Positions 1-64,000 of a stretch of 64,000 nucleotides of DNA are shown in pieces. Both the position numbers and the translations under genes were made by a program. Location: NCBI GenBank assembly GCA_001485605.1, contig FAON01000009.1:124001-188000 (forward strand), in the 5' to 3' direction. The notes beneath the pieces were generated by a model. The model saw nothing but the letters and a program-made list of their open reading frames with translations. It had not been told where the DNA came from and did not search any database. Every line of letters starts with the position of its first letter. Position 1 is the first letter of the stretch. The DNA comes from Candidatus Kryptobacter tengchongensis (GTDB lineage: Bacteria > Bacteroidota > Ignavibacteria > Kryptoniales > Kryptoniaceae).

Positions 1-1211
1 GATTCAGGAGCAACGAGGTTCATGAAATCAGTGTTGTTCAATTCCTCAGTTGTATAGCCAAACATTTCCTGAAACTTTTTATTAACCTCAACAAATCTAC
101 CTTTTTCAAGGTCAAGTATATAAACGCCATCGTTTGAATTTTGGAAAAGCAAAGTGTAAAGTCGCTGTATCCTTTCCCTCTCCTCCCTTTGTCTTTCTCT
201 CTCTTCCGCACGAATCATCTCCCTCATATTTCTCAAAAAGAAAAATACATAAACTAAAAGCACTGCTACAATCAACGCAGAAATAAAATAAATAACCTTA
301 AGATTTGCCCTCGCAATCTTTTGAACCCTTTCATAAGGTGAGCTTACAACAAAAATCAAATCATTCCCATAAATCTTGAAATGTGAAAACCCAGCGAATT
401 TCTCAGGATAATCTTTTAATTTATATCTTACAATTCCTGACCCTTTTACAAGCATTGTATCAATGTAACTGAAAACGCCAACATCCCTACCCTGCGGGAT
501 ATGACATTTAAGACAACTTCTGTCTTCTAATTCAGACATCCTTAGAACCATCTCTGGATGTGCAGAGTGAAAAACAAGAATTTTATCCCCAGTTATAATC
601 CATGTATCGTAAAGTTTAACCTCTGGCTCGGTCAGTTTTAAGAATGAGCTTATCAATGAGTCAATCTCAATTGTATATGCGACTGCCCCACGAAATTTTC
701 CCTTATCGTAAATTGGAAAGAGGATCAAAGAGAGTGGCTTTTTAAACAGATTCTTTCCAGATGTATCAAAGACAACAACTGGGACATAAACCAAACTGTC
801 ACCTTGGATCTTCGTTAACTCTTTCCAGAATTCATAACTCTCATATTTTTCCCCGATTGCTTGTTTCATCGTTGAATAAACAACCTCACCTCGCTCGTCA
901 AGAACAGATATAGCGTTGACAAAGTACATCTTTACATATTCAAAATATGAATTAACATCATCTTCCATTTTCCCTGGCAATCTTTTCCTAATGGACTCAA
1001 AAGAAGATAAAACTTTTAAACCGTTTTCCCTCGCCTGGATATATTCTTTAAGTGCGCCAGAAACTTGCCGAGCAATTTGGACTTGCGATTTCCCCAGAAT
1101 TGAAACTATTTCCCCCTCAACTCTGCTGTTAAAATAAAACGCAACACCAGCTATAACAATTAAAAGAAAAACAACAGCAATGGATAAAATTATGTTGAAT
1201 TGTTTTTGCAT
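1..1211 (-). CDS. Membrane sensor with periplasmic c-type heme motif and PAS domain (3' end cut off by window)
   Basis: An open frame runs without a stop from an ATG at 1211 to the window edge (403 codons). Residues about 5-25 form a membrane segment, about 26-300 a periplasmic sensor region, about 305-325 a second membrane segment, then a short Arg/Glu-rich linker and the start of a PAS domain (from about residue 340, with the typical FVEVN, FGYT and EEL pieces). The periplasmic part carries one CXXCH motif (C233-L-K-C-H237, DNA 501-515), the signature for covalent heme c, so it may sense redox state or a gas. The output domain lies outside the window; a histidine kinase or GGDEF protein is likely, but this cannot be seen. 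A (GA)9 repeat sits 5 nt upstream of this ATG, and an in-frame ATG at 1238 would add nine residues. Confidence 0.8.
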   Translation of the reverse strand, partial: MQKQFNIILSIAVVFLLIVIAGVAFYFNSRVEGEIVSILGKSQVQIARQVSGALKEYIQARENGLKVLSSFESIRKRLPGKMEDDVNSYFEYVKMYFVNAISVLDERGEVVYSTMKQAIGEKYESYEFWKELTKIQGDSLVYVPVVVFDTSGKNLFKKPLSLILFPIYDKGKFRGAVAYTIEIDSLISSFLKLTEPEVKLYDTWIITGDKILVFHSAHPEMVLRMSELEDRSCLKCHIPQGRDVGVFSYIDTMLVKGSGIVRYKLKDYPEKFAGFSHFKIYGNDLIFVVSSPYERVQKIARANLKVIYFISALIVAVLLVYVFFFLRNMREMIRAEERERQREERERIQRLYTLLFQNSNDGVYILDLEKGRFVEVNKKFQEMFGYTTEELNNTDFMNLVAPE

Positions 1212-1216
1212 TTTTT

Positions 1217-1234
1217 CTCTCTCTCTCTCTCTCT
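1217..1234. repeat. (CT)9 / (GA)9 dinucleotide microsatellite at a translation start
   Basis: Nine perfect CT units on the plus strand read as (GA)9 immediately upstream of the sensor start codon at 1211. The purine-rich tract occupies the Shine-Dalgarno position. It also lies between that ATG and an in-frame upstream ATG at 1238, so changing the repeat number would alter spacing or shift the frame of the upstream start. Confidence 0.9.
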
Positions 1235-1364
1235 GCATAATTTCAGGAGGATTTTTTAAAAAATTAAAAAAAATATAAAATTCTGTCAAGTTAAACTTAT
1301 AAAAAGCCAATGCCCTTGCAAATTTATCTTTGAACGACATCTTGTCCCACTGCTTTCATCTTTA

Positions 1365-2630
1365 CTATCCTAATCTACCACATACGCTTGACTCAAAGAT
1401 GAAGTCATAGATTTCATTTTTCTTTAAATCATTCGGGATGATAAAATAGATCAGGTCAGCGTCTTTTCCTCTCTCAATGCTACCGCAAATATCATCAAAA
1501 CCAAGCGCTTTAGCCCCGTTTAAAGTTGCAATTTTTATCAATTCCTCATTACTTACATCTTTGTAAAATTCCCTCGCAAATTTTAACTCATTTAATATGT
1601 TCAAATCCCGATTACTTGCAATGCTATCAGTTCCAAGGCAAACATTTATGTTGTTGTCAAGAAACTTTCTCACAGGTGCTTTTCCAACTTTTAAAAAGAA
1701 ATTACTTCTGGGGCAAGTGCATATGCTTACATTTCTTTTGCTCAAAATTTCAATATCTTCGTCATCAACATTCACACAGTGAACAGCAAGTATATTTTTG
1801 TCAAGAAACCCAATCTGGTCAAGATATTTAACTGGGGACACCCCTGGTGGTTTCCACGAATAATCAAATCCATTTCTTTCAATCAAAAAGGAGCGGAAGA
1901 AACCAGAACCATTTTTTATAAATTCAACCTCATCAATTACTTCAGCCAGGTGAACGCTTGTTTTTGAATCCCCGTTGAAATTTTTTATTAATTTGAATAA
2001 GGTTTCAGAAACTGAATATGGAGCATGTGGAGACAGGGAAATTTTGAATTCCCTCTGTAAATTGTGCTTTTTTACAACCTCATTAACATTGTGAACAAGA
2101 TCTTTCAAAACATTGAAAAATTCCACACCTCTTTCCTCAATAAACGAGATCAACTCAATAAAAATTTGAATTTTCATTGGGACTCTCAAAAGCATTGTTA
2201 TCAATTTCCCCGTATTTGAGACATCACCGATTGCTATTGTCCCCGAGTTTATCATTTCCTCAATTCTCCTTTTCACAGTTCTTTTCCATTTTCTCTCTGC
2301 GAAAGTTTTAATAAATTTTATCTTACCTGCAACACCTCTGCCATTAAATAATCTTTTCCTTTGCTTGATGATTTGATAAAGCCAATCTTTGAAATCACTA
2401 ACTTCTTTAATTTTTACCCCTGACAATTCAAGATGGGTATGAGCATTCACAAAACCAGGCATGATCAGTGCATTTTTTAGATTAATTTTTCTTTCAACAT
2501 CTTTAAATTTTGAGTCAATTTCCTCCCGAGCCCCGAAATCAATTATTCTATTTCCATCAATTACGATAGCCCCATCTTCAACCATTTCTGAAGTTATTGG
2601 CAAAATATATTTCGCATAAAAAATTTTCAT
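1365..2630 (-). CDS. Amidohydrolase of the MTA/SAH- or aminofutalosine-deaminase type
   Basis: A 421-aa metal-dependent hydrolase with the fold and motifs of the TRZ/ATZ/MtaD deaminase group. Visible are the N-terminal HTH metal pair (H64, H66), the PHAPYS motif (H202), HLAE (H227), AVHC (H284) and the GTD motif (D335), which together bind one metal and the catalytic water. The protein is cytoplasmic, with no signal peptide. Such enzymes deaminate purine-type substrates (5'-methylthioadenosine, S-adenosylhomocysteine, aminodeoxyfutalosine). The substrate cannot be fixed from sequence. Aminodeoxyfutalosine is plausible because a MqnP/UbiA-like prenyltransferase is present at 49448, but no other futalosine gene is in the window. 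The ATG at 2630 is the only obvious start. Confidence 0.75.
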   Translation of the reverse strand: MKIFYAKYILPITSEMVEDGAIVIDGNRIIDFGAREEIDSKFKDVERKINLKNALIMPGFVNAHTHLELSGVKIKEVSDFKDWLYQIIKQRKRLFNGRGVAGKIKFIKTFAERKWKRTVKRRIEEMINSGTIAIGDVSNTGKLITMLLRVPMKIQIFIELISFIEERGVEFFNVLKDLVHNVNEVVKKHNLQREFKISLSPHAPYSVSETLFKLIKNFNGDSKTSVHLAEVIDEVEFIKNGSGFFRSFLIERNGFDYSWKPPGVSPVKYLDQIGFLDKNILAVHCVNVDDEDIEILSKRNVSICTCPRSNFFLKVGKAPVRKFLDNNINVCLGTDSIASNRDLNILNELKFAREFYKDVSNEELIKIATLNGAKALGFDDICGSIERGKDADLIYFIIPNDLKKNEIYDFIFESSVCGRLG

Positions 2631-2710
2631 GATAGAAATTAAACCTTTGTGCTTTCAATCACATCTAATTTAGTGAAGACAGAAAAACAAAACAAAAAAG
2701 ATAAAAAGCC

Positions 2711-3205
2711 ATGAAGACAAAAATAATATCCACAGCGATTGCGTTGTTTCTAATTACCTCGTTATCATTCTCACAAATGCTTGGTCCAAGATTTGGATTC
2801 CCCCCAGATGATAACATTTGGCAAAGGGGAATAACAAAACTTTATGATGAGCTAAAATTGACAGATGAGCAAAAATCAAAGATTCAAAACTTGTTCTTTG
2901 AATTTAGAAAAAATCAAGCTGACATAATCGGAAAATTGAACAAGGCAAGGATTGAACTTCAGGAATTGCTTTATGCTGAAAAGCCCGACAAATCAGCGAT
3001 TGACAAAAAAGCTGATGAGATTTCTGCTTATATGAAGGAACTGACAAAAAACAGAGTAAATCACTGGATGAACATCCAGCAAGTGTTGACGCCGGAACAA
3101 AGAAAAATTTTAAAAGATAAACTTGGCTACCCAGGACTTGGATTGGGATTCCGTGGCTGGGCTAAACCTGGAAGAGGATTAAAATTAAGATTGCACTGCT
3201 GGTGA
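2711..3205 (+). CDS. Spy/CpxP-family periplasmic LTXXQ protein
   Basis: A 164-aa exported protein with a signal peptide (Lys-rich start, hydrophobic stretch to about residue 20). Two LTXXQ-type motifs (LTDEQ at 50-54, LTPEQ at 126-130) flank a long charged helical region, the hallmark of the Spy/CpxP/heavy-metal-sensor group. Family members act as periplasmic chaperones or stress and metal sensors. The C-terminus is rich in Gly and Arg and ends in Cys-Trp. It is transcribed away from the amidohydrolase (divergent, 80 bp gap). No partner stress regulator is adjacent, so the exact role is unknown. Confidence 0.75.
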   Translation: MKTKIISTAIALFLITSLSFSQMLGPRFGFPPDDNIWQRGITKLYDELKLTDEQKSKIQNLFFEFRKNQADIIGKLNKARIELQELLYAEKPDKSAIDKKADEISAYMKELTKNRVNHWMNIQQVLTPEQRKILKDKLGYPGLGLGFRGWAKPGRGLKLRLHCW

Positions 3206-3318
3206 GATAATTTCACAGGAAGGGAAAGCTCAAAAATTGTAATCTCTCAAAGAAGTTGTCCGAATAAATGTCATTGCGAGAAGCAGAGTGGCGAAGCAAT
3301 CTCAAAAAATCATTTTCA

Positions 3319-3375
3319 ACTCACCCCCTTTAATTCCCCCTCTCTAAATTTTAGAGAGGGGGTTAGGGGGTGAGT
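3319..3375. repeat. Palindromic repeat unit A
   Basis: Left arm ACTCACCCCC...CCCCCTCTCTAAA pairs with right arm TTTAGAGAGGGGG...GGGGGTGAGT, giving a near-perfect hairpin. Unit C (3490-3546) has almost the same arms. Confidence 0.85.
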
Positions 3376-3385
3376 CAATTTATTA

Positions 3386-3440
3386 ACTCACCTCTTTAAT
3401 TCTTCTCTATGAAGTTGTAGAGAGAGGACAAGGGGTGAAT
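3386..3440. repeat. Palindromic repeat unit B (degenerate)
   Basis: Starts ACTCACCTCTTTAATT and ends GAGAGGACAAGGGGTGAAT. It has the same layout as units A and C but with mismatches and a changed loop, so it is an older or decayed copy. Confidence 0.65.
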
Positions 3441-3489
3441 TATTGCGAGTGGCGAAGCGACGAAGTCGCAAAGTAATCACATCGGGATT

Positions 3490-3546
3490 AACTTACCCAC
3501 TTTAATTCCCCCTCTTTATTTATAGAGAGGGGGTTAGGGGGTGAGT
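3490..3546. repeat. Palindromic repeat unit C
   Basis: Arms AACTTACCCACTTTAATTCC and AGAGGGGGTTAGGGGGTGAG. The right arm is identical to that of unit A over about 20 nt, with a few changes in the left arm. Confidence 0.8.
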
Positions 3547-3693
3547 CTATTCTTCATCCTGTCACTGCGAGGCGATATAAATTCCCGAAGCAATCTTAAG
3601 TAAGAAACAAAGATGAGATCGCTTCGCTATTGCTCGCAATGATAAAGAAGAGAGTTATCGGACAACCCCGAACCCTGCCTTGGCAATGTTATT

Positions 3694-4800
3694 TTAAAAC
3701 TTTTTAACGAATAACTTACCAGGAAGTTGGTGAACAAGGTCTTTAAATTCAAGCGATAGCAAATGAACAAGTGCATCGGTTATGGATAATCCAGAAAGTT
3801 CTGCAATTTTATCAACATGCATCGGCTCAGATGTGGATAAAACCTCAAGAATTTTCGCTTCAAAAACATTTACCTCAACCTTTGGCTTTGATGGTTCCGA
3901 TTTTAAAATCGGTTGAATAAATGAGCGAATCTCCTCAACGATATCATTAACATCCTCAACAAGTTTTGCTCTGTTATGCTTGATTAGAAAATTCGTCCCT
4001 TGACTTTTAACATTATCTACATTGCCCGGAATTGCAAAAACATCCCGATTTTGATCATTTGCGAATTCTGCTGTTATCATTGCGCCACCTGTTCTGCTCG
4101 TCTCAACAATCAAAACCCCGATTGACATCCCGCTTATTATTCTGTTCCTCTTGGGGAAATTCATTGCATCAGGTTTCGCCCCCATTGGAAATTCTGAAAC
4201 TATCGCACCGTTAGATATAACACTGTCAACAATCTTTCTATTCTCAGGCGGATAAATATAATCAACACCGGAGCCAAGAACAGCGATGGTTCTCCCGCCC
4301 GACTTCAAAGCTGAAACATGGGCTATTGTGTCAATCCCTCTTGCGAAACCACTTACAATCGTTAAATTCATTTTTGAAAGCCCAATCGCAAATTTTTCGC
4401 ACATTATCTTGCCATAATTCGTCGGGGTTCTCGTCCCAACAATTGCAATTGAATACCTGTCTTGCTCAACTAAATTCCCACGGATAAATAAAACAATCGG
4501 CGGATCATAAATTTTTCTCAAAAGATCTGGATATTCCGAATCCCATAGCGTTAAAATCCTTGCCTTCACCTTTTCAGCCTTTAAAAGCTGTTCATCCGCA
4601 AATTTTAAATTCTGATTCCGCATCTCAATGATTCTCTTGGCAAGTCCCTTGTCTATACCTTCAACCTTCACAAGCTCTGAAATTGACGCCTTAAATATCA
4701 ACTCCGTCTCCTTGAAATAATTAACAAGGTTCTTTATCCTTCCTGGACCTACTCCAGGGATTGTGGTCAATTGTAAGATATGTCTTACATCAATGTTCAT
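3694..4800 (-). CDS. dprA: DNA-processing protein DprA
   Basis: A 368-aa DprA/Smf protein, which loads RecA on incoming single-stranded DNA during natural transformation. N-terminal helix-hairpin-helix motifs are seen (IPGVGPGR near residue 14, VEGIDKGLA near 46). The extended Rossmann domain follows, with IVGTRTPTNYG (about 118), SGFARGIDTIAH (about 158), GSGVDYIYPPEN (about 187) and the FPKRNRIISGMS stretch. A C-terminal winged-helix domain ends the protein, so it is full length. The ATG overlaps the stop of the upstream vertex-protein gene by 4 nt (ATGA), showing translational coupling in a four-gene operon. Other competence genes are not in the window. Confidence 0.92.
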   Translation of the reverse strand: MNIDVRHILQLTTIPGVGPGRIKNLVNYFKETELIFKASISELVKVEGIDKGLAKRIIEMRNQNLKFADEQLLKAEKVKARILTLWDSEYPDLLRKIYDPPIVLFIRGNLVEQDRYSIAIVGTRTPTNYGKIMCEKFAIGLSKMNLTIVSGFARGIDTIAHVSALKSGGRTIAVLGSGVDYIYPPENRKIVDSVISNGAIVSEFPMGAKPDAMNFPKRNRIISGMSIGVLIVETSRTGGAMITAEFANDQNRDVFAIPGNVDNVKSQGTNFLIKHNRAKLVEDVNDIVEEIRSFIQPILKSEPSKPKVEVNVFEAKILEVLSTSEPMHVDKIAELSGLSITDALVHLLSLEFKDLVHQLPGKLFVKKF

Positions 4801-5078
4801 TCCCCATCATTGATTAATTCAATTCCATCAACAACTGCAACTACAAGGGTATGAACTGGGACATCTTCCCTGCCAAGAATTTGCCTTGCGGAAGTTCCCT
4901 CTTGAAGAGCTATAACGGTGTCCCCAATTCCCGCATCAACCATATCAAGCGCAAGCATATCCCTTCCGATAAAATTCCCTTTTAAATCAATCGGCTGAAT
5001 TATCAAAATTTTATAAGGTTTCAAATTTTCATTTTTCTGCGTTGCAACAATTGTTCCAGTAACCTTTGCAAGTATCAA
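4797..5078 (-). CDS. EutN/CcmL-family microcompartment vertex protein
   Basis: A 93-aa protein of the EutN/CcmL/PduN family. Family members form pentamers that cap the corners of bacterial microcompartment shells. The start (AKVTGTIVAT), the GD-VI-LQEGTSARQI segment and the end of the fold (VVAVVDGIELI) fit the family. It begins with TTG at 5078, overlapping the TGA of the previous gene, and overlaps dprA by 4 nt. No hexameric BMC shell gene or encapsulated enzyme is in this 64 kb, so it is either a satellite gene of a locus elsewhere or a free-standing EutN homologue. Confidence 0.85.
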   Translation of the reverse strand: MILAKVTGTIVATQKNENLKPYKILIIQPIDLKGNFIGRDMLALDMVDAGIGDTVIALQEGTSARQILGREDVPVHTLVVAVVDGIELINDGE

Positions 5079-6373
5079 TTCCCCTCGCCCTTAATTTTTT
5101 GTTGAAAAACCTCTTTTAAAATGTCCCACCATTGATTATTCTCAATATGAACGAGATCAAAAATCATAACTCCATCAGTTTTATCAAGAGCGACTTCAAT
5201 CGCTTTTTTAAATCTTCCCGGCTCTCCCTTATACTGCTCAACATATAAACTTCCATAAACTGGCACAACCCCCATCGTTACCTTCTTGACAAGCTCTGCC
5301 GAACCCTCAACAGAATACCAGATCTGTTTAGTTGGATTCATCCCAGGTTCTGTCAGTCTTGAAGCATCAATTTTATCTTTCGCCTCAACCTCATCTTTAG
5401 TAACCTCATAAAAGTAAAGCCCCGAACAAAGGAAATCAAGCAACTCGGCATATCCTGTATCGTTATAATCATCCGTAGCCCATTCAAATTCTGGCTTAAA
5501 TTTCTCGCTCGCCCAGTTAACTCCAAGCTCATAATAAGACAGATACCACGAACCGGCATAATCTCCAAATAAAATGTTTGACTTTGCCCTCTTAACAATT
5601 TCCCTGGCCCTTTTGAAAAAATCTTTTATAACAAAAGCTCTCCACTTCACCCACTCTTTGAAATATCTGCCTTTGATTATACTATCCCCTTCAATTCTGA
5701 AAATATCATCTGGAAATTTAATCTTTTTACCCAACCACATTTCAAACTTTTCTCTTGAAGAATCGCTAAAATCAGCATAAATCCCATCATACCTGACCCT
5801 GTCAAGAACTATCCCATCAACATCAAAATTTTTAACAACCTCCTGAATTATATTCAATTCATATTCCCGAACTTGCTCCAATGCTGGATTTACCATCGCC
5901 GAATATTTATGTTTTTGCTGTGTTATCGGTATAAAGCCATCTTTCGTATAAACAATCGTCGCCCATTCAGGATGCTTCCAATAAACAACCCCTCTATCAT
6001 AGTAGTTATGCCCCTCACAGAATACATTCAAAGCAATGTGAATTTTCAAACCTCTCTTCCTTGCTTCATTTATCAGAGTATTTACAAAGTCAAATGTGTC
6101 AGGTCTTGTGTAATCATCCCATGTTCTCATCTTTGGGGCATATTTGCTATCATAAAGAACCTCGCCAGAGATCGGTTTAACATCAACAATTATGTCTGTT
6201 ACGCCAACATCAACGCATTTATCAAGAACCCGAACTATTCCTTCATAACTTCCAAGCCTTTTAAAATTTGCAGTCGCATCAAACCACAACATCTTTGGTT
6301 TCCCATCGGCAAGATTAAATTCAAAGAGACCATTCAGAAAGAAACTTAATATAAGAATGATTTTCAATTTCAT
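5075..6373 (-). CDS. Secreted GH10-like (DUF187-type) glycoside hydrolase family protein
   Basis: A 432-aa protein with a signal peptide (LKIILILSFFLNGL) followed by a TIM-barrel domain of the glycosyl-hydrolase-like GHL10/DUF187 type. Visible family pieces are the early VGVTDIIVDVKP strand, the DYTRPDTFDFVNTLI helix, GLKIHIALNVF, and the DVDGIVLDRVRYDG strand whose Asp and Arg residues sit where catalytic residues lie in related barrels. It is probably exported and acts on a polysaccharide of unknown type. Its start overlaps the stop of the mutase gene by 4 nt, so it is co-translated with it. Confidence 0.7.
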   Translation of the reverse strand: MKLKIILILSFFLNGLFEFNLADGKPKMLWFDATANFKRLGSYEGIVRVLDKCVDVGVTDIIVDVKPISGEVLYDSKYAPKMRTWDDYTRPDTFDFVNTLINEARKRGLKIHIALNVFCEGHNYYDRGVVYWKHPEWATIVYTKDGFIPITQQKHKYSAMVNPALEQVREYELNIIQEVVKNFDVDGIVLDRVRYDGIYADFSDSSREKFEMWLGKKIKFPDDIFRIEGDSIIKGRYFKEWVKWRAFVIKDFFKRAREIVKRAKSNILFGDYAGSWYLSYYELGVNWASEKFKPEFEWATDDYNDTGYAELLDFLCSGLYFYEVTKDEVEAKDKIDASRLTEPGMNPTKQIWYSVEGSAELVKKVTMGVVPVYGSLYVEQYKGEPGRFKKAIEVALDKTDGVMIFDLVHIENNQWWDILKEVFQQKIKGEGN

Positions 6374-7731
6374 CTCAAGCCGATTTTTGCTACTAAATTT
6401 TGGACAAGTTCTTTAGCTTCTTCTCTATCCTTTGCCTCGGCTATCACCCTCAAAACTGGCTCCGTATTTGACTTGCGAAGATGAATCCATTTATCGCCGA
6501 AATCAACCCTTATCCCATCATCAGTGTTAATTTCTGCACCTTTATAAATTTCAATTACCTTTTCAAGAATTTCATCCGGTTTTATACCTTCAATGCCGAC
6601 CTTCGTCTTGTAAATTTCAAACTTTGGCAATGTCTTTTTAAACTCAGAAATTTTCCCACCAAACTCAACAAGATTTTGCAATATAAGAGCTATCCCAACA
6701 AGCGAATCCCTGCCGTAATGGACTTCCGGCAAGATAACGCCACCACTACCTTCGCCACCAATTATCGCACCGACTTCCTTCATCTTTTTAACAACATTTA
6801 TCTCTCCAACGGGACTTCTATAAACTTTAGCATCGTAAATTTTAGCTACTTCATCAACTGCTTTAGTTGTTGATAGATTAACAACAACATTTTTATCGCT
6901 CAACATACTTCTTTTTTCAAGAACAATTTTAACAGCTTGGACGATCGTATATTCCTCACCGAATGGTTCTCCTTCCTCGGTTACAAGGACAAGACGATCT
7001 GCATCTGGATCAACAGCAATTCCAAAATCAGCTTTCGCTTGTTTGACAACTTCGCATAGCTCCGTCAGATTTTCTGGCAACGGTTCAGGCTCATGAGTGA
7101 ATTTACCATTACCATCACAATTTAACCGTATGACCTCACATCCAAACTTTTTAAGTAACCTCGGGACAATCTCCGAACCAGCCCCATTAATGCAATCAAC
7201 AACAACCTTAAATTTTCTTGCTTTTATACTTTCAAAATCAACAAAGTCAATTTTAAAAATTTTTTCAATATGCATATCAAGGAAAGACCTATCCTGAATA
7301 TAGTTCCCCGTTAAATTCCACTTCGCAAAGTTAAAATTTCCGTTTTCAACCAGCTCAACAAATTTTTTATGTTGTTCAGGCGTTAAAAAAGTCCCATCAC
7401 TTGAAATAAACTTCAATCCGTTCCATTCGGCTGGGTTATGGCTTGCGGTTATCATAATTCCGCCCGACGCATCAGAATGTTCAACTGCAAGTTGAAGCGT
7501 TGGAGTTGGACAGATCCCCACATCAATAACATCGCATCCCATCGCAAGAAGCGTCCCCGAAGCCAGTTGAGATATCAATAAACTATGTATCCTCGTATCA
7601 CGACCAAGCATAATTTTCCCACGACCGCAAAACTCAGCAAAGGCTGAAACAAATTTTACGACTTCAAAAGGGTTCAATCCCTCACCAACCCTTCCCCTAA
7701 CCCCCGAAATACTTACCATTAAATTACCCAT
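6370..7731 (-). CDS. glmM: Phosphoglucosamine/phosphomannomutase family enzyme
   Basis: A phosphohexomutase of about 453 aa that moves phosphate between C1 and C6 of a hexose phosphate. The phosphoserine loop ITASHNP (near residue 100), the metal loop DPDADR (near 240), the sugar-specificity loop GGEGSGG (near 325) and the C-terminal phosphate-binding RKSNTEP region are all seen. By similarity to Bacteroidota and archaeal proteins it is GlmM-like, supplying glucosamine-1-phosphate for UDP-GlcNAc, but phosphomannomutase activity is not excluded. A TTG at 7740 would extend the frame; ATG 7731 or ATG 7719 is more likely. It leads the minus operon ending with dprA. Confidence 0.85.
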   Translation of the reverse strand: MGNLMVSISGVRGRVGEGLNPFEVVKFVSAFAEFCGRGKIMLGRDTRIHSLLISQLASGTLLAMGCDVIDVGICPTPTLQLAVEHSDASGGIMITASHNPAEWNGLKFISSDGTFLTPEQHKKFVELVENGNFNFAKWNLTGNYIQDRSFLDMHIEKIFKIDFVDFESIKARKFKVVVDCINGAGSEIVPRLLKKFGCEVIRLNCDGNGKFTHEPEPLPENLTELCEVVKQAKADFGIAVDPDADRLVLVTEEGEPFGEEYTIVQAVKIVLEKRSMLSDKNVVVNLSTTKAVDEVAKIYDAKVYRSPVGEINVVKKMKEVGAIIGGEGSGGVILPEVHYGRDSLVGIALILQNLVEFGGKISEFKKTLPKFEIYKTKVGIEGIKPDEILEKVIEIYKGAEINTDDGIRVDFGDKWIHLRKSNTEPVLRVIAEAKDREEAKELVQNLVAKIGLR

Positions 7732-7878
7732 TAACCGCAAACAGTTTGTTTTTCAATTTTTTAAAAATTTACACAAATAAACAAAAATTGACAAAAATTA
7801 AGGCTCAAGATTGCAAAAACTTGATAACTCTACGATAATTTCGTAAATTGAAACTGAAAAATTAAATTCACATACGCT

Positions 7879-9969
7879 ATGGGCAATGAAAAGTTAACTT
7901 CTTTCGGTCAATCAATACTTGAAGCCTTAAGCGATGTCGTGTTCGCAGTTGATTCAGATTACAATTTCATCTATATAACCCCATCTTGCTATCATATTAC
8001 TGGTTATACCGTTGACGAGTTCCTCAGCGGTCAAGTCAAAGCAAGAAAACTTGTCCATCCATCTGATTACTGGCGCCTTCTCAGGGCAAATTATCAAGCG
8101 TTCAAGACCGGGGAACTGCCAAGGGTTTCAGAATTTAGAATAATTAAAAAAGACGGCACTATAAGATGGGTAAGCATCTACTGGACAACGGTAAGAGACG
8201 AAACGGGATCATTAAAATATATTCAAGGCGTTATGCACGATATAACAGATAAAAAATTAACAGAAGAAAAACTTCAAAAAAGCCTAACCGAATTTAAAAT
8301 TCTTCATAGTTTCAGTTCCGAACTTTCATCGGCAATGACAATTGATGAAATTGCAAAAACAATATATGATCACATCACTCAATTAATCCCTGTTGATGGG
8401 TTTTTCATTGATATTTACGATGAGATGACCGAACAACTAAAAGGGCTTGCCCATGTTTATTCAATTCACGGAAGAAAAGTTATGATCTCATATCCAAATT
8501 ATAGATTTAATGTCAGATCGCACCGAATTTGGGAAAGTTTGATCTACGAAAAAAAGATAACATATGTGAAGTATTCAGGTAAAGATATTCCCCCACCTTT
8601 CAATCTCTTCATTGAAGAGGCACAAGAGGAAGGATACCTGTTAAGTGCACCTATGCTTTCACGAGGTAAAATTTTCGGAATCATGACAGCCCAGATAAAA
8701 TGGAAAGGCGAAATTGAAGAATATATACCCATCTTTGAACATATAGCGAATCAATCTGCTGTTGCAATTGAAAGAGTAAGATATTTCACAGAGCTTCAAG
8801 AATCGGAAAAATCCCTTCGCCAAGCGTATGAGGAATTGAAAAAAGCCCACCAACAGTTAATTCTTACTGAAAAAATGAGAACGCTTGGACAACTTGCGGG
8901 GGGAATTGCACATAACTTGAGCAATCTACTAAGCGCAATCCTCGGCAGAGCTCAACTTCTAAAAACAAAGATAACAGATGAAGCACTTTTAAGAGATCTT
9001 GAATTCATTGAAAAAGCAGGGCAAGATGCTGGAAAAATAATATCACGACTTCGTGAATTCTCAAAACCGAGAACCCATGTGACGCTCGTTCCACTTGATG
9101 TCGCAAATATAATTGAAGATGCACTTGAAATAACAAAATCAAAATGGAAAGATGAAGCAGAATTAAAGGGAATAAAATACGAAATCTCCAAAGATTTCCC
9201 AGAAGATAGATTAATGGCAATTACAAACAGCTCCGAATTAAGAGAAGCTCTTGTAAATATAATCATAAATGCAATTGAGGCAATGCCAGCTGGTGGGAAA
9301 TTGACGATTGGAATTTACAATGTTAACAGTGAAAAAGTTGCAATATATATCTCAGATACAGGTGTTGGTATGGATGCCGAAACCATGGCAAGAATTTTTG
9401 AACCCTTCTTCACAACAAAAGGAGAATACGGGACAGGTCTTGGTCTTTCAATAGCATATGAAATTATAAGAAGCCACAATGGAGAAATCTTCGTTGAAAG
9501 TGAGCTTGGAAAAGGTTCAAAATTTACAATAGTTCTGCCAGCAAGCAAACAAAAAGTTTCAGAGATCGTTCAAAAGAGCGAACTTAAAGAAAATGCTTTT
9601 AAATTGAGTGTTTTAATCGTTGATGACGACGAATCTGTGCTATACCTTTTAAAAGATGTTTTCTCAAACCTCGGCTATAGAATCTTTCCAGCTGAAAATG
9701 GTAAAAAAGCTCTTGAATACATTGACGCAGAAAAATTTGACCTCGTTATTACAGACCTCGCCCTGCCCGATGTAAACGGATGGGAAATTTCAAAAGCAAC
9801 AAAACAAAAAAACGACAAAATCCCTGTAATCATATTAACTGGCTGGGGAATTGATGTCCCAGAAGAAGAAGCGAAAAGAAGAGGCGCCGACTATATAATC
9901 ACAAAACCTTTTGACCTTGATGAACTTCTTCTGGTTGTTAACACAGCAGTTCAATCAATCAGCAAATAA
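7879..9969 (+). CDS. Hybrid sensor histidine kinase (PAS-GAF-HisKA-HATPase-REC)
   Basis: A 696-aa cytoplasmic hybrid kinase without membrane segments. A PAS domain spans about 10-130 and a GAF domain about 145-300. A short coiled coil leads to the HisKA domain with phospho-acceptor H345 (GGIAHNLSN). The ATPase domain has the N box (NIIINAIEA), G1 (SDTGVGMD), F box (EPFFTTK) and G2 (GTGLGLS). A C-terminal receiver follows with D626 and K676, so phosphate may pass internally and then to an HPt protein. The HPt gene at 23950-24249 is a candidate partner in this window. The 3' end overlaps the convergent UbiA-like gene by 19 nt. Confidence 0.93.
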   Translation: MGNEKLTSFGQSILEALSDVVFAVDSDYNFIYITPSCYHITGYTVDEFLSGQVKARKLVHPSDYWRLLRANYQAFKTGELPRVSEFRIIKKDGTIRWVSIYWTTVRDETGSLKYIQGVMHDITDKKLTEEKLQKSLTEFKILHSFSSELSSAMTIDEIAKTIYDHITQLIPVDGFFIDIYDEMTEQLKGLAHVYSIHGRKVMISYPNYRFNVRSHRIWESLIYEKKITYVKYSGKDIPPPFNLFIEEAQEEGYLLSAPMLSRGKIFGIMTAQIKWKGEIEEYIPIFEHIANQSAVAIERVRYFTELQESEKSLRQAYEELKKAHQQLILTEKMRTLGQLAGGIAHNLSNLLSAILGRAQLLKTKITDEALLRDLEFIEKAGQDAGKIISRLREFSKPRTHVTLVPLDVANIIEDALEITKSKWKDEAELKGIKYEISKDFPEDRLMAITNSSELREALVNIIINAIEAMPAGGKLTIGIYNVNSEKVAIYISDTGVGMDAETMARIFEPFFTTKGEYGTGLGLSIAYEIIRSHNGEIFVESELGKGSKFTIVLPASKQKVSEIVQKSELKENAFKLSVLIVDDDESVLYLLKDVFSNLGYRIFPAENGKKALEYIDAEKFDLVITDLALPDVNGWEISKATKQKNDKIPVIILTGWGIDVPEEEAKRRGADYIITKPFDLDELLLVVNTAVQSISK

Positions 9970-10844
9970 TTAACTGCGAGAATCCTGAAAAATAGATAGG
10001 AAGAAAGAATTATTGAATTTGTAAGATTTATGTTCATTATCGTCCTGTAATTTTGAAACTCCTTCTGAAGATGAAAATTTTTCTCAAATCTCTCAACCAC
10101 AAGGAAACCAATAAGAAAGTAAATGATAATACCAATTAGTTCATAAAGTGTGAATTTTCCAGCAATGACGATCGTTGCTATAAGACCTGAAATTGGAAGG
10201 ATTATTTTAACAAACCTGAAAACACCAACCAAACCAAGTTTCTCCACAAACAAGCCACCCGTTGGAATTGAATCTTCAGAGATTCTATAAACGAGAGAAA
10301 GAGTATAAAATCCTGCGACAAACCCTGCAGAAGAAACAGCCCCACCAAGATGAAATGGATTTAACAACCCTTTTAAATCAAATGCACAAACCCATCCAGC
10401 CAGAAACCCAAGCAAACCATAAGTTAAACCAAGAAATGAAATAGCATAAAATGGCCTTTTCTTTATGCCAGTTGATGGAAACGAAAAAAGGAAAAACAAA
10501 ATTGCAAAAGCAAGAACAATTGAGAAATACGAAATGTTAACTTTTGAAGCCCAATAAATCCCAACAAGAAGCAAAATAATTGAAGCCACAAGCGTAAACA
10601 CCGATGCTGGTTTTACACCCTTAAACCCATATATCACCCCTTTCCTTTCGTCAAAATACGAATAAATTCCATTGCTTGCAGGATAAATCAAAAGATGCAA
10701 AATGATAATTCCATTGATAAAATTTCTACTTATATCCGCCTCTGTAAGCGCATATCCCCACAGAAAAACAGGTAAAAGTGCAATTGAGATGTTAAAACGA
10801 AGATGAAAAACTATGCTTTTAAAGCTGTAAAAAAACGCCTTCAT
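9951..10844 (-). CDS. UbiA-like prenyltransferase family membrane protein
   Basis: A 297-aa protein with about eight or nine membrane spans. The NGIYSYFDERKG segment near residue 58 is in the place of the first Asp-rich motif of UbiA prenyltransferases. YRISEDSIPTGG near 187 may be the second. Both are degenerate compared with classic DXXXD motifs, so the reaction (transfer of a prenyl chain to an aromatic or lipid acceptor) is uncertain. It lies 28 nt after the DUF2194 gene on the same strand and may be the last gene of the Pel-like operon, or merely follow it. Confidence 0.55.
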   Translation of the reverse strand: MKAFFYSFKSIVFHLRFNISIALLPVFLWGYALTEADISRNFINGIIILHLLIYPASNGIYSYFDERKGVIYGFKGVKPASVFTLVASIILLLVGIYWASKVNISYFSIVLAFAILFFLFSFPSTGIKKRPFYAISFLGLTYGLLGFLAGWVCAFDLKGLLNPFHLGGAVSSAGFVAGFYTLSLVYRISEDSIPTGGLFVEKLGLVGVFRFVKIILPISGLIATIVIAGKFTLYELIGIIIYFLIGFLVVERFEKNFHLQKEFQNYRTIMNINLTNSIILSSYLFFRILAVNYLLID

Positions 10845-10872
10845 TCCTTGTGTATTTTTGTTTTTGCTAATT

Positions 10873-12693
10873 TTAGTCCAACTTTAAAATAACTGATTCA
10901 TCCGTTGTTTTAAGAACTACTGTATTCGTGAAAATGCCTTGAGATGAGCAAACGATTTCAGCGTTAATGACCTCAAGGTTTTTATACTTTGTATCAATTT
11001 GAACATTGAGAAAAACATTTTTCTGGTTCGTATTTATTTTGATTTCATTATCACCAAATTCACATTTGATCTTCAAATTGTCAAATCTTTTCATCTCCTC
11101 ATATGCCTCTCTGCATGTCATGAACCTTATGAATGGGTAACTTTCAACAAAATCTTTTACCCAATTTTTAAATTTAAAATAAAGTCCTTCGTTGTTTCTC
11201 CCACGCCACGGGAGATAGAACCAATTTCTAACAAGCTCTGGGTTTTCAACCTCATCAGGGGTGTAAATTATATCATCGGGATGAACGAAGTGGGTCCAAA
11301 CGCCAAGCATTGCCATTTCACTTAGAATTAACATTTTCATATAATCATCAATTAAAAATCCAGCTGAAACCCTTGGGATACAGTAAAGTTTTTCATTCCA
11401 CGGTTCGGGACCAAATTCCCTATACTGTCCAACATCAAAAAAACCAGAATATAACCCCGCTATAACCTTTATTGATGGAAAAGTCTGAACTATCGCTTGA
11501 ACCCCTATTGAATCAATCCAGTTAGTCGGAGGTATATATGTTGTCGGCAAATCCCCGAGCCCTTCCTCTATCCACTTTCTTTGCACAAACTTTAACGCTT
11601 TCTTCATATTTTCAATCTCTCCCCATTCATCAATTAAAAGTGAATAATGATTATACCCGTGAAGCGCAAGTTCATTTTTCAGCTTAAATTGTTTTGCTAT
11701 TGATTTTGAAACTTCAACTTCTTTTCCAAGAACTCTCACCTTTCCTTCCCTCCATTCAGCCAAATGGAACGGCGGCTTAACATCTGCGCCATAATTAAAA
11801 ACAAGCCCAGCAGTATATTTCAACCCAAACTCATTTGCAAGCTTAACCATATCAGGATAAAAAACGAAAAAGTGAAATTCTGCCATTGTCATGTTAAACT
11901 CTTTCCATATAAGACTTCTCCTCACATTAAAAACGGGGGTTGGAAAATCATCAATGAAAATGACCGCGAAATTAGGAAATGGCTGAACAAATTTATCTGA
12001 AACCGACGCGACCGATTGGGTTATAAAGCCACGAAATAATTTATCTGAAAGAAGAGATGTATTCCAGTATATAACTTTCCCCGCTCCATACCTTAACATC
12101 CATATAACAGGAACCTTGGCGGATGTCATCGCAATTATATCCTTTGAACCGAAGTGGACAAAATCAAATAATGAGAGATCACGAAAAATTGAATCTGGGA
12201 TGATGGTGCCTTTGAGCATTGGCAAAAAATTAACATTAAAAACAAGACCTGAATTCCCTATTTTCAAAAATAAATTCTGCTTACCTCGCAATCTTACCCC
12301 GAAAAGATCTGATAAATTTTCATTATACCCACGATATATTATCGCAAGCCCTCCACCTGAAAAAACAAAATCTTTTATTCTCTCACAATCATCTCTTGAA
12401 AGCTTTTTTATAAATTCAGTCGCAAAGACAAGAGCATAATAATTCTGAAGTTTTTCAAATTTAACCTCTGGATAATCAACAAGGTCAATTTCATCATAAT
12501 TTAACTTTGCATATTTGAAAGCCCATTTAGCATTTTCAACACACTTAAGCGAATAAATATCTGAAGAATCATAAACCAAAAGAATTTTCTCCACTTCATC
12601 AATTGAAAAAAAGCTTTCAGTCCGTTGAACTTTACACGAGGCAAAGAGAAGAAATGTTAAAAAAGGGAGTATTTCAAAAAGATTTTTCCGCAT
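10873..12693 (-). CDS. DUF2194-type lipoprotein with polysaccharide-deacetylase-like domain
   Basis: A predicted lipoprotein of about 606 aa (hydrophobic leader ending FASC at residue 20). The N-terminal third resembles a flavodoxin/amidotransferase-like domain (ILLVYDSSD, FSGGGLAIIYRG). The second half has the metal-site pattern of NodB/CE4 deacetylases: DD (248-249), HGYNH (345-349), PPTNW (388-392) and a later HPDD. Its expected role is removing acetyl groups from an amino-sugar polymer in the cell envelope, as the deacetylase domain of PelA does in Pel systems. An ATG at 12717 would extend it but overlaps the upstream gene by 44 nt; ATG 12693 gives a proper leader. Deacetylase activity is inferred, not shown. 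Confidence 0.7.
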   Translation of the reverse strand: MRKNLFEILPFLTFLLFASCKVQRTESFFSIDEVEKILLVYDSSDIYSLKCVENAKWAFKYAKLNYDEIDLVDYPEVKFEKLQNYYALVFATEFIKKLSRDDCERIKDFVFSGGGLAIIYRGYNENLSDLFGVRLRGKQNLFLKIGNSGLVFNVNFLPMLKGTIIPDSIFRDLSLFDFVHFGSKDIIAMTSAKVPVIWMLRYGAGKVIYWNTSLLSDKLFRGFITQSVASVSDKFVQPFPNFAVIFIDDFPTPVFNVRRSLIWKEFNMTMAEFHFFVFYPDMVKLANEFGLKYTAGLVFNYGADVKPPFHLAEWREGKVRVLGKEVEVSKSIAKQFKLKNELALHGYNHYSLLIDEWGEIENMKKALKFVQRKWIEEGLGDLPTTYIPPTNWIDSIGVQAIVQTFPSIKVIAGLYSGFFDVGQYREFGPEPWNEKLYCIPRVSAGFLIDDYMKMLILSEMAMLGVWTHFVHPDDIIYTPDEVENPELVRNWFYLPWRGRNNEGLYFKFKNWVKDFVESYPFIRFMTCREAYEEMKRFDNLKIKCEFGDNEIKINTNQKNVFLNVQIDTKYKNLEVINAEIVCSSQGIFTNTVVLKTTDESVILKLD

Positions 12694-14767
12694 CTTCAAC
12701 AGTGCTGTAAAATTCAAAATGTTTCTCCGTCCTCGTTATCTCAAAAAGTTTCTTTATCCTTGGGCTAACATTTGCAAATTTTATCGCTCCACCCTTCTCC
12801 TTCACATTCCTATATGCGACAACAATTATCCCAAGCCCGGAACTATCAATGAAAGTGACATCAGAAAAATCAATGATTATATTCACTTTCCCCTTGTCAA
12901 TTAAACCTTTAAAAATATCCCTTGCCTGTATTGAGCTTGCAACATCAAGCTCACCTTTAAGCTTAACGATCACATAATTATTTTTCTCGCTGACTGTGTA
13001 CTCCATTCTCTTCTCCAGTTTTTTTGTTTTGATTCTTTCAATCCATTCAAGAAAGATGAAGCATTCTTCACATGAATAATCCCCATGAAACCTGCACATA
13101 ATTTCTGGTGATTGCCAACATCTCTTGAAATTCCCATCGTAAACAGGACATCTTGAACATACATCTTTTGGTTCACCTTTGAATTTCCAACATTCCTCAA
13201 TCCACCCAGTTCCGGCTTTCTCCCTCTTTTCACCCATAACTTCAAAAAAGGCAGAGACAACCTTCGGATCAAATTGTGCCCCTGTTCTTTGATTTATTTC
13301 AGATTCAATTTGAGAATAAGACATAGCTTTGCGAAGTTTGGAGTTTGAAGACACCTCAACGAAAAACTCACACAACCCCAAAATCCTTCCAAAAAGTGGT
13401 ATTTCATCACCTTTTAAACCTTGTGGAAATCCCCAGCCATCATACCATTCTTGATGCGTTCTTATTCCCTCAATTATATCCGATGAAATTGGCAGAATCT
13501 CCACCATGCTTGCACCAATCACTGGATGATTATAATCAGCCTGATAACCACCACCAACTTCAACAACTCCGCACATTCCAACATCGTGAATTAATCCGGC
13601 AATTTTAAGTTCACGAAGTTTCTCAGAATCAAACCCAAGCTTCTTACCTATTTCAACTGCAAGGTTTGCAACTCTATTTGAATGCCCAGCGGTGTATTCA
13701 CTTCTCATATCATAAGCCTCAGCAAGGGCGATAAGCGTTTTAAGGTAGCGATCTGTAAACTGGCTAAAAAGTTCAACATTGTGAATTACTATTTTTATCT
13801 GCTCAACAAATGTTGAGAGAATTTTTACGGTAAATTCATCAAATTGTTTTAACTTTTTAAAATTAACAAGTGAAAAGATCCCAAGAAGTTTCTTACCCTC
13901 AACAAGCGGAACACCGATTATTGAATTAACATTAAATTTCAAAAGAAATTCAAAATCACGAACTATCATCTCATCGCCATCCCCAAACCATTCAAAAAGT
14001 CCTGTGTCAGGCGAAAGGTCAAGTGAATTTATAAAATCATCCGACAAATTTTTGCTCGCTTTTATTCTCATTCTCTTAATTTTATCATCCCACATCGCAA
14101 CAAATCCAGCATCACTTCCAGTTGCAGTTATAGCAAGTTCAAGAAGAAGTCCAAGAAACCTATTCACCTCAAGAGCTGATCCAAGCATTTTTTTGCTTAC
14201 TTGAACCTGTGACTCAAGCAATCGCATTCTTGAACGAGTTTCCTCACCAAATTTTATCTGTTTTATTGCGACAGCACAAGCGTTTGAAAAATCCTTAAAC
14301 CAATTTGCAAGCTCCTTGCTCACAGGCTCGGGTTCGTGAGGTCCACTGAATAAATTCCCAACATACTCACCCGAAAGATAAAGCGGAATGTTAAGAAATT
14401 TCCCAGCCCATATGAGAACGAATCCAAAATTTTTATAGTCATCTCTAAAAACTATTTTTAATTCAGGTTCCCTAAGCGCTTCAACTATTTCTTCGTCAAG
14501 CTGAGCCATTCTTTCACTTCTCAATCTCATATTTTCAAGAATTAAACTCTGACTCGCCCCTGAGAAAGAATAAATGTAATAAGCTGGGCTTTTCACCACA
14601 CTTTCAAAAACATCAAAAATAAATTTAAAACCCTCAAAAGCTGGTTTCTCATAAAACCCAAATTTGCCAAATTCCTTCCATATATCAACAAGATTTTTCG
14701 TTTCAACGATCAAATGATAAACACTTTTCGCTGGGCTTTTCATTTTCCCAGTGATCTTTCCTATCAT
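12674..14767 (-). CDS. GAF / HD-GYP / Cys-rich / STAS fusion regulator
   Basis: A 697-aa multidomain signalling protein. A coiled region and a GAF domain (about 195-330) precede an HD-GYP domain (about 340-515) with H394-D395, HPVIG (H414) and THQEWYDGWGFP (438-449). The usual HHE..DG.GYP appears as HQE..DG.GFP, so c-di-GMP phosphodiesterase activity is likely but uncertain. Next comes a segment with seven cysteines (C526, C537, C540, C550, C558, C566, C569) and H561, a likely zinc or Fe-S site. The C-terminal STAS domain (589-697) holds D641-S642-S643-G644, where the first Ser is the phosphorylation site in SpoIIAA/RsbV. It overlaps the receiver gene stop by 4 nt. The STAS part is the expected partner of the kinase at 22773 and the phosphatase at 15146. 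Confidence 0.85.
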   Translation of the reverse strand: MIGKITGKMKSPAKSVYHLIVETKNLVDIWKEFGKFGFYEKPAFEGFKFIFDVFESVVKSPAYYIYSFSGASQSLILENMRLRSERMAQLDEEIVEALREPELKIVFRDDYKNFGFVLIWAGKFLNIPLYLSGEYVGNLFSGPHEPEPVSKELANWFKDFSNACAVAIKQIKFGEETRSRMRLLESQVQVSKKMLGSALEVNRFLGLLLELAITATGSDAGFVAMWDDKIKRMRIKASKNLSDDFINSLDLSPDTGLFEWFGDGDEMIVRDFEFLLKFNVNSIIGVPLVEGKKLLGIFSLVNFKKLKQFDEFTVKILSTFVEQIKIVIHNVELFSQFTDRYLKTLIALAEAYDMRSEYTAGHSNRVANLAVEIGKKLGFDSEKLRELKIAGLIHDVGMCGVVEVGGGYQADYNHPVIGASMVEILPISSDIIEGIRTHQEWYDGWGFPQGLKGDEIPLFGRILGLCEFFVEVSSNSKLRKAMSYSQIESEINQRTGAQFDPKVVSAFFEVMGEKREKAGTGWIEECWKFKGEPKDVCSRCPVYDGNFKRCWQSPEIMCRFHGDYSCEECFIFLEWIERIKTKKLEKRMEYTVSEKNNYVIVKLKGELDVASSIQARDIFKGLIDKGKVNIIIDFSDVTFIDSSGLGIIVVAYRNVKEKGGAIKFANVSPRIKKLFEITRTEKHFEFYSTVEDAEKSF

Positions 14768-15138
14768 TGCTCCTTATAAATTACTTTTTTAACTATCTCA
14801 GCTATCTCGGATGGGCTAAAAGGCTTCGGCACATACTCGTCTGCTCCAGAATCAAACATATCTTTTACCTCCGCCTCTTCACCTTTCGCAGTAAGCATAA
14901 CAATGTAAGAACCCTTAAGTTCAGGCTCCTTCCTTATCTCACGGCATACCTCAATCCCGTTTCTTCCAGGCATCATAACATCAAGGAAAATTAAATCTGG
15001 CTTCTCTTTTTTAATTATATCAATTGCATCGTCTCCATTATCAGCAATTAAAACATCAACATCAAACCTTCTCAAAACAAATTCAAGAAGACGCTGAACT
15101 GTTATATCATCATCAACAATTAAAATTTTCTTCGCCAT
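14764..15138 (-). CDS. Single-domain response regulator (REC)
   Basis: A 124-aa CheY-like receiver with the acidic pocket D9-D10, phospho-acceptor D53 (FLDVMMPG), T83 and K105. It has no output domain, so it acts through protein contacts. It sits 7 nt after the phosphatase gene and overlaps the HD-GYP-STAS gene by 4 nt. Its phosphate may come from the hybrid kinase or through the HPt protein at the head of the same operon; that link is inference. Confidence 0.92.
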   Translation of the reverse strand: MAKKILIVDDDITVQRLLEFVLRRFDVDVLIADNGDDAIDIIKKEKPDLIFLDVMMPGRNGIEVCREIRKEPELKGSYIVMLTAKGEEAEVKDMFDSGADEYVPKPFSPSEIAEIVKKVIYKEQ

Positions 15139-15145
15139 TTCAAAC

Positions 15146-16609
15146 CTAAATTTTCTTTAAAACAAGCAAAGTTATATCATCTCTTTGCTCAGCCCCACCC
15201 TTAAACTTCATAACCTCATCAACTATAACATTGCAAATTTCAAATGCGCTCTTATCGCAATTCTCATAAACGATCTCTTTTAACCTTTCAACACCAAAAA
15301 ATTCATCACTTTGACCTCTCATTTCAACTAAACCATCCGTGAAAATAATAACTATATCACCTTTTGAAAGTCTTATCTTATTAAACTCATAACTTTCATC
15401 TTCAAATAAGCCAATTGGAGAACCATGTGCTTCAAGTTCAAATATATTCCCATCATCTCGTTTGAAAAAAATCGGTGGAATGTGTCCAGCATTCCCATAA
15501 ACAAGCAAATCCTCTGGATAATATTCGCAAACAAAAAGAGTTGAATACATCCCCATTTCAAAAGTATCTTTATAAATTACCCTGTTTATAGCTTTCAAAA
15601 ACTCCGATATATTAGGCGTAAATTCATACATCAACCTTATCACACTCCTCAAACTTGACAGAAGAAGCGCAGCTCCAATTCCATGACCCGAAACATCCGC
15701 AATCAAAAACATCATTTTGCCTTTGTTAGAAATGAAATCGTAATAATCACCACCAACGCTTGAGCTTGGCTTTATAAAGGCATGAACATCAAGCCCCTCA
15801 AAATGTGGGATTTCCTTCGGAAGCAAATTCTCTTGAATTCGCCTCGCTATCTCAATCTCCTGTCTTAATACCTCAGCACGCTTTATCTCCTCAACCAACT
15901 TGTTTCTGTAAAGAATTATACCAGCATAATTTCCAAGTGTAAGAAGTAATTTCGCTTCAACTGTATCAAAGTTTCTCCCCTCACCGCAAACGAATATCCC
16001 ACCAACCGCACTATCCCCGGAAAACATCGGCACAGCAAGCAAACCACGCATTGAACCACCGCTATGAACTGAAGAAATGACGAAATTCTTATTTTCAATC
16101 GCTCTCTCAATTAATCTCCCAGCTTCAAGCCTTATTTCATCCGAAATTTCCCCACTTATATACTTTTGATTCAAAACATCACCCTCAAAAATCCCAACAA
16201 CACACGCTTTTGGATAAATCAGCGAATTTACCTTTTCTACAATTATTTTAACAATTTCAGCCTCATCAAAAACCAAACTCGCCTTCGCTATTATATCATA
16301 CACAATCCCAAGCTCTTCTTGTCTGTGTGCAAGCTCACGAACCAAATCTTCTATATAACCCTCATAATTCAAAAGTTCCGTATACAAAAACTTTAAAAGT
16401 TGAACCTCCCTCTCAAAATCTGCACTTGGCTTTATATAAAGATACATCGTGCCATAATTTGAATTCAATTCAACTCTAACTCCTCCTTCAAAATCTTCAT
16501 AATTTTTTGTTCTGGCAATCAACTTCCCTTCCTTATCAACAACTGCAAACTCTGAATTTGAAAACTGCGAAAATTTTTCAGTGTATATTTTAATTATACG
16601 CTCAATCAC
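15146..16609 (-). CDS. GAF-domain SpoIIE/RsbU-type PP2C phosphatase
   Basis: A 487-aa serine phosphatase. An N-terminal region and a GAF-type sensor domain (about 100-240) lead through a linker (about 240-262) to a PP2C-like SpoIIE domain (about 265-487) with the metal-binding GGDYYD (287-292), DVSGHG (305-310), TDGLVE (424-429) and RDDITLL (476-482). Family members dephosphorylate STAS-domain antagonists in partner switches. The STAS protein at 12674-14767 and the RsbW-like kinase at 22773-23180 in the same operon complete the set. The start overlaps the membrane-protein gene end by 8 nt. Confidence 0.9.
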   Translation of the reverse strand: MIERIIKIYTEKFSQFSNSEFAVVDKEGKLIARTKNYEDFEGGVRVELNSNYGTMYLYIKPSADFEREVQLLKFLYTELLNYEGYIEDLVRELAHRQEELGIVYDIIAKASLVFDEAEIVKIIVEKVNSLIYPKACVVGIFEGDVLNQKYISGEISDEIRLEAGRLIERAIENKNFVISSVHSGGSMRGLLAVPMFSGDSAVGGIFVCGEGRNFDTVEAKLLLTLGNYAGIILYRNKLVEEIKRAEVLRQEIEIARRIQENLLPKEIPHFEGLDVHAFIKPSSSVGGDYYDFISNKGKMMFLIADVSGHGIGAALLLSSLRSVIRLMYEFTPNISEFLKAINRVIYKDTFEMGMYSTLFVCEYYPEDLLVYGNAGHIPPIFFKRDDGNIFELEAHGSPIGLFEDESYEFNKIRLSKGDIVIIFTDGLVEMRGQSDEFFGVERLKEIVYENCDKSAFEICNVIVDEVMKFKGGAEQRDDITLLVLKKI

Positions 16610-18389
16610 TCTTCAATTTAGTTAATTTATAAACTTTGATATCACGACCATCAAAATAAATCTGCGAAGATCCATATTTGTAATTTAGACAAGCGGAATC
16701 AAGCATAAATTCCAAATTATCAATCCTCGGCAAAAAAGAAGGATGAATTTTATCAATTGAACTTTGCCTCGGGACAATAACATAAACGACATCGTAAACT
16801 TTCTCTATATCTTTAATTAAGATATAAATTTTCACGAAATAATCCCAATCCATAAACCAAGCCCAATTCTCAACCATGGCTTTACTCCCGCGATGCGAAA
16901 CTATCGCAAAAGAAAAAGGTAAAGATTCTTTTTGAATTTTTTGAATGACCTGAACAATTTCATCAGGTTCAATTCTGGACTCAACATTAGATCCACCATG
17001 AAGAAAAGCGTTTAAAATTAATAAAACAGTAACACATACCACAAAAACATCGTGAAAAATTTTCTTTCGTCCGAAAATTTTTCTGATGATGTAAGCAAGC
17101 CAGACAAACGAACTTATCAAAGTTATCGGATAAAAAAGTTCAAAAGATAAAAAACTCAAAAGACCTTTCTCGCTTGCTAATGTAAAAATTAACAAAAGAC
17201 AAAGAAAAATTCCATAGAAAACTTTAAAAGATTCAACCTCACCTTTAGCCCACAAAAAAACCTCAACAAGCAAAGTTAAAGCAATAAACAAAATAAAAAC
17301 ATTTAAAAAGTCAAACGAATACGCTATGACCTCCGAATTTGAAAGCAATGTATAAATTTTTATACCAAATTCTGGACTTAACCTTGAGTAAACTTCAAGT
17401 CCAAGAAGAAACAAAAGGATAAAAATTACAAATAAAATAAATTTAAACGCTCCCACCCTGTCCGATCTGAAACTCTCAAAAAATTTCTTAAAAAGTTCAC
17501 TCAAAACGACCAAAGTCGCCGTTGTAAAACCAACGAAAATGTCAACAAAAAAAGCGACAATTAAACCCAAAATCTTTTGAATTATACCAACATCACCCCA
17601 GAAACCAATCACCATAAGCAACCACCCAAGCCCAAGCAAAAAAGAACTACCCTCAATAGGATTTGAAACAAAATTCAAAATTGGAACAATGAAAGAGAAA
17701 AAAGAAACACTTAAAATCACGGAGAAAAAGTCATTGCTCAATTTATATGTCAAAAAAGAAACACCAGCGATCAAAATCGCAAAATTAAACGCACCAAATA
17801 AATGCAAAACAACATATTGATTCACTCCCAAAATCATAGAGAAAAAAGCACACAACGAGTTCACCCCAAAATTTTCAATACCATAACCGTAGTTGTTCAT
17901 AAGCATTGATGTGATTTTGACAAGATTGCTATGTTGTTCAATTGTAAAAAGAGAACGACTTTGAATTGCCATTTGCATCCACAAAAACAACCCCAAAGAG
18001 AAAATCAAAATGAAAGTAAAAATTTTAAAATTTAACCTTAAACTTACGCTTTTGAACTTGACATTTATAATCCCATCAAGAAAATCGTAAATTTTTTGAT
18101 TGATCCCGACTTTAAAAAAGTTGATTTTCATTCTCGCTTTCTTACTTGCTAAAAAGAAATCAACGCCAGCAATTAAAAGAAAAATTGAAAATATGAAGAA
18201 AACATCAAGTGCTTTTAACTTAACAGCAATGAAAAGGATAACAATTAAAATTGAAAGAAACCGATATAAACACTTTAAAAAACAACCCCAACCCACGCAC
18301 TCATCCCAGAATCTAAATTTCATCATAAGGTATGAGATGAGAGCAAGCCCGATGTAAAGCTTCGCTATGTAAGCAAAAACTTCAATCAT
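16602..18389 (-). CDS. Polytopic membrane protein of unknown function in the Pel-like operon
   Basis: About 595 aa and very hydrophobic, with more than ten predicted membrane spans in the first 480 residues and a soluble C-terminal domain of about 120 residues. I do not recognise the family with confidence. The layout (many spans, one extracytoplasmic C-terminal domain) is like GT-C glycosyltransferases or an uncharacterised polysaccharide membrane component, and it takes the place of PelD/PelE, which are absent. An ATG at 18419 would overlap the pelG-like gene by 29 nt; ATG 18389 directly follows that gene's TAA and is preferred. Confidence 0.6.
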   Translation of the reverse strand: MIEVFAYIAKLYIGLALISYLMMKFRFWDECVGWGCFLKCLYRFLSILIVILFIAVKLKALDVFFIFSIFLLIAGVDFFLASKKARMKINFFKVGINQKIYDFLDGIINVKFKSVSLRLNFKIFTFILIFSLGLFLWMQMAIQSRSLFTIEQHSNLVKITSMLMNNYGYGIENFGVNSLCAFFSMILGVNQYVVLHLFGAFNFAILIAGVSFLTYKLSNDFFSVILSVSFFSFIVPILNFVSNPIEGSSFLLGLGWLLMVIGFWGDVGIIQKILGLIVAFFVDIFVGFTTATLVVLSELFKKFFESFRSDRVGAFKFILFVIFILLFLLGLEVYSRLSPEFGIKIYTLLSNSEVIAYSFDFLNVFILFIALTLLVEVFLWAKGEVESFKVFYGIFLCLLLIFTLASEKGLLSFLSFELFYPITLISSFVWLAYIIRKIFGRKKIFHDVFVVCVTVLLILNAFLHGGSNVESRIEPDEIVQVIQKIQKESLPFSFAIVSHRGSKAMVENWAWFMDWDYFVKIYILIKDIEKVYDVVYVIVPRQSSIDKIHPSFLPRIDNLEFMLDSACLNYKYGSSQIYFDGRDIKVYKLTKLKSD

Positions 18390-18390
18390 T

Positions 18391-20025
18391 TTAAAACGCT
18401 GAATAATATTGATAATCAAGCGTGCGTATAAATTTTAACATATGATATGTTGAAATCATTGCGAAAGAAAATGAACCCGCAAGAAAGCCGATAACTCCAT
18501 ACTCCCAACTTATCAATCTGCTTGCGAAAAGCCCAACCACAAAGTCAACCACAATTGCAGTCCTTATCGCATTTAATCCAAAATTAGGCTTCCATAAGGT
18601 AAAGAAGAACAAATTATTCATTAAACCAATCGCAAGAAAAAGATAAGAAACGGAAGCAAAGTAATAAACTTTAAATGTGATAGGGCTTGCGAAAAACTCA
18701 CGAACTTCTTTTATGTGCCGATAGATGTCGCCAAGCCAAATTACAACCACATACACAACAATTATGCTTAACACTCCAAACAAGAGAAGAAAAGCAAACT
18801 TCATAAAATAGAAATCAAAATACCAAAAATTATACGATTTAATTTTAAAAGCCGAAAATTTCCTCTGAATGGGAATAAGTGACTCGGAAAAATCATTCAC
18901 CGCATATTCAAGCACAGCGAGCGTCAACCCAAATGAAAGCAAAGCCCAATCCATTCCAAGTTCATATGGAGTTCTAAACCAGAAGAAATAAAACTTCCCT
19001 TTTGAATAAGCAGTCCAAGAGATAATTCTATCAAGAAACAACAGCAAAAAATAATAAAACCCGAACTTAAAAAACGGACTATTCACATACGCAAGAACAG
19101 ACGGACGCTTCACTTTTAAGGAAACATAACCGAGCTTCCTTTCCTCTTTCTTTAATCTAAAAACATACCTCGCCCAGATATAGACTAACACATCAGCGAT
19201 GACTAAACCACAAATATGCGCCAAATGAATTGACAAAAATTTAAACTTGTGAAGATAAATAACGATAAATGTTCCAATTGAAAATATGACCGTGATTGAA
19301 ATTTTTCTCTTGGCGGAATAGAGCATAGATGTTGAAAGCCACAGAACCGAAAGAAGGAAATAATAGGCAAAAATTATGTAAATAAATTTTCTCGGAAAAA
19401 CTTCAAAGATAAAGTTGAGGAAAAGCAAAAGTAAAGCAACTAAAACTGTAAAAATTACACCATAATTAAAAATTTGAATTGCTATATCTCGCGCAGTTTT
19501 CTTGTTGCCCAAGCTTAAATAATATGTCACTTCTCTACCCATAACCTGTGTAAATCCACCCGTCGTTATGAAACTCAAAATCGTCCCAAAAGCAACTATC
19601 GTTGCCTGCAACTCACTGAACTTCACCCACGCCCAAAGTGAATAACCAGTAAAAGCAATAAATGCAATTTGCGTAGCTATTGGAAGCCCAAGTGCGAGTC
19701 CAGAAAAATAATGCTTGAAAAAGTTCCAAATCCTTTTACCAAACAAAATAAACTTGCTTTCCTTGCCCTTTCTATCTGATTTAACCCTTAACTTACAAAT
19801 TTTATAAACAGCTTCGCTTAGCTCAAATATATTCTTTTTTCCAAATTCAGCTGGGCAATCAACATGCCTGTATCCCAAGCTCTCAATAACAGCAGCAACT
19901 TGAAGAACGCTAACTGGGTTGCCAATTTTCTCAATGACTTCGTCCGCAACTATTTCAATTTTTCTTGCAAACTCAGATTTCTTAACATCGTCTTCAATAT
20001 GTTGAAGTGTAAATTTCCTTTTCAT
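18391..20025 (-). CDS. pelG: PelG-like polysaccharide exporter (MATE/MOP fold)
   Basis: A 544-aa protein with an N-terminal cytoplasmic extension of about 95 residues and then about 12 membrane spans. The spans have a MATE/Wzx-like pattern and the TTGGFTQVMGREVTYYL segment typical of PelG (the loop after the second to third span). PelG is the inner-membrane transporter working with PelF. Pseudomonas PelG is shorter (about 456 aa), so the N-terminal region is an addition. It overlaps the pelF-like gene by 32 nt, again as in pel operons where pelF and pelG are neighbours. The identity rests on fold, neighbour and motif, not on a search. Confidence 0.75.
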   Translation of the reverse strand: MKRKFTLQHIEDDVKKSEFARKIEIVADEVIEKIGNPVSVLQVAAVIESLGYRHVDCPAEFGKKNIFELSEAVYKICKLRVKSDRKGKESKFILFGKRIWNFFKHYFSGLALGLPIATQIAFIAFTGYSLWAWVKFSELQATIVAFGTILSFITTGGFTQVMGREVTYYLSLGNKKTARDIAIQIFNYGVIFTVLVALLLLFLNFIFEVFPRKFIYIIFAYYFLLSVLWLSTSMLYSAKRKISITVIFSIGTFIVIYLHKFKFLSIHLAHICGLVIADVLVYIWARYVFRLKKEERKLGYVSLKVKRPSVLAYVNSPFFKFGFYYFLLLFLDRIISWTAYSKGKFYFFWFRTPYELGMDWALLSFGLTLAVLEYAVNDFSESLIPIQRKFSAFKIKSYNFWYFDFYFMKFAFLLLFGVLSIIVVYVVVIWLGDIYRHIKEVREFFASPITFKVYYFASVSYLFLAIGLMNNLFFFTLWKPNFGLNAIRTAIVVDFVVGLFASRLISWEYGVIGFLAGSFSFAMISTYHMLKFIRTLDYQYYSAF

Positions 20026-21529
20026 CTTTCACATCTTTAAGCTGGATAAGTTCGTTATAAACTTTTTCATATTCCCCAACGCTAACATCAATTCTAAACT
20101 TTGCCAAAACTTCTTCCCTTGCTCTTCTTCCAAGCGTTTCACGAAGTTCGTGATCCGTTAAAAGTTTAATAACTCCCTCTGCAAGTGCTTTCGGATCCCG
20201 AGGCTTAACAATTATTCCAAACCCTTCAAGAGCTTCTCTCACACCGCCCACATCTGTTGCTACAACAGGTCTTGCGCACGCCATTGATTCAATCACAGTA
20301 TATGGGAAACCCTCGGATATACTTGAAAGTATTGAGATATCCCCCTCATTGTAAATTTCACTCGGCTTTGGATGATGTCCCGCAAGTATAAATGTATCCT
20401 CAAGTCTTAACTCCTTTATCAAAAGTTGACACTTTCTTGTATAAACTGGATCAGCATCAAGAGAACCATATACAATGAACTTAACATTTGGAATTGCCTC
20501 TCTCACAATTGCGCTTGCTTTTATCATCGTTTCAATATCTTTAAGTGGCATAATCCTTGCTGCTGCAACTACCGTTGGGAATCCGCTTGTTTTTTCTGGC
20601 TTCGGTTTAGGCTTAAAAACTTCGGGGTCAACACCATTATAGATAACTTTTATTTTACCTTCGTCAACTCCAAAAATTTTCTCCCATGTCGTATTAAATT
20701 TACACACTGGCAAGACTTTATCAGCAAGCTTATAAAGCATCTTTGAGACCAAAATTGAAAGATTTATCAAAAATTTTTTGGCAAAGAAACTTAAACTTTT
20801 CTCACTCCCAATTCCAATATATCTTTCCCTTGCGAAAACCCCGTGATCTGTCACGACAAGCGGAATCCCGCTTCTCATCTTTGCGACCACGCTCGGCAAC
20901 CCGCTAAAACCAGCTGCCGTCGCATGGCTTAAATCAACCTCCGGCACATCAACATAAAGTGGCATCAGGTAATGATAAAGCCACCTCATCGCAAGTGTTA
21001 AATCATAAACAGAAGGAACCTCATCCTCCCTGAGGAACTGATTTTCTTCAAGATATTTCAAAACAACTAACCTTTTAAATTCCTGCCATACAGCGAAACT
21101 TTTAAATGTTTGCTTATAATCATATTCGCTGAAATACCTGTGCATAAGCCATATATAACCCGCACATTCTTCAGGATCAGAAAATGGATTCATAAGAGAT
21201 GAAATAAACTCAATAAATATCGGGATAAATTTCCGAATGACAACCCTCTCGCTAACCTTCGTCTTTCTTATATAAATGCTTGAAAAAGGTATTTCAAAAA
21301 ATATATCTTCAAAGGGCTCCTCAGAACCCCATAACGGAATTTGACGAACTAACTTTACATTTGAAGGAAGTTTATACTTATATTCAACATAAGGCATTCC
21401 CGTTACAGCATAAATATAAAAATCAAAATCCTTTAAATTGTTCACAAGTATATCTGCCCATGTGCTCACTCCACCGCCAACAAATGGATAAGTTCCTTCA
21501 GTCTCAAAAAGAATTGCTTTTTTTCTCAT
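19994..21529 (-). CDS. pelF: PelF-like family 4 glycosyltransferase
   Basis: A 511-aa cytoplasmic GT-B enzyme with the PelF hallmark near its start (TEGTYPFVGGGVSTWADIL) and the long insertion between the first strands. Donor-site pieces are VIYNGVDPEVF (about 295), RIMPLKDIETMI, and the EX7E motif in EGFPYTVIE followed by RPVVATDVGG. Its length nearly equals P. aeruginosa PelF (about 507 aa), which uses UDP-GlcNAc to build Pel polysaccharide. Donor and product here are inferred. It is followed directly by the pelG-like gene. Confidence 0.82.
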   Translation of the reverse strand: MRKKAILFETEGTYPFVGGGVSTWADILVNNLKDFDFYIYAVTGMPYVEYKYKLPSNVKLVRQIPLWGSEEPFEDIFFEIPFSSIYIRKTKVSERVVIRKFIPIFIEFISSLMNPFSDPEECAGYIWLMHRYFSEYDYKQTFKSFAVWQEFKRLVVLKYLEENQFLREDEVPSVYDLTLAMRWLYHYLMPLYVDVPEVDLSHATAAGFSGLPSVVAKMRSGIPLVVTDHGVFARERYIGIGSEKSLSFFAKKFLINLSILVSKMLYKLADKVLPVCKFNTTWEKIFGVDEGKIKVIYNGVDPEVFKPKPKPEKTSGFPTVVAAARIMPLKDIETMIKASAIVREAIPNVKFIVYGSLDADPVYTRKCQLLIKELRLEDTFILAGHHPKPSEIYNEGDISILSSISEGFPYTVIESMACARPVVATDVGGVREALEGFGIIVKPRDPKALAEGVIKLLTDHELRETLGRRAREEVLAKFRIDVSVGEYEKVYNELIQLKDVKDEKEIYTSTY

Positions 21530-21580
21530 TTGATTTTATGTAATAAATTATCACACTCCCTCGGAATTAAACCATACTCT

Positions 21581-22780
21581 TCAAATAAAATTTGAATAAA
21601 TCTGCTCATAGCGTTTAATAAACCTCTCAACTGTAAATCTTTTTGCCTTTTTAACTCCATTCTCGGACAGTTTCCTCCACAGAATTTCATCATTTAAAAC
21701 TTTAACAACATTTTCAGCAAGTTTAATATAGTCACCGACCTCAAATAAAAATCCACATTCAATCCCACTTTCGCTAATAAGTTCTGGGACTCCACCAACA
21801 GATGTTGCAACCACTGGAACACCTGAAGCCATAGCTTCAAGAACTACAAAGGGTTGCCCCTCGCTTATGCTTGGCAAAACAAGAACATCCGTTATGTTAA
21901 GATAATCAATGCTGTCCGCTTCCCCGGTAAATGTTACCCTGCCGACGAGACCGAGTTCCTCAACCAATTTAAAACATTCACTCACATATTCAACATCCTG
22001 CGTTAAATCACCGATAATTAAGAAATTAACATTATTAACCTTCTCTAAAATTAAAGGCATCGCTTTTATAAATGTTTTAACATCCTTTATCCCTACTACC
22101 CTTCCGATAAAGCTAACGATTTTTCCAACTTTGCTCCCCCCAACGGTGGATTTAAAAAATTCAGGCTCAACAAAATTTTCAATAACATGAAATTTTGATC
22201 TTAAATCTTTCACCTCATCCCCCGAAATCAAACTCAACTGTTGCTCAAAATTATATCTGCAAACAGTTGTGATTACATCAGCACCAAGATAACATCTCCT
22301 TGCTATATCTTTGAAAATTTTTAAATACCCCCTTCTTTCAGTGCAAAGTTTTTCTTTCTCTTTTGAACTTTTGAAAATTTTAAAACCACATTCAACCTCA
22401 TCAACTCCAAATTCAATCTCCTTCCAATACAAACCATGTTCAGTTAAAATCAAAGGTTTCATTTTCATAGATTTCATCTGCAAGCCCAAAAGTCCTGCAA
22501 ATCCAGTTGACAAACTATGATAAACTTTTGCTTCGGGCACAATTTCAATCAGATCGCTAAAATCAAATCTAAACCCAAGTCCATTTAGCACATCTATTTC
22601 AACGATTGACTTAACATTTTCGGGAATTTCAAATTTAACATCTCTTTTCTCACCAGAATATAAATGAACGATTGAAAATTCAATGTGATTTAAATTCTTC
22701 ACAAGTGTATGCACCCACTTTGACACACCACCAATGGCATAAGGATATGTCCCCTCAAGTATCAAACAAACATCAACCAT
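21581..22780 (-). CDS. Second, shorter PelF-type glycosyltransferase
   Basis: A 399-aa GT4 enzyme that also begins with the PelF signature (LILEGTYPYAIGGVSKWVH) but lacks the long insertion of the 511-aa neighbour. The nucleotide-sugar site is intact: GRVVGIKDVKTFI, then SISEGQPFVVLEAMASGVPV with the EX7E pattern. It overlaps the RsbW-like gene by 8 nt and precedes the longer PelF by 51 nt. Two PelF-type enzymes in one operon suggest an alternating or modified polymer, or a priming and an elongating enzyme. This is inference. Confidence 0.82.
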   Translation of the reverse strand: MVDVCLILEGTYPYAIGGVSKWVHTLVKNLNHIEFSIVHLYSGEKRDVKFEIPENVKSIVEIDVLNGLGFRFDFSDLIEIVPEAKVYHSLSTGFAGLLGLQMKSMKMKPLILTEHGLYWKEIEFGVDEVECGFKIFKSSKEKEKLCTERRGYLKIFKDIARRCYLGADVITTVCRYNFEQQLSLISGDEVKDLRSKFHVIENFVEPEFFKSTVGGSKVGKIVSFIGRVVGIKDVKTFIKAMPLILEKVNNVNFLIIGDLTQDVEYVSECFKLVEELGLVGRVTFTGEADSIDYLNITDVLVLPSISEGQPFVVLEAMASGVPVVATSVGGVPELISESGIECGFLFEVGDYIKLAENVVKVLNDEILWRKLSENGVKKAKRFTVERFIKRYEQIYSNFI

Positions 22781-23180
22781 TTTTTTTCAGATACTTTGTT
22801 AAAATTACCTCCATTCCAGATTCATGAGAAAGTATATATTCAATTTTATCCATGATTTGGCTCGCAATATAAAGACCATAACCATGATCTGCAAGAACCT
22901 CCGGATCAGGCTCTTTAACTTTTTCCGGGGCAAACTTTTCACCGAAATCTCTTATTGAAATCTCAATCTTTTCATCGTTCACCCAAACCCTTATAACGAC
23001 ATCACCGTCATTCCCTTTATATGAATGCTTATAGATATTTGTAAGAATTTCACTCACAACAAGTTCAACATCGCCTGCGGTTTCATCCTCAACCCCATTT
23101 GATAGCAAAAAATCCTTTACCTTTGCCCTTAAATCGGAAATTTTCCCAATATCAAGCCTCTCTTTAATTTCCAGAGTCAT
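22773..23180 (-). CDS. RsbW/SpoIIAB-type anti-sigma-like serine kinase
   Basis: A 135-aa GHKL ATPase with no sensor or dimerisation domain, typical of RsbW-type switch kinases. The N box (SEILTNIYKHSY, N48), G1 box (RDFGEKF, 77-83) and G2 box (HGYGLYIA, 99-106) are seen. Such proteins phosphorylate a STAS-domain antagonist and otherwise bind a target, classically a sigma factor. No sigma factor is in the window, so the target may be an enzyme of the polysaccharide system. The ATG overlaps the GH114 gene by 4 nt. Confidence 0.88.
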   Translation of the reverse strand: MTLEIKERLDIGKISDLRAKVKDFLLSNGVEDETAGDVELVVSEILTNIYKHSYKGNDGDVVIRVWVNDEKIEISIRDFGEKFAPEKVKEPDPEVLADHGYGLYIASQIMDKIEYILSHESGMEVILTKYLKKNG

Positions 23181-23953
23181 CTATAAATTTTATTTAGTTC
23201 TATCGTTGACACATAGGGCGTAAATCCATAATATCGTGAAAGGTTCTTAACATAACTTCTTCTTTTATCATTTTCTGACAAAAAATCAAGCGTAAAAATT
23301 TTCTTACCCAAAGATTTCAAAATTTCAACCTTACTGGCATACTCCTTCTCAAACCTAACAAAGTATCTTTTCCTCTGAAAATCATACCTTGTAAAAAGCC
23401 CCTCAATCAAAAAGGCATCAACATAATTTTTTAATGTGTCAATTAAAGCCCAACCGTTGTTGGCAATGATAAATTTCCCTTTATTTTGCGCTTTCATCAG
23501 CCTTATCATATCAATCACCTTTTCCCTAAAATGCGGGAAAATTTGAACAATGTCTATCATATCAATGAAAAAGCCATCAAAATTCTTTGATATTATTTTC
23601 GGAATAATTTGATTGAAAATTAAATCCTGCCAGATATCAGATGTTATATCAACATAAAAATGATTTTCCCAATTTGGGTTCTTTCCAATTATCAAGGAAT
23701 CTGGGATGGAATAACCCCGATAGGTTTCAAATTCTGCTATGTTGATGTATGCTATTAAAATTACATCATATTCTTTAAACTTCGCTATTTCATCCGCTGT
23801 GTAATGGTCTGGGTCAAGGATTAAAAGTTCAAAACTTTCTATCTCATCTACTGATACCTTTGAATAACAAACAGCGTATTTTTTGATGTCCTCAATCTTT
23901 TTGTGTATATCGGAAGAAAAAACGAAGATAAGATAAAGTAAAAACAAAATCAT
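23177..23953 (-). CDS. GH114/TM1410-type endo-polygalactosaminidase-like protein
   Basis: A protein of about 258 aa with an N-terminal signal or anchor (MILFLLYLIFVFSS) and a TIM barrel of the TM1410/GH114 type. Family pieces are the YAVCYSKV strand, ILDPDHYTADEI, ILIAYINIAEFE, DGFFIDMIDIV (acidic active-site strand) and FIIANNGWALID. The hydrolase domain of PelA is of this family and cuts alpha-1,4-linked galactosaminoglycan. Here it is a separate gene, with the deacetylase-like DUF2194 at the other end of the operon. A TTG at 23962 is possible, but ATG 23953 gives a 4-nt ATGA overlap with the HPt gene and is preferred. Confidence 0.8.
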   Translation of the reverse strand: MILFLLYLIFVFSSDIHKKIEDIKKYAVCYSKVSVDEIESFELLILDPDHYTADEIAKFKEYDVILIAYINIAEFETYRGYSIPDSLIIGKNPNWENHFYVDITSDIWQDLIFNQIIPKIISKNFDGFFIDMIDIVQIFPHFREKVIDMIRLMKAQNKGKFIIANNGWALIDTLKNYVDAFLIEGLFTRYDFQRKRYFVRFEKEYASKVEILKSLGKKIFTLDFLSENDKRRSYVKNLSRYYGFTPYVSTIELNKIYR

Positions 23954-24249
23954 TCCGAGCAAATCTCCTGCTTTAATTTATCAATCAGGTTATGCAACTC
24001 TTGAACTAACTTTATAACTTCATCGCAAGAGTTCTGGATACATTTCTGCTCTATTTGAGATGAGATTTCTGTAATCCTTGAGAAGCCATATGATCCACCG
24101 GAACCTTTAAGTCGATGTGCGTATAGTTTAACTAAATCAAAATTTTTTAATTCAATTGCCTCCATCATCTGCTTTGCTTTCTTTTCTGCGATACTTAAAA
24201 AAATTTTCTGCAAGTTTTTTAAGTTAAAATCATCCGATGTAGCGCTCAT
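23950..24249 (-). CDS. HPt phosphotransfer protein
   Basis: A 99-aa helical protein with the HPt motif AHRLKGSGGSYGF (phospho-acceptor H45). It relays phosphate between hybrid kinases and receivers. It is the first gene of the Pel-like operon; the single-domain REC protein at 14764 (same operon) and the hybrid kinase ending at 9969 are possible partners. It begins at ATG 24249, 239 bp from the divergent T9SS gene. Confidence 0.85.
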   Translation of the reverse strand: MSATSDDFNLKNLQKIFLSIAEKKAKQMMEAIELKNFDLVKLYAHRLKGSGGSYGFSRITEISSQIEQKCIQNSCDEVIKLVQELHNLIDKLKQEICSE

Positions 24250-24397
24250 GTGTGAAAAACTTTATTTTTTATAAAGTTAAAAAAACAGCCTAAAATTTCA
24301 AATAAGTTAAAAATTTGATCTTACCCCCGCTTGCAATTCTATACCACCATCATAATACCTTTTTTGAAACCCTGAAGAAACCTTGCACTCACTGTAA

Positions 24398-24413
24398 AGT
24401 GATATAAATCACA
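24398..24413. promoter_or_regulatory. Candidate CRP/FNR-family operator
   Basis: AGTGATATAAATCACA is a near-perfect palindrome matching the CRP pattern TGTGA-N6-TCACA except for its first base. A second overlapping inverted repeat (TCACT-GTAA-AGTGA) sits immediately to its left. It lies 75 bp before the T9SS gene at 24489, with a possible -10 (TATAAC at 24440-24445), and 148 bp from the start of the divergent Pel-like operon. No CRP/FNR gene is in the window. Confidence 0.45.
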
Positions 24414-24488
24414 TAAAACTCTTTGGGAAATTTCTAACTTATAACAGTTTTTTTTAACTTATGATAAAAACAAAAAACGGAGGGTGCT

Positions 24489-27173
24489 ATGGCTAAGAGA
24501 ATTATCCTCATCGTTTTAGTTTTTATTTCTATGCTCTCAATCCTAAATTCTCAAGTTTCCCAAGTATTTACAGTATATCAGAGAGAGCCCAACCTTGAAG
24601 ATTTTTACCATGCCAGGGTAAAATATGATGCACAGGGAAATATCTATGTTCTGAGTTACGACGGGAGAAGATTTTATACAACGAATAATAAAAACGGGTA
24701 TTTCGGTCCATTTAAACCAATTGCTCGCGCTCACACCCAAATCCCAGATTTCAATTTCTTTACTTATCTTGCAGATAGATACGATTTTGCTGTTGACACA
24801 TCTGATGTAATCCATATAGCATTTGCATCTTTTAAAGCGGGTTTTGGATATGGCGATTCAGATAGAGTGTATATGTTTTATACAAACTCTCAAGTTGATA
24901 CTGTTTATTATTTGGGTACAACTGCCTTACCAATTTCTGGTTATATTTCGCCTTATTATTTTCAAGTTAATGTAATTAGAACAACAGATGCTCAAATCGT
25001 TGTCAATTTCCTTCACTATTTTCCGTTTTATACTGTAATTAAATGGACTCAACTTGTTAATCCTTCAGCAAATAACATTACACCTAAAACTATACAGATT
25101 AATCTGCCAAATTCTGCCAACCCATTTGCCGGACCTTCTGTTATCCCATTTGCAAATAAAAATCTTTTCGTTAACCTAATTTACAGAGCTCATGATAATC
25201 TTTACCCCTATGATACTCTTTATGTTGAAAATTTTCTCTTAAAATATGACATCAATGGTCAAGGACAAATAATATCCCATAGCACTTCTTCAACTCCAGT
25301 TCTTCCCGTAGAAATCCCTTTGCATATGGCTGACTATAACGATAGTTACAAGACCATTGCAAAATTTCAAATATCATTAACTCAAAATGGATTGATGCCA
25401 ATGACATCTCCTCTTGACAATTCAATTTTCACACTTGATAGAGATAACAAACTGCATGTTTTAAAAATTGGTTCGGGTTATGGGTATTATCTATTTCAAA
25501 ATCTCCCCATCTCTGACCTTTCAGGCTATTCATTATATCACCCAATTGACCAATCAATCTTCCCCTCAAATCTTACTAATCCCACCTCTGGTGTATTGAA
25601 ATATAGTAGTATAGATGCATTAAACTCAAACGATGCTGTAATTTTATTTAATTATCCCGAATATTTAGTCAGGCAGAAACAGGGCAATTTTATTTATAAA
25701 TATCTTATCCCCTACTCCGAGATTAAATTTTCTGGTCCTCAGCAATACAAGGCTCTCAATCTTGTCAAGCATGATAACAAACCTTACCTGTTTAACACGG
25801 CAAGATATGAATTATTGAACGATTCAACAGGAGTTATATATCTATTTGAGATAAGGGAAACAAACAACGAATTTTTAACTGAATTTGATACGGCAGATAT
25901 TAAAAAGATTTATCTACCTGGACATATCGGATTAAGACCAAGATTTTCATCATGGATATATCCCATTGCTAGAGTTGATAAAAACAATCAAATTCACTTG
26001 CTTATTTTTAAAGTTTTATCCCATGGTAACACCGATTTGGGGCAATGGTATTATTACAAATTAACATCAAACCTCCAACTTGAAGGAGGTTACAGTGTTA
26101 TGCCAGATACGATTCCGCAAGGGACATATATAGACTTTGACATTGATGACAATGGAATTGCTCATGTTGTGTATGTGAAGTATGAAAATAATACCGGAAT
26201 TATCTACTATACAAATAATTCATCTGGAACCTTTGCTCCTCCGATCAATACTGGTGGGACGCTTTCTATATCGGGCACCAATTGGGTTAGAATAAAGTCA
26301 ACAAATAATGGGAATGTATATATAATCTACCTTAATTATGTCAGCGGCGTTAACTTTGTTTATGGGAACTTAAATGGTTTTTCAAATCCGAAAAGATTAT
26401 TTATCTCAGAAAATTTAGACATTGGAGGTGGCAGAACTGATATTGCGTTTGAGGTTGATAAAAATGGAAATATGCATTGCTTTGAAAAATCTTACTGGCT
26501 AAACTATTCAAAAGATCTTTTATCCTATAAATATAAGCTTGTCCGCGACTCTGTGATCTCAATACCCACATCAGCAGGGTTATACACAAACCTTGATAGC
26601 CCGCAGTTTGTTTCAATCCTCAGAGATAGAGATAGGAACATCCATGTGCTTGGAATTACAAAAACTCAAAAAATTTATCATATTAATTCGCTTGATAATT
26701 TCCAAAGCGTTCGGACATACAACCTTTCTGATTTTGGAATAACTAATTTCACACGTCAAGGCGAGATATTCTGGGATGATTTTAAACCGTTTGCTTATGA
26801 AGATTTGGAGAGAATTTATTTTATTGCCGGGGAAGCACTTAGATATTATTTGATAGGTTGGATTCCAGATGCAATAACAGGTGTTAAAAAAGATGAAAAT
26901 ATAACTCCAAGTAAATTTGCTTTATATCAGAACTATCCTAATCCATTTAATCCTGCGACGAAGATAGAGTTTGAAATACCACAGAAGGAACATGTTAAGC
27001 TAACAATTTATGATATTCTTGGCAGAGAGGTCATGAAGGTATTTGAGGATGAGATTTCTGCTGGGAGGTACAGTATTAGTGTGGATATGAGTGGATATCC
27101 AAGTGGGGTTTATTTCTATCGTCTTGAGGCAGGCAAGTTCGTAAGTGTTAAGAAGATGATGTTGATAAAGTAA
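24489..27173 (+). CDS. Secreted T9SS cargo protein, beta-propeller-like, with type A sorting domain
   Basis: An 894-aa protein with a signal peptide (IILIVLVFISMLSILNS) and many short strands carrying repeated patterns such as DAQGNIYVL, DVIHIAF, DNNGIAHVVYV and DKNGNMHCF. These are typical blades of a BNR/sialidase-like propeller. The last 83 residues are a T9SS type A C-terminal domain (YQNYPNPFNP, LTIYDILGREV, GRYSISVDMSG, GVYFYRL), which directs export across the outer membrane and is usually cleaved. A strong GGAGG precedes the ATG. No catalytic site was recognised; it is probably a surface or released binding protein. The C-terminal 251 coding bases are identical to those of the next gene. 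Confidence 0.88.
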   Translation: MAKRIILIVLVFISMLSILNSQVSQVFTVYQREPNLEDFYHARVKYDAQGNIYVLSYDGRRFYTTNNKNGYFGPFKPIARAHTQIPDFNFFTYLADRYDFAVDTSDVIHIAFASFKAGFGYGDSDRVYMFYTNSQVDTVYYLGTTALPISGYISPYYFQVNVIRTTDAQIVVNFLHYFPFYTVIKWTQLVNPSANNITPKTIQINLPNSANPFAGPSVIPFANKNLFVNLIYRAHDNLYPYDTLYVENFLLKYDINGQGQIISHSTSSTPVLPVEIPLHMADYNDSYKTIAKFQISLTQNGLMPMTSPLDNSIFTLDRDNKLHVLKIGSGYGYYLFQNLPISDLSGYSLYHPIDQSIFPSNLTNPTSGVLKYSSIDALNSNDAVILFNYPEYLVRQKQGNFIYKYLIPYSEIKFSGPQQYKALNLVKHDNKPYLFNTARYELLNDSTGVIYLFEIRETNNEFLTEFDTADIKKIYLPGHIGLRPRFSSWIYPIARVDKNNQIHLLIFKVLSHGNTDLGQWYYYKLTSNLQLEGGYSVMPDTIPQGTYIDFDIDDNGIAHVVYVKYENNTGIIYYTNNSSGTFAPPINTGGTLSISGTNWVRIKSTNNGNVYIIYLNYVSGVNFVYGNLNGFSNPKRLFISENLDIGGGRTDIAFEVDKNGNMHCFEKSYWLNYSKDLLSYKYKLVRDSVISIPTSAGLYTNLDSPQFVSILRDRDRNIHVLGITKTQKIYHINSLDNFQSVRTYNLSDFGITNFTRQGEIFWDDFKPFAYEDLERIYFIAGEALRYYLIGWIPDAITGVKKDENITPSKFALYQNYPNPFNPATKIEFEIPQKEHVKLTIYDILGREVMKVFEDEISAGRYSISVDMSGYPSGVYFYRLEAGKFVSVKKMMLIK

Positions 27174-27215
27174 TTCTTCAGAGCCGGGCGTAAAAGCGCC
27201 CGGCTCTTTAATTTT
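26923..27215 (+). repeat. 293-bp perfect direct repeat, copy 1 (T9SS domain plus terminator)
   Basis: Identical base for base to 29779-30071. It covers the last 83 codons plus stop of the upstream cargo gene and the following terminator. Identity begins and ends sharply: the flanking bases differ (T versus C on the left, G versus A on the right). Confidence 0.95.
27181..27215 (+). terminator. Rho-independent terminator
   Basis: Stem GAGCCGGGCG / CGCCCGGCTC with a TAAAAG loop, followed by TTTAATTTT, 7 nt after the stop codon of the first T9SS cargo gene. Confidence 0.92.
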
Positions 27216-27260
27216 GTTTAGTTTATCCCGTTTTCATCAAAATAAACACGGAGGGCTTAA

Positions 27261-30029
27261 ATGATGAGGAAGATTTTTTTGAATATCTTCTTATTATCGT
27301 TTTTGTTTTATTCTACTATTTACTCGCAACAGGGTCTTATTTTTAAGCTTTTTGATAACCCCGATGTTCCCAACGGTCCCGTGTATGCTATACTTCCATA
27401 TGGAGATACTGTTTTTGTCGGTGGAGCTTTTCATTTCTGGGGACCACCAATAGGTTCTTTTGGGGCGCTTGATCTCAAAACAGGTGATGTAGATACAAAC
27501 TTTTTCAGGTTGTTAAATGGTCAAATAAATACAATTATTCCTGATGGTAAGGGCGGTTTTTATTTAGGCGGTTATTATACTCTTAAGGTTATGGGGAAAA
27601 ATGGTCTCATAAAATCTTTTAGCGGAATCATTCACGTAAATTCAGATGGAAGCATTGATGACAATTTTAAACTTTCACCTAATCTTAGACTTAGAGAAGA
27701 AATAATCGTAAATAAAATGATATTGCTTGATTCCATACTCTATGTAGCAGGTAAATTCAGAATAATTGGAGATTCTATAAGAACTCACATTGCTGCGCTT
27801 GACGCAAGAACTGGAAAAGTATTGCCTTGGAAAACGGATTCAATAATTGTACAATATTTAGGGATCAAAGCGTTAGCTATTTCAGATTCGGTATTATTCA
27901 TTGGCGGAGACATTCAAAAGATCGGAAACTCAACAAGATATGGAATCGCCGCACTCAATATCAAAACAGGGGAACTTTTACCTTGGAATCCTATGGTTAA
28001 ATTTGGCTCATCTGCAGGCAAAGTTTATGCAATTGCCGTTAATGATGGAGATGTATATATTGGAGGTCAATTTGATTCAGTTGGGACATATAAAAGATTA
28101 TCACTTGCTTTAATCAACAAAATAACTGGTGAAATTAAAGGATGGAATCCGGCAGCAACTTACAGCCAAGGTGACAACTATCCCGCCATTGTAAATGTTA
28201 TCAAAACATACAATTCAAATTTATATGTAGGTGGTTCGTTTAATTACATTAATGTAGAAAAAAGAAATAAAATCGCTTGTTTTGACCTTTCAACAGGTCA
28301 ATTAACCAGCTGGAAAGCAAATCTATCTTTCACACATCAGAATGTAATCACAGGCTCAGAAGTATATGATTTAGCATTTGTTGGAGATACCATATTTATT
28401 GCTGGAAATACACTAACAGGAATAGTAACCTCTACCGATACAATTTTTAGATACGGCATTATAGCTCTCAATGTTAATGGAAATGTAGTAGATTGGAAAG
28501 GCAGTGTCGTTGATAATGACGATGACAATCCCCCAGGTCTTCAGAGTATGATTGGAGCACTGGTTTTTTCAATACAACCATGGAATGGTAAATTACTTGT
28601 TGCAGCCAATCCTTCTACAAGGATAATGGGCTCGCTTGGAAGACAGGTAAAACAAAGAAATTCGCTTTGCGCAGTTAATGCAAAAACAGGAAAAATAATA
28701 AACGATTGGATTGGTCCTGAGTTTAATTTTGTTGAACAACCTTATTCTATAAATCAACAAGGAAATTATATTAATCAACCTGTTAAACTAATATCTGCTC
28801 TTGCTATAATGGATTCAACTCTTTATGTTGGGGGGAATATGGCTTTAACAGGTGGACGTTGGTATGACTATTTAAATGTAAGGGGCTATCCTGATATCTT
28901 TGTTGCGCTTGATTTAAAAACAGGTCAAGTTAAGAAAAAATGGAATTTCGGGACAGCAAATAATACGCTCAATTATTGGGCGGGTTACAATGGAGTAAAA
29001 AAGATAATACCAACTCCACGTGCAATTTATGTCGCAGGTGGTTTTGGTTATTATTTACCTGAAACAAGGGGACTCGTGATTATAGAACCAAGAACTGGCT
29101 CAATCCTGAATTGGAGCGCCAAGCTGTTTGGGGGAGTTAATTCAATAGACATTAAAAATGATACATTATTTGTTGCTGGATGGTTCACTAAGGTACTTGA
29201 TACAATACCAAGAACATTTATGGCTGCATTTTCAACAAGACTTGACAGCGTTAAACTTCTTGACTGGCAAACAGACCCATTCCATGTTGGATATGACCAA
29301 TACAATAGAATTACAACCGCACCGATAGATATAGCAATAGATGACTCAGTAATTTATATTTGCGGAGGTTTCACTATCACTGGCGATTCAACAAGAGAAA
29401 GAATTGCATCAATTTACACATATAATGGAAAAGTAACAAAGTGGAAACCTGAAATTCAATCTGGTTCTTATTACTACTCTTCGGTTGCTTTAACTGACTC
29501 AGTCGCTTATTTTGCCGGGTCATCGGTTGAAGCGTTAAGTAAAAAAACGGGTAAGAAAGTTAGTAGAGAGTGGCAATTACGGGGACATCCGACTTCAACT
29601 TCAAAAGTTGTTGAAGTTAATCAAAAATATAGGCATGTTTACATAGGTGGTAAATTTATTGACATCTTTGATGGTAATAATAGCTACCCAATTCCTTTCT
29701 TTATTGTCCGACCTTACGCAGAAGATATAGCAACTGCTATTGAGAAAACCCCACACATTATTCCAAATAATTATCAACTATATCAGAACTATCCTAATCC
29801 ATTTAATCCTGCGACGAAGATAGAGTTTGAAATACCACAGAAGGAACATGTTAAGCTAACAATTTATGATATTCTTGGCAGAGAGGTCATGAAGGTATTT
29901 GAGGATGAGATTTCTGCTGGGAGGTACAGTATTAGTGTGGATATGAGTGGATATCCAAGTGGGGTTTATTTCTATCGTCTTGAGGCAGGCAAGTTCGTAA
30001 GTGTTAAGAAGATGATGTTGATAAAGTAA
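27261..30029 (+). CDS. Secreted T9SS cargo protein with delta-60/DUF5122-type propeller repeats
   Basis: A 922-aa protein with a signal peptide (FLNIFLLSFLFYSTIYS). The body is built of repeats of the form YVGG-F--IG---R--IAALD--TG----W-P, for example near residues 173, 208, 252, 306 and 515 onward, as in DUF5122/delta-60 beta-propellers. The last 83 residues are the same T9SS type A sorting domain as in the gene before, identical at DNA level. It begins with its own GGAGG site and follows a terminator, so it is a separate transcript. The N-terminal parts of the two proteins are not alike. Its ligand is unknown. Confidence 0.88.
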   Translation: MMRKIFLNIFLLSFLFYSTIYSQQGLIFKLFDNPDVPNGPVYAILPYGDTVFVGGAFHFWGPPIGSFGALDLKTGDVDTNFFRLLNGQINTIIPDGKGGFYLGGYYTLKVMGKNGLIKSFSGIIHVNSDGSIDDNFKLSPNLRLREEIIVNKMILLDSILYVAGKFRIIGDSIRTHIAALDARTGKVLPWKTDSIIVQYLGIKALAISDSVLFIGGDIQKIGNSTRYGIAALNIKTGELLPWNPMVKFGSSAGKVYAIAVNDGDVYIGGQFDSVGTYKRLSLALINKITGEIKGWNPAATYSQGDNYPAIVNVIKTYNSNLYVGGSFNYINVEKRNKIACFDLSTGQLTSWKANLSFTHQNVITGSEVYDLAFVGDTIFIAGNTLTGIVTSTDTIFRYGIIALNVNGNVVDWKGSVVDNDDDNPPGLQSMIGALVFSIQPWNGKLLVAANPSTRIMGSLGRQVKQRNSLCAVNAKTGKIINDWIGPEFNFVEQPYSINQQGNYINQPVKLISALAIMDSTLYVGGNMALTGGRWYDYLNVRGYPDIFVALDLKTGQVKKKWNFGTANNTLNYWAGYNGVKKIIPTPRAIYVAGGFGYYLPETRGLVIIEPRTGSILNWSAKLFGGVNSIDIKNDTLFVAGWFTKVLDTIPRTFMAAFSTRLDSVKLLDWQTDPFHVGYDQYNRITTAPIDIAIDDSVIYICGGFTITGDSTRERIASIYTYNGKVTKWKPEIQSGSYYYSSVALTDSVAYFAGSSVEALSKKTGKKVSREWQLRGHPTSTSKVVEVNQKYRHVYIGGKFIDIFDGNNSYPIPFFIVRPYAEDIATAIEKTPHIIPNNYQLYQNYPNPFNPATKIEFEIPQKEHVKLTIYDILGREVMKVFEDEISAGRYSISVDMSGYPSGVYFYRLEAGKFVSVKKMMLIK

Positions 30030-30071
30030 TTCTTCAGAGCCGGGCGTAAAAGCGCCCGGCTCTTTAATTTT
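29779..30071 (+). repeat. 293-bp perfect direct repeat, copy 2
   Basis: Second copy of the sorting-domain-plus-terminator block (see 26923-27215), with no mismatch over 293 bp although the genes are otherwise unrelated. Confidence 0.95.
30037..30071 (+). terminator. Rho-independent terminator (identical copy)
   Basis: The same GAGCCGGGCG / CGCCCGGCTC hairpin and TTTAATTTT tail as at 27181. It ends at the stop codon of the convergent 42-aa gene. Confidence 0.92.
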
Positions 30072-30198
30072 AAGAGTAAATCTCGCTCTCATCAAAAAGA
30101 TTATCATCAACAGTTAAAATCCTTGCTAAAAAGATTATAATTGTAATTAAAGCAAGCGGAATAAGGGCAAGAAGAAGAAAGTTAATAATTTTCCTCAC
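30070..30198 (-). CDS. Small single-span membrane protein (42 aa)
   Basis: A short frame starting at GTG 30198 encodes 42 residues: MRKIIN, then a hydrophobic stretch to about residue 25, then an acidic tail (DDNLFDESEIYS). The GTG overlaps the TGA stop of the Nudix gene (GTGA), the same coupling used elsewhere in this window, which argues that it is real. It has a positive-inside start and one membrane helix. Function is unknown. It is translated convergently to the T9SS gene and ends at that gene's terminator. Confidence 0.55.
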   Translation of the reverse strand: MRKIINFLLLALIPLALITIIIFLARILTVDDNLFDESEIYS

Positions 30199-30626
30199 CT
30201 GGACTCACTTTTTTTATTTTTTATGTACTGATAGGCTTTATTTAAAACATTGATACTATTTTTATGCTTGATATATTTTAGTGCCTCATCAATAGTAACC
30301 CAAGCGTAATCTTCATGCTCATAAGATAATTTCACATCCTTTTGCTCTGTTTTGGCGAGATAATAATTTACAGTTTTATAAACTAAATTTCCTTTCAATC
30401 TGTAGTAATATCCAACCCCTTCTTTAAAACCCTCAATTATTTCTATTTGGTCAATTCCTGTTTCTTCAGCAATTTCCCTTTTAACTGTTTCAATTTCACT
30501 TTCTCCTTTTTCAACATTACCTTTCGGAAAATCCCAATGCCCAAGTCCATATTTTAAAATTAAAAATTTATACTCCCCTCCTTCCTCTCTATAAACAACT
30601 GCACCTGCCGAATGTTCACGAAGCAA
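30195..30626 (-). CDS. Nudix hydrolase (diadenosine tetraphosphatase-like)
   Basis: A 143-aa protein with an intact Nudix box (G-N-V-E-K-GE...REIAEETGI, about residues 36-58), which binds Mg2+ and cleaves nucleoside diphosphates linked to another group. The SAGAVVYRE start and the HWDFPKG segment are typical of asymmetric Ap4A hydrolases. The start is TTG at 30626; no in-frame ATG precedes it. It is divergent from the glycosyltransferase at 30691 and coupled to the 42-aa gene downstream. Confidence 0.88.
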   Translation of the reverse strand: MLREHSAGAVVYREEGGEYKFLILKYGLGHWDFPKGNVEKGESEIETVKREIAEETGIDQIEIIEGFKEGVGYYYRLKGNLVYKTVNYYLAKTEQKDVKLSYEHEDYAWVTIDEALKYIKHKNSINVLNKAYQYIKNKKSESR

Positions 30627-30633
30627 TTTCTTC

Positions 30634-30664
30634 TTTCAAATTATTTTTTATCTAACTAAATTTG
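30634..30664 (+). promoter_or_regulatory. Candidate Bacteroidota-type promoter
   Basis: TAAATTTG (30657-30664) matches the Bacteroidota -7 motif TAnnTTTG exactly. A TTTC (one change from the -33 TTTG) lies 19 bp upstream at 30634. The start codon at 30691 follows 26 bp later. Based on pattern only. Confidence 0.35.
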
Positions 30665-30690
30665 TCAAAAAAATTTCAAATTCACAAAAA

Positions 30691-31740
30691 ATGAACACTT
30701 TTGAAAGGATTTTGATAACGCGCCTTCGGTTTATAGGTGATGTCGTGCTAACAACCCCTGTTATAAGAGCGGTGCGAAACAAATTCACTAACTCATACAT
30801 CGCTTACCTTGCTGATAAAAACGCAATCTCACTCCTTGAAAATAATCCATATCTTGATGAGCTGATACCGTTTGATTTCTCTTGGGGCATGAAGGAACAA
30901 ATTAAATTTATCAAGGAATTAAGGGCGAAAAAATTTGACCTTGTAATTGATTTATTTGGAAACCCAAGAAGCGCAATTCTAACTTTTTTAAGCGGGGCAA
31001 GGACGAGAATTGGTGGAGAATTTGGATGGCGAAAATATCTTTATACCCACCCGATACCAAAAAGCGCCGAAAGAAAAAACGCGATAAAATTTCACCTTGA
31101 TTATCTGAAGCCAATTGGGATTACATTTAACGAGCCTTTATCTGAAATTGACATTAAAACTGAAATCTTTCTTACAGATGAAGAAAGAAAATGGGCAATT
31201 AATTATCTAAAGGGGAAAGGGATTGACTTAAATAGAAAAACTGTTGGAATCCATCCCGGGGCAACATGGCCTGCCAAAATGTGGCTGAAGGAAAATTTCG
31301 CAATGCTTGCGGATAAAATCTCATCAAAACTTAATGCTAATGTAATCATCACTCATTCAAAAGAGGAAACAGAGTTAGCAATTGAAGTTTTCAACCTCAC
31401 CAATAAAAGAAATATAACACTGCTTGACTCGCTTAATTTACGGGAACTTGCAAGCGTTTTATCTATGCTTGATCTATATATTTCAAATGATTGTGGACCT
31501 ATGCATATTGCTGTTGCTGTTGGAACGAAAACAATTGGGATTTTTGGACCAGGAGAGGAAGATATATGGTTCCCATACCCCGAAAGCAAAGGCTATAAAG
31601 CTTTAAGGGTAGATGTTGAATGTCACCCCTGCCATCTTGATTTCTGCAATAGAAAGGGAGATGATTATATGAAATGCATGAAATTATTAACGGTTGATAT
31701 GGTTTTCAATGAAGTGGTAAGATTAATTAAAAGGGGCTGA
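30691..31740 (+). CDS. Glycosyltransferase family 9 (heptosyltransferase-like)
   Basis: A 349-aa GT-B enzyme of the ADP-heptose:LPS heptosyltransferase family, adding sugars to the inner core of lipopolysaccharide on the cytoplasmic face. Seen are the N-terminal ILITRLRFIGDVVLTTPV, the donor-binding VGIHPGATWPAKMW (near residue 187), and the SNDCGPMHIAVAVGTKTIGIFGP motif (near 270). A C-terminal CHPCHLDFC cysteine cluster is present, as in many GT9 proteins. It stands alone as a gene with a terminator at its end. Whether heptose or another sugar is moved is not known. Confidence 0.85.
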   Translation: MNTFERILITRLRFIGDVVLTTPVIRAVRNKFTNSYIAYLADKNAISLLENNPYLDELIPFDFSWGMKEQIKFIKELRAKKFDLVIDLFGNPRSAILTFLSGARTRIGGEFGWRKYLYTHPIPKSAERKNAIKFHLDYLKPIGITFNEPLSEIDIKTEIFLTDEERKWAINYLKGKGIDLNRKTVGIHPGATWPAKMWLKENFAMLADKISSKLNANVIITHSKEETELAIEVFNLTNKRNITLLDSLNLRELASVLSMLDLYISNDCGPMHIAVAVGTKTIGIFGPGEEDIWFPYPESKGYKALRVDVECHPCHLDFCNRKGDDYMKCMKLLTVDMVFNEVVRLIKRG

Positions 31741-31757
31741 GAAATTCAGCCCCTTTT
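31729..31757. terminator. Bidirectional terminator between convergent genes
   Basis: AAAAGGGGCTGA / TCAGCCCCTTTT hairpin with a GAAAT loop. A T run follows the stem on either strand. The glycosyltransferase stop codon (31738-31740) lies in the left arm, and the convergent oxidoreductase gene ends at 31760. Confidence 0.88.
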
Positions 31758-31759
31758 AA

Positions 31760-33193
31760 TCATACGACAAATTTAATTCCCGCTTCAATTGCTTTTCTGT
31801 TTATCTCGTTTAATTCTTTTCTCTTAACAGTTAAATCAAGTGCGTCAAATATACTTTCCTTTGTTAGGATCCCTGTATAACCGATATATGCTCCGATCAT
31901 AACCATATTTGCAGCTTTCGTTGAGCCAAGGTCATCCGCAATTTTAGTTGCTGGCACAGGGACAATTTCAACATCTTTTCTTGATGGCTCAATATCAATC
32001 AATGAATTATCATAAAATATGACTCCACCGGGTTTAACAGTTGGTTCAAATTTTTCAAGTGAAGGTCTATTCATTGCTATTAATACGGTTGGAATTGAGA
32101 CAAGGGGCGAGGCGATCTCAGTTTCAGAGATATTAACATGACAATTTGCCGTCCCGCCTCTCATTTCAGGTCCATAAGATGGAAGCCAGGAGACATGATA
32201 TTCCTCAAGCATTCCCGCCTGAGCAAGCACAAGCCCGAGCAAAAGTATCCCTTGACCACCAAAACCTGCAACTTTGATCTTTGGATTTTTATATTTTTCA
32301 GCAATTCTGTTTCTTTGATATTTTTTCACCCCCACGATCGTCTCACCATCAATGCCGATTGCTTTTTTGATTTCCTCAGGCGTTAAAATTTTCTTTTCAA
32401 ACTTTACAGGTTCAACTTTATCTGAAATATCTTTAAAGACGCCAAGAGGGAAATATTTGGTCATAACTTCATTAATCCACTTTTCCGCGTCTGGTGGATT
32501 CATTCCCCAGCCAGTTGGGCAAGCGGAGAGCGCCTCAACAAAAGCAAATCCCTTGTTTTCAATTTGAATTTGAATTGCTTTTCTTACTGCTTTTCTCGCT
32601 TTTGCCATATTTTTTGCATCTGTTAAAGCAACCCGTTCAACATATACAGGTGCTTCAAGCGTTGCAATCAGCTCAGCCATCCTCAATGGATAACCTTCAT
32701 TGTGAATATTCCTTCCACGAGGCGTCGTTGTCGTTTTCATCCCTGGCAATGTCGTTGGAGCCATTTGACCACCTGTCATCCCATAAATTGCGTTATTAAC
32801 AAAGAAAACAGTTATATGCTCACCACGATTTGCTGCGTGTAAAATCTCATTTCCACCTATTGCTGCAAGATCACCATCACCTTGGTAGCTTATAACTATG
32901 CTATGTGGGTGAACCCTTTTAATTCCCGTAGCAACCGCTGGAGCTCTACCATGCGCTACTTGAATATGTCCAGTATCAAAGTAGTAATAAAGGAAAACAG
33001 AACAACCAACTGGGTTAATGATTATAACTCTATCTTGAATTCCAAAATCTTCAATTGCCTCAGCTATAAGTTTATGAAGTTTCCCATGACCGCATCCTGG
33101 ACAATAGTGAGTGTTTATTTTATCTGCATCCGGTTTTCTTGTGAAAATATCATAAAAAGTGCTGGGTTTTTTAAGTATTGTTGGCGTTGCCAT
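31760..33193 (-). CDS. 2-oxoacid:ferredoxin oxidoreductase, fused beta (ThDP) and gamma subunits
   Basis: A 477-aa fusion. Residues 1-about 290 are the beta subunit, with CPGCGH (31-36), the thiamine-diphosphate motif GDGD (105-108) and the NN pair 25 residues on (133-134). Residues about 305-477 are the gamma subunit (VAGFGGQGILLLG, SYGPEMRGGTANC). With the alpha subunit and ferredoxin upstream it forms an enzyme that oxidatively decarboxylates 2-oxoacids to acyl-CoA and reduces ferredoxin (or the reverse). The close match of the alpha subunit to VorB proteins suggests branched-chain 2-oxoacids; 2-oxoglutarate is the alternative. The gap to the alpha gene is 9 nt. Confidence 0.9.
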   Translation of the reverse strand: MATPTILKKPSTFYDIFTRKPDADKINTHYCPGCGHGKLHKLIAEAIEDFGIQDRVIIINPVGCSVFLYYYFDTGHIQVAHGRAPAVATGIKRVHPHSIVISYQGDGDLAAIGGNEILHAANRGEHITVFFVNNAIYGMTGGQMAPTTLPGMKTTTTPRGRNIHNEGYPLRMAELIATLEAPVYVERVALTDAKNMAKARKAVRKAIQIQIENKGFAFVEALSACPTGWGMNPPDAEKWINEVMTKYFPLGVFKDISDKVEPVKFEKKILTPEEIKKAIGIDGETIVGVKKYQRNRIAEKYKNPKIKVAGFGGQGILLLGLVLAQAGMLEEYHVSWLPSYGPEMRGGTANCHVNISETEIASPLVSIPTVLIAMNRPSLEKFEPTVKPGGVIFYDNSLIDIEPSRKDVEIVPVPATKIADDLGSTKAANMVMIGAYIGYTGILTKESIFDALDLTVKRKELNEINRKAIEAGIKFVV

Positions 33194-33202
33194 TTTCTCA
33201 CC

Positions 33203-34279
33203 TCACTTTTGATGTTCAATTTCTTTTTCAATCTCTTCAAAAATAGATTTAACTTGCTCAACTATTTCCTCAGCTGATGGCACCATTCCACCGCATCTTC
33301 CATAAAACCTAACCTCACGCATCCCATTCAAAGCAAGCTTAACATCATCAACCATTTGCCCAGTGCTTAACTCAACTACGAAAAAGAGCTGTGTAGTTTT
33401 TGCAAGCTCTCTAATTTTTTCCTCTGGGAACGGGAAAAGAGTAATCGGTCTTAACAATCCAACTTTATATCCATCCTCCCTCATTATATCAACGACGCTC
33501 TTCAAAATTCTTGAAACAATCCCATATCCAATAAGAATCACATCAGCATCATTAGTTTTATATGCTTCGTATCTGACTTCTTCTTTTTTAATTCGTTCGT
33601 ATTTCTCCTTAAGCCTCAGGTTATGCTGTTCAAGTTCCTCTGGTGCAAGATAAATGGATGTTATAAGGTTATGTCTTGTCTCAGCAGTCCCGTCAACGCA
33701 CCATGATTTATCAATCTCTGGAATTTTCGGCTCTGGAAATTCAACTGGTTCCACCATTTGACCTATAAATCCATCAGCAAGGACATACACAGGGTTTCTA
33801 TATTTTTCGGCGAGGTCAAAAGCAAGATAAGTTAAGTCACACATTTCTTGAACTGAGTTCGGGGCAAGGACGATAACCTTATAATTTCCATGTCCTCCAC
33901 CTTTAACCACCTGGTAATAATCTCCTTGCTCTGGTGCTATGTTCCCAAGCCCGGGTCCACCCCTCATCACATCAACTATAACCATTGGAAGTTCTGCGCC
34001 AGCTGCATATGAAATACCCTCTTGCATTAAGCTTATTCCTGGGCTTGATGACGCTGTCATTGCTCTAATGCCACCACTTGCAGCACCAAATAACATATTA
34101 ATTGCCGCAACCTCACTTTCTGCCTGGATAAAAACCCCTCCAACCTCAGGCATTAGAAGTGCAGCAGCTTCGGCAATTTCACTTGCTGGCGTAATTGGAT
34201 ATCCGAAAAATGCTCTACATCCAGCTAAAATTGCCCCCCTTACAACAGCTTCATTTCCTTTCATTAATTGTTTTGGCAT
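33203..34279 (-). CDS. vorB: 2-oxoacid:ferredoxin oxidoreductase alpha subunit (VorB-like)
   Basis: A 358-aa alpha subunit with the N-terminal pyrimidine-binding domain ([28 protein letters not shown]), the catalytic-domain [10 protein letters not shown] stretch, and the [20 protein letters not shown] and [17 protein letters not shown] segments characteristic of VorB. The C-terminal domain (domain II) is present, so it is full length. It is the second enzyme-subunit gene of the operon (ferredoxin, alpha, beta-gamma) and is separated from the ferredoxin by 75 bp holding two hairpins. Confidence 0.9.
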
Positions 34280-34302
34280 TTTTAAAAGATCATTTGTTTT
34301 TT

Positions 34303-34354
34303 CTGCTAATGTTTTTAGCAGTTTAAATTAAACAAGGCAGTTTTTACGCCTTGC
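34303..34354 (-). promoter_or_regulatory. Two tandem hairpins between ferredoxin and alpha-subunit genes
   Basis: On the transcribed strand, GCAAGGC / GCCTTGT (34332-34354) is followed by a short AT-rich run. CTGCTAA / TTAGCAG (34303-34321) then ends about 24 nt before the alpha ATG. They may set subunit ratio through partial termination or mRNA processing. Based on structure only. Confidence 0.4.
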
Positions 34355-34618
34355 TTAATTAAATGAGGCTAAAATCTCCTCATCAATAACTGCACCACGT
34401 TTATAAACTGTTATAGCACCAGGTTCCGGGCAAGCGTAAAAACAAACACCGCAACCCGTACAACCATCTCCAACATATTCAGCATAGTGATAACCACGCG
34501 AATTGAACTTATCTGAAACCTTCAAAACATTAACTGGACATGTTTCAATGCAAAGAGTGCATCCTTTGCATTGTTCCTTGTTAATTTTAATAAAAGCTTT
34601 TTGAAGTGTTACTTGCAT
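34355..34618 (-). CDS. 2x[4Fe-4S] ferredoxin subunit of the 2-oxoacid oxidoreductase
   Basis: An 87-aa protein with two cysteine clusters ([12 protein letters not shown] near residue 18, [12 protein letters not shown] near 53), each binding one 4Fe-4S centre. It is the delta subunit that takes electrons from the ThDP subunit and passes them to free ferredoxin. A clear GGAGGAG precedes the ATG. It is followed by the alpha gene. Confidence 0.93.
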
Positions 34619-34636
34619 TTCTCCTCCACTTTCATT

Positions 34637-34954
34637 TTAAATCCAAAGGTCAATTTCGTATTCTTTCCGCTGGGAAAGATGAATGTTTTCTTTTGCCTTG
34701 TTTAAAATTTCCTTTATAGTTTCAACCTCCTCAACTATTCTATCCAGCTCCTCCCCAATCAACTCCACATAAATTTTCCTATCTCTTTTCTTGCTCATAT
34801 CTATAACATAAGCCCATATCTCGTCAGTTTTTCTCTCAATTTCCCCAAGCCTTTTTATCGCTTGATTTATTAAAAGCATCACCTCTTCCTTTGAAGTTCT
34901 TCGGAAGTATTTTTTTACCCGCTGAATACGCTCTGTGATGTTAAAGTTCCTCAT
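34637..34954 (-). CDS. Small coiled-coil protein of unknown function
   Basis: About 105 aa, highly charged and predicted helical throughout (many Lys, Arg and Glu; heptad-like spacing from about residue 25 to 95), with no signal peptide. I do not recognise the family. It lies 18 bp upstream of the ferredoxin gene on the same strand, so it probably heads the oxidoreductase transcript. A TTG at 34966 is possible; ATG 34954 is preferred. The 257 bp upstream to the next gene show no feature beyond AT-rich sequence. Confidence 0.6.
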   Translation of the reverse strand: MRNFNITERIQRVKKYFRRTSKEEVMLLINQAIKRLGEIERKTDEIWAYVIDMSKKRDRKIYVELIGEELDRIVEEVETIKEILNKAKENIHLSQRKEYEIDLWI

Positions 34955-35211
34955 GAATGAATCCAAAATTTTATTTTCTCACTTAATATACCTTCATTTT
35001 AACTAAAATGCAAACTCTATGCCAGAGGAAATTTTATTTTAATTTAAGCAAAAATAAGCCCGAAAACTTTGGATTGTTCAAAAATGACACACCTTCAAAT
35101 TTATCTGCACAAAATTTTTATCAAAATTTCAAGTCTTCCCGACCCAATTTTGTAAAGTATGACTTTTGAAATTAACAGAATGAATTGTAAATTAATTTAA
35201 AAAATTAAAGT

Positions 35212-36252
35212 GTGGCAGAAGAAATTATGATCAACGAAAGGATAAAGAATCAGATATTGCGTTCCCTGGCTTCCGGCTCAAAAACTTTCTGGGAAATAGT
35301 CAACAGACAGGACGGGACTTTAAAAGAGCTTTATCAAACCCTGAATAAACTTATAAAAGATAATATCATAAAAAGGGACGGCGAAAAATTTTATCTCAAT
35401 AATCAAACCTCTTTAAAATTCTACCCAGATCCCCGATGTGAGCATTGTCGTGGTGGAATAGAGATAAAAGGCGAATATCAGAAAATTTTTGAAACTTATA
35501 AGAACATAGTTAAGAATCGCCCATTACCATCAATTGAATATGATCAAGGTTTCATAAGCGCTGAAGATGCAATGAGACGGGCTATTTTTATGTATGAAAG
35601 AGGAGATATTGAAAATAAAGCGGTTTTCATTCTCGGAGATGACGACCTCGTAAGCATAGCCATTGGTTTACTCGGTGTTTCCAGAAAAATCACCGTTCTT
35701 GAAATTGACAAAAGGTTAACCGACTTTATAAATGATGTCTCAAAAGAATACAACCTTAACATAAAAACTATAACGCACGATGTCCTTGATTCCTTTCCCA
35801 AAAAAGAGATGAACAAATATGATACATTCTTAACAGATCCTGTTGAAACTTTGGAAGGTTTCATTCTCTTTACATATCGTTGTATGCAAGCGCTCAAAAA
35901 GAGAAACTCCGCTGGATACTTTGGGCTAACACATATTGAAGCAAACCTTGAAAAATGGTATCACATTCAAAAATTTATACTTTCAACTGGAATGGTCATA
36001 ACCGACATAATTCGTGATTTCTCTTACTACCCCGAAGATGAAAATCAATGGGTTGAAAACTATAATCATTACCTGATCAATAAAAAGCTTAAAATCGGGA
36101 TACCAAATACAAACTGGTTTAGATCATCTTTCTTTAGAGTTGAGGCATACGATAAAATTAAACTTAAAAAACACCCCCGCTTAAAATCTACCTACAAACT
36201 CTATGTTGATGATGAAGCTTGGTGCACGGTTGAAAATAAGAACTGGAAATAA
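35212..36252 (+). CDS. bpsA: N4-bis(aminopropyl)spermidine synthase (branched-chain polyamine synthase)
   Basis: A 346-aa DUF43/BpsA enzyme that adds aminopropyl groups from decarboxylated SAM to spermidine to make branched tetra- or penta-amines that protect nucleic acids at high temperature. It has an N-terminal winged-helix part (about 8-62), a CEHC cysteine pair (76-79), IEYDQG (108-113), the signature LGDDDL (141-146) that binds substrate amines and the DPVET loop (209-213). The length is that of Thermus and Thermococcus BpsA. GTG 35212 is the longest start; ATG 35227, preceded by AGAAG, is also possible. It converges with hflX, leaving only 2 nt. Confidence 0.88.
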   Translation: MAEEIMINERIKNQILRSLASGSKTFWEIVNRQDGTLKELYQTLNKLIKDNIIKRDGEKFYLNNQTSLKFYPDPRCEHCRGGIEIKGEYQKIFETYKNIVKNRPLPSIEYDQGFISAEDAMRRAIFMYERGDIENKAVFILGDDDLVSIAIGLLGVSRKITVLEIDKRLTDFINDVSKEYNLNIKTITHDVLDSFPKKEMNKYDTFLTDPVETLEGFILFTYRCMQALKKRNSAGYFGLTHIEANLEKWYHIQKFILSTGMVITDIIRDFSYYPEDENQWVENYNHYLINKKLKIGIPNTNWFRSSFFRVEAYDKIKLKKHPRLKSTYKLYVDDEAWCTVENKNWK

Positions 36253-36254
36253 AG

Positions 36255-37514
36255 TTAAAAAATATACGATGAAATTTTTGGCAGATGCCTTTTCTCTATT
36301 TTGATTTTTAATGTTAGGTAATTATCAGTATCATATTTCACATCAAGGACTTCCCCAAATTTGTAGATAAGCGATATCGCCTTGGAATTTGAAATTTCAA
36401 CTTTTCCTGTTATTTCAACATAATGATCGTCTATCATCTGGGAAATTTTTTCCTTCAATGTATGAATGTTAACCCCACGGGATGCAGATATGAAAACCGC
36501 GTCTTTATATTCATTTGCAAGGGAGTAGATTAAACTTCTATCCTGCAATTTATCAATTTTGTTGAAGGCAAGGATTGTCGGCTTGTCAAGTGAGTTAAGT
36601 TCCTCAAGTGTTTCCTCAACAACTTTTATCTGTTCCCTAAAATTCGGCGCTGATATATCAACGACATGAATCAAAATGTCAGCTTCAACAACTTCATCAA
36701 GCGTTGATTTAAAGGAAGCAATGAGATGATGTGGAAGTTTTCTTATAAATCCAACCGTATCGGTCAGAAGAATTTTCCTTGTCGGAGAAAGCCTAACCAC
36801 ACGTGTGGTTGCATCCAAAGTTGCAAAGAGTTTATCCTCAACATAGGCATTTGCATCAGCTAATGCATTTAAAAGTGTAGATTTTCCAGCGTTTGTATAA
36901 CCAACAAGCGCAACTCTAAATATATCTCGCCTGCCTTTTCTTTGAATTTTTCTCTGATTGTCAATTTCGCTGAGTTTTCTTCTCAAAATCGCAATTTTCC
37001 TTTTAACAAGTCGTCTATCTGTTTCAAGTTGCGTTTCGCCAGGTCCTTTCGTTCCGATACCACCATATTGCTTTGAAAGATGTCTCCATTTACCTGTCAA
37101 CCTCGGCAAAAGATATTCAAGTTGTGCAAGTTCAACCTGTATCTTCGCCGGGGCTGTCCTCGCATGAGATGCAAATATATCAAGTATAAGGGTTGTTCTG
37201 TCTATAACTTTACAATTGATCACATCCTCAAGATTTCTGATTTGAACACCAGATAAATCATCATCAAAAATCACAACATCAATTTTTTCCTCCCCGACGA
37301 TTTTTGCTATCTGTTCAGCTTTCCCCCTGCCGATGAAAAAAGCTGGATCTGGTTTTTCTCTTTCCTGATAAATTCTACAAATAACATCAGCCCCAGCTGT
37401 ATCAGCAAGAAGTTCAAGCTCATCAAGATATTCATCCACCTGAGCTTTGGTCTGATGCGGGAAAATTACACCAACTACAATTGCTCTTTCTCGCTCCCTC
37501 GTATAAATTGACAA
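36255..37514 (-). CDS. hflX: Ribosome-associated GTPase HflX
   Basis: A 419-aa HflX, a GTPase that binds the 50S subunit and splits stalled or heat-damaged ribosomes. The N-terminal HflX domain has FIGRGKAEQI and DDDLSGVQIRNLE. A helical linker (KGPGETQLETDRR) follows, then the G domain with G1 VGYTNAGKST, G3 DTVGF, G4 NKID and G5 SASRG. The start is TTG 37514, with AGGAAAGGA about 9 nt before it. Full length. Confidence 0.93.
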   Translation of the reverse strand: MSIYTRERERAIVVGVIFPHQTKAQVDEYLDELELLADTAGADVICRIYQEREKPDPAFFIGRGKAEQIAKIVGEEKIDVVIFDDDLSGVQIRNLEDVINCKVIDRTTLILDIFASHARTAPAKIQVELAQLEYLLPRLTGKWRHLSKQYGGIGTKGPGETQLETDRRLVKRKIAILRRKLSEIDNQRKIQRKGRRDIFRVALVGYTNAGKSTLLNALADANAYVEDKLFATLDATTRVVRLSPTRKILLTDTVGFIRKLPHHLIASFKSTLDEVVEADILIHVVDISAPNFREQIKVVEETLEELNSLDKPTILAFNKIDKLQDRSLIYSLANEYKDAVFISASRGVNIHTLKEKISQMIDDHYVEITGKVEISNSKAISLIYKFGEVLDVKYDTDNYLTLKIKIEKRHLPKISSYIF

Positions 37515-37593
37515 ATCTGTTGTCCTTTCCTGACTTTATTTTCGTTCTTCATACTATAATTTAAAACACATCACCAAAAAATCAAGTTCATTT

Positions 37594-40335
37594 TTACTCA
37601 AAACCAAGCGAAAACTGGAATATGGTCGGACCCCAGAACAAGCCTTCTCGTTTTACACCCTTTAAAATAAAGCTCTTCCCAGCAATTATCCTCAATGCCC
37701 CAACTGGTGTATCAAAACCAATCTCAATCCCTATCCCCTGTCTTAAATCTTTCCACCTCACCGCTTCAAACTTTTCCCAAGCCGAACCAACATCGTAACG
37801 CAATGAAATAAAATTTTCAAAGATAATTTTAACTGGATTCTTAAACCTTGCCTCCACCCCACCAAGGATAACCTGCCTCCCGTAGTTTTCATCTTCCCTC
37901 ATCCCAGCGAAAGAATTTAATCCAGTGATTGAACCAATGAAAAACTGCTGAGATAATGGGGTTGATTCATCACACAAGCCAAACAAAAATTTAAGTTTCA
38001 AAACCCCATATTTGAAATAAGTGTTGTAATTCTCATACGAAAAGAAAATTTTTGAATACGCTACATCAGAGCCTAAGAACTTTTGCGACATCTCGTAATA
38101 GGCATTCATATAAACGCCACGATTGGGAAAATAAATTTTGTCCCTTGAATCAACATTTATGCTTAACTGTAATTTTGCAAGTAAATTTTCTCCCTCTCTG
38201 AACTCAACCCTTGAAACATTCTTTGCAAGTGCCTTCTCCACTTGATACTTTAACAATGTATTTCCAATTTTCTCAAATTGTCCCCCGGCGGATAATTCAA
38301 ATCCAGCGTAAGAAAATTTAATCTCACCTTCATTTTTCAAAGAAAAACCTCCATCGCCCAAAATTCTTCTATAAGTATAAATCTTCCTTTCAGAATAATA
38401 GAAACTAAGTTTGTAGGTCAAGATTGTTTTGAACAATCGGTCAACTTTATATTCAAGTTTCAAAAGCGAATTTCTCATCCCGCCTTGAAATGTCAATCCA
38501 AAATCATCATTAAAGCCGAATGTATTTTCATTCCTGAAGTCGGAAAAAATCTGCCCACCACGTTCATTGTCAATTCTAATCCCAATTCTCAAAAACTGTG
38601 AAGATGTTTCTTGAAGATGGAGTTCAACCTTAACACTATCGTCAACCCTATAGTCAACCCTTATCTGCGAGAAAAGATTTGTAACCCATAGATTCCGCAA
38701 TGTCTCCATCAACTTATTTTCGGTTAGAATTTCACCTGTTCCAAACTTAACATCACGAAAAATGACAAAATTTTTAGTTCTATTATTACCATAAACCTTT
38801 ACCTCGGAAACATAGCCATCATTTAAATAAATGTTAATTTCACAGGTCAGGCTATCAAATTTCACACTTCTAATTTTTACAAACGGATAACCCGAAGCGT
38901 GGAAAACATGCAAAATTTTTCGTGAAATCTCATAAACATTCTTCTCAGAGAAATAAATGTCTCCGCTTGGATAAAAAACAAAGCAAGTATCCACAACCTC
39001 AACTGAACCCAAAACCTCGTCTGAAAACTTTGAAAAATCTATCTGGAAATTACCCATTGATTGAGGGTGAATAACCACTTTTTTAATTTTTGGGTTCAAC
39101 TCCGTCTGGATTACAATCTCAGCAAAGCTTGAACCTTTATAAACTTCAACTTCAATTTTTTTATATTCACCCTGGGATAATTGACCATACAAAAACCTCA
39201 CAATATCCCTGTCGGTAATTTCACTTTTATTTAAAACCGGGGTGATTGCATTGGCTGGTAGACCGTCGCCGTAAATTTTCAGTTTATAATTTGAAAACTT
39301 TTGAACTCCAGCATCACTCAAAATTTCACTTTTTGAGTCCAGAAGTGAAATTATCTCTTCTATTTTTTCCTCTGCTATTTCTTCACCTCTTTTTATTATC
39401 AATTCCGCCTTTTCAAAATCCGAGGCAGTTATATTTTCAAGGTTTGGATTCAAGACGATGTCGGACTTTTCAAGTTGAAATTTGTTTGAAAGTTGCATCA
39501 TAATTCCAATGATTTGATCGGCTGTGTTCCACGGCAATTGAATTTCAGATGGGCTTCTCAATGGACTTGTCGCATCAACTGTTATCACGATATCGCATCC
39601 TAATTCCCTTGCCACATCCGCAGGTATGTTTGAGATCAAACCGCCATCAACAAGAACAAGTGAATCCATAAAAACAGGTTGAAAAACAAGTGGAATTGTT
39701 GAACTTGCTCTAACCGAATAAACAAGGTTTCCACTTGAAAAGATGATCCGTTGACCGCTTACCAAGTCAGTTGCGACAGAGTAAAATTCTGGCTTGAGTT
39801 CCTTGTAATTTGTCACATAATGGAATGGGGCTTTGAAAAAAATTTTCAGAAGTGATTCAGTTATGCTCTGTCCTGAAATCACATAAGAAGGCACCAAAGG
39901 TTTAAAACCTTTGAAACGAAAATAGAGGAAACTTTTCTCAATCAGATATTTTCTATCAAGAAATAAATTCGCTCTATCTTCCTTCTCCCCAAGCGTCAGC
40001 ACATAATCCCAATTTGTTTGAAGAGCAATTTTTTCAATTTCTTCAGCTTTAAGCCCAGCACAATATAGACCCCCAACTATACTTCCCATACTTGTCCCAA
40101 CTATACAATCAATGGGGATATTATATCTTTCTAAAACCTTCAAAACACCGATGTGGCTTAGTCCCCTTGCTCCTCCACCGCTTAAAACAAGCGCAACTTT
40201 GGGGCGTTTGAGCTCGTAATTTGCAACTCTGACTTTCCCCCCTTCATCATAAAATTTTATTTGCAAAACCTGCCGTGAATTAGCAACTGAAATAAACATC
40301 AAAAAGAGAAGCAAAATCTGGGACGTTTTCATCAT
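37594..40335 (-). CDS. Patatin-like phospholipase fused to POTRA/Omp85 barrel (type Vd)
   Basis: A 913-aa outer-membrane protein. After a signal peptide (to about residue 20) comes a patatin lipase domain with oxyanion loop SGGGARG (52-58), nucleophile S82 in GTSMG and the catalytic Asp in DGGLISNIP. Then come POTRA-like repeats and a C-terminal 16-strand Omp85/BamA-type barrel ending in FSLGFE (terminal aromatic-charged signature). This is the PlpD-type (type Vd) layout, in which the lipase is held at or passed through the cell surface. Its substrate is likely phospholipid. It is a single gene with no close operon partner. Confidence 0.9.
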   Translation of the reverse strand: MMKTSQILLLFLMFISVANSRQVLQIKFYDEGGKVRVANYELKRPKVALVLSGGGARGLSHIGVLKVLERYNIPIDCIVGTSMGSIVGGLYCAGLKAEEIEKIALQTNWDYVLTLGEKEDRANLFLDRKYLIEKSFLYFRFKGFKPLVPSYVISGQSITESLLKIFFKAPFHYVTNYKELKPEFYSVATDLVSGQRIIFSSGNLVYSVRASSTIPLVFQPVFMDSLVLVDGGLISNIPADVARELGCDIVITVDATSPLRSPSEIQLPWNTADQIIGIMMQLSNKFQLEKSDIVLNPNLENITASDFEKAELIIKRGEEIAEEKIEEIISLLDSKSEILSDAGVQKFSNYKLKIYGDGLPANAITPVLNKSEITDRDIVRFLYGQLSQGEYKKIEVEVYKGSSFAEIVIQTELNPKIKKVVIHPQSMGNFQIDFSKFSDEVLGSVEVVDTCFVFYPSGDIYFSEKNVYEISRKILHVFHASGYPFVKIRSVKFDSLTCEINIYLNDGYVSEVKVYGNNRTKNFVIFRDVKFGTGEILTENKLMETLRNLWVTNLFSQIRVDYRVDDSVKVELHLQETSSQFLRIGIRIDNERGGQIFSDFRNENTFGFNDDFGLTFQGGMRNSLLKLEYKVDRLFKTILTYKLSFYYSERKIYTYRRILGDGGFSLKNEGEIKFSYAGFELSAGGQFEKIGNTLLKYQVEKALAKNVSRVEFREGENLLAKLQLSINVDSRDKIYFPNRGVYMNAYYEMSQKFLGSDVAYSKIFFSYENYNTYFKYGVLKLKFLFGLCDESTPLSQQFFIGSITGLNSFAGMREDENYGRQVILGGVEARFKNPVKIIFENFISLRYDVGSAWEKFEAVRWKDLRQGIGIEIGFDTPVGALRIIAGKSFILKGVKREGLFWGPTIFQFSLGFE

Positions 40336-40362
40336 CTCATTTGCGAGAAATTTCTAAAATTT

Positions 40363-40390
40363 TAAAAAACCTCCCCCGAATAGGGGAGGT
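40363..40390 (-). terminator. Rho-independent terminator of the aldolase gene
   Basis: On the minus strand ACCTCCCC / GGGGAGGT forms an 8-bp stem with a TATTCG loop, followed by seven T. It lies 11 nt after the aldolase stop. Confidence 0.92.
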
Positions 40391-40401
40391 AAATTTAAAT
40401 C

Positions 40402-41748
40402 TCACACCTTAACATACTTTCTCACGACATCATAAGTATTGACAACATTTAATTTCTGCAATAGCAAGCTAAATTTCTTTTCAAGCGCAATTCCAATCTC
40501 ATCTTTAAGTGACTGTGGCAGATCCCAAAATTCCTTCTTAAACGGACCAAACCCTTTCTTTCTCGTTTTGTAAATAAATTGTTCCTCCGTATCTCCCGAT
40601 TTCCACTCATCTTTAAATTCTTTCTTCAAAAACTCATAAATCTCCTTCTTGAATTCATCTGGAAGCAATGAATAGATCATATTTTGAAATTCAGTTGCAA
40701 GGTGAATTTCTGCGGTTCCGACTTGTGGGAATTTATCAAAAAGTTCTTCGGGCAAAGTTGAAGCGCCGTGTTGAACTGCGCCTGATAAACCATATTCCCT
40801 TCTTGCGATCTCGGAAAGAACACGCAAAGTTTCAAAATCAATTTTAACTTGTGCTATCGTTCCATCTGGCAGTGGAACTCCACCATGAGTTGTTCCCGTT
40901 TGAACGCTTATCTTGCTTATACCCTTGTAATTTCCTTTTTCGGCAAGAAGTTTAAGATAACCAGCCATATAAGCTCTCAATTCCTCCGGAGTACTGTTTT
41001 TCCCACCAACTTCACCGATTTCACCGCCAATGGAAATTTCAATTCCCTGTGGTTGAAGTTTTCTTATGTATTCCGTCATTTCAGCGGCGACTTCGTAGTT
41101 TGGTCTTTGCTGTTCATCAAGTGTTGGCTTGCTTAAATCCACAAGCGTTGAACTATCAATATCAATGTTATAAAACTCTGCCTCAATTTCCTCTTTTACA
41201 AGAGATTTTAACGAGTCAATCTCTTTTTGCGGATCTTCAGCATATTTTTTCGCGCTAACCTGAACATGGTCACCTTGAATGAAAACTGGACCTTGATAAC
41301 CTTCTTTCACGCAAGCAGCGAGAACACACGCTGTATATTCACTTGGTCTTTGGAAGGTATAGCCGATTTCTGATTTGGCGATTTCAAAAATAAACGCACC
41401 AACATTATGTTTCTTAACAGCTCTGACATAGGCTCTTGCCACATCATAAGTTAAACCACGAATGTTAACAGCTGGGACTGTAAATCCACCAACTTCACCT
41501 CTGCCCATCGCCTCATAAAAACTTTGTATAGAAGCAGGGACTGCGCCCAATTTTCGTGCTATCTTGCGAATAAGATTGCGTATTTCAACTTTTAAATTTT
41601 CATCTGGATTAAAAACAGCGTTATAAACAAGTTCATCAATTGCCTTTTCCCTCAACCTTACGGGATCAACAACATTAACATCACCGTCAAACTCAACCAC
41701 ACCAGCAAGATAATTTTTCAGATCAATTAAATCTTTAAACATAACCAC
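40402..41748 (-). CDS. Class II (zinc) fructose-bisphosphate aldolase family
   Basis: A 448-aa class II aldolase, longer than E. coli FbaA (about 359 aa). Pieces include GGFTVPAVNIRGL (about 88), the zinc-binding QGDHVQVS (about 178), the DIDSSTLVDL strand, IGGEIGEVGG (about 245) and the HGGVPLPDG and VQHGASTL segments. It cleaves or forms a ketose bisphosphate in glycolysis or gluconeogenesis. The extra C-terminal 100 residues are charged and helical. A perfect AAAGGAGGTG lies before the ATG. Tagatose-bisphosphate is an alternative substrate. It is divergent from the cluster at 42027; the 278 bp between show no recognised operator. Confidence 0.85.
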   Translation of the reverse strand: MVMFKDLIDLKNYLAGVVEFDGDVNVVDPVRLREKAIDELVYNAVFNPDENLKVEIRNLIRKIARKLGAVPASIQSFYEAMGRGEVGGFTVPAVNIRGLTYDVARAYVRAVKKHNVGAFIFEIAKSEIGYTFQRPSEYTACVLAACVKEGYQGPVFIQGDHVQVSAKKYAEDPQKEIDSLKSLVKEEIEAEFYNIDIDSSTLVDLSKPTLDEQQRPNYEVAAEMTEYIRKLQPQGIEISIGGEIGEVGGKNSTPEELRAYMAGYLKLLAEKGNYKGISKISVQTGTTHGGVPLPDGTIAQVKIDFETLRVLSEIARREYGLSGAVQHGASTLPEELFDKFPQVGTAEIHLATEFQNMIYSLLPDEFKKEIYEFLKKEFKDEWKSGDTEEQFIYKTRKKGFGPFKKEFWDLPQSLKDEIGIALEKKFSLLLQKLNVVNTYDVVRKYVKV

Positions 41749-42026
41749 ACCTCCTTTGTTTAAAATTTTTCAATTTTGTTTTTTGGGTCTTTTTGAGTAA
41801 ATTTATCGTTGAAAATTTAAGAATTATTGAGTTTTTAAGCAAACTCTCACTTTTGTGTTCTATGTTAAAAGTTAAAAAAACAAATAACCGCTCTGGTTTA
41901 TCCCCAAAAGATCACAAAACTTAGTGCCCCCTTCAAATTTAAAAAATCTCGTCTTTCCACAATTTAGCCTCAGACAAACTTTTTAAACCTTGCCAATATA
42001 AATTACAAAAAATATCTGGAGGTTTT

Positions 42027-43358
42027 ATGAACAGAAAAAAAGTGATAATTATGGGCGCAGCTGGCAGGGATTTCCATAATTTCAACATGTATTATCGTGA
42101 TAACGAAATCTATGAAGTTGTTGCCTTCACTGCAACGCAGATACCAAATATTGAAAACAGAAAATATCCACCTGAACTTGCTGGAAAACTTTATCCTAAG
42201 GGCATCCCAATCTATCCTGAAGAAAAACTTGAAGAACTTATAAAAAAATTCAAAGTTGATGAAGTCGTTTTTTCATATTCAGATGTTTCACATCAATATG
42301 TAATGGAAAGAGCATCAAGGGTGATTTCCGCTGGTGCAAGCTTTCGCCTTTTAGGGCTCAATCAAACAATGCTAAAGAGCAAGGTTCCAGTAGTTGCAGT
42401 TGTCGCAGTTAGAACAGGATGTGGAAAAAGTCAAACCTCAAGAAAAGTTGCAAAATTGCTAAGAGAAATGGGATTAAAAGTCGTCGTTGTAAGACATCCT
42501 ATGCCATACGGCGATTTGAGAAAACAGGTTGTTCAAAGGTTTGCCTCAATTGAGGATATGCACAAGCAAAACTGCACCATTGAAGAAATGGAAGAATATG
42601 AACCTCATATTGTAAATGGTGGGGTTGTTTACGCTGGCGTTGATTATGAAAAGATACTTCGCGAAGCAGAAAAAGAAGCAGATGTGATAATCTGGGATGG
42701 TGGGAACAATGACATGCCATTTTTTAAACCTGATCTTACAATAGTGGTTGCAGACCCTCACAGACCTGGACATGAGCTAACTTATTATCCTGGAAGCTCA
42801 AACCTCAGAATAGCTGATGTTGTTGTGATAAACAAAGTTGATTCAGCAAGACCTGAAGATGTTGAAATTGTAAGAAATAATATAAGAAGTGTAAATCCAA
42901 AGGCGATAATAGTTGAGGCTGCTTCACCTATTTTCGTTGAAGATGGCTCCTTAATTCGTGGGAAAAGAGCTCTTGCTGTTGAGGATGGTCCAACGCTTAC
43001 ACATGGGGATATGGAGTATGGAGCCGCTGTTTTAGCTGCTAAAAAATTTGGGGCGAAGGAACTTGTTGACCCACGAGAATACGCCGTTGGTTCAATAAAA
43101 GAAACATTTAAAAAATACACACAAATAAAAAATCTTCTTCCAGCAGTTGGGTATGGAAAGGAGCAAATAAAAGAACTTGAAAAAACAATTAACAAAACCC
43201 CAGCTGATATTGTCATAATCGGGACACCAATTGACTTAAGGCGTGTCTTAAAACTTAACAAACCAAGCGTTCGTGTAAGGTATGAGCTACAGGAGATTGG
43301 AAAACCAGAACTTAAAGATATATTGATGGATTTCGCGAGGTCAAAAAAACTTATATAA
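42027..43358 (+). CDS. Cyclic 2,3-diphosphoglycerate synthetase-type P-loop protein
   Basis: A 443-aa protein of the family named after cyclic 2,3-diphosphoglycerate synthetase, which in hyperthermophilic methanogens makes the heat protectant cDPG. The N-terminal domain (VIIMGAAGRDFHNFN) looks like a nucleotide-binding Rossmann unit. A P-loop GTPase/SIMIBI-like domain follows, with a modified Walker A (AVRTGCGKSQTSR, near 127-139), the IIWDGGNND switch-like motif (near 222) and a VVINKVD base-recognition motif. Many bacteria hold such genes beside carbamate kinase and OTCase, as here, so the function need not be cDPG synthesis. A strong GGAGG precedes the ATG. Confidence 0.75.
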   Translation: MNRKKVIIMGAAGRDFHNFNMYYRDNEIYEVVAFTATQIPNIENRKYPPELAGKLYPKGIPIYPEEKLEELIKKFKVDEVVFSYSDVSHQYVMERASRVISAGASFRLLGLNQTMLKSKVPVVAVVAVRTGCGKSQTSRKVAKLLREMGLKVVVVRHPMPYGDLRKQVVQRFASIEDMHKQNCTIEEMEEYEPHIVNGGVVYAGVDYEKILREAEKEADVIIWDGGNNDMPFFKPDLTIVVADPHRPGHELTYYPGSSNLRIADVVVINKVDSARPEDVEIVRNNIRSVNPKAIIVEAASPIFVEDGSLIRGKRALAVEDGPTLTHGDMEYGAAVLAAKKFGAKELVDPREYAVGSIKETFKKYTQIKNLLPAVGYGKEQIKELEKTINKTPADIVIIGTPIDLRRVLKLNKPSVRVRYELQEIGKPELKDILMDFARSKKLI

Positions 43359-43403
43359 CTTTTTCGCAAGAATTATCTCTTTAAAACAAAAATGAAAACC
43401 TAA

Positions 43404-44327
43404 ATGCGAAACAAAGATTTTATTTCCATTCACGATTTAACAGTTGAAGAGGTCTATCAAATTTTTGAACTTGCCAAAGAAATGAAAGCAAATCCCCAAA
43501 AATTTTCAAAATCTCTTGAGGGGAAAATCCTTGCGCTTATTTTTGAAAAACCCTCATTGAGGACAAGGGTCAGTTTTGAAGTTGGAATAAGACAGCTTGG
43601 TGGCGATGCGATTTATCTTGCTCCATCAGATATTCAAATGGGAAAAAGAGAATCAGTCTACGATGTCGGCAAAACACTTGAGCGAATGGTTGATGGAATT
43701 ATGATAAGAACTTTCGGTCATGATATTGTGCTTGAACTTGCAAAAGCAGTTAGAATTCCAGTGATAAATGGTTTAACAGATCTTCTCCATCCCTGTCAGG
43801 CGATGGCTGATTATTTCACAATTCTTGAGAAAAAAGGGGATTTTAAAAACTTAAAAGTCGTATTTGTTGGTGATGGAAACAATGTTTGCCACTCACTAAT
43901 GTTTGGTGCAGCAAAACTTGGTGTAAATTTCTGGGCTGCTACACCTAAAGGTTATGAACCTAAAAAAGAGATTTATGAACTTGCAATTGAAGACGCAAAA
44001 CAAACGGGAGCAAAAATAAACATTACAAACAACCCTGAAGAAGCGGTAAAAGATGCGGATGTTGTCTATACAGATGTTTGGGCAAGCATGGGACAGGAAA
44101 GTGAAGCGGAAATTAGAAAAAAAATTTTTCAACCGTATCAAGTGAATAAAAAACTTTTTTCACTTGCGAAGCCAGATGCATTATTTATGCACTGTCTCCC
44201 CGCACACAGAGGTGAAGAAGTTACAAACGATGTAATTGACTCATCAAACAGTGTTGTCTTTGATGAAGCCGAAAATCGTCTTCATGTTCAAAAAGCTATA
44301 ATGTATGAGCTAATGAAAAATCAATGA
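43404..44327 (+). CDS. argF: Ornithine carbamoyltransferase
   Basis: A 307-aa OTCase with the carbamoyl-phosphate loop SLRTR (about 53), the HPCQA motif (about 131), DGNNVCHSL (about 156), VYTDVWASMG and the ornithine-binding HCLPAHRGEEV (about 267). These are all intact and clearly OTCase rather than ATCase. It makes citrulline from ornithine and carbamoyl phosphate, or the reverse. It is followed by a hairpin and then carbamate kinase. No arginine deiminase, argG or argH is nearby, so direction of flow is open. Confidence 0.93.
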   Translation: MRNKDFISIHDLTVEEVYQIFELAKEMKANPQKFSKSLEGKILALIFEKPSLRTRVSFEVGIRQLGGDAIYLAPSDIQMGKRESVYDVGKTLERMVDGIMIRTFGHDIVLELAKAVRIPVINGLTDLLHPCQAMADYFTILEKKGDFKNLKVVFVGDGNNVCHSLMFGAAKLGVNFWAATPKGYEPKKEIYELAIEDAKQTGAKINITNNPEEAVKDADVVYTDVWASMGQESEAEIRKKIFQPYQVNKKLFSLAKPDALFMHCLPAHRGEEVTNDVIDSSNSVVFDEAENRLHVQKAIMYELMKNQ

Positions 44328-44335
44328 ACAAATAA

Positions 44336-44356
44336 GGGGCGTACAAAATACGCCCC
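44336..44356 (+). terminator. Hairpin between argF and arcC (weak terminator or processing site)
   Basis: GGGGCGTA / TACGCCCC stem with a short CAAAA loop, 8 nt after the OTCase stop. No T run follows (ACAATTTAAA), so partial termination or mRNA protection is more likely than full termination. Confidence 0.5.
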
Positions 44357-44386
44357 ACAATTTAAAAAATTAAACCATCGTTTTCT

Positions 44387-45334
44387 ATGCCCTCAAAAAC
44401 AGCTTTGCTTGCAATCGGTGGAAACTCCCTCATCAGAGCTGGTCAAAGAGGTACTATAGAAGAGCAATTTGAGAATGCACAGAAAACAGCCGAATATATA
44501 GTAGAACTTATAAAAATGGGATTTAATCTCGTCATAACCCACGGAAATGGTCCGCAGGTCGGGGCTCAACTTATACGCTCCGAACTTGGCTCCGGACAAG
44601 TTTATTCAATGCCACTTGATGTATGTGTTGCATCAACTCAAGGTGAAATTGGATACATACTCCAGAATTCAATTCAAAAAGTGCTTTGGGAAAAGGGTTT
44701 TAAAAACCCCGTAATTACAATTATAACTCAAGTTGTTGTAAATGAGGATGACCCTGCTTTTAAAAAACCCACAAAACCCGTTGGACCATTTTATACAAAA
44801 GAAGAAGCTCAGAAAAAAAGACAAATCGGTTGGGAAATAATTGAAGATGCTGGAAGAGGCTATCGCAGAGTTGTCCCATCTCCAAAGCCTATTGATATAG
44901 TTGAAAAAGAAGCAATAAGACAATGTCTTAACGATGGGATGATAGTTATCGCTGTTGGTGGCGGTGGAATCCCAGTGATTAAAAAAAATGGTAAATACAT
45001 CGGAGTTGAAGCAGTTATTGATAAAGACAGGGCTTCAGCAGTACTGGCAAAATATCTTGAAGTTGATTATTTTATCATATCAACCGATACGGATAAAGTT
45101 TATTTAAACTACAAAAAACCTGAACAGAAAGCGCTTGATGTCATCTCTGTGGATGAAATCAAAAAATTTTATCTTGAAGGGCATTTCCCACCAGGAAGTA
45201 TGGGTCCAAAGATTGAAGCGGTGATTGACTTTATTGAAAATGGCGGAGAATGTGCAATTATAACATCTCCAGAAAACTTAACTGAAGCAGTTTTTGGAAA
45301 CGCTGGAACAAAAATAATAAAATCAAAAACCTAA
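44387..45334 (+). CDS. arcC: Carbamate kinase
   Basis: A 315-aa amino-acid-kinase-fold enzyme with the carbamate-kinase start (LLAIGGNSLI), THGNGPQVG (about 50), the VGPFYT insert (about 133), VAVGGGGIP (about 190), and the DTDKVYL and GSMGPKIEA motifs (the latter near 270). It interconverts ATP and carbamate with ADP and carbamoyl phosphate. In heat-loving archaea the same fold feeds carbamoyl phosphate to OTCase and ATCase by channelling. Here OTCase precedes it and an ATCase homologue follows 7 nt later. Confidence 0.94.
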   Translation: MPSKTALLAIGGNSLIRAGQRGTIEEQFENAQKTAEYIVELIKMGFNLVITHGNGPQVGAQLIRSELGSGQVYSMPLDVCVASTQGEIGYILQNSIQKVLWEKGFKNPVITIITQVVVNEDDPAFKKPTKPVGPFYTKEEAQKKRQIGWEIIEDAGRGYRRVVPSPKPIDIVEKEAIRQCLNDGMIVIAVGGGGIPVIKKNGKYIGVEAVIDKDRASAVLAKYLEVDYFIISTDTDKVYLNYKKPEQKALDVISVDEIKKFYLEGHFPPGSMGPKIEAVIDFIENGGECAIITSPENLTEAVFGNAGTKIIKSKT

Positions 45335-45341
45335 ATTAAAA

Positions 45342-46265
45342 ATGCCAAAATTACAGCATGTAATAGAAGCACAGCAATTCACACTTCCATTACTTCATGA
45401 GCTTTTTCAGACAGCAGATCAGATGGAAAAAATACTTGAACGTGGTGGAACGCTTGACTATCAAAATAAAATTATGGCTTCGCTCTTCTACGCACCATCA
45501 ACAAGGACGAGATTTTCTTTTGAATCGGCAATGTTCAGATTGGGTGGAAAGGTGATTTCAACAGAACAAGCACATCTTTTCTCTTCTGTAATTGGAGGCG
45601 AGACGCTTGAGGATACAATAAGAGTTGTATCAAACTTTTGTGATGTGATTGTTTTAAGGCATACAGAAGTTGGAGCAGCAAAAAGAGCTTCACTTGTAGC
45701 TTCTGTTCCAGTTATCAACGCTGGCGATGGCAAGGGTGGGCAACATCCAACACAGGCATTACTTGACCTTTACACAATTTATAAAGAGCTCGGTTATATT
45801 GATGGCTTGAAAATTGCATTTGTTGGAGATCTTGAACAAGGTCGCACTGTCAGATCCCTTGCTTATTTACTCGGCAAGTTTGAAAGAGTTATGATTTATT
45901 TCATCGCTCCTGACTTCCTTCAAATAAGAGAAGATATTCAAGACTATCTGACAAGGCACAACGTATGGTTTACACTTGAAAGCGATTTAAATAAGGTTGT
46001 TTCAGAAGTTGATGTCATTTATGTCACACGGATTGAAAAAGAAAGATTTGGTGATAAAGTTGAAATCTATGATGAGACCGTGAGGAATTACTTTATTGAT
46101 GGAAAACTTCTTTCAAAAATGAAACCTAAATCCATCATCATGCATCCATTGCCACGGTTAAATGAAATCTCGCCTGAGGTTGATGACGACCCAAGGGCTG
46201 TTTATTTTAAACAAACCAAAAACGGGCTATTGATAAGAATGGCTTTGCTGACCATGCTACTTTAA
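45342..46265 (+). CDS. Aspartate carbamoyltransferase homologue with altered catalytic loop
   Basis: A 307-aa protein of PyrB type by overall pattern: carbamoyl-phosphate loop STRTR (about 51-55), VLRH, GDGKGGQHPTQALLDLYTI (H-P-T-Q), GDLEQGRTVRSL and HPLPR near the C-terminus. Two conserved positions differ. The 80s loop reads SSVIGGET (81-88), with Ile84-Gly85 where E. coli has Lys83-Lys84, and TRIEKERF has Glu where E. coli Gln231 contacts the substrate amine. Lys84 is essential in the known enzyme. So this may act on another amine, be inactive, or take a lysine from elsewhere. No regulatory subunit gene (pyrI) is nearby. It is tightly linked to arcC (7 nt). Confidence 0.8.
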   Translation: MPKLQHVIEAQQFTLPLLHELFQTADQMEKILERGGTLDYQNKIMASLFYAPSTRTRFSFESAMFRLGGKVISTEQAHLFSSVIGGETLEDTIRVVSNFCDVIVLRHTEVGAAKRASLVASVPVINAGDGKGGQHPTQALLDLYTIYKELGYIDGLKIAFVGDLEQGRTVRSLAYLLGKFERVMIYFIAPDFLQIREDIQDYLTRHNVWFTLESDLNKVVSEVDVIYVTRIEKERFGDKVEIYDETVRNYFIDGKLLSKMKPKSIIMHPLPRLNEISPEVDDDPRAVYFKQTKNGLLIRMALLTMLL

Positions 46266-46311
46266 TCATATAAACTTCATTTTCCCTACCCACATTTTGC
46301 CCTACTTCTTC

Positions 46312-46341
46312 TTGACAAATCCACTTGAAATTTTTTATCTT
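46312..46341 (+). promoter_or_regulatory. Candidate promoter of the SDR/acetolactate-synthase-like genes
   Basis: TTGACA (46312-46317), an 18-bp spacer and TATCTT (46336-46341). The same stretch reads TATCTTTA, one base from the Bacteroidota TAnnTTTG. The start codon at 46360 is 18 bp downstream. It sits in the 94-bp gap, the largest in the cluster. Confidence 0.45.
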
Positions 46342-46359
46342 TAAATCAAAAAGGCAAAC

Positions 46360-47118
46360 ATGATTGATCTTAAAGGTCGTGTAGCACTCATCACAGGCGG
46401 TTCAAGAGGGATTGGTAGAGCAACTGCAATTTTATTTGCAAAAGCAAATGCCGATGTAGCGATAACATACCGTTCAAACGATAGCGCAGCAAATTTGGTT
46501 GTTGAAGAAATAAAAAACATGGGAAGAAAAGCAATTGCTCTCAAAGGTGATGTGAGCAAAAGTTCTGATGTAAAAATGATAGTAAAGGAAGTTCTTAATT
46601 ACTTTGGCAAAATTGATATACTTGTCAACAACGCAGGAATTTGGACATACGGCGCTATAGGAGAAATGCCCGAAGAAATATGGGATGAAACGATGAATGT
46701 TAATTTGAAAGGTGTTTATCTTATCACAAACGAAGTTGTGCCTATAATGAAAAAGCAAAGATGGGGTCGCATAATAAACATATCTTCAACAGCTGGACAG
46801 CGTGGTGAGGCATTTCACTCACATTATGCAGCATCAAAAGGCGCTATCATTGCATTTACGAAATCACTTGCAGTTGAACTTGCAAAGTTCAACATACTTG
46901 TAAATTGCGTTGCTCCAGGATGGGTTAATACTGATATGTGCGCTGAAGTTTTCAAAGATCCCGCCTTTGTTGAACAAGTCAAAAGCACGATACCACTTGG
47001 AAGAATACCTGAACCAGAAGAAATTGCAGGTCCAATCCTCTTCCTCGCTTCAGACCTTGCTAACTGGATAACTGGAGCAACTATAAGCGTCAATGGTGGT
47101 TCGGTATTATGCGGGTAA
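46360..47118 (+). CDS. Short-chain dehydrogenase/reductase (FabG-like)
   Basis: A 252-aa SDR with the dinucleotide motif TGGSRGIG (near 12-19), LVNNAG (near 88), catalytic Ser in IINISS and YAASK (Tyr-Lys pair near 156-160), and the C-terminal ITGATISVNGG of FabG-type enzymes. It reduces or oxidises a keto/hydroxy substrate with NAD(P)H. The substrate is not clear. The position before an acetolactate-synthase-like pair may mean reduction of its product, which is inference. Confidence 0.88.
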   Translation: MIDLKGRVALITGGSRGIGRATAILFAKANADVAITYRSNDSAANLVVEEIKNMGRKAIALKGDVSKSSDVKMIVKEVLNYFGKIDILVNNAGIWTYGAIGEMPEEIWDETMNVNLKGVYLITNEVVPIMKKQRWGRIINISSTAGQRGEAFHSHYAASKGAIIAFTKSLAVELAKFNILVNCVAPGWVNTDMCAEVFKDPAFVEQVKSTIPLGRIPEPEEIAGPILFLASDLANWITGATISVNGGSVLCG

Positions 47119-47138
47119 AAATTAAGTGAATTTAAAAG

Positions 47139-48860
47139 ATGGAAAAATCAAAACATAACCCTAACAAAGATTTTTACGGTAAAAATTTATCCGGAATTGA
47201 AATCCTCGTTCGTTCGCTTATTGAGGAAAATGTTGAAGTTGTTTTCGGTTGCCCAGGAAACGCAGTACTTGGCATATTTGATGCTTTGATGGACATTGCC
47301 GGAGATATAATTAAAATTATATTCACACGCCATGAAGCGGGCGCAATTTTATCTGCGAGTGGGTATGCAAGGGCAAGTGGAAAACCTGGGGTTGTAATTG
47401 TTTCATCAGGTCCTAGTGCTTCAAATCTTGTCACTGGTATAGCTGATGCAAATATGGATTCAATTCCACTTGTCATTTTCACAGCACAAGTTCCAACAAA
47501 ACTAATCGGGAACGAAACCTTTCAAGAAGTTGACATAGTCGGAATCACGCGACCAATTACCAAACATAATTTTCTGGTCATAAAAATAAATGAACTTGCA
47601 GAAACAATAAAATCCGCATTTTACATTGCAACTACAGGTAGACCTGGACCTGTATTGGTTGACCTTCCAAGAGATGTGATGTCTGAAAAATTTACATTCG
47701 TGTATCCTGATACCGTTAATCTTCGTGGATATAACCCGGTATATTCAGCTCACACTGGACAAATTAGGAGAGCAGCTGAGATTATAAACAACTCATCAAA
47801 ACCCGTGATAATTGCAGGTGGCGGCGTTATATCAAGTAATGCTTCTGGAGAATTGCGTGAGCTCGCAAGAAAGATAAATTCTCCAGTTACAACGACACTG
47901 ATGGGTCAAGGTGTTTATCCTGAAGATGACCCTTTATCCCTTGGAATGCTTGGAATGCATGGGACATGGTATGCAAATATGGCTGTTAATGAATCTGACT
48001 GTATCATTGCAATCGGTTCAAGGTTTGATGAAAGAACAACCGGTGATGTAAGCAAATTTGCTGTAAACGCAAAAAAAATTCATATTGATATTGACCCCGC
48101 TTCAATAAGTAAAAATGTTAAAGTTGATGTTCCAATTGTAGGAGATGTCAAAGACGCACTTAAAAAATTAATTCCGCTTGTCAAAAACTTAAACACAGAA
48201 GAATGGCTTCACCAAATCAAAAAATGGAAACAGGAACATCCCCTAAAATATGAACAGGGCAAAGAAATACGAGTTCAACATGTTATAGAAAAACTCCGTG
48301 AGCTAACAGGTGGAAATGCAGTTCTGGTTACGGATGTTGGACAATTTCAAATGTGGACAGCGCAGTTCTTTAAATTTTTATATCCAAGGACTCATATAAC
48401 AAGCGGTGGGCTTGGAACACTTGGATTTTCCCTCCCAGCATCAATCGGTGTTGCAAAAGCAATAAAAGATAGACCCGTGATTTCACTGAATGGGAATAGA
48501 GGAATTCAAATGAACATTCATGAACTTGCAACAATTTCAGCGTATAATCTTCCGATAAAAATTCTAATCTTTAACGATGAACACATTGACATAACAAGAC
48601 AATGGCAGGAACTTCACTGGAAGAAATCTTTTGATCAGATTTTAATTGATAAAGCAAGACCAAATTTCGCCAAAATTGCAGAAGCGTATGGAATTCAATT
48701 CTTCCAGGTTGAATTAAGTTATGATGTTGAACCAGTTCTAAAAAAAGCGCTTGCGTTAAAAGATAAACCAATTATGATTGAATTTAAAACCATTTATGAA
48801 GAAAATGTTTATCCGTACATCCCACCGGGTGGCTCGGTAAATGATATAATTGAACATTAA
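47139..48860 (+). CDS. Acetolactate-synthase-like large subunit with degenerate ThDP motif
   Basis: A 573-aa protein of the IlvB/ThDP-enzyme family with three domains. The N-terminal domain keeps the catalytic Glu (RHEAGA, E66) and a variant VFGCPGNAVLGIFDAL. The middle FAD/nucleotide-type domain has IIAGGGVISS. The C-terminal cofactor domain is changed: the metal-binding DGDGSFQMN of real acetolactate synthases reads N451-G-N-R-G-I-Q-M-N, and the later NN pair is N-D (FNDEHI). So the Asp that holds Mg2+-ThDP is Asn and its Gly neighbour is Arg. RQWQELHW is kept. It may bind ThDP unusually, use a different chemistry, or be a regulatory relative. The small-subunit gene follows, so the pair is maintained together. 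Confidence 0.8.
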   Translation: MEKSKHNPNKDFYGKNLSGIEILVRSLIEENVEVVFGCPGNAVLGIFDALMDIAGDIIKIIFTRHEAGAILSASGYARASGKPGVVIVSSGPSASNLVTGIADANMDSIPLVIFTAQVPTKLIGNETFQEVDIVGITRPITKHNFLVIKINELAETIKSAFYIATTGRPGPVLVDLPRDVMSEKFTFVYPDTVNLRGYNPVYSAHTGQIRRAAEIINNSSKPVIIAGGGVISSNASGELRELARKINSPVTTTLMGQGVYPEDDPLSLGMLGMHGTWYANMAVNESDCIIAIGSRFDERTTGDVSKFAVNAKKIHIDIDPASISKNVKVDVPIVGDVKDALKKLIPLVKNLNTEEWLHQIKKWKQEHPLKYEQGKEIRVQHVIEKLRELTGGNAVLVTDVGQFQMWTAQFFKFLYPRTHITSGGLGTLGFSLPASIGVAKAIKDRPVISLNGNRGIQMNIHELATISAYNLPIKILIFNDEHIDITRQWQELHWKKSFDQILIDKARPNFAKIAEAYGIQFFQVELSYDVEPVLKKALALKDKPIMIEFKTIYEENVYPYIPPGGSVNDIIEH

Positions 48861-48882
48861 AAAATTCAGAGGTGGAAAATAA

Positions 48883-49443
48883 ATGAGACATACAATTTCA
48901 ATACTCGTTGAAAACAAATTTGGAGTTCTCACCAGAATTGCGGGTCTTTTCAGCGCAAAAGGTTATAACATTGAAAGCATATCCGTCGGTCCAACAGAAG
49001 ACCCAACTATTTCAAGAATGACAATCGTCACAAACGGAGATGACGATCAAATTGAACAAATAATAAAACAATTAAATAAACTCATAGACATCTTAAAAGT
49101 CGTTGATTTGACAAATGAACCTTTCGTTGAAAGGGAACTTGCGTTAATCAAAGTAAAAGTTAATCATTACACGAGAAGTGATGTGATTGAAATATCTGAT
49201 ATATTTAGAGCGAAGGTGGTTGACATTGGACCGACAACATTAACTATTGAGGTGACGGGAAGAAGTGATAAAATCACAGCAATGATCAATATGCTTGCTC
49301 CTTATGGGATTGTTGAACTTGCGAGAACTGGTGTGGTTGCGTTGAAAAGAGAATTCAAAGGTGAAGTTTACGATTCAAAAGAAATTAAAATCATAAAAAG
49401 AAAATCAAAACAAACCCAAAAGGACACGCAACAGAAAGGATAA
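48883..49443 (+). CDS. ilvN: Acetolactate synthase small (regulatory) subunit
   Basis: A 186-aa ACT-domain protein. The N-terminal ACT ([20 protein letters not shown] with the [14 protein letters not shown] valine-binding loop) and the C-terminal IlvN domain ([37 protein letters not shown]) are intact. An unusual Lys/Gln-rich tail of about 25 residues ends the protein. It normally activates the large subunit and gives valine feedback. GAGGTGG precedes the ATG, 22 nt after the large-subunit stop. Confidence 0.88.
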
Positions 49444-49447
49444 AATT

Positions 49448-50317
49448 TCAAAATATGACTTCAAATGATGATGAGACAAAATATATAGTGCTGACCAAAC
49501 TGTTGATATTATTAAATGCAAAATTTACCTTTGATAAATCGTTCGGCTTAACTACTGTATGTTGATAGACCAAAAGAGCCCCGATCAAAATTAACCCCAC
49601 TGTATAAGCCATGCCAAGATTGAGGAGAAATTTCAAAGAGGCAAAAGAGATAAAGGTTAAAAAATGAATCGCAAATGAAATTTTCAATGCTTTTTTAATC
49701 CCAAATTTTTGCGGAATTGAATACAGCCCATGCTTTAGATCAAATTCATAATCCTGACATGCGTAAATTATATCTGAAGCCCCTATCCAAGTCATAACCC
49801 CAAAAGCGAGTATAACGGGCGGAAGGTCAAATCTACCAGCGATTGCAAGCCATGCCCCAACTGGTGCAAGTCCAAGCGATATCCCAAGGAAAAGATGTGA
49901 AAGCCATGTAAATCTTTTTGTAAAGGAGTAAAAAAATATAACAGCGAGCGCAACCGGGGAAAGATAAAAGCAAAGTTTATTAAGTTTGTAAGAAGCTAAA
50001 ATAAAAATCAGTGAAAAAATCACTACAAAAATACTTGCCTCAAAAGTTGATATTTTCCCTGTTGGCAGCTCTCTTGATTTAGTTCTTGGATTCAAAGCAT
50101 CAATTTTTTTATCCACAATTCTATTAAAGCCCATTGCCGAACTTCTTGCGCTCACCATTGCAACAAGAATCCAAAAAAGTTTCTCAGGTGTGACGCTATA
50201 GAAAAAAGATGAAAAAACCACACTTGAAAGGGCAAATGGGAGAGCAAAAAGAGTATGCGAGAACTTTATCATTCTTCCATAGCTTAGCACCTTTTCAATC
50301 AGCGCCCTCGGCTTCAT
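49448..50317 (-). CDS. UbiA-family prenyltransferase (4-hydroxybenzoate/MqnP-like)
   Basis: An integral membrane enzyme of about 289 aa with eight or so spans. The first Asp-rich region is NRIVDKKIDALNPRT (about 80-95) and the second is DIIYACQDYEFDLKHG (about 200-215), both intact. It attaches a polyprenyl chain to an aromatic acid for quinone synthesis; the MqnP branch of menaquinone synthesis fits this kind of organism. ATG 50344 overlaps the regulator gene by 50 nt; ATG 50317 or 50272 would reduce that overlap. It is the third gene of a minus group with a two-component pair. Confidence 0.85.
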   Translation of the reverse strand: MKPRALIEKVLSYGRMIKFSHTLFALPFALSSVVFSSFFYSVTPEKLFWILVAMVSARSSAMGFNRIVDKKIDALNPRTKSRELPTGKISTFEASIFVVIFSLIFILASYKLNKLCFYLSPVALAVIFFYSFTKRFTWLSHLFLGISLGLAPVGAWLAIAGRFDLPPVILAFGVMTWIGASDIIYACQDYEFDLKHGLYSIPQKFGIKKALKISFAIHFLTFISFASLKFLLNLGMAYTVGLILIGALLVYQHTVVKPNDLSKVNFAFNNINSLVSTIYFVSSSFEVIF

Positions 50318-51716
50318 CTTTAGGTGAATCTTCAGGTTCTTCAAGTTGATATTCTTCTATTTTTCTATAAAGTGTGCGTCTGTCAATCCCAAGGATTTTC
50401 GCTGCGTTTGACTTGTGCCATCCCGTTTCGCGAAGCACTTTCAAAATATATCTTTTCTCCAACTCCTCAAGCGTTATCCTTTCGCCAAGCGTGAGTTCCT
50501 CAACTATATTTTCAACTTTACATACCCTTATGTGCTCTGGAAGATGCTCAACTTTTATTTCATCGCTCGTTGAAAGAACAACGAGTCGTTCAATTAAATT
50601 CTCAAGTTCTCTGACATTCCCTGGCCAAGAATATCTCATCAAGCATGCAAGTGCTTCTCGTGAAATTCTTATATTTGGTCTTCCCGCTTCCTCACCATAT
50701 TTTTTCAGAAAATATTCAACTAAAAGCGGTATATCTTCAACTCTTTCTCTTAACTCCGGAAGGTAAATTGGTATAACATTCAATCTATAAAACAAGTCCT
50801 CACGGAATGTTCCCTCTTTAACTGCTTTCTCAAGGTCTTTATGCGTTGCAGCTATTACTCTGACATCAACTTTTTTAGGTTTATCACTTCCGACAGCCCT
50901 TATTTCTTTTTCTTCAAGAACTCTTAAAAGTTTTGCTTGCATTGCAAGTGACATATCTCCAACTTCATCAAGGAAAATTGTCCCTCCGTTAGCTTCTTCA
51001 AAAAGTCCTTTCCTTGAACTTATTGCTCCGGTAAACGCCCCTTTTTCATGCCCAAAAAGTTCCGATTCAAGCAAACTTTCAGGAATGGCGCTACAATTTA
51101 CAGCTATAAATGGCTTATCTTTTCTGGGACTATTATAATGGATTGCCTTTGCGACGAGTTCTTTCCCTGTACCACTTTTCCCGTAGATTATTACATTGCT
51201 ATTCGTGTTAGCAACTTGCTTTATAAGTTGAAAAACTTTTTGCATTTGAGGGCTTTTTCCAATGATGTTTCCAAACGAATATCTTTGTTGAACTTCCCTT
51301 CTTAAAAACTCAACCTCTTTTTTCAATGAAATTTGTTCTGCAGCTCGGTCAACGATCAAAACAAATTCTTCCATATTAAACGGTTTTATAATGTAATCAT
51401 AAGCACCAAGTTTCATTGACTCAACAGCAGAGCTTACAGTAGCAAATGCTGTTATCATAATTACAATAGTGTCAGGAGAAATTGATTTTATCTGTTTTAA
51501 AATCTCAAGTCCGTTCATTTCGGGCATATTTATATCAGTCACAACAATATCAAAACCATTCAGTGTAAATTTCTCAAGTGCTTCTGTCGGTTTGGGTGAT
51601 GTTTCTACAGTATATCCACGCCTTGAGAGAACTTTCTTCAAAAGTTCAAGCATTTTAACATCATCATCAATGACGAGAACTTTAATATTATACGCCTTTT
51701 GGTTCTCCTCCATCAT
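50295..51716 (-). CDS. NtrC-family sigma-54-dependent response regulator
   Basis: A 473-aa regulator: receiver (phospho-acceptor D61 in VVTDINMP), AAA+ domain with Walker A GKSGTGKE (the usual Glu is Lys), the sigma-54 contact loop GAFTGA, GTIFLDEVGD (Walker B), and a C-terminal Fis-type helix-turn-helix (SNAAKILGIDRRTLYRKI). It activates sigma-54 promoters when phosphorylated. It overlaps the kinase gene before it by 29 nt, so the two are a cognate pair. An acidic tail ends the protein. Confidence 0.95.
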   Translation of the reverse strand: MMEENQKAYNIKVLVIDDDVKMLELLKKVLSRRGYTVETSPKPTEALEKFTLNGFDIVVTDINMPEMNGLEILKQIKSISPDTIVIMITAFATVSSAVESMKLGAYDYIIKPFNMEEFVLIVDRAAEQISLKKEVEFLRREVQQRYSFGNIIGKSPQMQKVFQLIKQVANTNSNVIIYGKSGTGKELVAKAIHYNSPRKDKPFIAVNCSAIPESLLESELFGHEKGAFTGAISSRKGLFEEANGGTIFLDEVGDMSLAMQAKLLRVLEEKEIRAVGSDKPKKVDVRVIAATHKDLEKAVKEGTFREDLFYRLNVIPIYLPELRERVEDIPLLVEYFLKKYGEEAGRPNIRISREALACLMRYSWPGNVRELENLIERLVVLSTSDEIKVEHLPEHIRVCKVENIVEELTLGERITLEELEKRYILKVLRETGWHKSNAAKILGIDRRTLYRKIEEYQLEEPEDSPKDEAEGAD

Positions 51717-52965
51717 CTTCTTTATCCTCCTTTTTTATGTATGTTGGGAACTTAACAGTAAATACTGTTCCCTTCCCGGGTGTGCTTTCAACTTCAATTT
51801 TACCGTTATGTTCATCAATTATTCTTTTACTTACTGCAAGTCCAAGCCCTGTGCCTTTTCCAGCCTCTTTAGTTGTGAAAAACGGCTCAAAAATTTTGTG
51901 TATATGCTCTGGTAAAATCCCAACACCGTTATCCCTGAATTTTATATTCACATAACCATCCTTTGCAAATGTTTCAATTTCTATCACTCCGTTTTGATTT
52001 ATAGCCTGGATCGCATTCACAATTATGTTTAAAAAAACTTGATGAATTTGAGAACAGTCCGCATATATACTTGGAATGTCCTCGCTGAATTTCAAGTTCA
52101 ACTTTATATTTGACTTTTCAAATTGATGCTTTAAAAGTTCAACCACATGATGAAGTTCATTATTTACATTGACTTTGGTATAATTTGGTTTTCTTGGTCT
52201 TGCAAACTCAAGAAGCTGTTTTATAAGGTTTGCAATTCTTTCCGCTTGCGATATTATTGTTTCAAGTTCCTCTTTATATGGATTGTTTTCGCCCATTTCC
52301 ATCATTATATACTCCGCATTTCCTGAGATTACATTAAGAGGCGTTCCTATTTCATGGGCAATTCCTGCAGCTATTTGACCAATAAGCGCAAGTTTATCTG
52401 AATGTTGTATTTGCTTTTCAAGCTCTTTAATTTGTGTCACATCTTTAACGATAGCTATGCTTCCAAGAACTTCTCCGTTCTCATCTTTTATCAAGCTTCT
52501 GGATAAATTAACGATGATCCTCCTCCCGTCCTTTCTGATACGCTCGGTTTCATAATTTTCAATATAACCTTTCCGTAGGGTTTCTTCAAATAGCCACTGT
52601 AATTCACCTTTTTCCTTAAGTTCAGATGGTACGATAGGGTCAACTGTTTTGCCAAGCATTTCATCTGCGGTGTATCCAAAAATTCTCTCAGCACCCTTGT
52701 TCCAGAAGAAAATTTTATAGTCATTATCAAGCGCAATCACAGCATCGGAATAATTTTGTATAATTGAATGAACAAGCCTTTCATGGACAGAGCGACCCTT
52801 TTTGGCAAGATCAATTACATGATGAATATATTTGATTAAAATTTGATGAATTTTTTCAATGTCTTCTTGCCTTATAGACGAAAAATTCGCGGACAATTCC
52901 TCCCGTAGCAGGTTATCTATCTCGCCAAGAAGTTCGTCAAGTTTGCTAAGAATTCTTCTTTCCAT
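51688..52965 (-). CDS. PAS-domain sensor histidine kinase (NtrB-like)
   Basis: A 425-aa cytoplasmic kinase: N-terminal helical region, PAS (about 65-180), HisKA with H204 (AGIAHEIGTPLNVISGNA), and an ATPase domain with NIIVNAIQAI (N box), RDNGVGI, EPFFTTK and GTGLGLAVS. No membrane span is present. The signal is unknown. Partner: the sigma-54 regulator directly downstream (overlap 29 nt). Confidence 0.94.
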   Translation of the reverse strand: MERRILSKLDELLGEIDNLLREELSANFSSIRQEDIEKIHQILIKYIHHVIDLAKKGRSVHERLVHSIIQNYSDAVIALDNDYKIFFWNKGAERIFGYTADEMLGKTVDPIVPSELKEKGELQWLFEETLRKGYIENYETERIRKDGRRIIVNLSRSLIKDENGEVLGSIAIVKDVTQIKELEKQIQHSDKLALIGQIAAGIAHEIGTPLNVISGNAEYIMMEMGENNPYKEELETIISQAERIANLIKQLLEFARPRKPNYTKVNVNNELHHVVELLKHQFEKSNIKLNLKFSEDIPSIYADCSQIHQVFLNIIVNAIQAINQNGVIEIETFAKDGYVNIKFRDNGVGILPEHIHKIFEPFFTTKEAGKGTGLGLAVSKRIIDEHNGKIEVESTPGKGTVFTVKFPTYIKKEDKEDDGGEPKGV

Positions 52966-53148
52966 TCCAAGATGAATTTTAAATTTTTCGTTTTAAAATT
53001 ACGAACAAGATGAATAAAAATCAATTTTAAAAAATCACCCCAATTTAAGCAAACGGCTATTTTTATGCTTGATTTTCTCAAATTTATTTATTATTATTTG
53101 CACAAGTGTATTATCTTAAACAAAAACTAAAACTTTGGAGGTTAAAAT

Positions 53149-53877
53149 ATGGTCTTATCACAAGTTGTATTTGCGTTTTTATTTCAAGCGCAACAGAAAG
53201 GATTAGTTGAGCAGATAACCAATATTCTCGTTGAGAAGTATATTGAAGGTGGATTTTTCATGCATCCAATTCTTGCAATTTTAATTATTGGTTTGGCTCT
53301 TTCAATAGCAAAGTGGATTTCACTTGCCAAAGCTAGCGTTGATACGAGGAAATTCCTTGGAGAAGTAAAGAAAGCTCTTGACGAGGGTGGCGTTGAAAAA
53401 GCCCTTGAAGTTTGCCAAAAAACACCAGGTCCTGTTGCGAGCATCTTTCAAGCGGGGCTTCTAAGGGCAAATGAAGGAATTGAAGCCGCTGAAAAGGCAA
53501 TAATAGCGTATGGCGGAATTGAGATGGCTTTCCTTGAAAGAGGTCTTGTATGGCTTTCACTTTTCATCTCACTTGCACCTCTACTTGGATTTACGGGAAC
53601 GGTTCAAGGAATGATCGTAGCATTTGATTCAATTAAAGAAGCGAAAAACATCTCACCAGAAATCGTTGCAGGTGGTATTTCAATAGCTCTCTTAACAACG
53701 CTATTTGGGCTTGTCGTTGCAATAATACTTCAAACATTTTATAATTACTTCGTTTCAAAGGTTGACAGAATAGTCATTGACATGGAGGAAAGCTCAATTG
53801 AGTTAATTGATGCGCTTGCTGCGATGCAACAGGGCAAGAAGGTAAGCACAGTGGAAACAAAAAATGCAACAAAATAA
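53149..53877 (+). CDS. exbB: MotA/TolQ/ExbB proton channel protein
   Basis: A 242-aa protein with three membrane spans (about residues 38-58, 130-160, 175-195). The conserved second/third span region (LVWLSLFISLAPLLGFTGTVQGMI and the GGISIALLTTLFGLVVAI segment) is that of TolQ/ExbB proteins. With ExbD it uses the proton gradient to energise TonB-dependent transport. A strong GGAGG precedes the ATG. Two ExbD genes follow, as is common in this phylum group. Confidence 0.92.
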   Translation: MVLSQVVFAFLFQAQQKGLVEQITNILVEKYIEGGFFMHPILAILIIGLALSIAKWISLAKASVDTRKFLGEVKKALDEGGVEKALEVCQKTPGPVASIFQAGLLRANEGIEAAEKAIIAYGGIEMAFLERGLVWLSLFISLAPLLGFTGTVQGMIVAFDSIKEAKNISPEIVAGGISIALLTTLFGLVVAIILQTFYNYFVSKVDRIVIDMEESSIELIDALAAMQQGKKVSTVETKNATK

Positions 53878-53892
53878 AATTTTTACAAAGCC

Positions 53893-54399
53893 ATGTTTAG
53901 AAGAAGAAAAAGAGCCGAAGCAGAGATTCCATCTGCTTCAATGGCTGATATTGCGTTTGAATTGATGATCTTCTTCCTGGTTGCAACGACTTTTGATGTG
54001 GATACAGGTATTGGTCTCGTCCTCCCCCCAGCTGCTGAAACAACAGAACAAGTAAAGGTCAAACAAAGTGATATCGCAAAGCTCCTTGTAAATGCAGCTG
54101 GTGAAGTTCTACTTGATGGAGAACTTATCACTGTACCGCAAATTAGAGAAACGATAAAGAACAAAATCAAAGCAAATCCAAAGCTGATCGTCTCCATCAA
54201 AACAGACCGTGAAACAAATTACAGCAGATATATTGAAGTGCTTGATGAACTGAAACTCGCATATAACGATTTGCGTGAAGAGTATTCTCTTAAAACATTT
54301 GGCAAGTCTTTTAAAGACCTGACGAAAGATCAACAGGAAGAAGTCAAAAAAGAGGTCCCAATTCGTATCTCAATCGCCGAACCAGAAGAAGTTAAATAA
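53893..54399 (+). CDS. exbD: ExbD/TolR protein (first)
   Basis: A 168-aa protein with one N-terminal span that carries the essential Asp (SMADIAFELMIFFLVATTF), followed by a periplasmic ExbD domain. It has an extra C-terminal helix rich in charged residues compared with the second copy. It lies 15 nt after exbB. Confidence 0.9.
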   Translation: MFRRRKRAEAEIPSASMADIAFELMIFFLVATTFDVDTGIGLVLPPAAETTEQVKVKQSDIAKLLVNAAGEVLLDGELITVPQIRETIKNKIKANPKLIVSIKTDRETNYSRYIEVLDELKLAYNDLREEYSLKTFGKSFKDLTKDQQEEVKKEVPIRISIAEPEEVK

Positions 54400-54415
54400 A
54401 CGAGGTGATAAATAA

Positions 54416-54829
54416 ATGAAATTTCAGAAAAAATTCGGACAAACGAAACCACGTGTTCCAACTGCATCCTTGCCTGATATCATTTTCATGATGTTACTGT
54501 TTTTCATGGTCACGACAACGATTAAAGTTTACGATGTCAAAGTTAGGTATATTTTACCAGAAGCAGCTGCTATTGAAAAAATTGAGAACAAACGACTTAT
54601 TTCCTATATATGGGTTGGAAAGGATGGAAGAATCCAAATTGATGATAATATAGTTCAACTTGATGATATCATTGACATCATGTATAGAAAAAGGCAAGAG
54701 AATCCAAATGTCATCGTTTCGCTTAGAATTGACAGAGATTCAAAGATGGGGATCGTGATTGATATTCAACAGAGATTAAGAAAGGCGGATGCATTAAGAA
54801 TTAATTACTCAACTTTGCAAAAGCTGTAA
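54416..54829 (+). CDS. exbD: ExbD/TolR protein (second)
   Basis: A 137-aa ExbD paralogue with the span motif LPDIIFMMLLFFMVTTT (essential Asp kept) and a short periplasmic domain. It is the last gene before a strong terminator. Paralogous ExbD chains may form a heteromer around the ExbB pentamer (known stoichiometry; its use here is inference). Confidence 0.9.
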   Translation: MKFQKKFGQTKPRVPTASLPDIIFMMLLFFMVTTTIKVYDVKVRYILPEAAAIEKIENKRLISYIWVGKDGRIQIDDNIVQLDDIIDIMYRKRQENPNVIVSLRIDRDSKMGIVIDIQQRLRKADALRINYSTLQKL

Positions 54830-54884
54830 TGTGTTTTAGCATAAAAGCTTTAAAAAGATTGTTAGATAGGTTCTTAACAAAATG

Positions 54885-54917
54885 AAAGGCAGGCGATTGT
54901 CCTGCCTTTTTATTTTT
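54885..54917 (+). terminator. Rho-independent terminator after exbD
   Basis: AAAGGCAGG / CCTGCCTTT stem with a CGATTGT loop and a T-rich tail. It shows that an upstream ATG at 54882 is not the start of the next gene. Confidence 0.92.
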
Positions 54918-54938
54918 AAAAACAAAATCGTGAAAAAA

Positions 54939-55397
54939 ATGGGGCTCAGAGAAAAACTTGCAGATGAATTAAAAAATGCCATGAAATCTGGCGATAAAAT
55001 TCGGCTTGAAGTTGTAAGAATGCTCCAAACAATGATAAGAAGGAAAGAAATTGAAAGAAAGGGTGAAGGAAAGGAATTAACAGAGGAAGATGAAATTCAA
55101 GTTATAAAATCCGAGATCAAAAAAAGAAAAGAAGCGATTGAACTTTTTGAGAAAGGTGGTAGAACCGACCTTGCTGAAAAAGAGAGAAAAGAACTTGAAA
55201 TTTTAAATGAATATCTACCTGAACAAATGTCAGAGGAAGAAATAACAAAATTCGTTGAAAAAGTTATTCAAGAAATCGGCGCAACAGGACCTAAAGATAT
55301 CGGCAAGGTCATGGGAGCAGTGATGAAAGAGCTCCGTGGGAAAGCTGATGGCGCAATTGTTCAAAAAATCGTTAAAGAAAAACTTCAATCACAGTGA
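54939..55397 (+). CDS. yqeY: GatB/YqeY domain protein
   Basis: A protein of about 152 aa with the YqeY domain (LREKLADELKNAMKSGDKIRLEVVRML start, NEYLPEQMSEEEI in the middle, GPKDIGKVMGAVM, GKADGAIVQKIVKE end), related to the tRNA-binding tail of GatB. Its role is unclear; it may bind tRNA. The frame extends upstream to ATG 54882, but that lies within the exbD terminator, so GTG 54930 or ATG 54939 is the start. Confidence 0.9.
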   Translation: MGLREKLADELKNAMKSGDKIRLEVVRMLQTMIRRKEIERKGEGKELTEEDEIQVIKSEIKKRKEAIELFEKGGRTDLAEKERKELEILNEYLPEQMSEEEITKFVEKVIQEIGATGPKDIGKVMGAVMKELRGKADGAIVQKIVKEKLQSQ

Positions 55398-55918
55398 ATT
55401 GGCTTGATTACATAATACTTTGCTTGCTTGCGATTTTTGTATACCGTGGTTTTAAAAAAGGATTTATAACAAGAATACTTGCCCTCGCTGGAGCTGTGCT
55501 TGGCATATGGCTTGGCGTGAAACATAACTTGAAAGTTGCCCAGTTTTTGAACGATATAGGGGTATCTGCTGATATTTCACCTTATCTTGCAATGTTTTTA
55601 ATTTTTCTGACGTCCATCCTAACGGCAACATTGCTCGCAAGATTCCTGAAAAATGTTTCAATTTTCATTGAACTAACTGATAACATTCTCGGAGCGATTT
55701 TAGGACTTCTTGAGGGTCTTTTAATACTTGGGATTTTGCTTATCTTTCTTGCTTCAATTAATTTCCCATCAGAACAGGTCAGAAATACCTCAAAATTTTA
55801 TAAGCCAGTGACGAAAGCAACCATTGGGGTTTACGATTTCATTGAGAAAAATTTTGGATCAAAAATTAGATTTAAAGAACAAATTCAAAAAACAATTGAA
55901 AAGATAAAGGGTGAATAA
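55394..55918 (+). CDS. CvpA-family membrane protein
   Basis: A 174-aa protein with four membrane spans, an N-terminal WLDYIILCLLAIFVYRGFKKGFI and a short C-terminal cytoplasmic helix: a CvpA-type protein (colicin V production and envelope homeostasis in other bacteria). GTG 55394 overlaps the yqeY stop (GTGA). It is followed by mutS2 with an 8-nt overlap, a neighbour pair seen in many genomes. Confidence 0.87.
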   Translation: MNWLDYIILCLLAIFVYRGFKKGFITRILALAGAVLGIWLGVKHNLKVAQFLNDIGVSADISPYLAMFLIFLTSILTATLLARFLKNVSIFIELTDNILGAILGLLEGLLILGILLIFLASINFPSEQVRNTSKFYKPVTKATIGVYDFIEKNFGSKIRFKEQIQKTIEKIKGE

Positions 55919-58253
55919 CGAGACGCTAAATAAACTTGAGTTTGATAAAATAAAGCAACACATCCTCTCATTTGCGACCTCACAAATTGGCATTGAACTC
56001 ATTGAAAACCTTTCACCATACACAAATAAAAGCATCATTGAGAGAGAGTTAAAATTGACAGTTGAAATGAAAGACCTACTTGCTTACGACGACCCATTTC
56101 CAATTGATGGCATCAAGGATATACGAATCGCATTGAGAAGATGCGAAATTGAGGAAAGTTTCTTGACGCCCTCTGATTTTCTTGATATAAAGTCAGTCCT
56201 TACTGCTTCAAGATTAATAAGAGAATATCTTAACAAGCGAGCACAGAAATATCCAAATTTGTGGGAACTTGCAAGGAATATATTTGTGAACAGGGTGCTT
56301 GAGTATAATATAGAGGAAATCATAGATGAAACTGGAAATGTAAAGGATAACGCAAGCCCAGAGCTTAGGCAAATTCGTGAGGAGATCCTCAGAAAGCAAG
56401 ATTATGTGAGAAAAAGATTATACGCAATTCTAAAGCAAATTTCGGAAAAAGATTACACTCAAGATGATATAATTCCTCAAAGGGATGGTCGTCTTGTAAT
56501 ACCAATTAAAGTTGAACATAAAAGACATGTGCCAGGCGTTGTTCATGGAACATCATCAACTGGTTTAACTGTGTTCATTGAACCAGCTGAAATAGTTGAG
56601 TTAAACAACGAAATCTTGCAACTTCAATTTCAAGAGCAGAAAGAGATTGAGCGAATACTCCGGGAATTAACAAATAAGGTCAGAGAAAATTTACAATATC
56701 TTCAGACCAACATAAATATCCTCGCCAAACTTGATTTTATTTATGCGAAGGCAAAATTTGCACTTCAAATAGATGGCTATGCTCCTGAGATTTCCGATGA
56801 TGGTCCAATCGTTTTAAACTCTGCATATCATCCCATTCTTTTGTTAAGGCATGGACGGAACAAAGTTGTCCCACTTGACTTTAAACTTGGTGATAGTTCA
56901 TCTGTTCTTGTGATCTCTGGACCGAATTCAGGTGGCAAGACTGTTGCTTTAAAAACAGTTGGTTTACTTACAATTATGACCCAAGCGGGGATACCCGTGC
57001 CATTGAAAGAATCAAGCAAATTAAGAATTTTCAAAAAAGTTTTCATTGACATAGGCGATGAACAATCAGTTGAGAAAGATCTTTCATCTTTCGGCTCGCA
57101 CATTAAAAATCTGAAAAAGATAATTTCCGAAGCTGATAACAAAACCCTTGTACTCCTTGATGAGCTTGGTTCCGGAACTGATCCTGCAGAGGGCGGAGCA
57201 CTTGGAATTGCCATAATTGAAAAATTGAAAGCCAAAGGATCATCTGTAATCGTCACAACTCACAACAGCACAATTAAATTTTATGCCTATAACAATCCCG
57301 AAATTGAATGCGGAGCAATGGAATTTGACCATCAAACGCTTGCTCCAACCTATAGATTAAGAATTGGTGTTCCGGGAAGTAGCTATGCATTTGAAATTGC
57401 GAAGCGACTTGGACTTGATGAGGAGATAATAAACAGCGCAAAGAAAAATCTTAATGAACATCAAGTAAAAGCCGAGGAAATTTTATCACGCCTTGAAGCA
57501 CTTGAGGTTGAATACAGAAAACTTGTAAACGAATTAAAGGAAAAAGATGAAAAACTTAACAAAATGATTTCGGAGTATAAACAAAAACTTGCTGAGGTTG
57601 AGCGTGAAAAGAAAAAGGCAAAAAAAGAAGCATTTGCGGAACTCAGAGAAATAGCTGAAAATGCGAGAGCAAAAATTGAAGAAGCGATAAGAAAGATAAA
57701 AGAAACAGAGGCTTCAAAAGAAAGCATAAAGCACGCGCACAAAGTCGCTGAACAGATAAACAAACAATTTCATGAATTGTCAAAACAGCTTGAGGAACAA
57801 AAAGATGAAATAATTGAGCTTAAACCAGGGGATTTAGTAAAGATGAGAGATGGAACACAAATCGGTGAAGTTTTGCAGGTTGATGGATCAAATGTTGTCG
57901 TTGCCTTCGGCGCTGTGAAAATGCTTCTAAAGACGGATGTGCTTGAAAAGGTTGAGCAAAAAGAAGCTAAAAAATTAACCTCAGCAATTGACCTTTTTGC
58001 GCCTGTATCAACGAAAATTGATGTGAGAGGAATGCGAGCAGATGAGGCGATAAATGCAATTGATAAATTTATTGATACGAGCTTTCTATACAGGTTGAAA
58101 CGAATTGAAATAATTCATGGCAAAGGTACGGGAAAATTAAAAAAGGAGATAGCTGAATTTTTAAAACGACATCCGAATGTCAAATCATTCCGTTCAGGAA
58201 GCTGGGAAGAAGGTGGCGATGGAGTTACCATTGTTGAGTTGAATGTTGACTAA
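55911..58253 (+). CDS. mutS2: MutS2 / RqcU endonuclease-ATPase
   Basis: A 780-aa MutS2 with the N-terminal MutS2 core, ABC-type ATPase (Walker A SGPNSGGKT near 344-352, Walker B LVLLDELGSGTDP near 418), a long coiled coil (about 520-640) and a C-terminal Smr nuclease domain (IDVRGMRADEA, EIIHGKGTGKLK). It acts on branched DNA and, in Bacillus, splits collided ribosomes. The mismatch-recognition domain of MutS is absent, as expected. Start is GTG at 55911. Confidence 0.94.
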   Translation: MNNETLNKLEFDKIKQHILSFATSQIGIELIENLSPYTNKSIIERELKLTVEMKDLLAYDDPFPIDGIKDIRIALRRCEIEESFLTPSDFLDIKSVLTASRLIREYLNKRAQKYPNLWELARNIFVNRVLEYNIEEIIDETGNVKDNASPELRQIREEILRKQDYVRKRLYAILKQISEKDYTQDDIIPQRDGRLVIPIKVEHKRHVPGVVHGTSSTGLTVFIEPAEIVELNNEILQLQFQEQKEIERILRELTNKVRENLQYLQTNINILAKLDFIYAKAKFALQIDGYAPEISDDGPIVLNSAYHPILLLRHGRNKVVPLDFKLGDSSSVLVISGPNSGGKTVALKTVGLLTIMTQAGIPVPLKESSKLRIFKKVFIDIGDEQSVEKDLSSFGSHIKNLKKIISEADNKTLVLLDELGSGTDPAEGGALGIAIIEKLKAKGSSVIVTTHNSTIKFYAYNNPEIECGAMEFDHQTLAPTYRLRIGVPGSSYAFEIAKRLGLDEEIINSAKKNLNEHQVKAEEILSRLEALEVEYRKLVNELKEKDEKLNKMISEYKQKLAEVEREKKKAKKEAFAELREIAENARAKIEEAIRKIKETEASKESIKHAHKVAEQINKQFHELSKQLEEQKDEIIELKPGDLVKMRDGTQIGEVLQVDGSNVVVAFGAVKMLLKTDVLEKVEQKEAKKLTSAIDLFAPVSTKIDVRGMRADEAINAIDKFIDTSFLYRLKRIEIIHGKGTGKLKKEIAEFLKRHPNVKSFRSGSWEEGGDGVTIVELNVD

Positions 58254-58288
58254 ATCGCTCACCTTTCAAAAATAAAATATCAAAATCT

Positions 58289-59818
58289 ATGCGAATCTTA
58301 ATCGCAAACCGTGGTGAAATCGCAGTTAGAGTTATGCGAAGCTGTAAAATACTTGGAATTGAAACAATAGCAATTTATTCAAAAGTTGATAAAGATAAAC
58401 CTTTCGTTGCGATAGCTGATTATGCTGAATGTATAGGCGAGGCAAATCCAATAGAAACATATCTCAACATGGAAAAAATAATAAAAGTGGCTAAAGATTT
58501 GAAAGCAGACGCAATTCATCCAGGATATGGTTTTCTTTCTGAAAATGAAGAATTTGCTAAACTCGTGCAGGATAACGGGATAATTTTTGTGGGTCCATCA
58601 CCTGATGCAATTAAAAAAATGGGGGATAAACTTGAAGCACGAAAAATTGCAAAAAGCGTTGGCGTTCCAATAGTCCCGGGCTCCGAAAATCCAATAACTG
58701 ATACAAATGAGGCAATCAAAATTGCCAAAGAAATAGGCTTACCAATCTTAATCAAAGCAGCAGCTGGTGGTGGTGGCAAAGGAATGCGAATCGTTTATGA
58801 GGAAAGTGAACTTGAATCAGCAATAAGAGGAGCCAAAAATGAAGCCATGTTCGCATTCGGAGATGATAGAGTTTATATTGAAAAATATGTTGAGGAACCA
58901 CATCATATTGAAGTGCAAATACTTGCAGATAAATTTGGAAATGTCATCGCGCTTGGGGAAAGAGAATGCTCAATTCAAAGAAGGCACCAAAAAGTAATTG
59001 AAGAAACACCATCGCCAATCATCACCCCTGATTTAAGGGAAAAATTATTTGAATCAGCAATCAAAATTGCAAAAGCTGTAAATTACGAAAACGCTGGAAC
59101 AATTGAGTTTTTAGTTGATAAAGATAGAAACTTTTATTTCCTTGAAATGAATACCCGCCTTCAAGTTGAACACCCTGTAACAGAAATGGTCACTGGAATT
59201 GATATAGTGGCTGAACAGATAAAAATTGCCCTCGGAAATAAGTTGAGTTTCTCGCAAGAAGATATAAAACCACACGGACATGCAATTGAATGCAGAATCT
59301 ATGCCGAAGATCCATTTAATAATTTTCTTCCGTCAACTGGAAAAATCACCGAAATAAAACAGCCAAGCGGTCCATGGATCAGAATTGATGCTGGAATTGA
59401 AGCGGGAAATGAAATAACGATTCATTATGACCCGATGATTTCAAAGATAATAGCGTGGGGAAGAAATAGGATTGAGGCAATTGAAAGAATGAAGATAGCC
59501 CTCAGCGAGTATAAAATTTATGGAGTTAAGACAACAATACCATTTTGCCTCTGGGTTATGAGCAATGAATTTTTCCGCAAAGGTAAATACGACACGCATT
59601 TTATTAAAAATTATTTTAATCCATCTGAGTTGAAAGAAAGCGCTGAAATTTCAACCGATGGCTCTATATCAACTCAAATTGCAATTGCCATCGCTTCAGG
59701 AATCTTGAACCTTGAAAAAATGCACCAAAAGATTTCAACAAAATTGCAAGCACAATCACCGAATTCAAGGGAAAATGTAAATAGATGGAAGCTCAAACGA
59801 TATGAAAATTTCAGATGA
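58289..59818 (+). CDS. accC: Biotin carboxylase (AccC/PccA-type)
   Basis: A 509-aa ATP-grasp enzyme that carboxylates biotin on its carrier protein. Motifs: ILIANRGEIAVRV start, HPGYGFLSEN, the glycine loop AAAGGGGKGMRIV (about 153-165), EMNTRLQVEHPVTE (about 287-300) and RIYAEDP. The C-terminus is about 55 residues longer than E. coli AccC. No biotin carrier or carboxyltransferase gene is adjacent, so it may serve acetyl-CoA or propionyl-CoA carboxylase; the mutase at 61251 would fit the second. Confidence 0.93.
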   Translation: MRILIANRGEIAVRVMRSCKILGIETIAIYSKVDKDKPFVAIADYAECIGEANPIETYLNMEKIIKVAKDLKADAIHPGYGFLSENEEFAKLVQDNGIIFVGPSPDAIKKMGDKLEARKIAKSVGVPIVPGSENPITDTNEAIKIAKEIGLPILIKAAAGGGGKGMRIVYEESELESAIRGAKNEAMFAFGDDRVYIEKYVEEPHHIEVQILADKFGNVIALGERECSIQRRHQKVIEETPSPIITPDLREKLFESAIKIAKAVNYENAGTIEFLVDKDRNFYFLEMNTRLQVEHPVTEMVTGIDIVAEQIKIALGNKLSFSQEDIKPHGHAIECRIYAEDPFNNFLPSTGKITEIKQPSGPWIRIDAGIEAGNEITIHYDPMISKIIAWGRNRIEAIERMKIALSEYKIYGVKTTIPFCLWVMSNEFFRKGKYDTHFIKNYFNPSELKESAEISTDGSISTQIAIAIASGILNLEKMHQKISTKLQAQSPNSRENVNRWKLKRYENFR

Positions 59819-60461
59819 GCAACTTACACTCATCAATCTTTACAAAAATGCAAAATTTTCGGAAAAGCTGAAGATTTACGCAAGAATAATTTTCAACTTC
59901 AATCAAATTAAAAAACATCTTGATAATTACATTCCTGAATCAGGTTCTGTTTTTGACTATGGTTGTGGGTATGGGATTTTCTCAAATTATATAAAGATAA
60001 AAAATCCAAAATTGAAAGTAGTTGGTTTTGACATTTCAACAACAAGGATAAACGAAGCCAAAAGATCATCTGAAAAAACGGATGTTGAATTCACAAACAC
60101 CTTTGAAGATTTTGAATTAGATAATTTAAAACTTGTCCTTCTTATTGATGTCCTTCTTTTCCTAAAACACATTGAAAAGATTGAACTGCTAAAAAAAATT
60201 TACAATTCGCTTGAAACTGGCGGAATCATCTTTATAAAAGACACATTGAAATCAGAATCTTTCAGATTTAAATACACAAAATTTGAGGAGAAACTCAAAT
60301 TAAAACTAAAAGTTTACGGGGATGATGTAAAACCAGAACTAAATTACATGACCCCTTCCGAATTCGTTGAAATTCTTACCCCGATAGGTTTTGAAATCAT
60401 TGATATCATACCTGAAAATCACTTCGTTTACCCAGGAATTTTCATCATCGCTCAAAAATAG
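59802..60461 (+). CDS. SAM-dependent methyltransferase (class I)
   Basis: A 219-aa protein with the SAM-binding motif VFDYGCGYGIF (about residues 49-59), the acidic end of the second strand (VVGFDIS), and a post-motif ILDVLLFLKH-like segment (LLIDVLLFLKHIE). Substrate unknown. It overlaps accC by 17 nt, so both share one transcript. The 3' end overlaps the convergent rRNA methyltransferase by 17 nt. Confidence 0.85.
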   Translation: MKISDEQLTLINLYKNAKFSEKLKIYARIIFNFNQIKKHLDNYIPESGSVFDYGCGYGIFSNYIKIKNPKLKVVGFDISTTRINEAKRSSEKTDVEFTNTFEDFELDNLKLVLLIDVLLFLKHIEKIELLKKIYNSLETGGIIFIKDTLKSESFRFKYTKFEEKLKLKLKVYGDDVKPELNYMTPSEFVEILTPIGFEIIDIIPENHFVYPGIFIIAQK

Positions 60462-61248
60462 AATAAGCTCTTTCAGAAAGAATTATTCCAACCGAAACTG
60501 CAACATTCAAAGATTCCGCTTTGCCGAATTTTTTTATTTTCACTGTTGTATCCGAGATTTTACAAAGTTCCCCGCTAACGCCATGGGCTTCACTTCCAAA
60601 AATTAACACAATTTTATTTTCGTTACTCAACTCATGAAAATCCATCTTCCCAGACGGAGCGGTGGAGAAAATTTTAAATCCCAAACTTTTCAATTTAATT
60701 AGATAATTTTTCAAATCAACATTTTGCAAGAAGGGAACATTAAAGACTGAAGCCATCGTTGCCCTGAGTGTCTTTGGGTTAAAGACATCAACGCTCATAT
60801 CTGAAATCAAAACGAGGTCAACTTTAAACCAATCACAAACTCTGAAAATTGCCCCAAGATTCCCTGGATCGGAGATTCTATCAAGAGCGACAACAGTTGA
60901 ATAATTTTTCCGCTGTATATTTTTCAAAAGGTCGTTTTCGCTATATTCAAACATTTTTGCAACAGCGATGATCCCTTGTGATGTTTCAACATCTGAGATC
61001 TTTTCAAGTTCATCTTCACCAATTTCATAAACTTCAATTTTTTTGTTCTTGAGGTGATTCAAAAACTCTTGATTTTGTGGCGTCCTCAAAAATTTCTCAG
61101 AATAGGCAACATACGAAATTTCAGCGCCGAATTTAATCGCATCTTTTATAAGCTTTTCTCCTTCAATGATAAAAAGACCAGTTTTATATCTGTATTTTTT
61201 ATTTTTTAAAAGTTGAATCTGTGCATATTTTTGCCTGCTTATTTTCAT
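60445..61248 (-). CDS. SpoU-family RNA 2'-O-ribose methyltransferase
   Basis: A protein of about 267 aa with an N-terminal substrate-binding domain and a SPOUT (trefoil-knot) domain with the three motifs DRISDPGNLGAIFR (about 132), IFGSEAHGVS (about 218) and KKFGKAESLNVAVSVGIIL (about 237). It methylates ribose in rRNA (RlmB-like) or tRNA. GTG 61254 overlaps the mutase stop by 4 nt, but ATG 61248 sits at a better distance from AAGGAG and is chosen here. Confidence 0.9.
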   Translation of the reverse strand: MKISRQKYAQIQLLKNKKYRYKTGLFIIEGEKLIKDAIKFGAEISYVAYSEKFLRTPQNQEFLNHLKNKKIEVYEIGEDELEKISDVETSQGIIAVAKMFEYSENDLLKNIQRKNYSTVVALDRISDPGNLGAIFRVCDWFKVDLVLISDMSVDVFNPKTLRATMASVFNVPFLQNVDLKNYLIKLKSLGFKIFSTAPSGKMDFHELSNENKIVLIFGSEAHGVSGELCKISDTTVKIKKFGKAESLNVAVSVGIILSERAYSIFER

Positions 61249-61250
61249 CT

Positions 61251-62894
61251 TCACCTCTCCTTGTATTCTCCCCAGATTTCCCTTAAGGCATCTGAAATTT
61301 CTCCGATAGTTGCATAAGCTTCAACGCATTCAATTATTAAAGGCATTAAATTTTCCCCGAGGAGCGCACCCTCTTTTAATCTCTTCAACGATAATTTCAC
61401 CTTATCATTATCTCTTTCCATTCTTAACTTCTTCAATCTCTCTATCTGTTTTTTGATTGCTTCTTCATTTAATTTAAAAATTTCAATTCTTTGCCCTTCA
61501 TCAGATTTAAACTCATTTACGCCGACGATGATTTTTTCTCCTGTTTCAATTTTCATTTGATATTCATATGCGCTTTTTGAAATCTCATTTTGAATATATC
61601 CAGATTCAATCGCTCTTATAGCTCCACCCATAGCCTCAATTGTTTCAATATATTCCCAAACTCTTCTTTCAATTTCATCTGTAAGATACTCAACGAAATA
61701 GCTCCCAGCCAATGGATCAACTGTATCGGTTACGCCACTTTCATAAGCGATGATTTGTTGAGTTCTAAGCGCTGTTCGTGCGGATTCTTCAGTTGGAAGG
61801 GCGAGGGCTTCGTCTTTTGCATTTGTATGAAGTGACTGACACCCACCAAGGACAGCAGCAAGAGCTTGGATTGTGACACGAACAATGTTATTTTCAATCT
61901 GTTGAGCTGTCAAAGTTGAACCAGCAGTTTGTGCGTGAAATTTCAATTTCATTGCCTCTTCATTTGTTGCTCCGAATTTCTCACGCATAATTTTCGCCCA
62001 TATCCTTCTTGCTGCTCTAAACTTAGCAATCTCTTCAAAGAAATTATTGTGAGCGTTGAAGAAAAATGAAAGTTGCGCTCCAAATTTATTGACATCAAGC
62101 CCAGCATTTACAGCAGATCTGACATATTCAATTGCATTTGCAAATGTAAAAGCAAGCTCTTGAACTGCATTTGCCCCTGCTTCACGAATATGATAACCAC
62201 TGATTGAGATAACATTCCATTTAGGAAGATTTTCATTACACCACTGAAAAATATCAACGATCAACTTCATTGATTGCACAGGAGGATAAATATAGGTTCC
62301 GCGGGCGATGTATTCTTTCAAAATATCGTTTTGAATCGTGCCTGAAATTTTCTTTAAATTAGCTCCCTGTTTCTTGGCTACCGCAACATACATCGCAAGT
62401 AAAATAGCAGCTGTTGCATTAATTGTCATTGATGTTGTGATTTTTTCAAGATCAATTCCATCAAATAAAATTTCCATATCCTGAAGCGAATCAATTGCAA
62501 CTCCAACGCGACCAACTTCACCCTCAGCCATTGGATGATCGGAATCATAACCCATTTGTGTGGGAAGATCAAAAGCAACGGACAACCCCATTTGACCATG
62601 TTCAAGCAGATATTTGAATCTTTTATTTGTCTCTTCGGCAGTTCCAAAACCAGCATATTGACGCATCGTCCAAAGCCTTCCTCTATACATAGTTGGATAA
62701 ACACCGCGCGTATATGGATACTCACCAGGAAAACCAAGTTTTGAAATATAGTCAAAATTTTCGTTGGGGAGATAAACACAGTCTATTTCAATTCCAGAAT
62801 CCGTCTGAAATAATTTTTTCCTCTCTTTGAACTTATCGGAATTCAAAAACTTACTTTGCCATTCTTTCTTCAATTCTTCTAAATTTACCTTCAT
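61251..62894 (-). CDS. Methylmalonyl-CoA mutase, catalytic (N-terminal) subunit
   Basis: A 547-aa acyl-CoA mutase barrel without the C-terminal cobalamin domain (a whole MutB chain is about 715-740 aa), so the B12-binding part must be a separate gene not seen here. Key pieces are [23 protein letters not shown] (substrate tyrosine and arginine), [33 protein letters not shown] and [17 protein letters not shown]. It converts methylmalonyl-CoA and succinyl-CoA by a radical mechanism. An isobutyryl-CoA or ethylmalonyl-CoA-type mutase is less likely but not excluded. It is co-translated with the rRNA methyltransferase after it. Confidence 0.9.
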
Positions 62895-62949
62895 AATGAT
62901 CTTTCAACTTTTGTTTCTAATTTCCAAATCCATAATTGAGGCAAATTTT

Positions 62950-63912
62950 TCAAGCGGGTTCTTTGGCTTTTGATTTGTATCTATAGATCACATTCAAAAG
63001 AACTTTCCCCACTTTCCCAAGCGATTGAGGTGAACATTTATCGGGTGTATCTTCAGTTGTATGCCAGTATGGATAATCAAAATCAATGATGTCAATTGTT
63101 CTAATTCCCGCCTCATTTAAAGGGATATGATCATCGTAAACATTGTATTTAATTTCATCTCTAAATTCAGAAATTCCAAGTTCACGGGCAATACCCCAAA
63201 CATAGTTTACAACATCAGGGGCATACTTCACCGAGTTTGATTCTTTAAAGATTTGAAGTTCTTTATCCCCAACCATATCAAGCAAAATCCCAAATTGCGG
63301 AAGATAATTTACAGGTTTATTTTTTGCGAAATATTTTGAACCTATGCAAAAATTGTCAAGGTCCCCGGCAATTCCCAAATCCTCACCATCAAAGAAAACG
63401 ATATCTACTCCTATCGGCGCTGGATTGTCTTTCAAAATTCGGGCAATTTCAAGTAAAACAGCGACACCACTTGCTCCATCATTTGCCCCAGGAACAGGTT
63501 GAATTCTCTTTGACGCTTCTCTTTCTTCATCTGCATACGGTCTTGAATCCCAATGAGCACATAACAGTATTCTGAAGCCAGATTTTAAATTAAACGAGGC
63601 GATTATGTTTGAAAGCTTAAAATTTTTCCCCAGGTATGAATGTGTAAATTCTTGCACATTTACAGCATCGGCATATTTTGAAATTTCATTGATGAGAAAA
63701 TTCTTGCACTCCTCATGTGCATTAGAATTTGGAACTCGTGGACCAAAAGAGACCTGCTTTTTTAGGTATTCAAAAGCTGAATTCTCATTAAAATCAGGAA
63801 TGTATACAGTATTAACATCGCCTTTTGGTTCGGGTTTTGAATTTTGCTCCTCCTTTTGAGAGTTGCAACTTAAGATAAAAATTAGCAAAATTAAAAGTAG
63901 AGCTCTGTGCAT
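62950..63912 (-). CDS. M28-family zinc peptidase / glutaminyl cyclase-like lipoprotein
   Basis: A 320-aa predicted lipoprotein (leader ending ILSC, Cys16). The M28 metal ligands are visible: AHWDSRPYAD (His), GANDGASG (bridging Asp), FFDGEDLG (Glu-Asp), and WHTTED near the C-terminus (His). The overall pattern (SFGPRVPNS start, the NFCIGSKYFA insert) is that of bacterial glutaminyl-peptide cyclotransferases, which convert N-terminal Gln of exported proteins to pyroglutamate; an aminopeptidase is the alternative. It faces the periplasm or cell surface. Pyroglutamate formation is frequent on Bacteroidota exported proteins, which would fit the T9SS cargo here. Confidence 0.85.
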   Translation of the reverse strand: MHRALLLILLIFILSCNSQKEEQNSKPEPKGDVNTVYIPDFNENSAFEYLKKQVSFGPRVPNSNAHEECKNFLINEISKYADAVNVQEFTHSYLGKNFKLSNIIASFNLKSGFRILLCAHWDSRPYADEEREASKRIQPVPGANDGASGVAVLLEIARILKDNPAPIGVDIVFFDGEDLGIAGDLDNFCIGSKYFAKNKPVNYLPQFGILLDMVGDKELQIFKESNSVKYAPDVVNYVWGIARELGISEFRDEIKYNVYDDHIPLNEAGIRTIDIIDFDYPYWHTTEDTPDKCSPQSLGKVGKVLLNVIYRYKSKAKEPA

Positions 63913-63967
63913 TTTATCCTGTGCTTTTATTCAAATGACAGATGTAAATTAAAAAATCAATTTCCAA

Positions 63968-64000
63968 ATGGCAAATTACAGAGTTTTACATTCCTGGGAT
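63968..64000 (+). CDS. Possible start of a gene continuing beyond the window
   Basis: ATG at 63968 opens a frame (MANYRVLHSWD) that is not closed before the window ends. It diverges from the M28 gene with a 55-bp gap, a normal spacing for a new gene. Too little is visible for any family call. Confidence 0.3.
   Translation, partial: MANYRVLHSWD

Follow-up and report, generated by a model that had tools for sequence, protein, structure and literature searches.

Gene Content of the Locus

The window analyzed here, a stretch of 64,000 nucleotides from Candidatus Kryptobacter tengchongensis (Kryptonia), carries twelve minus-strand open reading frames (ORFs) between positions 9951 and 24249, all located as the initial annotation had described them. 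Neighboring ORFs overlap by 4–44 nt or are otherwise separated by gaps of 7, 28 and 51 nt. From the high-coordinate end, they encode an HPt phosphotransfer protein (23950–24249; Pfam Hpt 5.3e-11, with the histidine in HRLKGSGG), a GH114 protein of the PelA hydrolase type (23177–23962; Pfam GH114 3.3e-18), an RsbW/SpoIIAB-type serine kinase (HATPase_c_2, 22773–23180; Pfam 2e-23, RsbW model 7.5e-18), the GT4 glycosyltransferases PelF1 (21581–22780) and PelF2 (19994–21529), a PelG-like inner-membrane exporter (18391–20025) and a polytopic membrane protein with a predicted GT-C fold (16602–18419). These are followed by a GAF-SpoIIE phosphatase of the PP2C type (15146–16609; Pfam SpoIIE 7.1e-46), a single-domain response regulator (REC, 14764–15138; Pfam Response_reg 1.3e-30), a protein composed of an N-domain, GAF, a degenerate HD-GYP, an eight-cysteine linker and STAS (12674–14767; HD_5 2.6e-24), a PelADA-type de-N-acetylase that is predicted to be a lipoprotein (10873–12717; DUF2194 5.5e-78) and a polytopic membrane protein of a family without assignment, so far found in Kryptonia only (9951–10844). 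The earlier labels for HPt, GH114, the RsbW-type HATPase, SpoIIE, REC, HD-GYP-STAS and DUF2194 are backed by Pfam and NCBIfam models. The last polytopic protein had been called UbiA-like; it has no Pfam family above cut-off and no PDB relative, and this identity was dropped, as sequence comparison gave no support for it. Convergent to the operon, on the plus strand, lies a hybrid histidine kinase (7879–9969; PAS-GAF-HisKA-HATPase-REC by Pfam), which stays beside the operon in the synteny of the genus. An Rfam scan of the window gave no matches.

Glycosyltransferases, Exporter and PelA Activities

Both glycosyltransferases are assigned to PelF by profile comparison. The NCBIfam PelF model has a cut-off of 100 bits, which PelF1 (1.2e-72, 245 bits) and PelF2 (6.1e-47, 161 bits) both exceed, and comparison with reference PelF by hhalign gives 7e-67 for PelF1 and 3e-65 for PelF2 with a probability of 100%. 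The E-x7-E motif of PelF1 is intact. PelF2 is the best-conserved protein of the operon, at 85–91% within the genus and ~50% in other families. The adjacent exporter scores 15.9 bits (0.0061) with the PelG model, below its cut-off of 29, in a match that spans the full length of the protein, and its homologues exceed that cut-off. It is collinear with reference PelG in hhalign (3.6e-4, with a probability of only 37%) and carries an additional N-terminal domain of ~90 residues. No competing MATE or Wzx family in Pfam or NCBIfam matched it. The exporter appears to be a diverged PelG. The initial annotation had proposed two PelF-type glycosyltransferases beside PelG, and this arrangement holds: PelF models outscore all generic GT4 models, and PelG is the only family that matches the exporter.

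PelA is split into two pieces. The GH114 protein has an N-terminal hydrophobic signal, its top PDB matches are the PelA structures 9cgy (6e-11) and 5tcb (7e-9), and its catalytic glutamate, residue 187, aligns with E218 of Pseudomonas aeruginosa PelA, which identifies it as the putative hydrolase piece. The DUF2194 protein matches the Bacillus cereus PelADA structure 9zau with an E value of 2.5e-49, and the catalytic residues are retained in the window protein and in 21 distant homologues. The solved PelADA relative has demonstrated α-1,4-GalNAc de-N-acetylase activity (PMC13254593), and the DUF2194 protein is by homology the PelA deacetylase.

PelB, PelC, PelD and PelE

The statement that PelB, PelC, PelD and PelE are unrecognizable in the operon stands for the last three and has to be modified for PelB. 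PelB was not found in the operon itself; a PelB-like TPR-barrel protein is encoded elsewhere in the genome, in another gene cluster, and is free-standing in all seven Kryptonia genomes. It aligns with reference PelB by hhalign at 4.9e-4, over the TPR part only, and is homologous to the C-terminal half of fusions found in 21 distant relatives, in which PelADA is joined to a PelB-like TPR-barrel. Its link to the operon is suggested by this homology and by co-occurrence within one clade. Such fusions of a deacetylase to an export barrel suggest a coupling of modification and export.

No protein of the operon fits the PelC lipoprotein. No protein with the layout of PelD (membrane helices, GAF and a degenerate GGDEF) was found in the operon or in the 22 distant clusters. 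A search of the organism's own genome with PF16963 at 0.001 gave no match and its positive control was silent too, so that the absence of PelD is less firm genome-wide than in the clusters; PF16933 at the same threshold also gave no match. As to PelE (membrane helices and TPR), the profiles of the polytopic and HD-GYP proteins do not align with the reference protein; a remotely related PelE may still be encoded elsewhere in the genome. The HD-GYP protein was also considered as a PelD homologue and set aside, its GAF region giving only a weak alignment (E 0.11).

A Core Membrane Protein with a Predicted GT-C Fold

The polytopic protein at 16602–18419 belongs to no Pfam family, and its profiles match neither PelD, PelE, PelB and PelC nor PDB sequences. 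A first structure model, from 9 sequences, had low confidence (pLDDT 57), and one built on 26 aligned sequences with a homologue as the lead reached pLDDT 83. Two models predict a GT-C fold with GT-C chains only as the top structural matches, covering residues ~130–480 of the window protein with Z 16 and ~133–659 of the homologue with Z 21. While the predicted overall fold is shared with the GT-C glycosyltransferases, the best matches being the lipid-linked-sugar enzymes OST (STT3), PMT, ArnT and AftA, the protein differs from these solved families in lacking sequence similarity and the usual acid of the first outer loop, and in having extra N-terminal membrane helices. No conserved acid is found in columns 199–210 of the alignment (A11), where that loop lies; D72 (window numbering) is the only nearly invariant acidic residue. 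The best-conserved part is a C-terminal domain of extracytoplasmic type. The protein accompanies PelF, PelG and GH114 in 22 of 22 distant loci and is a conserved core part of this variant, in the position of PelD and PelE.

Two roles can be considered for this protein. As a non-catalytic membrane scaffold, it would do the job of PelD and PelE by assembling PelF and PelG, a role to which we give somewhat less than an even chance. Its constant presence in the core while PelD and PelE are missing is consistent with such a function, and so is the loss of the usual catalytic acid, implying that the protein may not be an enzyme. A precedent is the PelDEFG complex formed in P. aeruginosa, as cited in a study of Streptococcus intermedius (PMC12345266). 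The strongest conservation, however, falls in the C-terminal domain, which suggests substrate handling outside the membrane. If the protein is instead an active enzyme, it would act on the polymer in the periplasm, attaching a sugar supplied by a polyprenyl-phosphate donor, and the product would be branched or decorated rather than plain Pel. The lipid-linked-sugar enzymes among its closest structural matches and its retention in every cluster read make this a serious possibility, if a minority one, but no acid is conserved in the first outer loop, the normal site of GT-C catalytic residues, and the operon shows no gene for a dedicated donor synthase.

Conservation and Distribution

Within the genus, five further species show the same gene order up to the ends of their contigs. 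PelF2, PelG, GH114, the GT-C-fold protein and PelADA fused to PelB are clustered in 21 of 22 distant loci, and in the remaining one the range read ended inside the locus. Both this shared order among congeners and the clustering of the core at such distances indicate that the operon is more than a chance assembly, and the genes were not found scattered in related genomes. A profile built here detects PelG-like proteins in 27 of 395 genomes of the phylum, whereas the Pfam PelG model is above cut-off in only 5 of the 395, so that surveys with PelA–G models would miss most such loci. The sampled genomes place the variant in six families of the phylum. The proposal of a distinct Pel variant of thermophilic FCB bacteria is therefore borne out as to a distinct, conserved variant with regulators in the operon, but the variant is not confined to the thermophilic genus. 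A contig search with the PelG alignment matched only other Kryptonia because its peptide patterns were too specific. Among plasmids, a search with the PelG-like protein gave no pel locus, and a search with PelF1 gave the pel loci used as reference for comparison.

Regulation

RsbW, SpoIIE and STAS sets typically control sigma factors. The active-site motifs of the kinase, phosphatase, STAS, HPt and REC proteins of the operon are intact, including the metal motifs GGDYYD, DVSGHG and RDDIT of the SpoIIE phosphatase and the phospho-site motif DSSGLG of the STAS domain, and the HPt histidine motif is retained across the genus. With a serine kinase, a PP2C phosphatase and a STAS domain with its phospho-site, all the parts of a partner-switching module are present. 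The STAS domain is a separate ORF in one genome (G271). Only Kryptonia and one relative have the whole set, other clusters using REC proteins, and the HD-GYP protein also occurs in most other clusters. Control by a kinase-phosphatase-STAS switch with an HPt/REC relay is likely, in a wiring that we infer, and the hybrid histidine kinase is a candidate input of the relay.

Could these genes merely ride in the operon while controlling a sigma factor or the general stress response? The typical role of the family and the absence of the set from most clusters in other families speak for it. On the other hand, the regulatory genes are interleaved with the others through translational overlaps in an order that is constant in the genus, similar company (the STAS fusion aside) is kept in a different family of the same class, and STAS is fused to an HD-GYP protein that itself belongs to most other clusters. 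Such a role for the set is unlikely. Less probable still is ordinary c-di-GMP control, in which the HD-GYP protein would degrade or sense the messenger for the operon. HD-GYP is the classical family of c-di-GMP phosphodiesterases, the protein matches HD_5 and the base-binding arginine and lysine may be retained in Kryptonia. However, the residues equivalent to K225, H277, Y285 and D305 of PmGH (PMC4159591) are replaced by M, Q, F and E, which amounts to a loss of phosphodiesterase residues. In Kryptonia this degenerate HD-GYP is the only one; searches found neither an EAL or PilZ domain nor an intact GGDEF, the sole GGDEF-domain protein lacking the GGDEF motif. Together these make c-di-GMP control in Kryptonia unlikely, and active control of this kind was rejected on residues and genome content.

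Relation to Known Pel Systems and Proposed Mechanism

Among the closest known arrangements is that of pelDEADAFG of the Gram-positive B. cereus (PMC7112168, PMC13254593), which has the same separate PelADA (DUF2194) and GH114-type PelA hydrolase with PelF and PelG, and like the Kryptonia operon has no PelC in the cluster. Unlike it, Kryptonia has no detected PelD or PelE, a GT-C-fold protein in the core, two PelF and a PelB-like barrel (fused to PelADA in relatives), and c-di-GMP control is unlikely. PelF, PelG, the PelA activities and a TPR-barrel protein are shared with Pseudomonas pelABCDEFG, whereas in Kryptonia PelA is split, no PelC, PelD or PelE was found in the operon, and GT-C-fold and pseudo-HD-GYP proteins are present instead. 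A Pel-like operon of ANME-partner sulfate reducers likewise has no recognizable PelD, and a transmembrane protein was proposed as stand-in, but PelE is reported there (PMC10553843). Pel is made without c-di-GMP control from the pel locus of S. intermedius, which nevertheless retains PelE and a PelD without GGDEF, its extra genes being CotH-, polyphosphate- and MgtC-like (PMC12345266).

We consider it probable that these genes specify a Pel-type exopolysaccharide machine, one that represents a distinct variant of phylum-wide occurrence and works as follows. PelF1 and PelF2 would polymerize a nucleotide-sugar in the cytoplasm, UDP-GalNAc by analogy, and the PelG-like exporter with the GT-C-fold protein, presumably in a complex and with the latter in the core position taken elsewhere by PelD and PelE, would pass the chain through the inner membrane. 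The periplasmic steps would be removal of N-acetyl groups by the PelADA lipoprotein and trimming of the chain by the GH114 protein, and the separately encoded PelB-like TPR-barrel would release the polymer. The STAS domain would be phosphorylated by the RsbW-type kinase and dephosphorylated by the SpoIIE phosphatase, and its state would switch the pseudo-HD-GYP/GAF protein to which it is attached and, through it, the synthase, while the relay of hybrid kinase, HPt and REC probably sets the balance between phosphatase and kinase.

On computational evidence, the operon represents a new Pel variant. It may represent a second Pel architecture in the phylum, in which the GT-C-fold protein replaces PelD and PelE as core and, in Kryptonia, the c-di-GMP switch has given way to phosphorylation, on serine, of a STAS domain joined to an inactive HD-GYP domain; this wider proposal is tentative. 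Few biofilm polymers are as widespread as Pel, and PelE and the c-di-GMP receptor PelD were required for it in the bacteria tested in the studies considered here. A large number of clusters with PelF, PelG and both PelA activities but with a GT-C-fold protein instead question what PelD and PelE do and offer a direct test of it, and Pel synthesis by cells in which no c-di-GMP signaling is evident would be uncoupled from that messenger.

Operon Organization and Conservation

The twelve minus-strand open reading frames at 9951–24249, read as a Pel-like exopolysaccharide cluster, are present as the initial annotation described them, with overlaps of 4, 4, 8, 8, 13, 29, 32 and 44 nt and gaps of 7, 28 and 51 nt between neighbors, and the 3' end of the operon reaches 19 nt into a convergent hybrid histidine kinase gene (7879–9969). 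Family scans bear out most of the gene names; they give no support for "UbiA-like" as a name for the last gene (9951–10844, minus strand), which is left without a family. Both PelF-type glycosyltransferases hold, since PelF1 (21581–22780, minus strand) and PelF2 (19994–21529, minus strand) score 245 and 161 bits with the PelF equivalog model, far over its cut-off of 100 bits, and 121 and 113 bits with the next-best family models. For the PelG-type exporter (18391–20025, minus strand), PelG is the sole family match and aligns over the full length, but at 15.9 bits it falls under the cut-off of 29 bits; judged from its sequence, the exporter is probably a remote PelG, collinear with the family and backed by its context. 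The PelG-like proteins of this variant all have an additional N-terminal domain of ~90 residues (GNPxSVxAVAATIESLGxRxVD) that is missing in most reference PelG proteins.

The nearest relatives are the Candidatus Kryptonia (Kryptonium thompsonii, Chrysopegis kryptomonas and Thermokryptus). Gene-neighborhood comparison, proposed earlier as a check, finds that five further genomes of the genus share the operon order to the limit of their contigs, with HPt below the detection threshold in one of the five. The convergent kinase adjoins the operon in four genus genomes, every one with a long enough contig. Within the genus, PelF2 identity is 85–91% and that of the polytopic membrane protein just 43–57%. 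Elsewhere in the window, two neighboring type IX secretion cargo genes (24489–27173 and 27261–30029, plus strand) have an identical C-terminal stretch of ~80 residues, which suggests that the sorting tail was recently duplicated or underwent gene conversion.

PelA in Two Parts and a Probable PelB Counterpart

PelA is split here into two proteins, GH114 (23177–23962, minus strand) and DUF2194 (10873–12717, minus strand). The closest solved relatives of GH114 are PelA. In the alignment, Glu187 of GH114 falls on the residue in which 5tcb and 5tsy differ, which we take to be the position of PelA E218. DUF2194 matches the solved Bacillus cereus PelADA (9zau) with an E of 2.5e-49; that enzyme is a metal-binding de-N-acetylase that acts on alpha-1,4-GalNAc oligomers and is required for Pel (PMC13254593). 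The motifs IDDFP, HGYNH, PP, PR and HFVHPDD, which supply the base, metal ligands and acid, are retained in the window protein and 21 distant homologues, the lone change lying inside HGYNH with both histidines intact. The Gram-positive pelDEADAFG loci have the same split of PelA (PMC7112168). In one Kryptonia species (G004, L023:12048–13892) two zinc ligands of PelADA are lost (IDDFP to IDNFP, HGYNH to LGYNH) while the remaining operon is intact, and its polymer may remain acetylated.

The DUF2194 protein has 1264–1342 residues in 21 distant loci, and in genome G271, of the same class, the extra part contains TPR repeats (2e-23) and weakly matches the PgaA barrel. The Kryptonia protein ends after the deacetylase part. 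Outside the operon, the genome encodes a TPR-barrel protein of 551 residues (C12:512821–514473) that is homologous along its length to this extra part (E 4e-50) and is full length in all seven Kryptonia genomes (62–72%); the sister family gives TPR matches only. Homology and co-presence in one clade make this free-standing protein a likely stand-in for PelB. Its gene lies among those for an MsbA-type ABC transporter, an O-antigen-ligase-like protein and glycosyltransferases (L055, G000:C12:503000–522900).

A Membrane Protein with a Predicted GT-C Fold

The polytopic protein (16602–18419, minus strand) matches no Pfam family, and one of 26 homologues touches DUF6541. The structure model of a homologue, built on the 26-sequence alignment (pLDDT 83, pTM 0.83), has OST, DPY19, ArnT, AftA and PMT, all GT-C glycosyltransferases, as its top Foldseek matches, and a structural aligner gives Z of 21.2 for OST, 16.7 for PMT and 15.5 for ArnT, with GT-C-type chains all down the list. 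The window protein's own model is weak (pLDDT 57), and its first 37 matches are all GT-C-type chains (Z 16.4–8.2), followed by one at 7.0. A GT-C fold is thus well supported by modeling. Active GT-C enzymes are expected to have an acid in the first outer loop; none is conserved there in the alignment, where D72 alone is nearly invariant.

Control of the Operon

In the GAF-HD-GYP-STAS protein (12674–14767, minus strand), the sole HD-GYP (HD_5) domain of the genome, the HD pair is retained and the positions equivalent to four residues of the reference enzyme PmGH are changed (K225 to M, H277 to Q, Y285 to F, D305 to E). In PmGH, alanine at K225 or H277 abolished or strongly cut activity while Y285 was dispensable (PMC4159591). 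No EAL or PilZ was found in the seven genomes searched, five of them Kryptonia, and the only GGDEF-family protein of Kryptonia genomes (G000:C7:143475–143903, L059) is missing the GGDEF motif, conserved so in four species. Because of these features, c-di-GMP control of the PelD-system type is unlikely in Kryptonia. The kinase, phosphatase, STAS domain, HPt and REC have all kept their motifs, so control is most likely by a phosphorelay that would feed a partner switch acting on the STAS-HD-GYP protein, a wiring suggested by gene content and domain fusion. The linker between HD-GYP and STAS (residues ~526–570, window ~13030–13190, minus strand) has eight cysteines that do not vary in an alignment of five genus members, possibly a metal or redox site.

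Distribution and Place among Pel Systems

The polytopic-protein profile matches 12 and the PelG-like profile 27 of 395 genomes of the phylum. All five polytopic-protein loci read cluster with PelF1, PelF2, PelG-like, HD-GYP-like, GH114 and DUF2194 genes. PelF2, PelG, GH114, the polytopic protein and DUF2194 are adjacent in 21 of the 22 distant loci read (GH114 being split in one), the 22nd being cut by the boundary of the fetched range. PelF1 and the HD-GYP protein occur in 18 of the 22, and four loci from two families have the five-gene core alone. Among the loci read, RsbW, SpoIIE and STAS are confined to Kryptonia and G271, where STAS is a separate reading frame; the other distant clusters have REC and REC-histidine-kinase genes instead. 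In the tree, PelF1 and PelF2 each form a single clade spanning the families (support 0.91 and 0.95), so their duplication is old. Full-length Pfam PelG matches in the sampled phylum all lie within clusters of this type, the others being short fragments. G390 (L107) has the cluster twice, one copy intact and the other, adjoining it, broken.

The nearest precedent in the literature searched is a Pel operon found in sulfate reducers, in which a transmembrane protein is proposed to replace PelD (PMC10553843). That literature, with subscription papers and preprints outside its scope, yielded no account of a GT-C-fold protein or a PelADA-PelB fusion in Pel loci. A fusobacterial pel locus on a Cetobacterium somerae plasmid (NZ_CP143320.1, L113) has, in this order, GH114, a PelD-like GAF protein, DUF2194, a PelE-like protein, PelF and a PelG of 703 residues. 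Profiles of reference PelD, PelE and PelC find no match in the polytopic protein or the HD-GYP protein of the window. Because PelD, PelE and c-di-GMP control were each tested for and none was borne out, the operon appears to be neither a canonical pelABCDEFG nor a pelDEADAFG system; its predicted working is Pel-like, and it is best called a new Pel variant.
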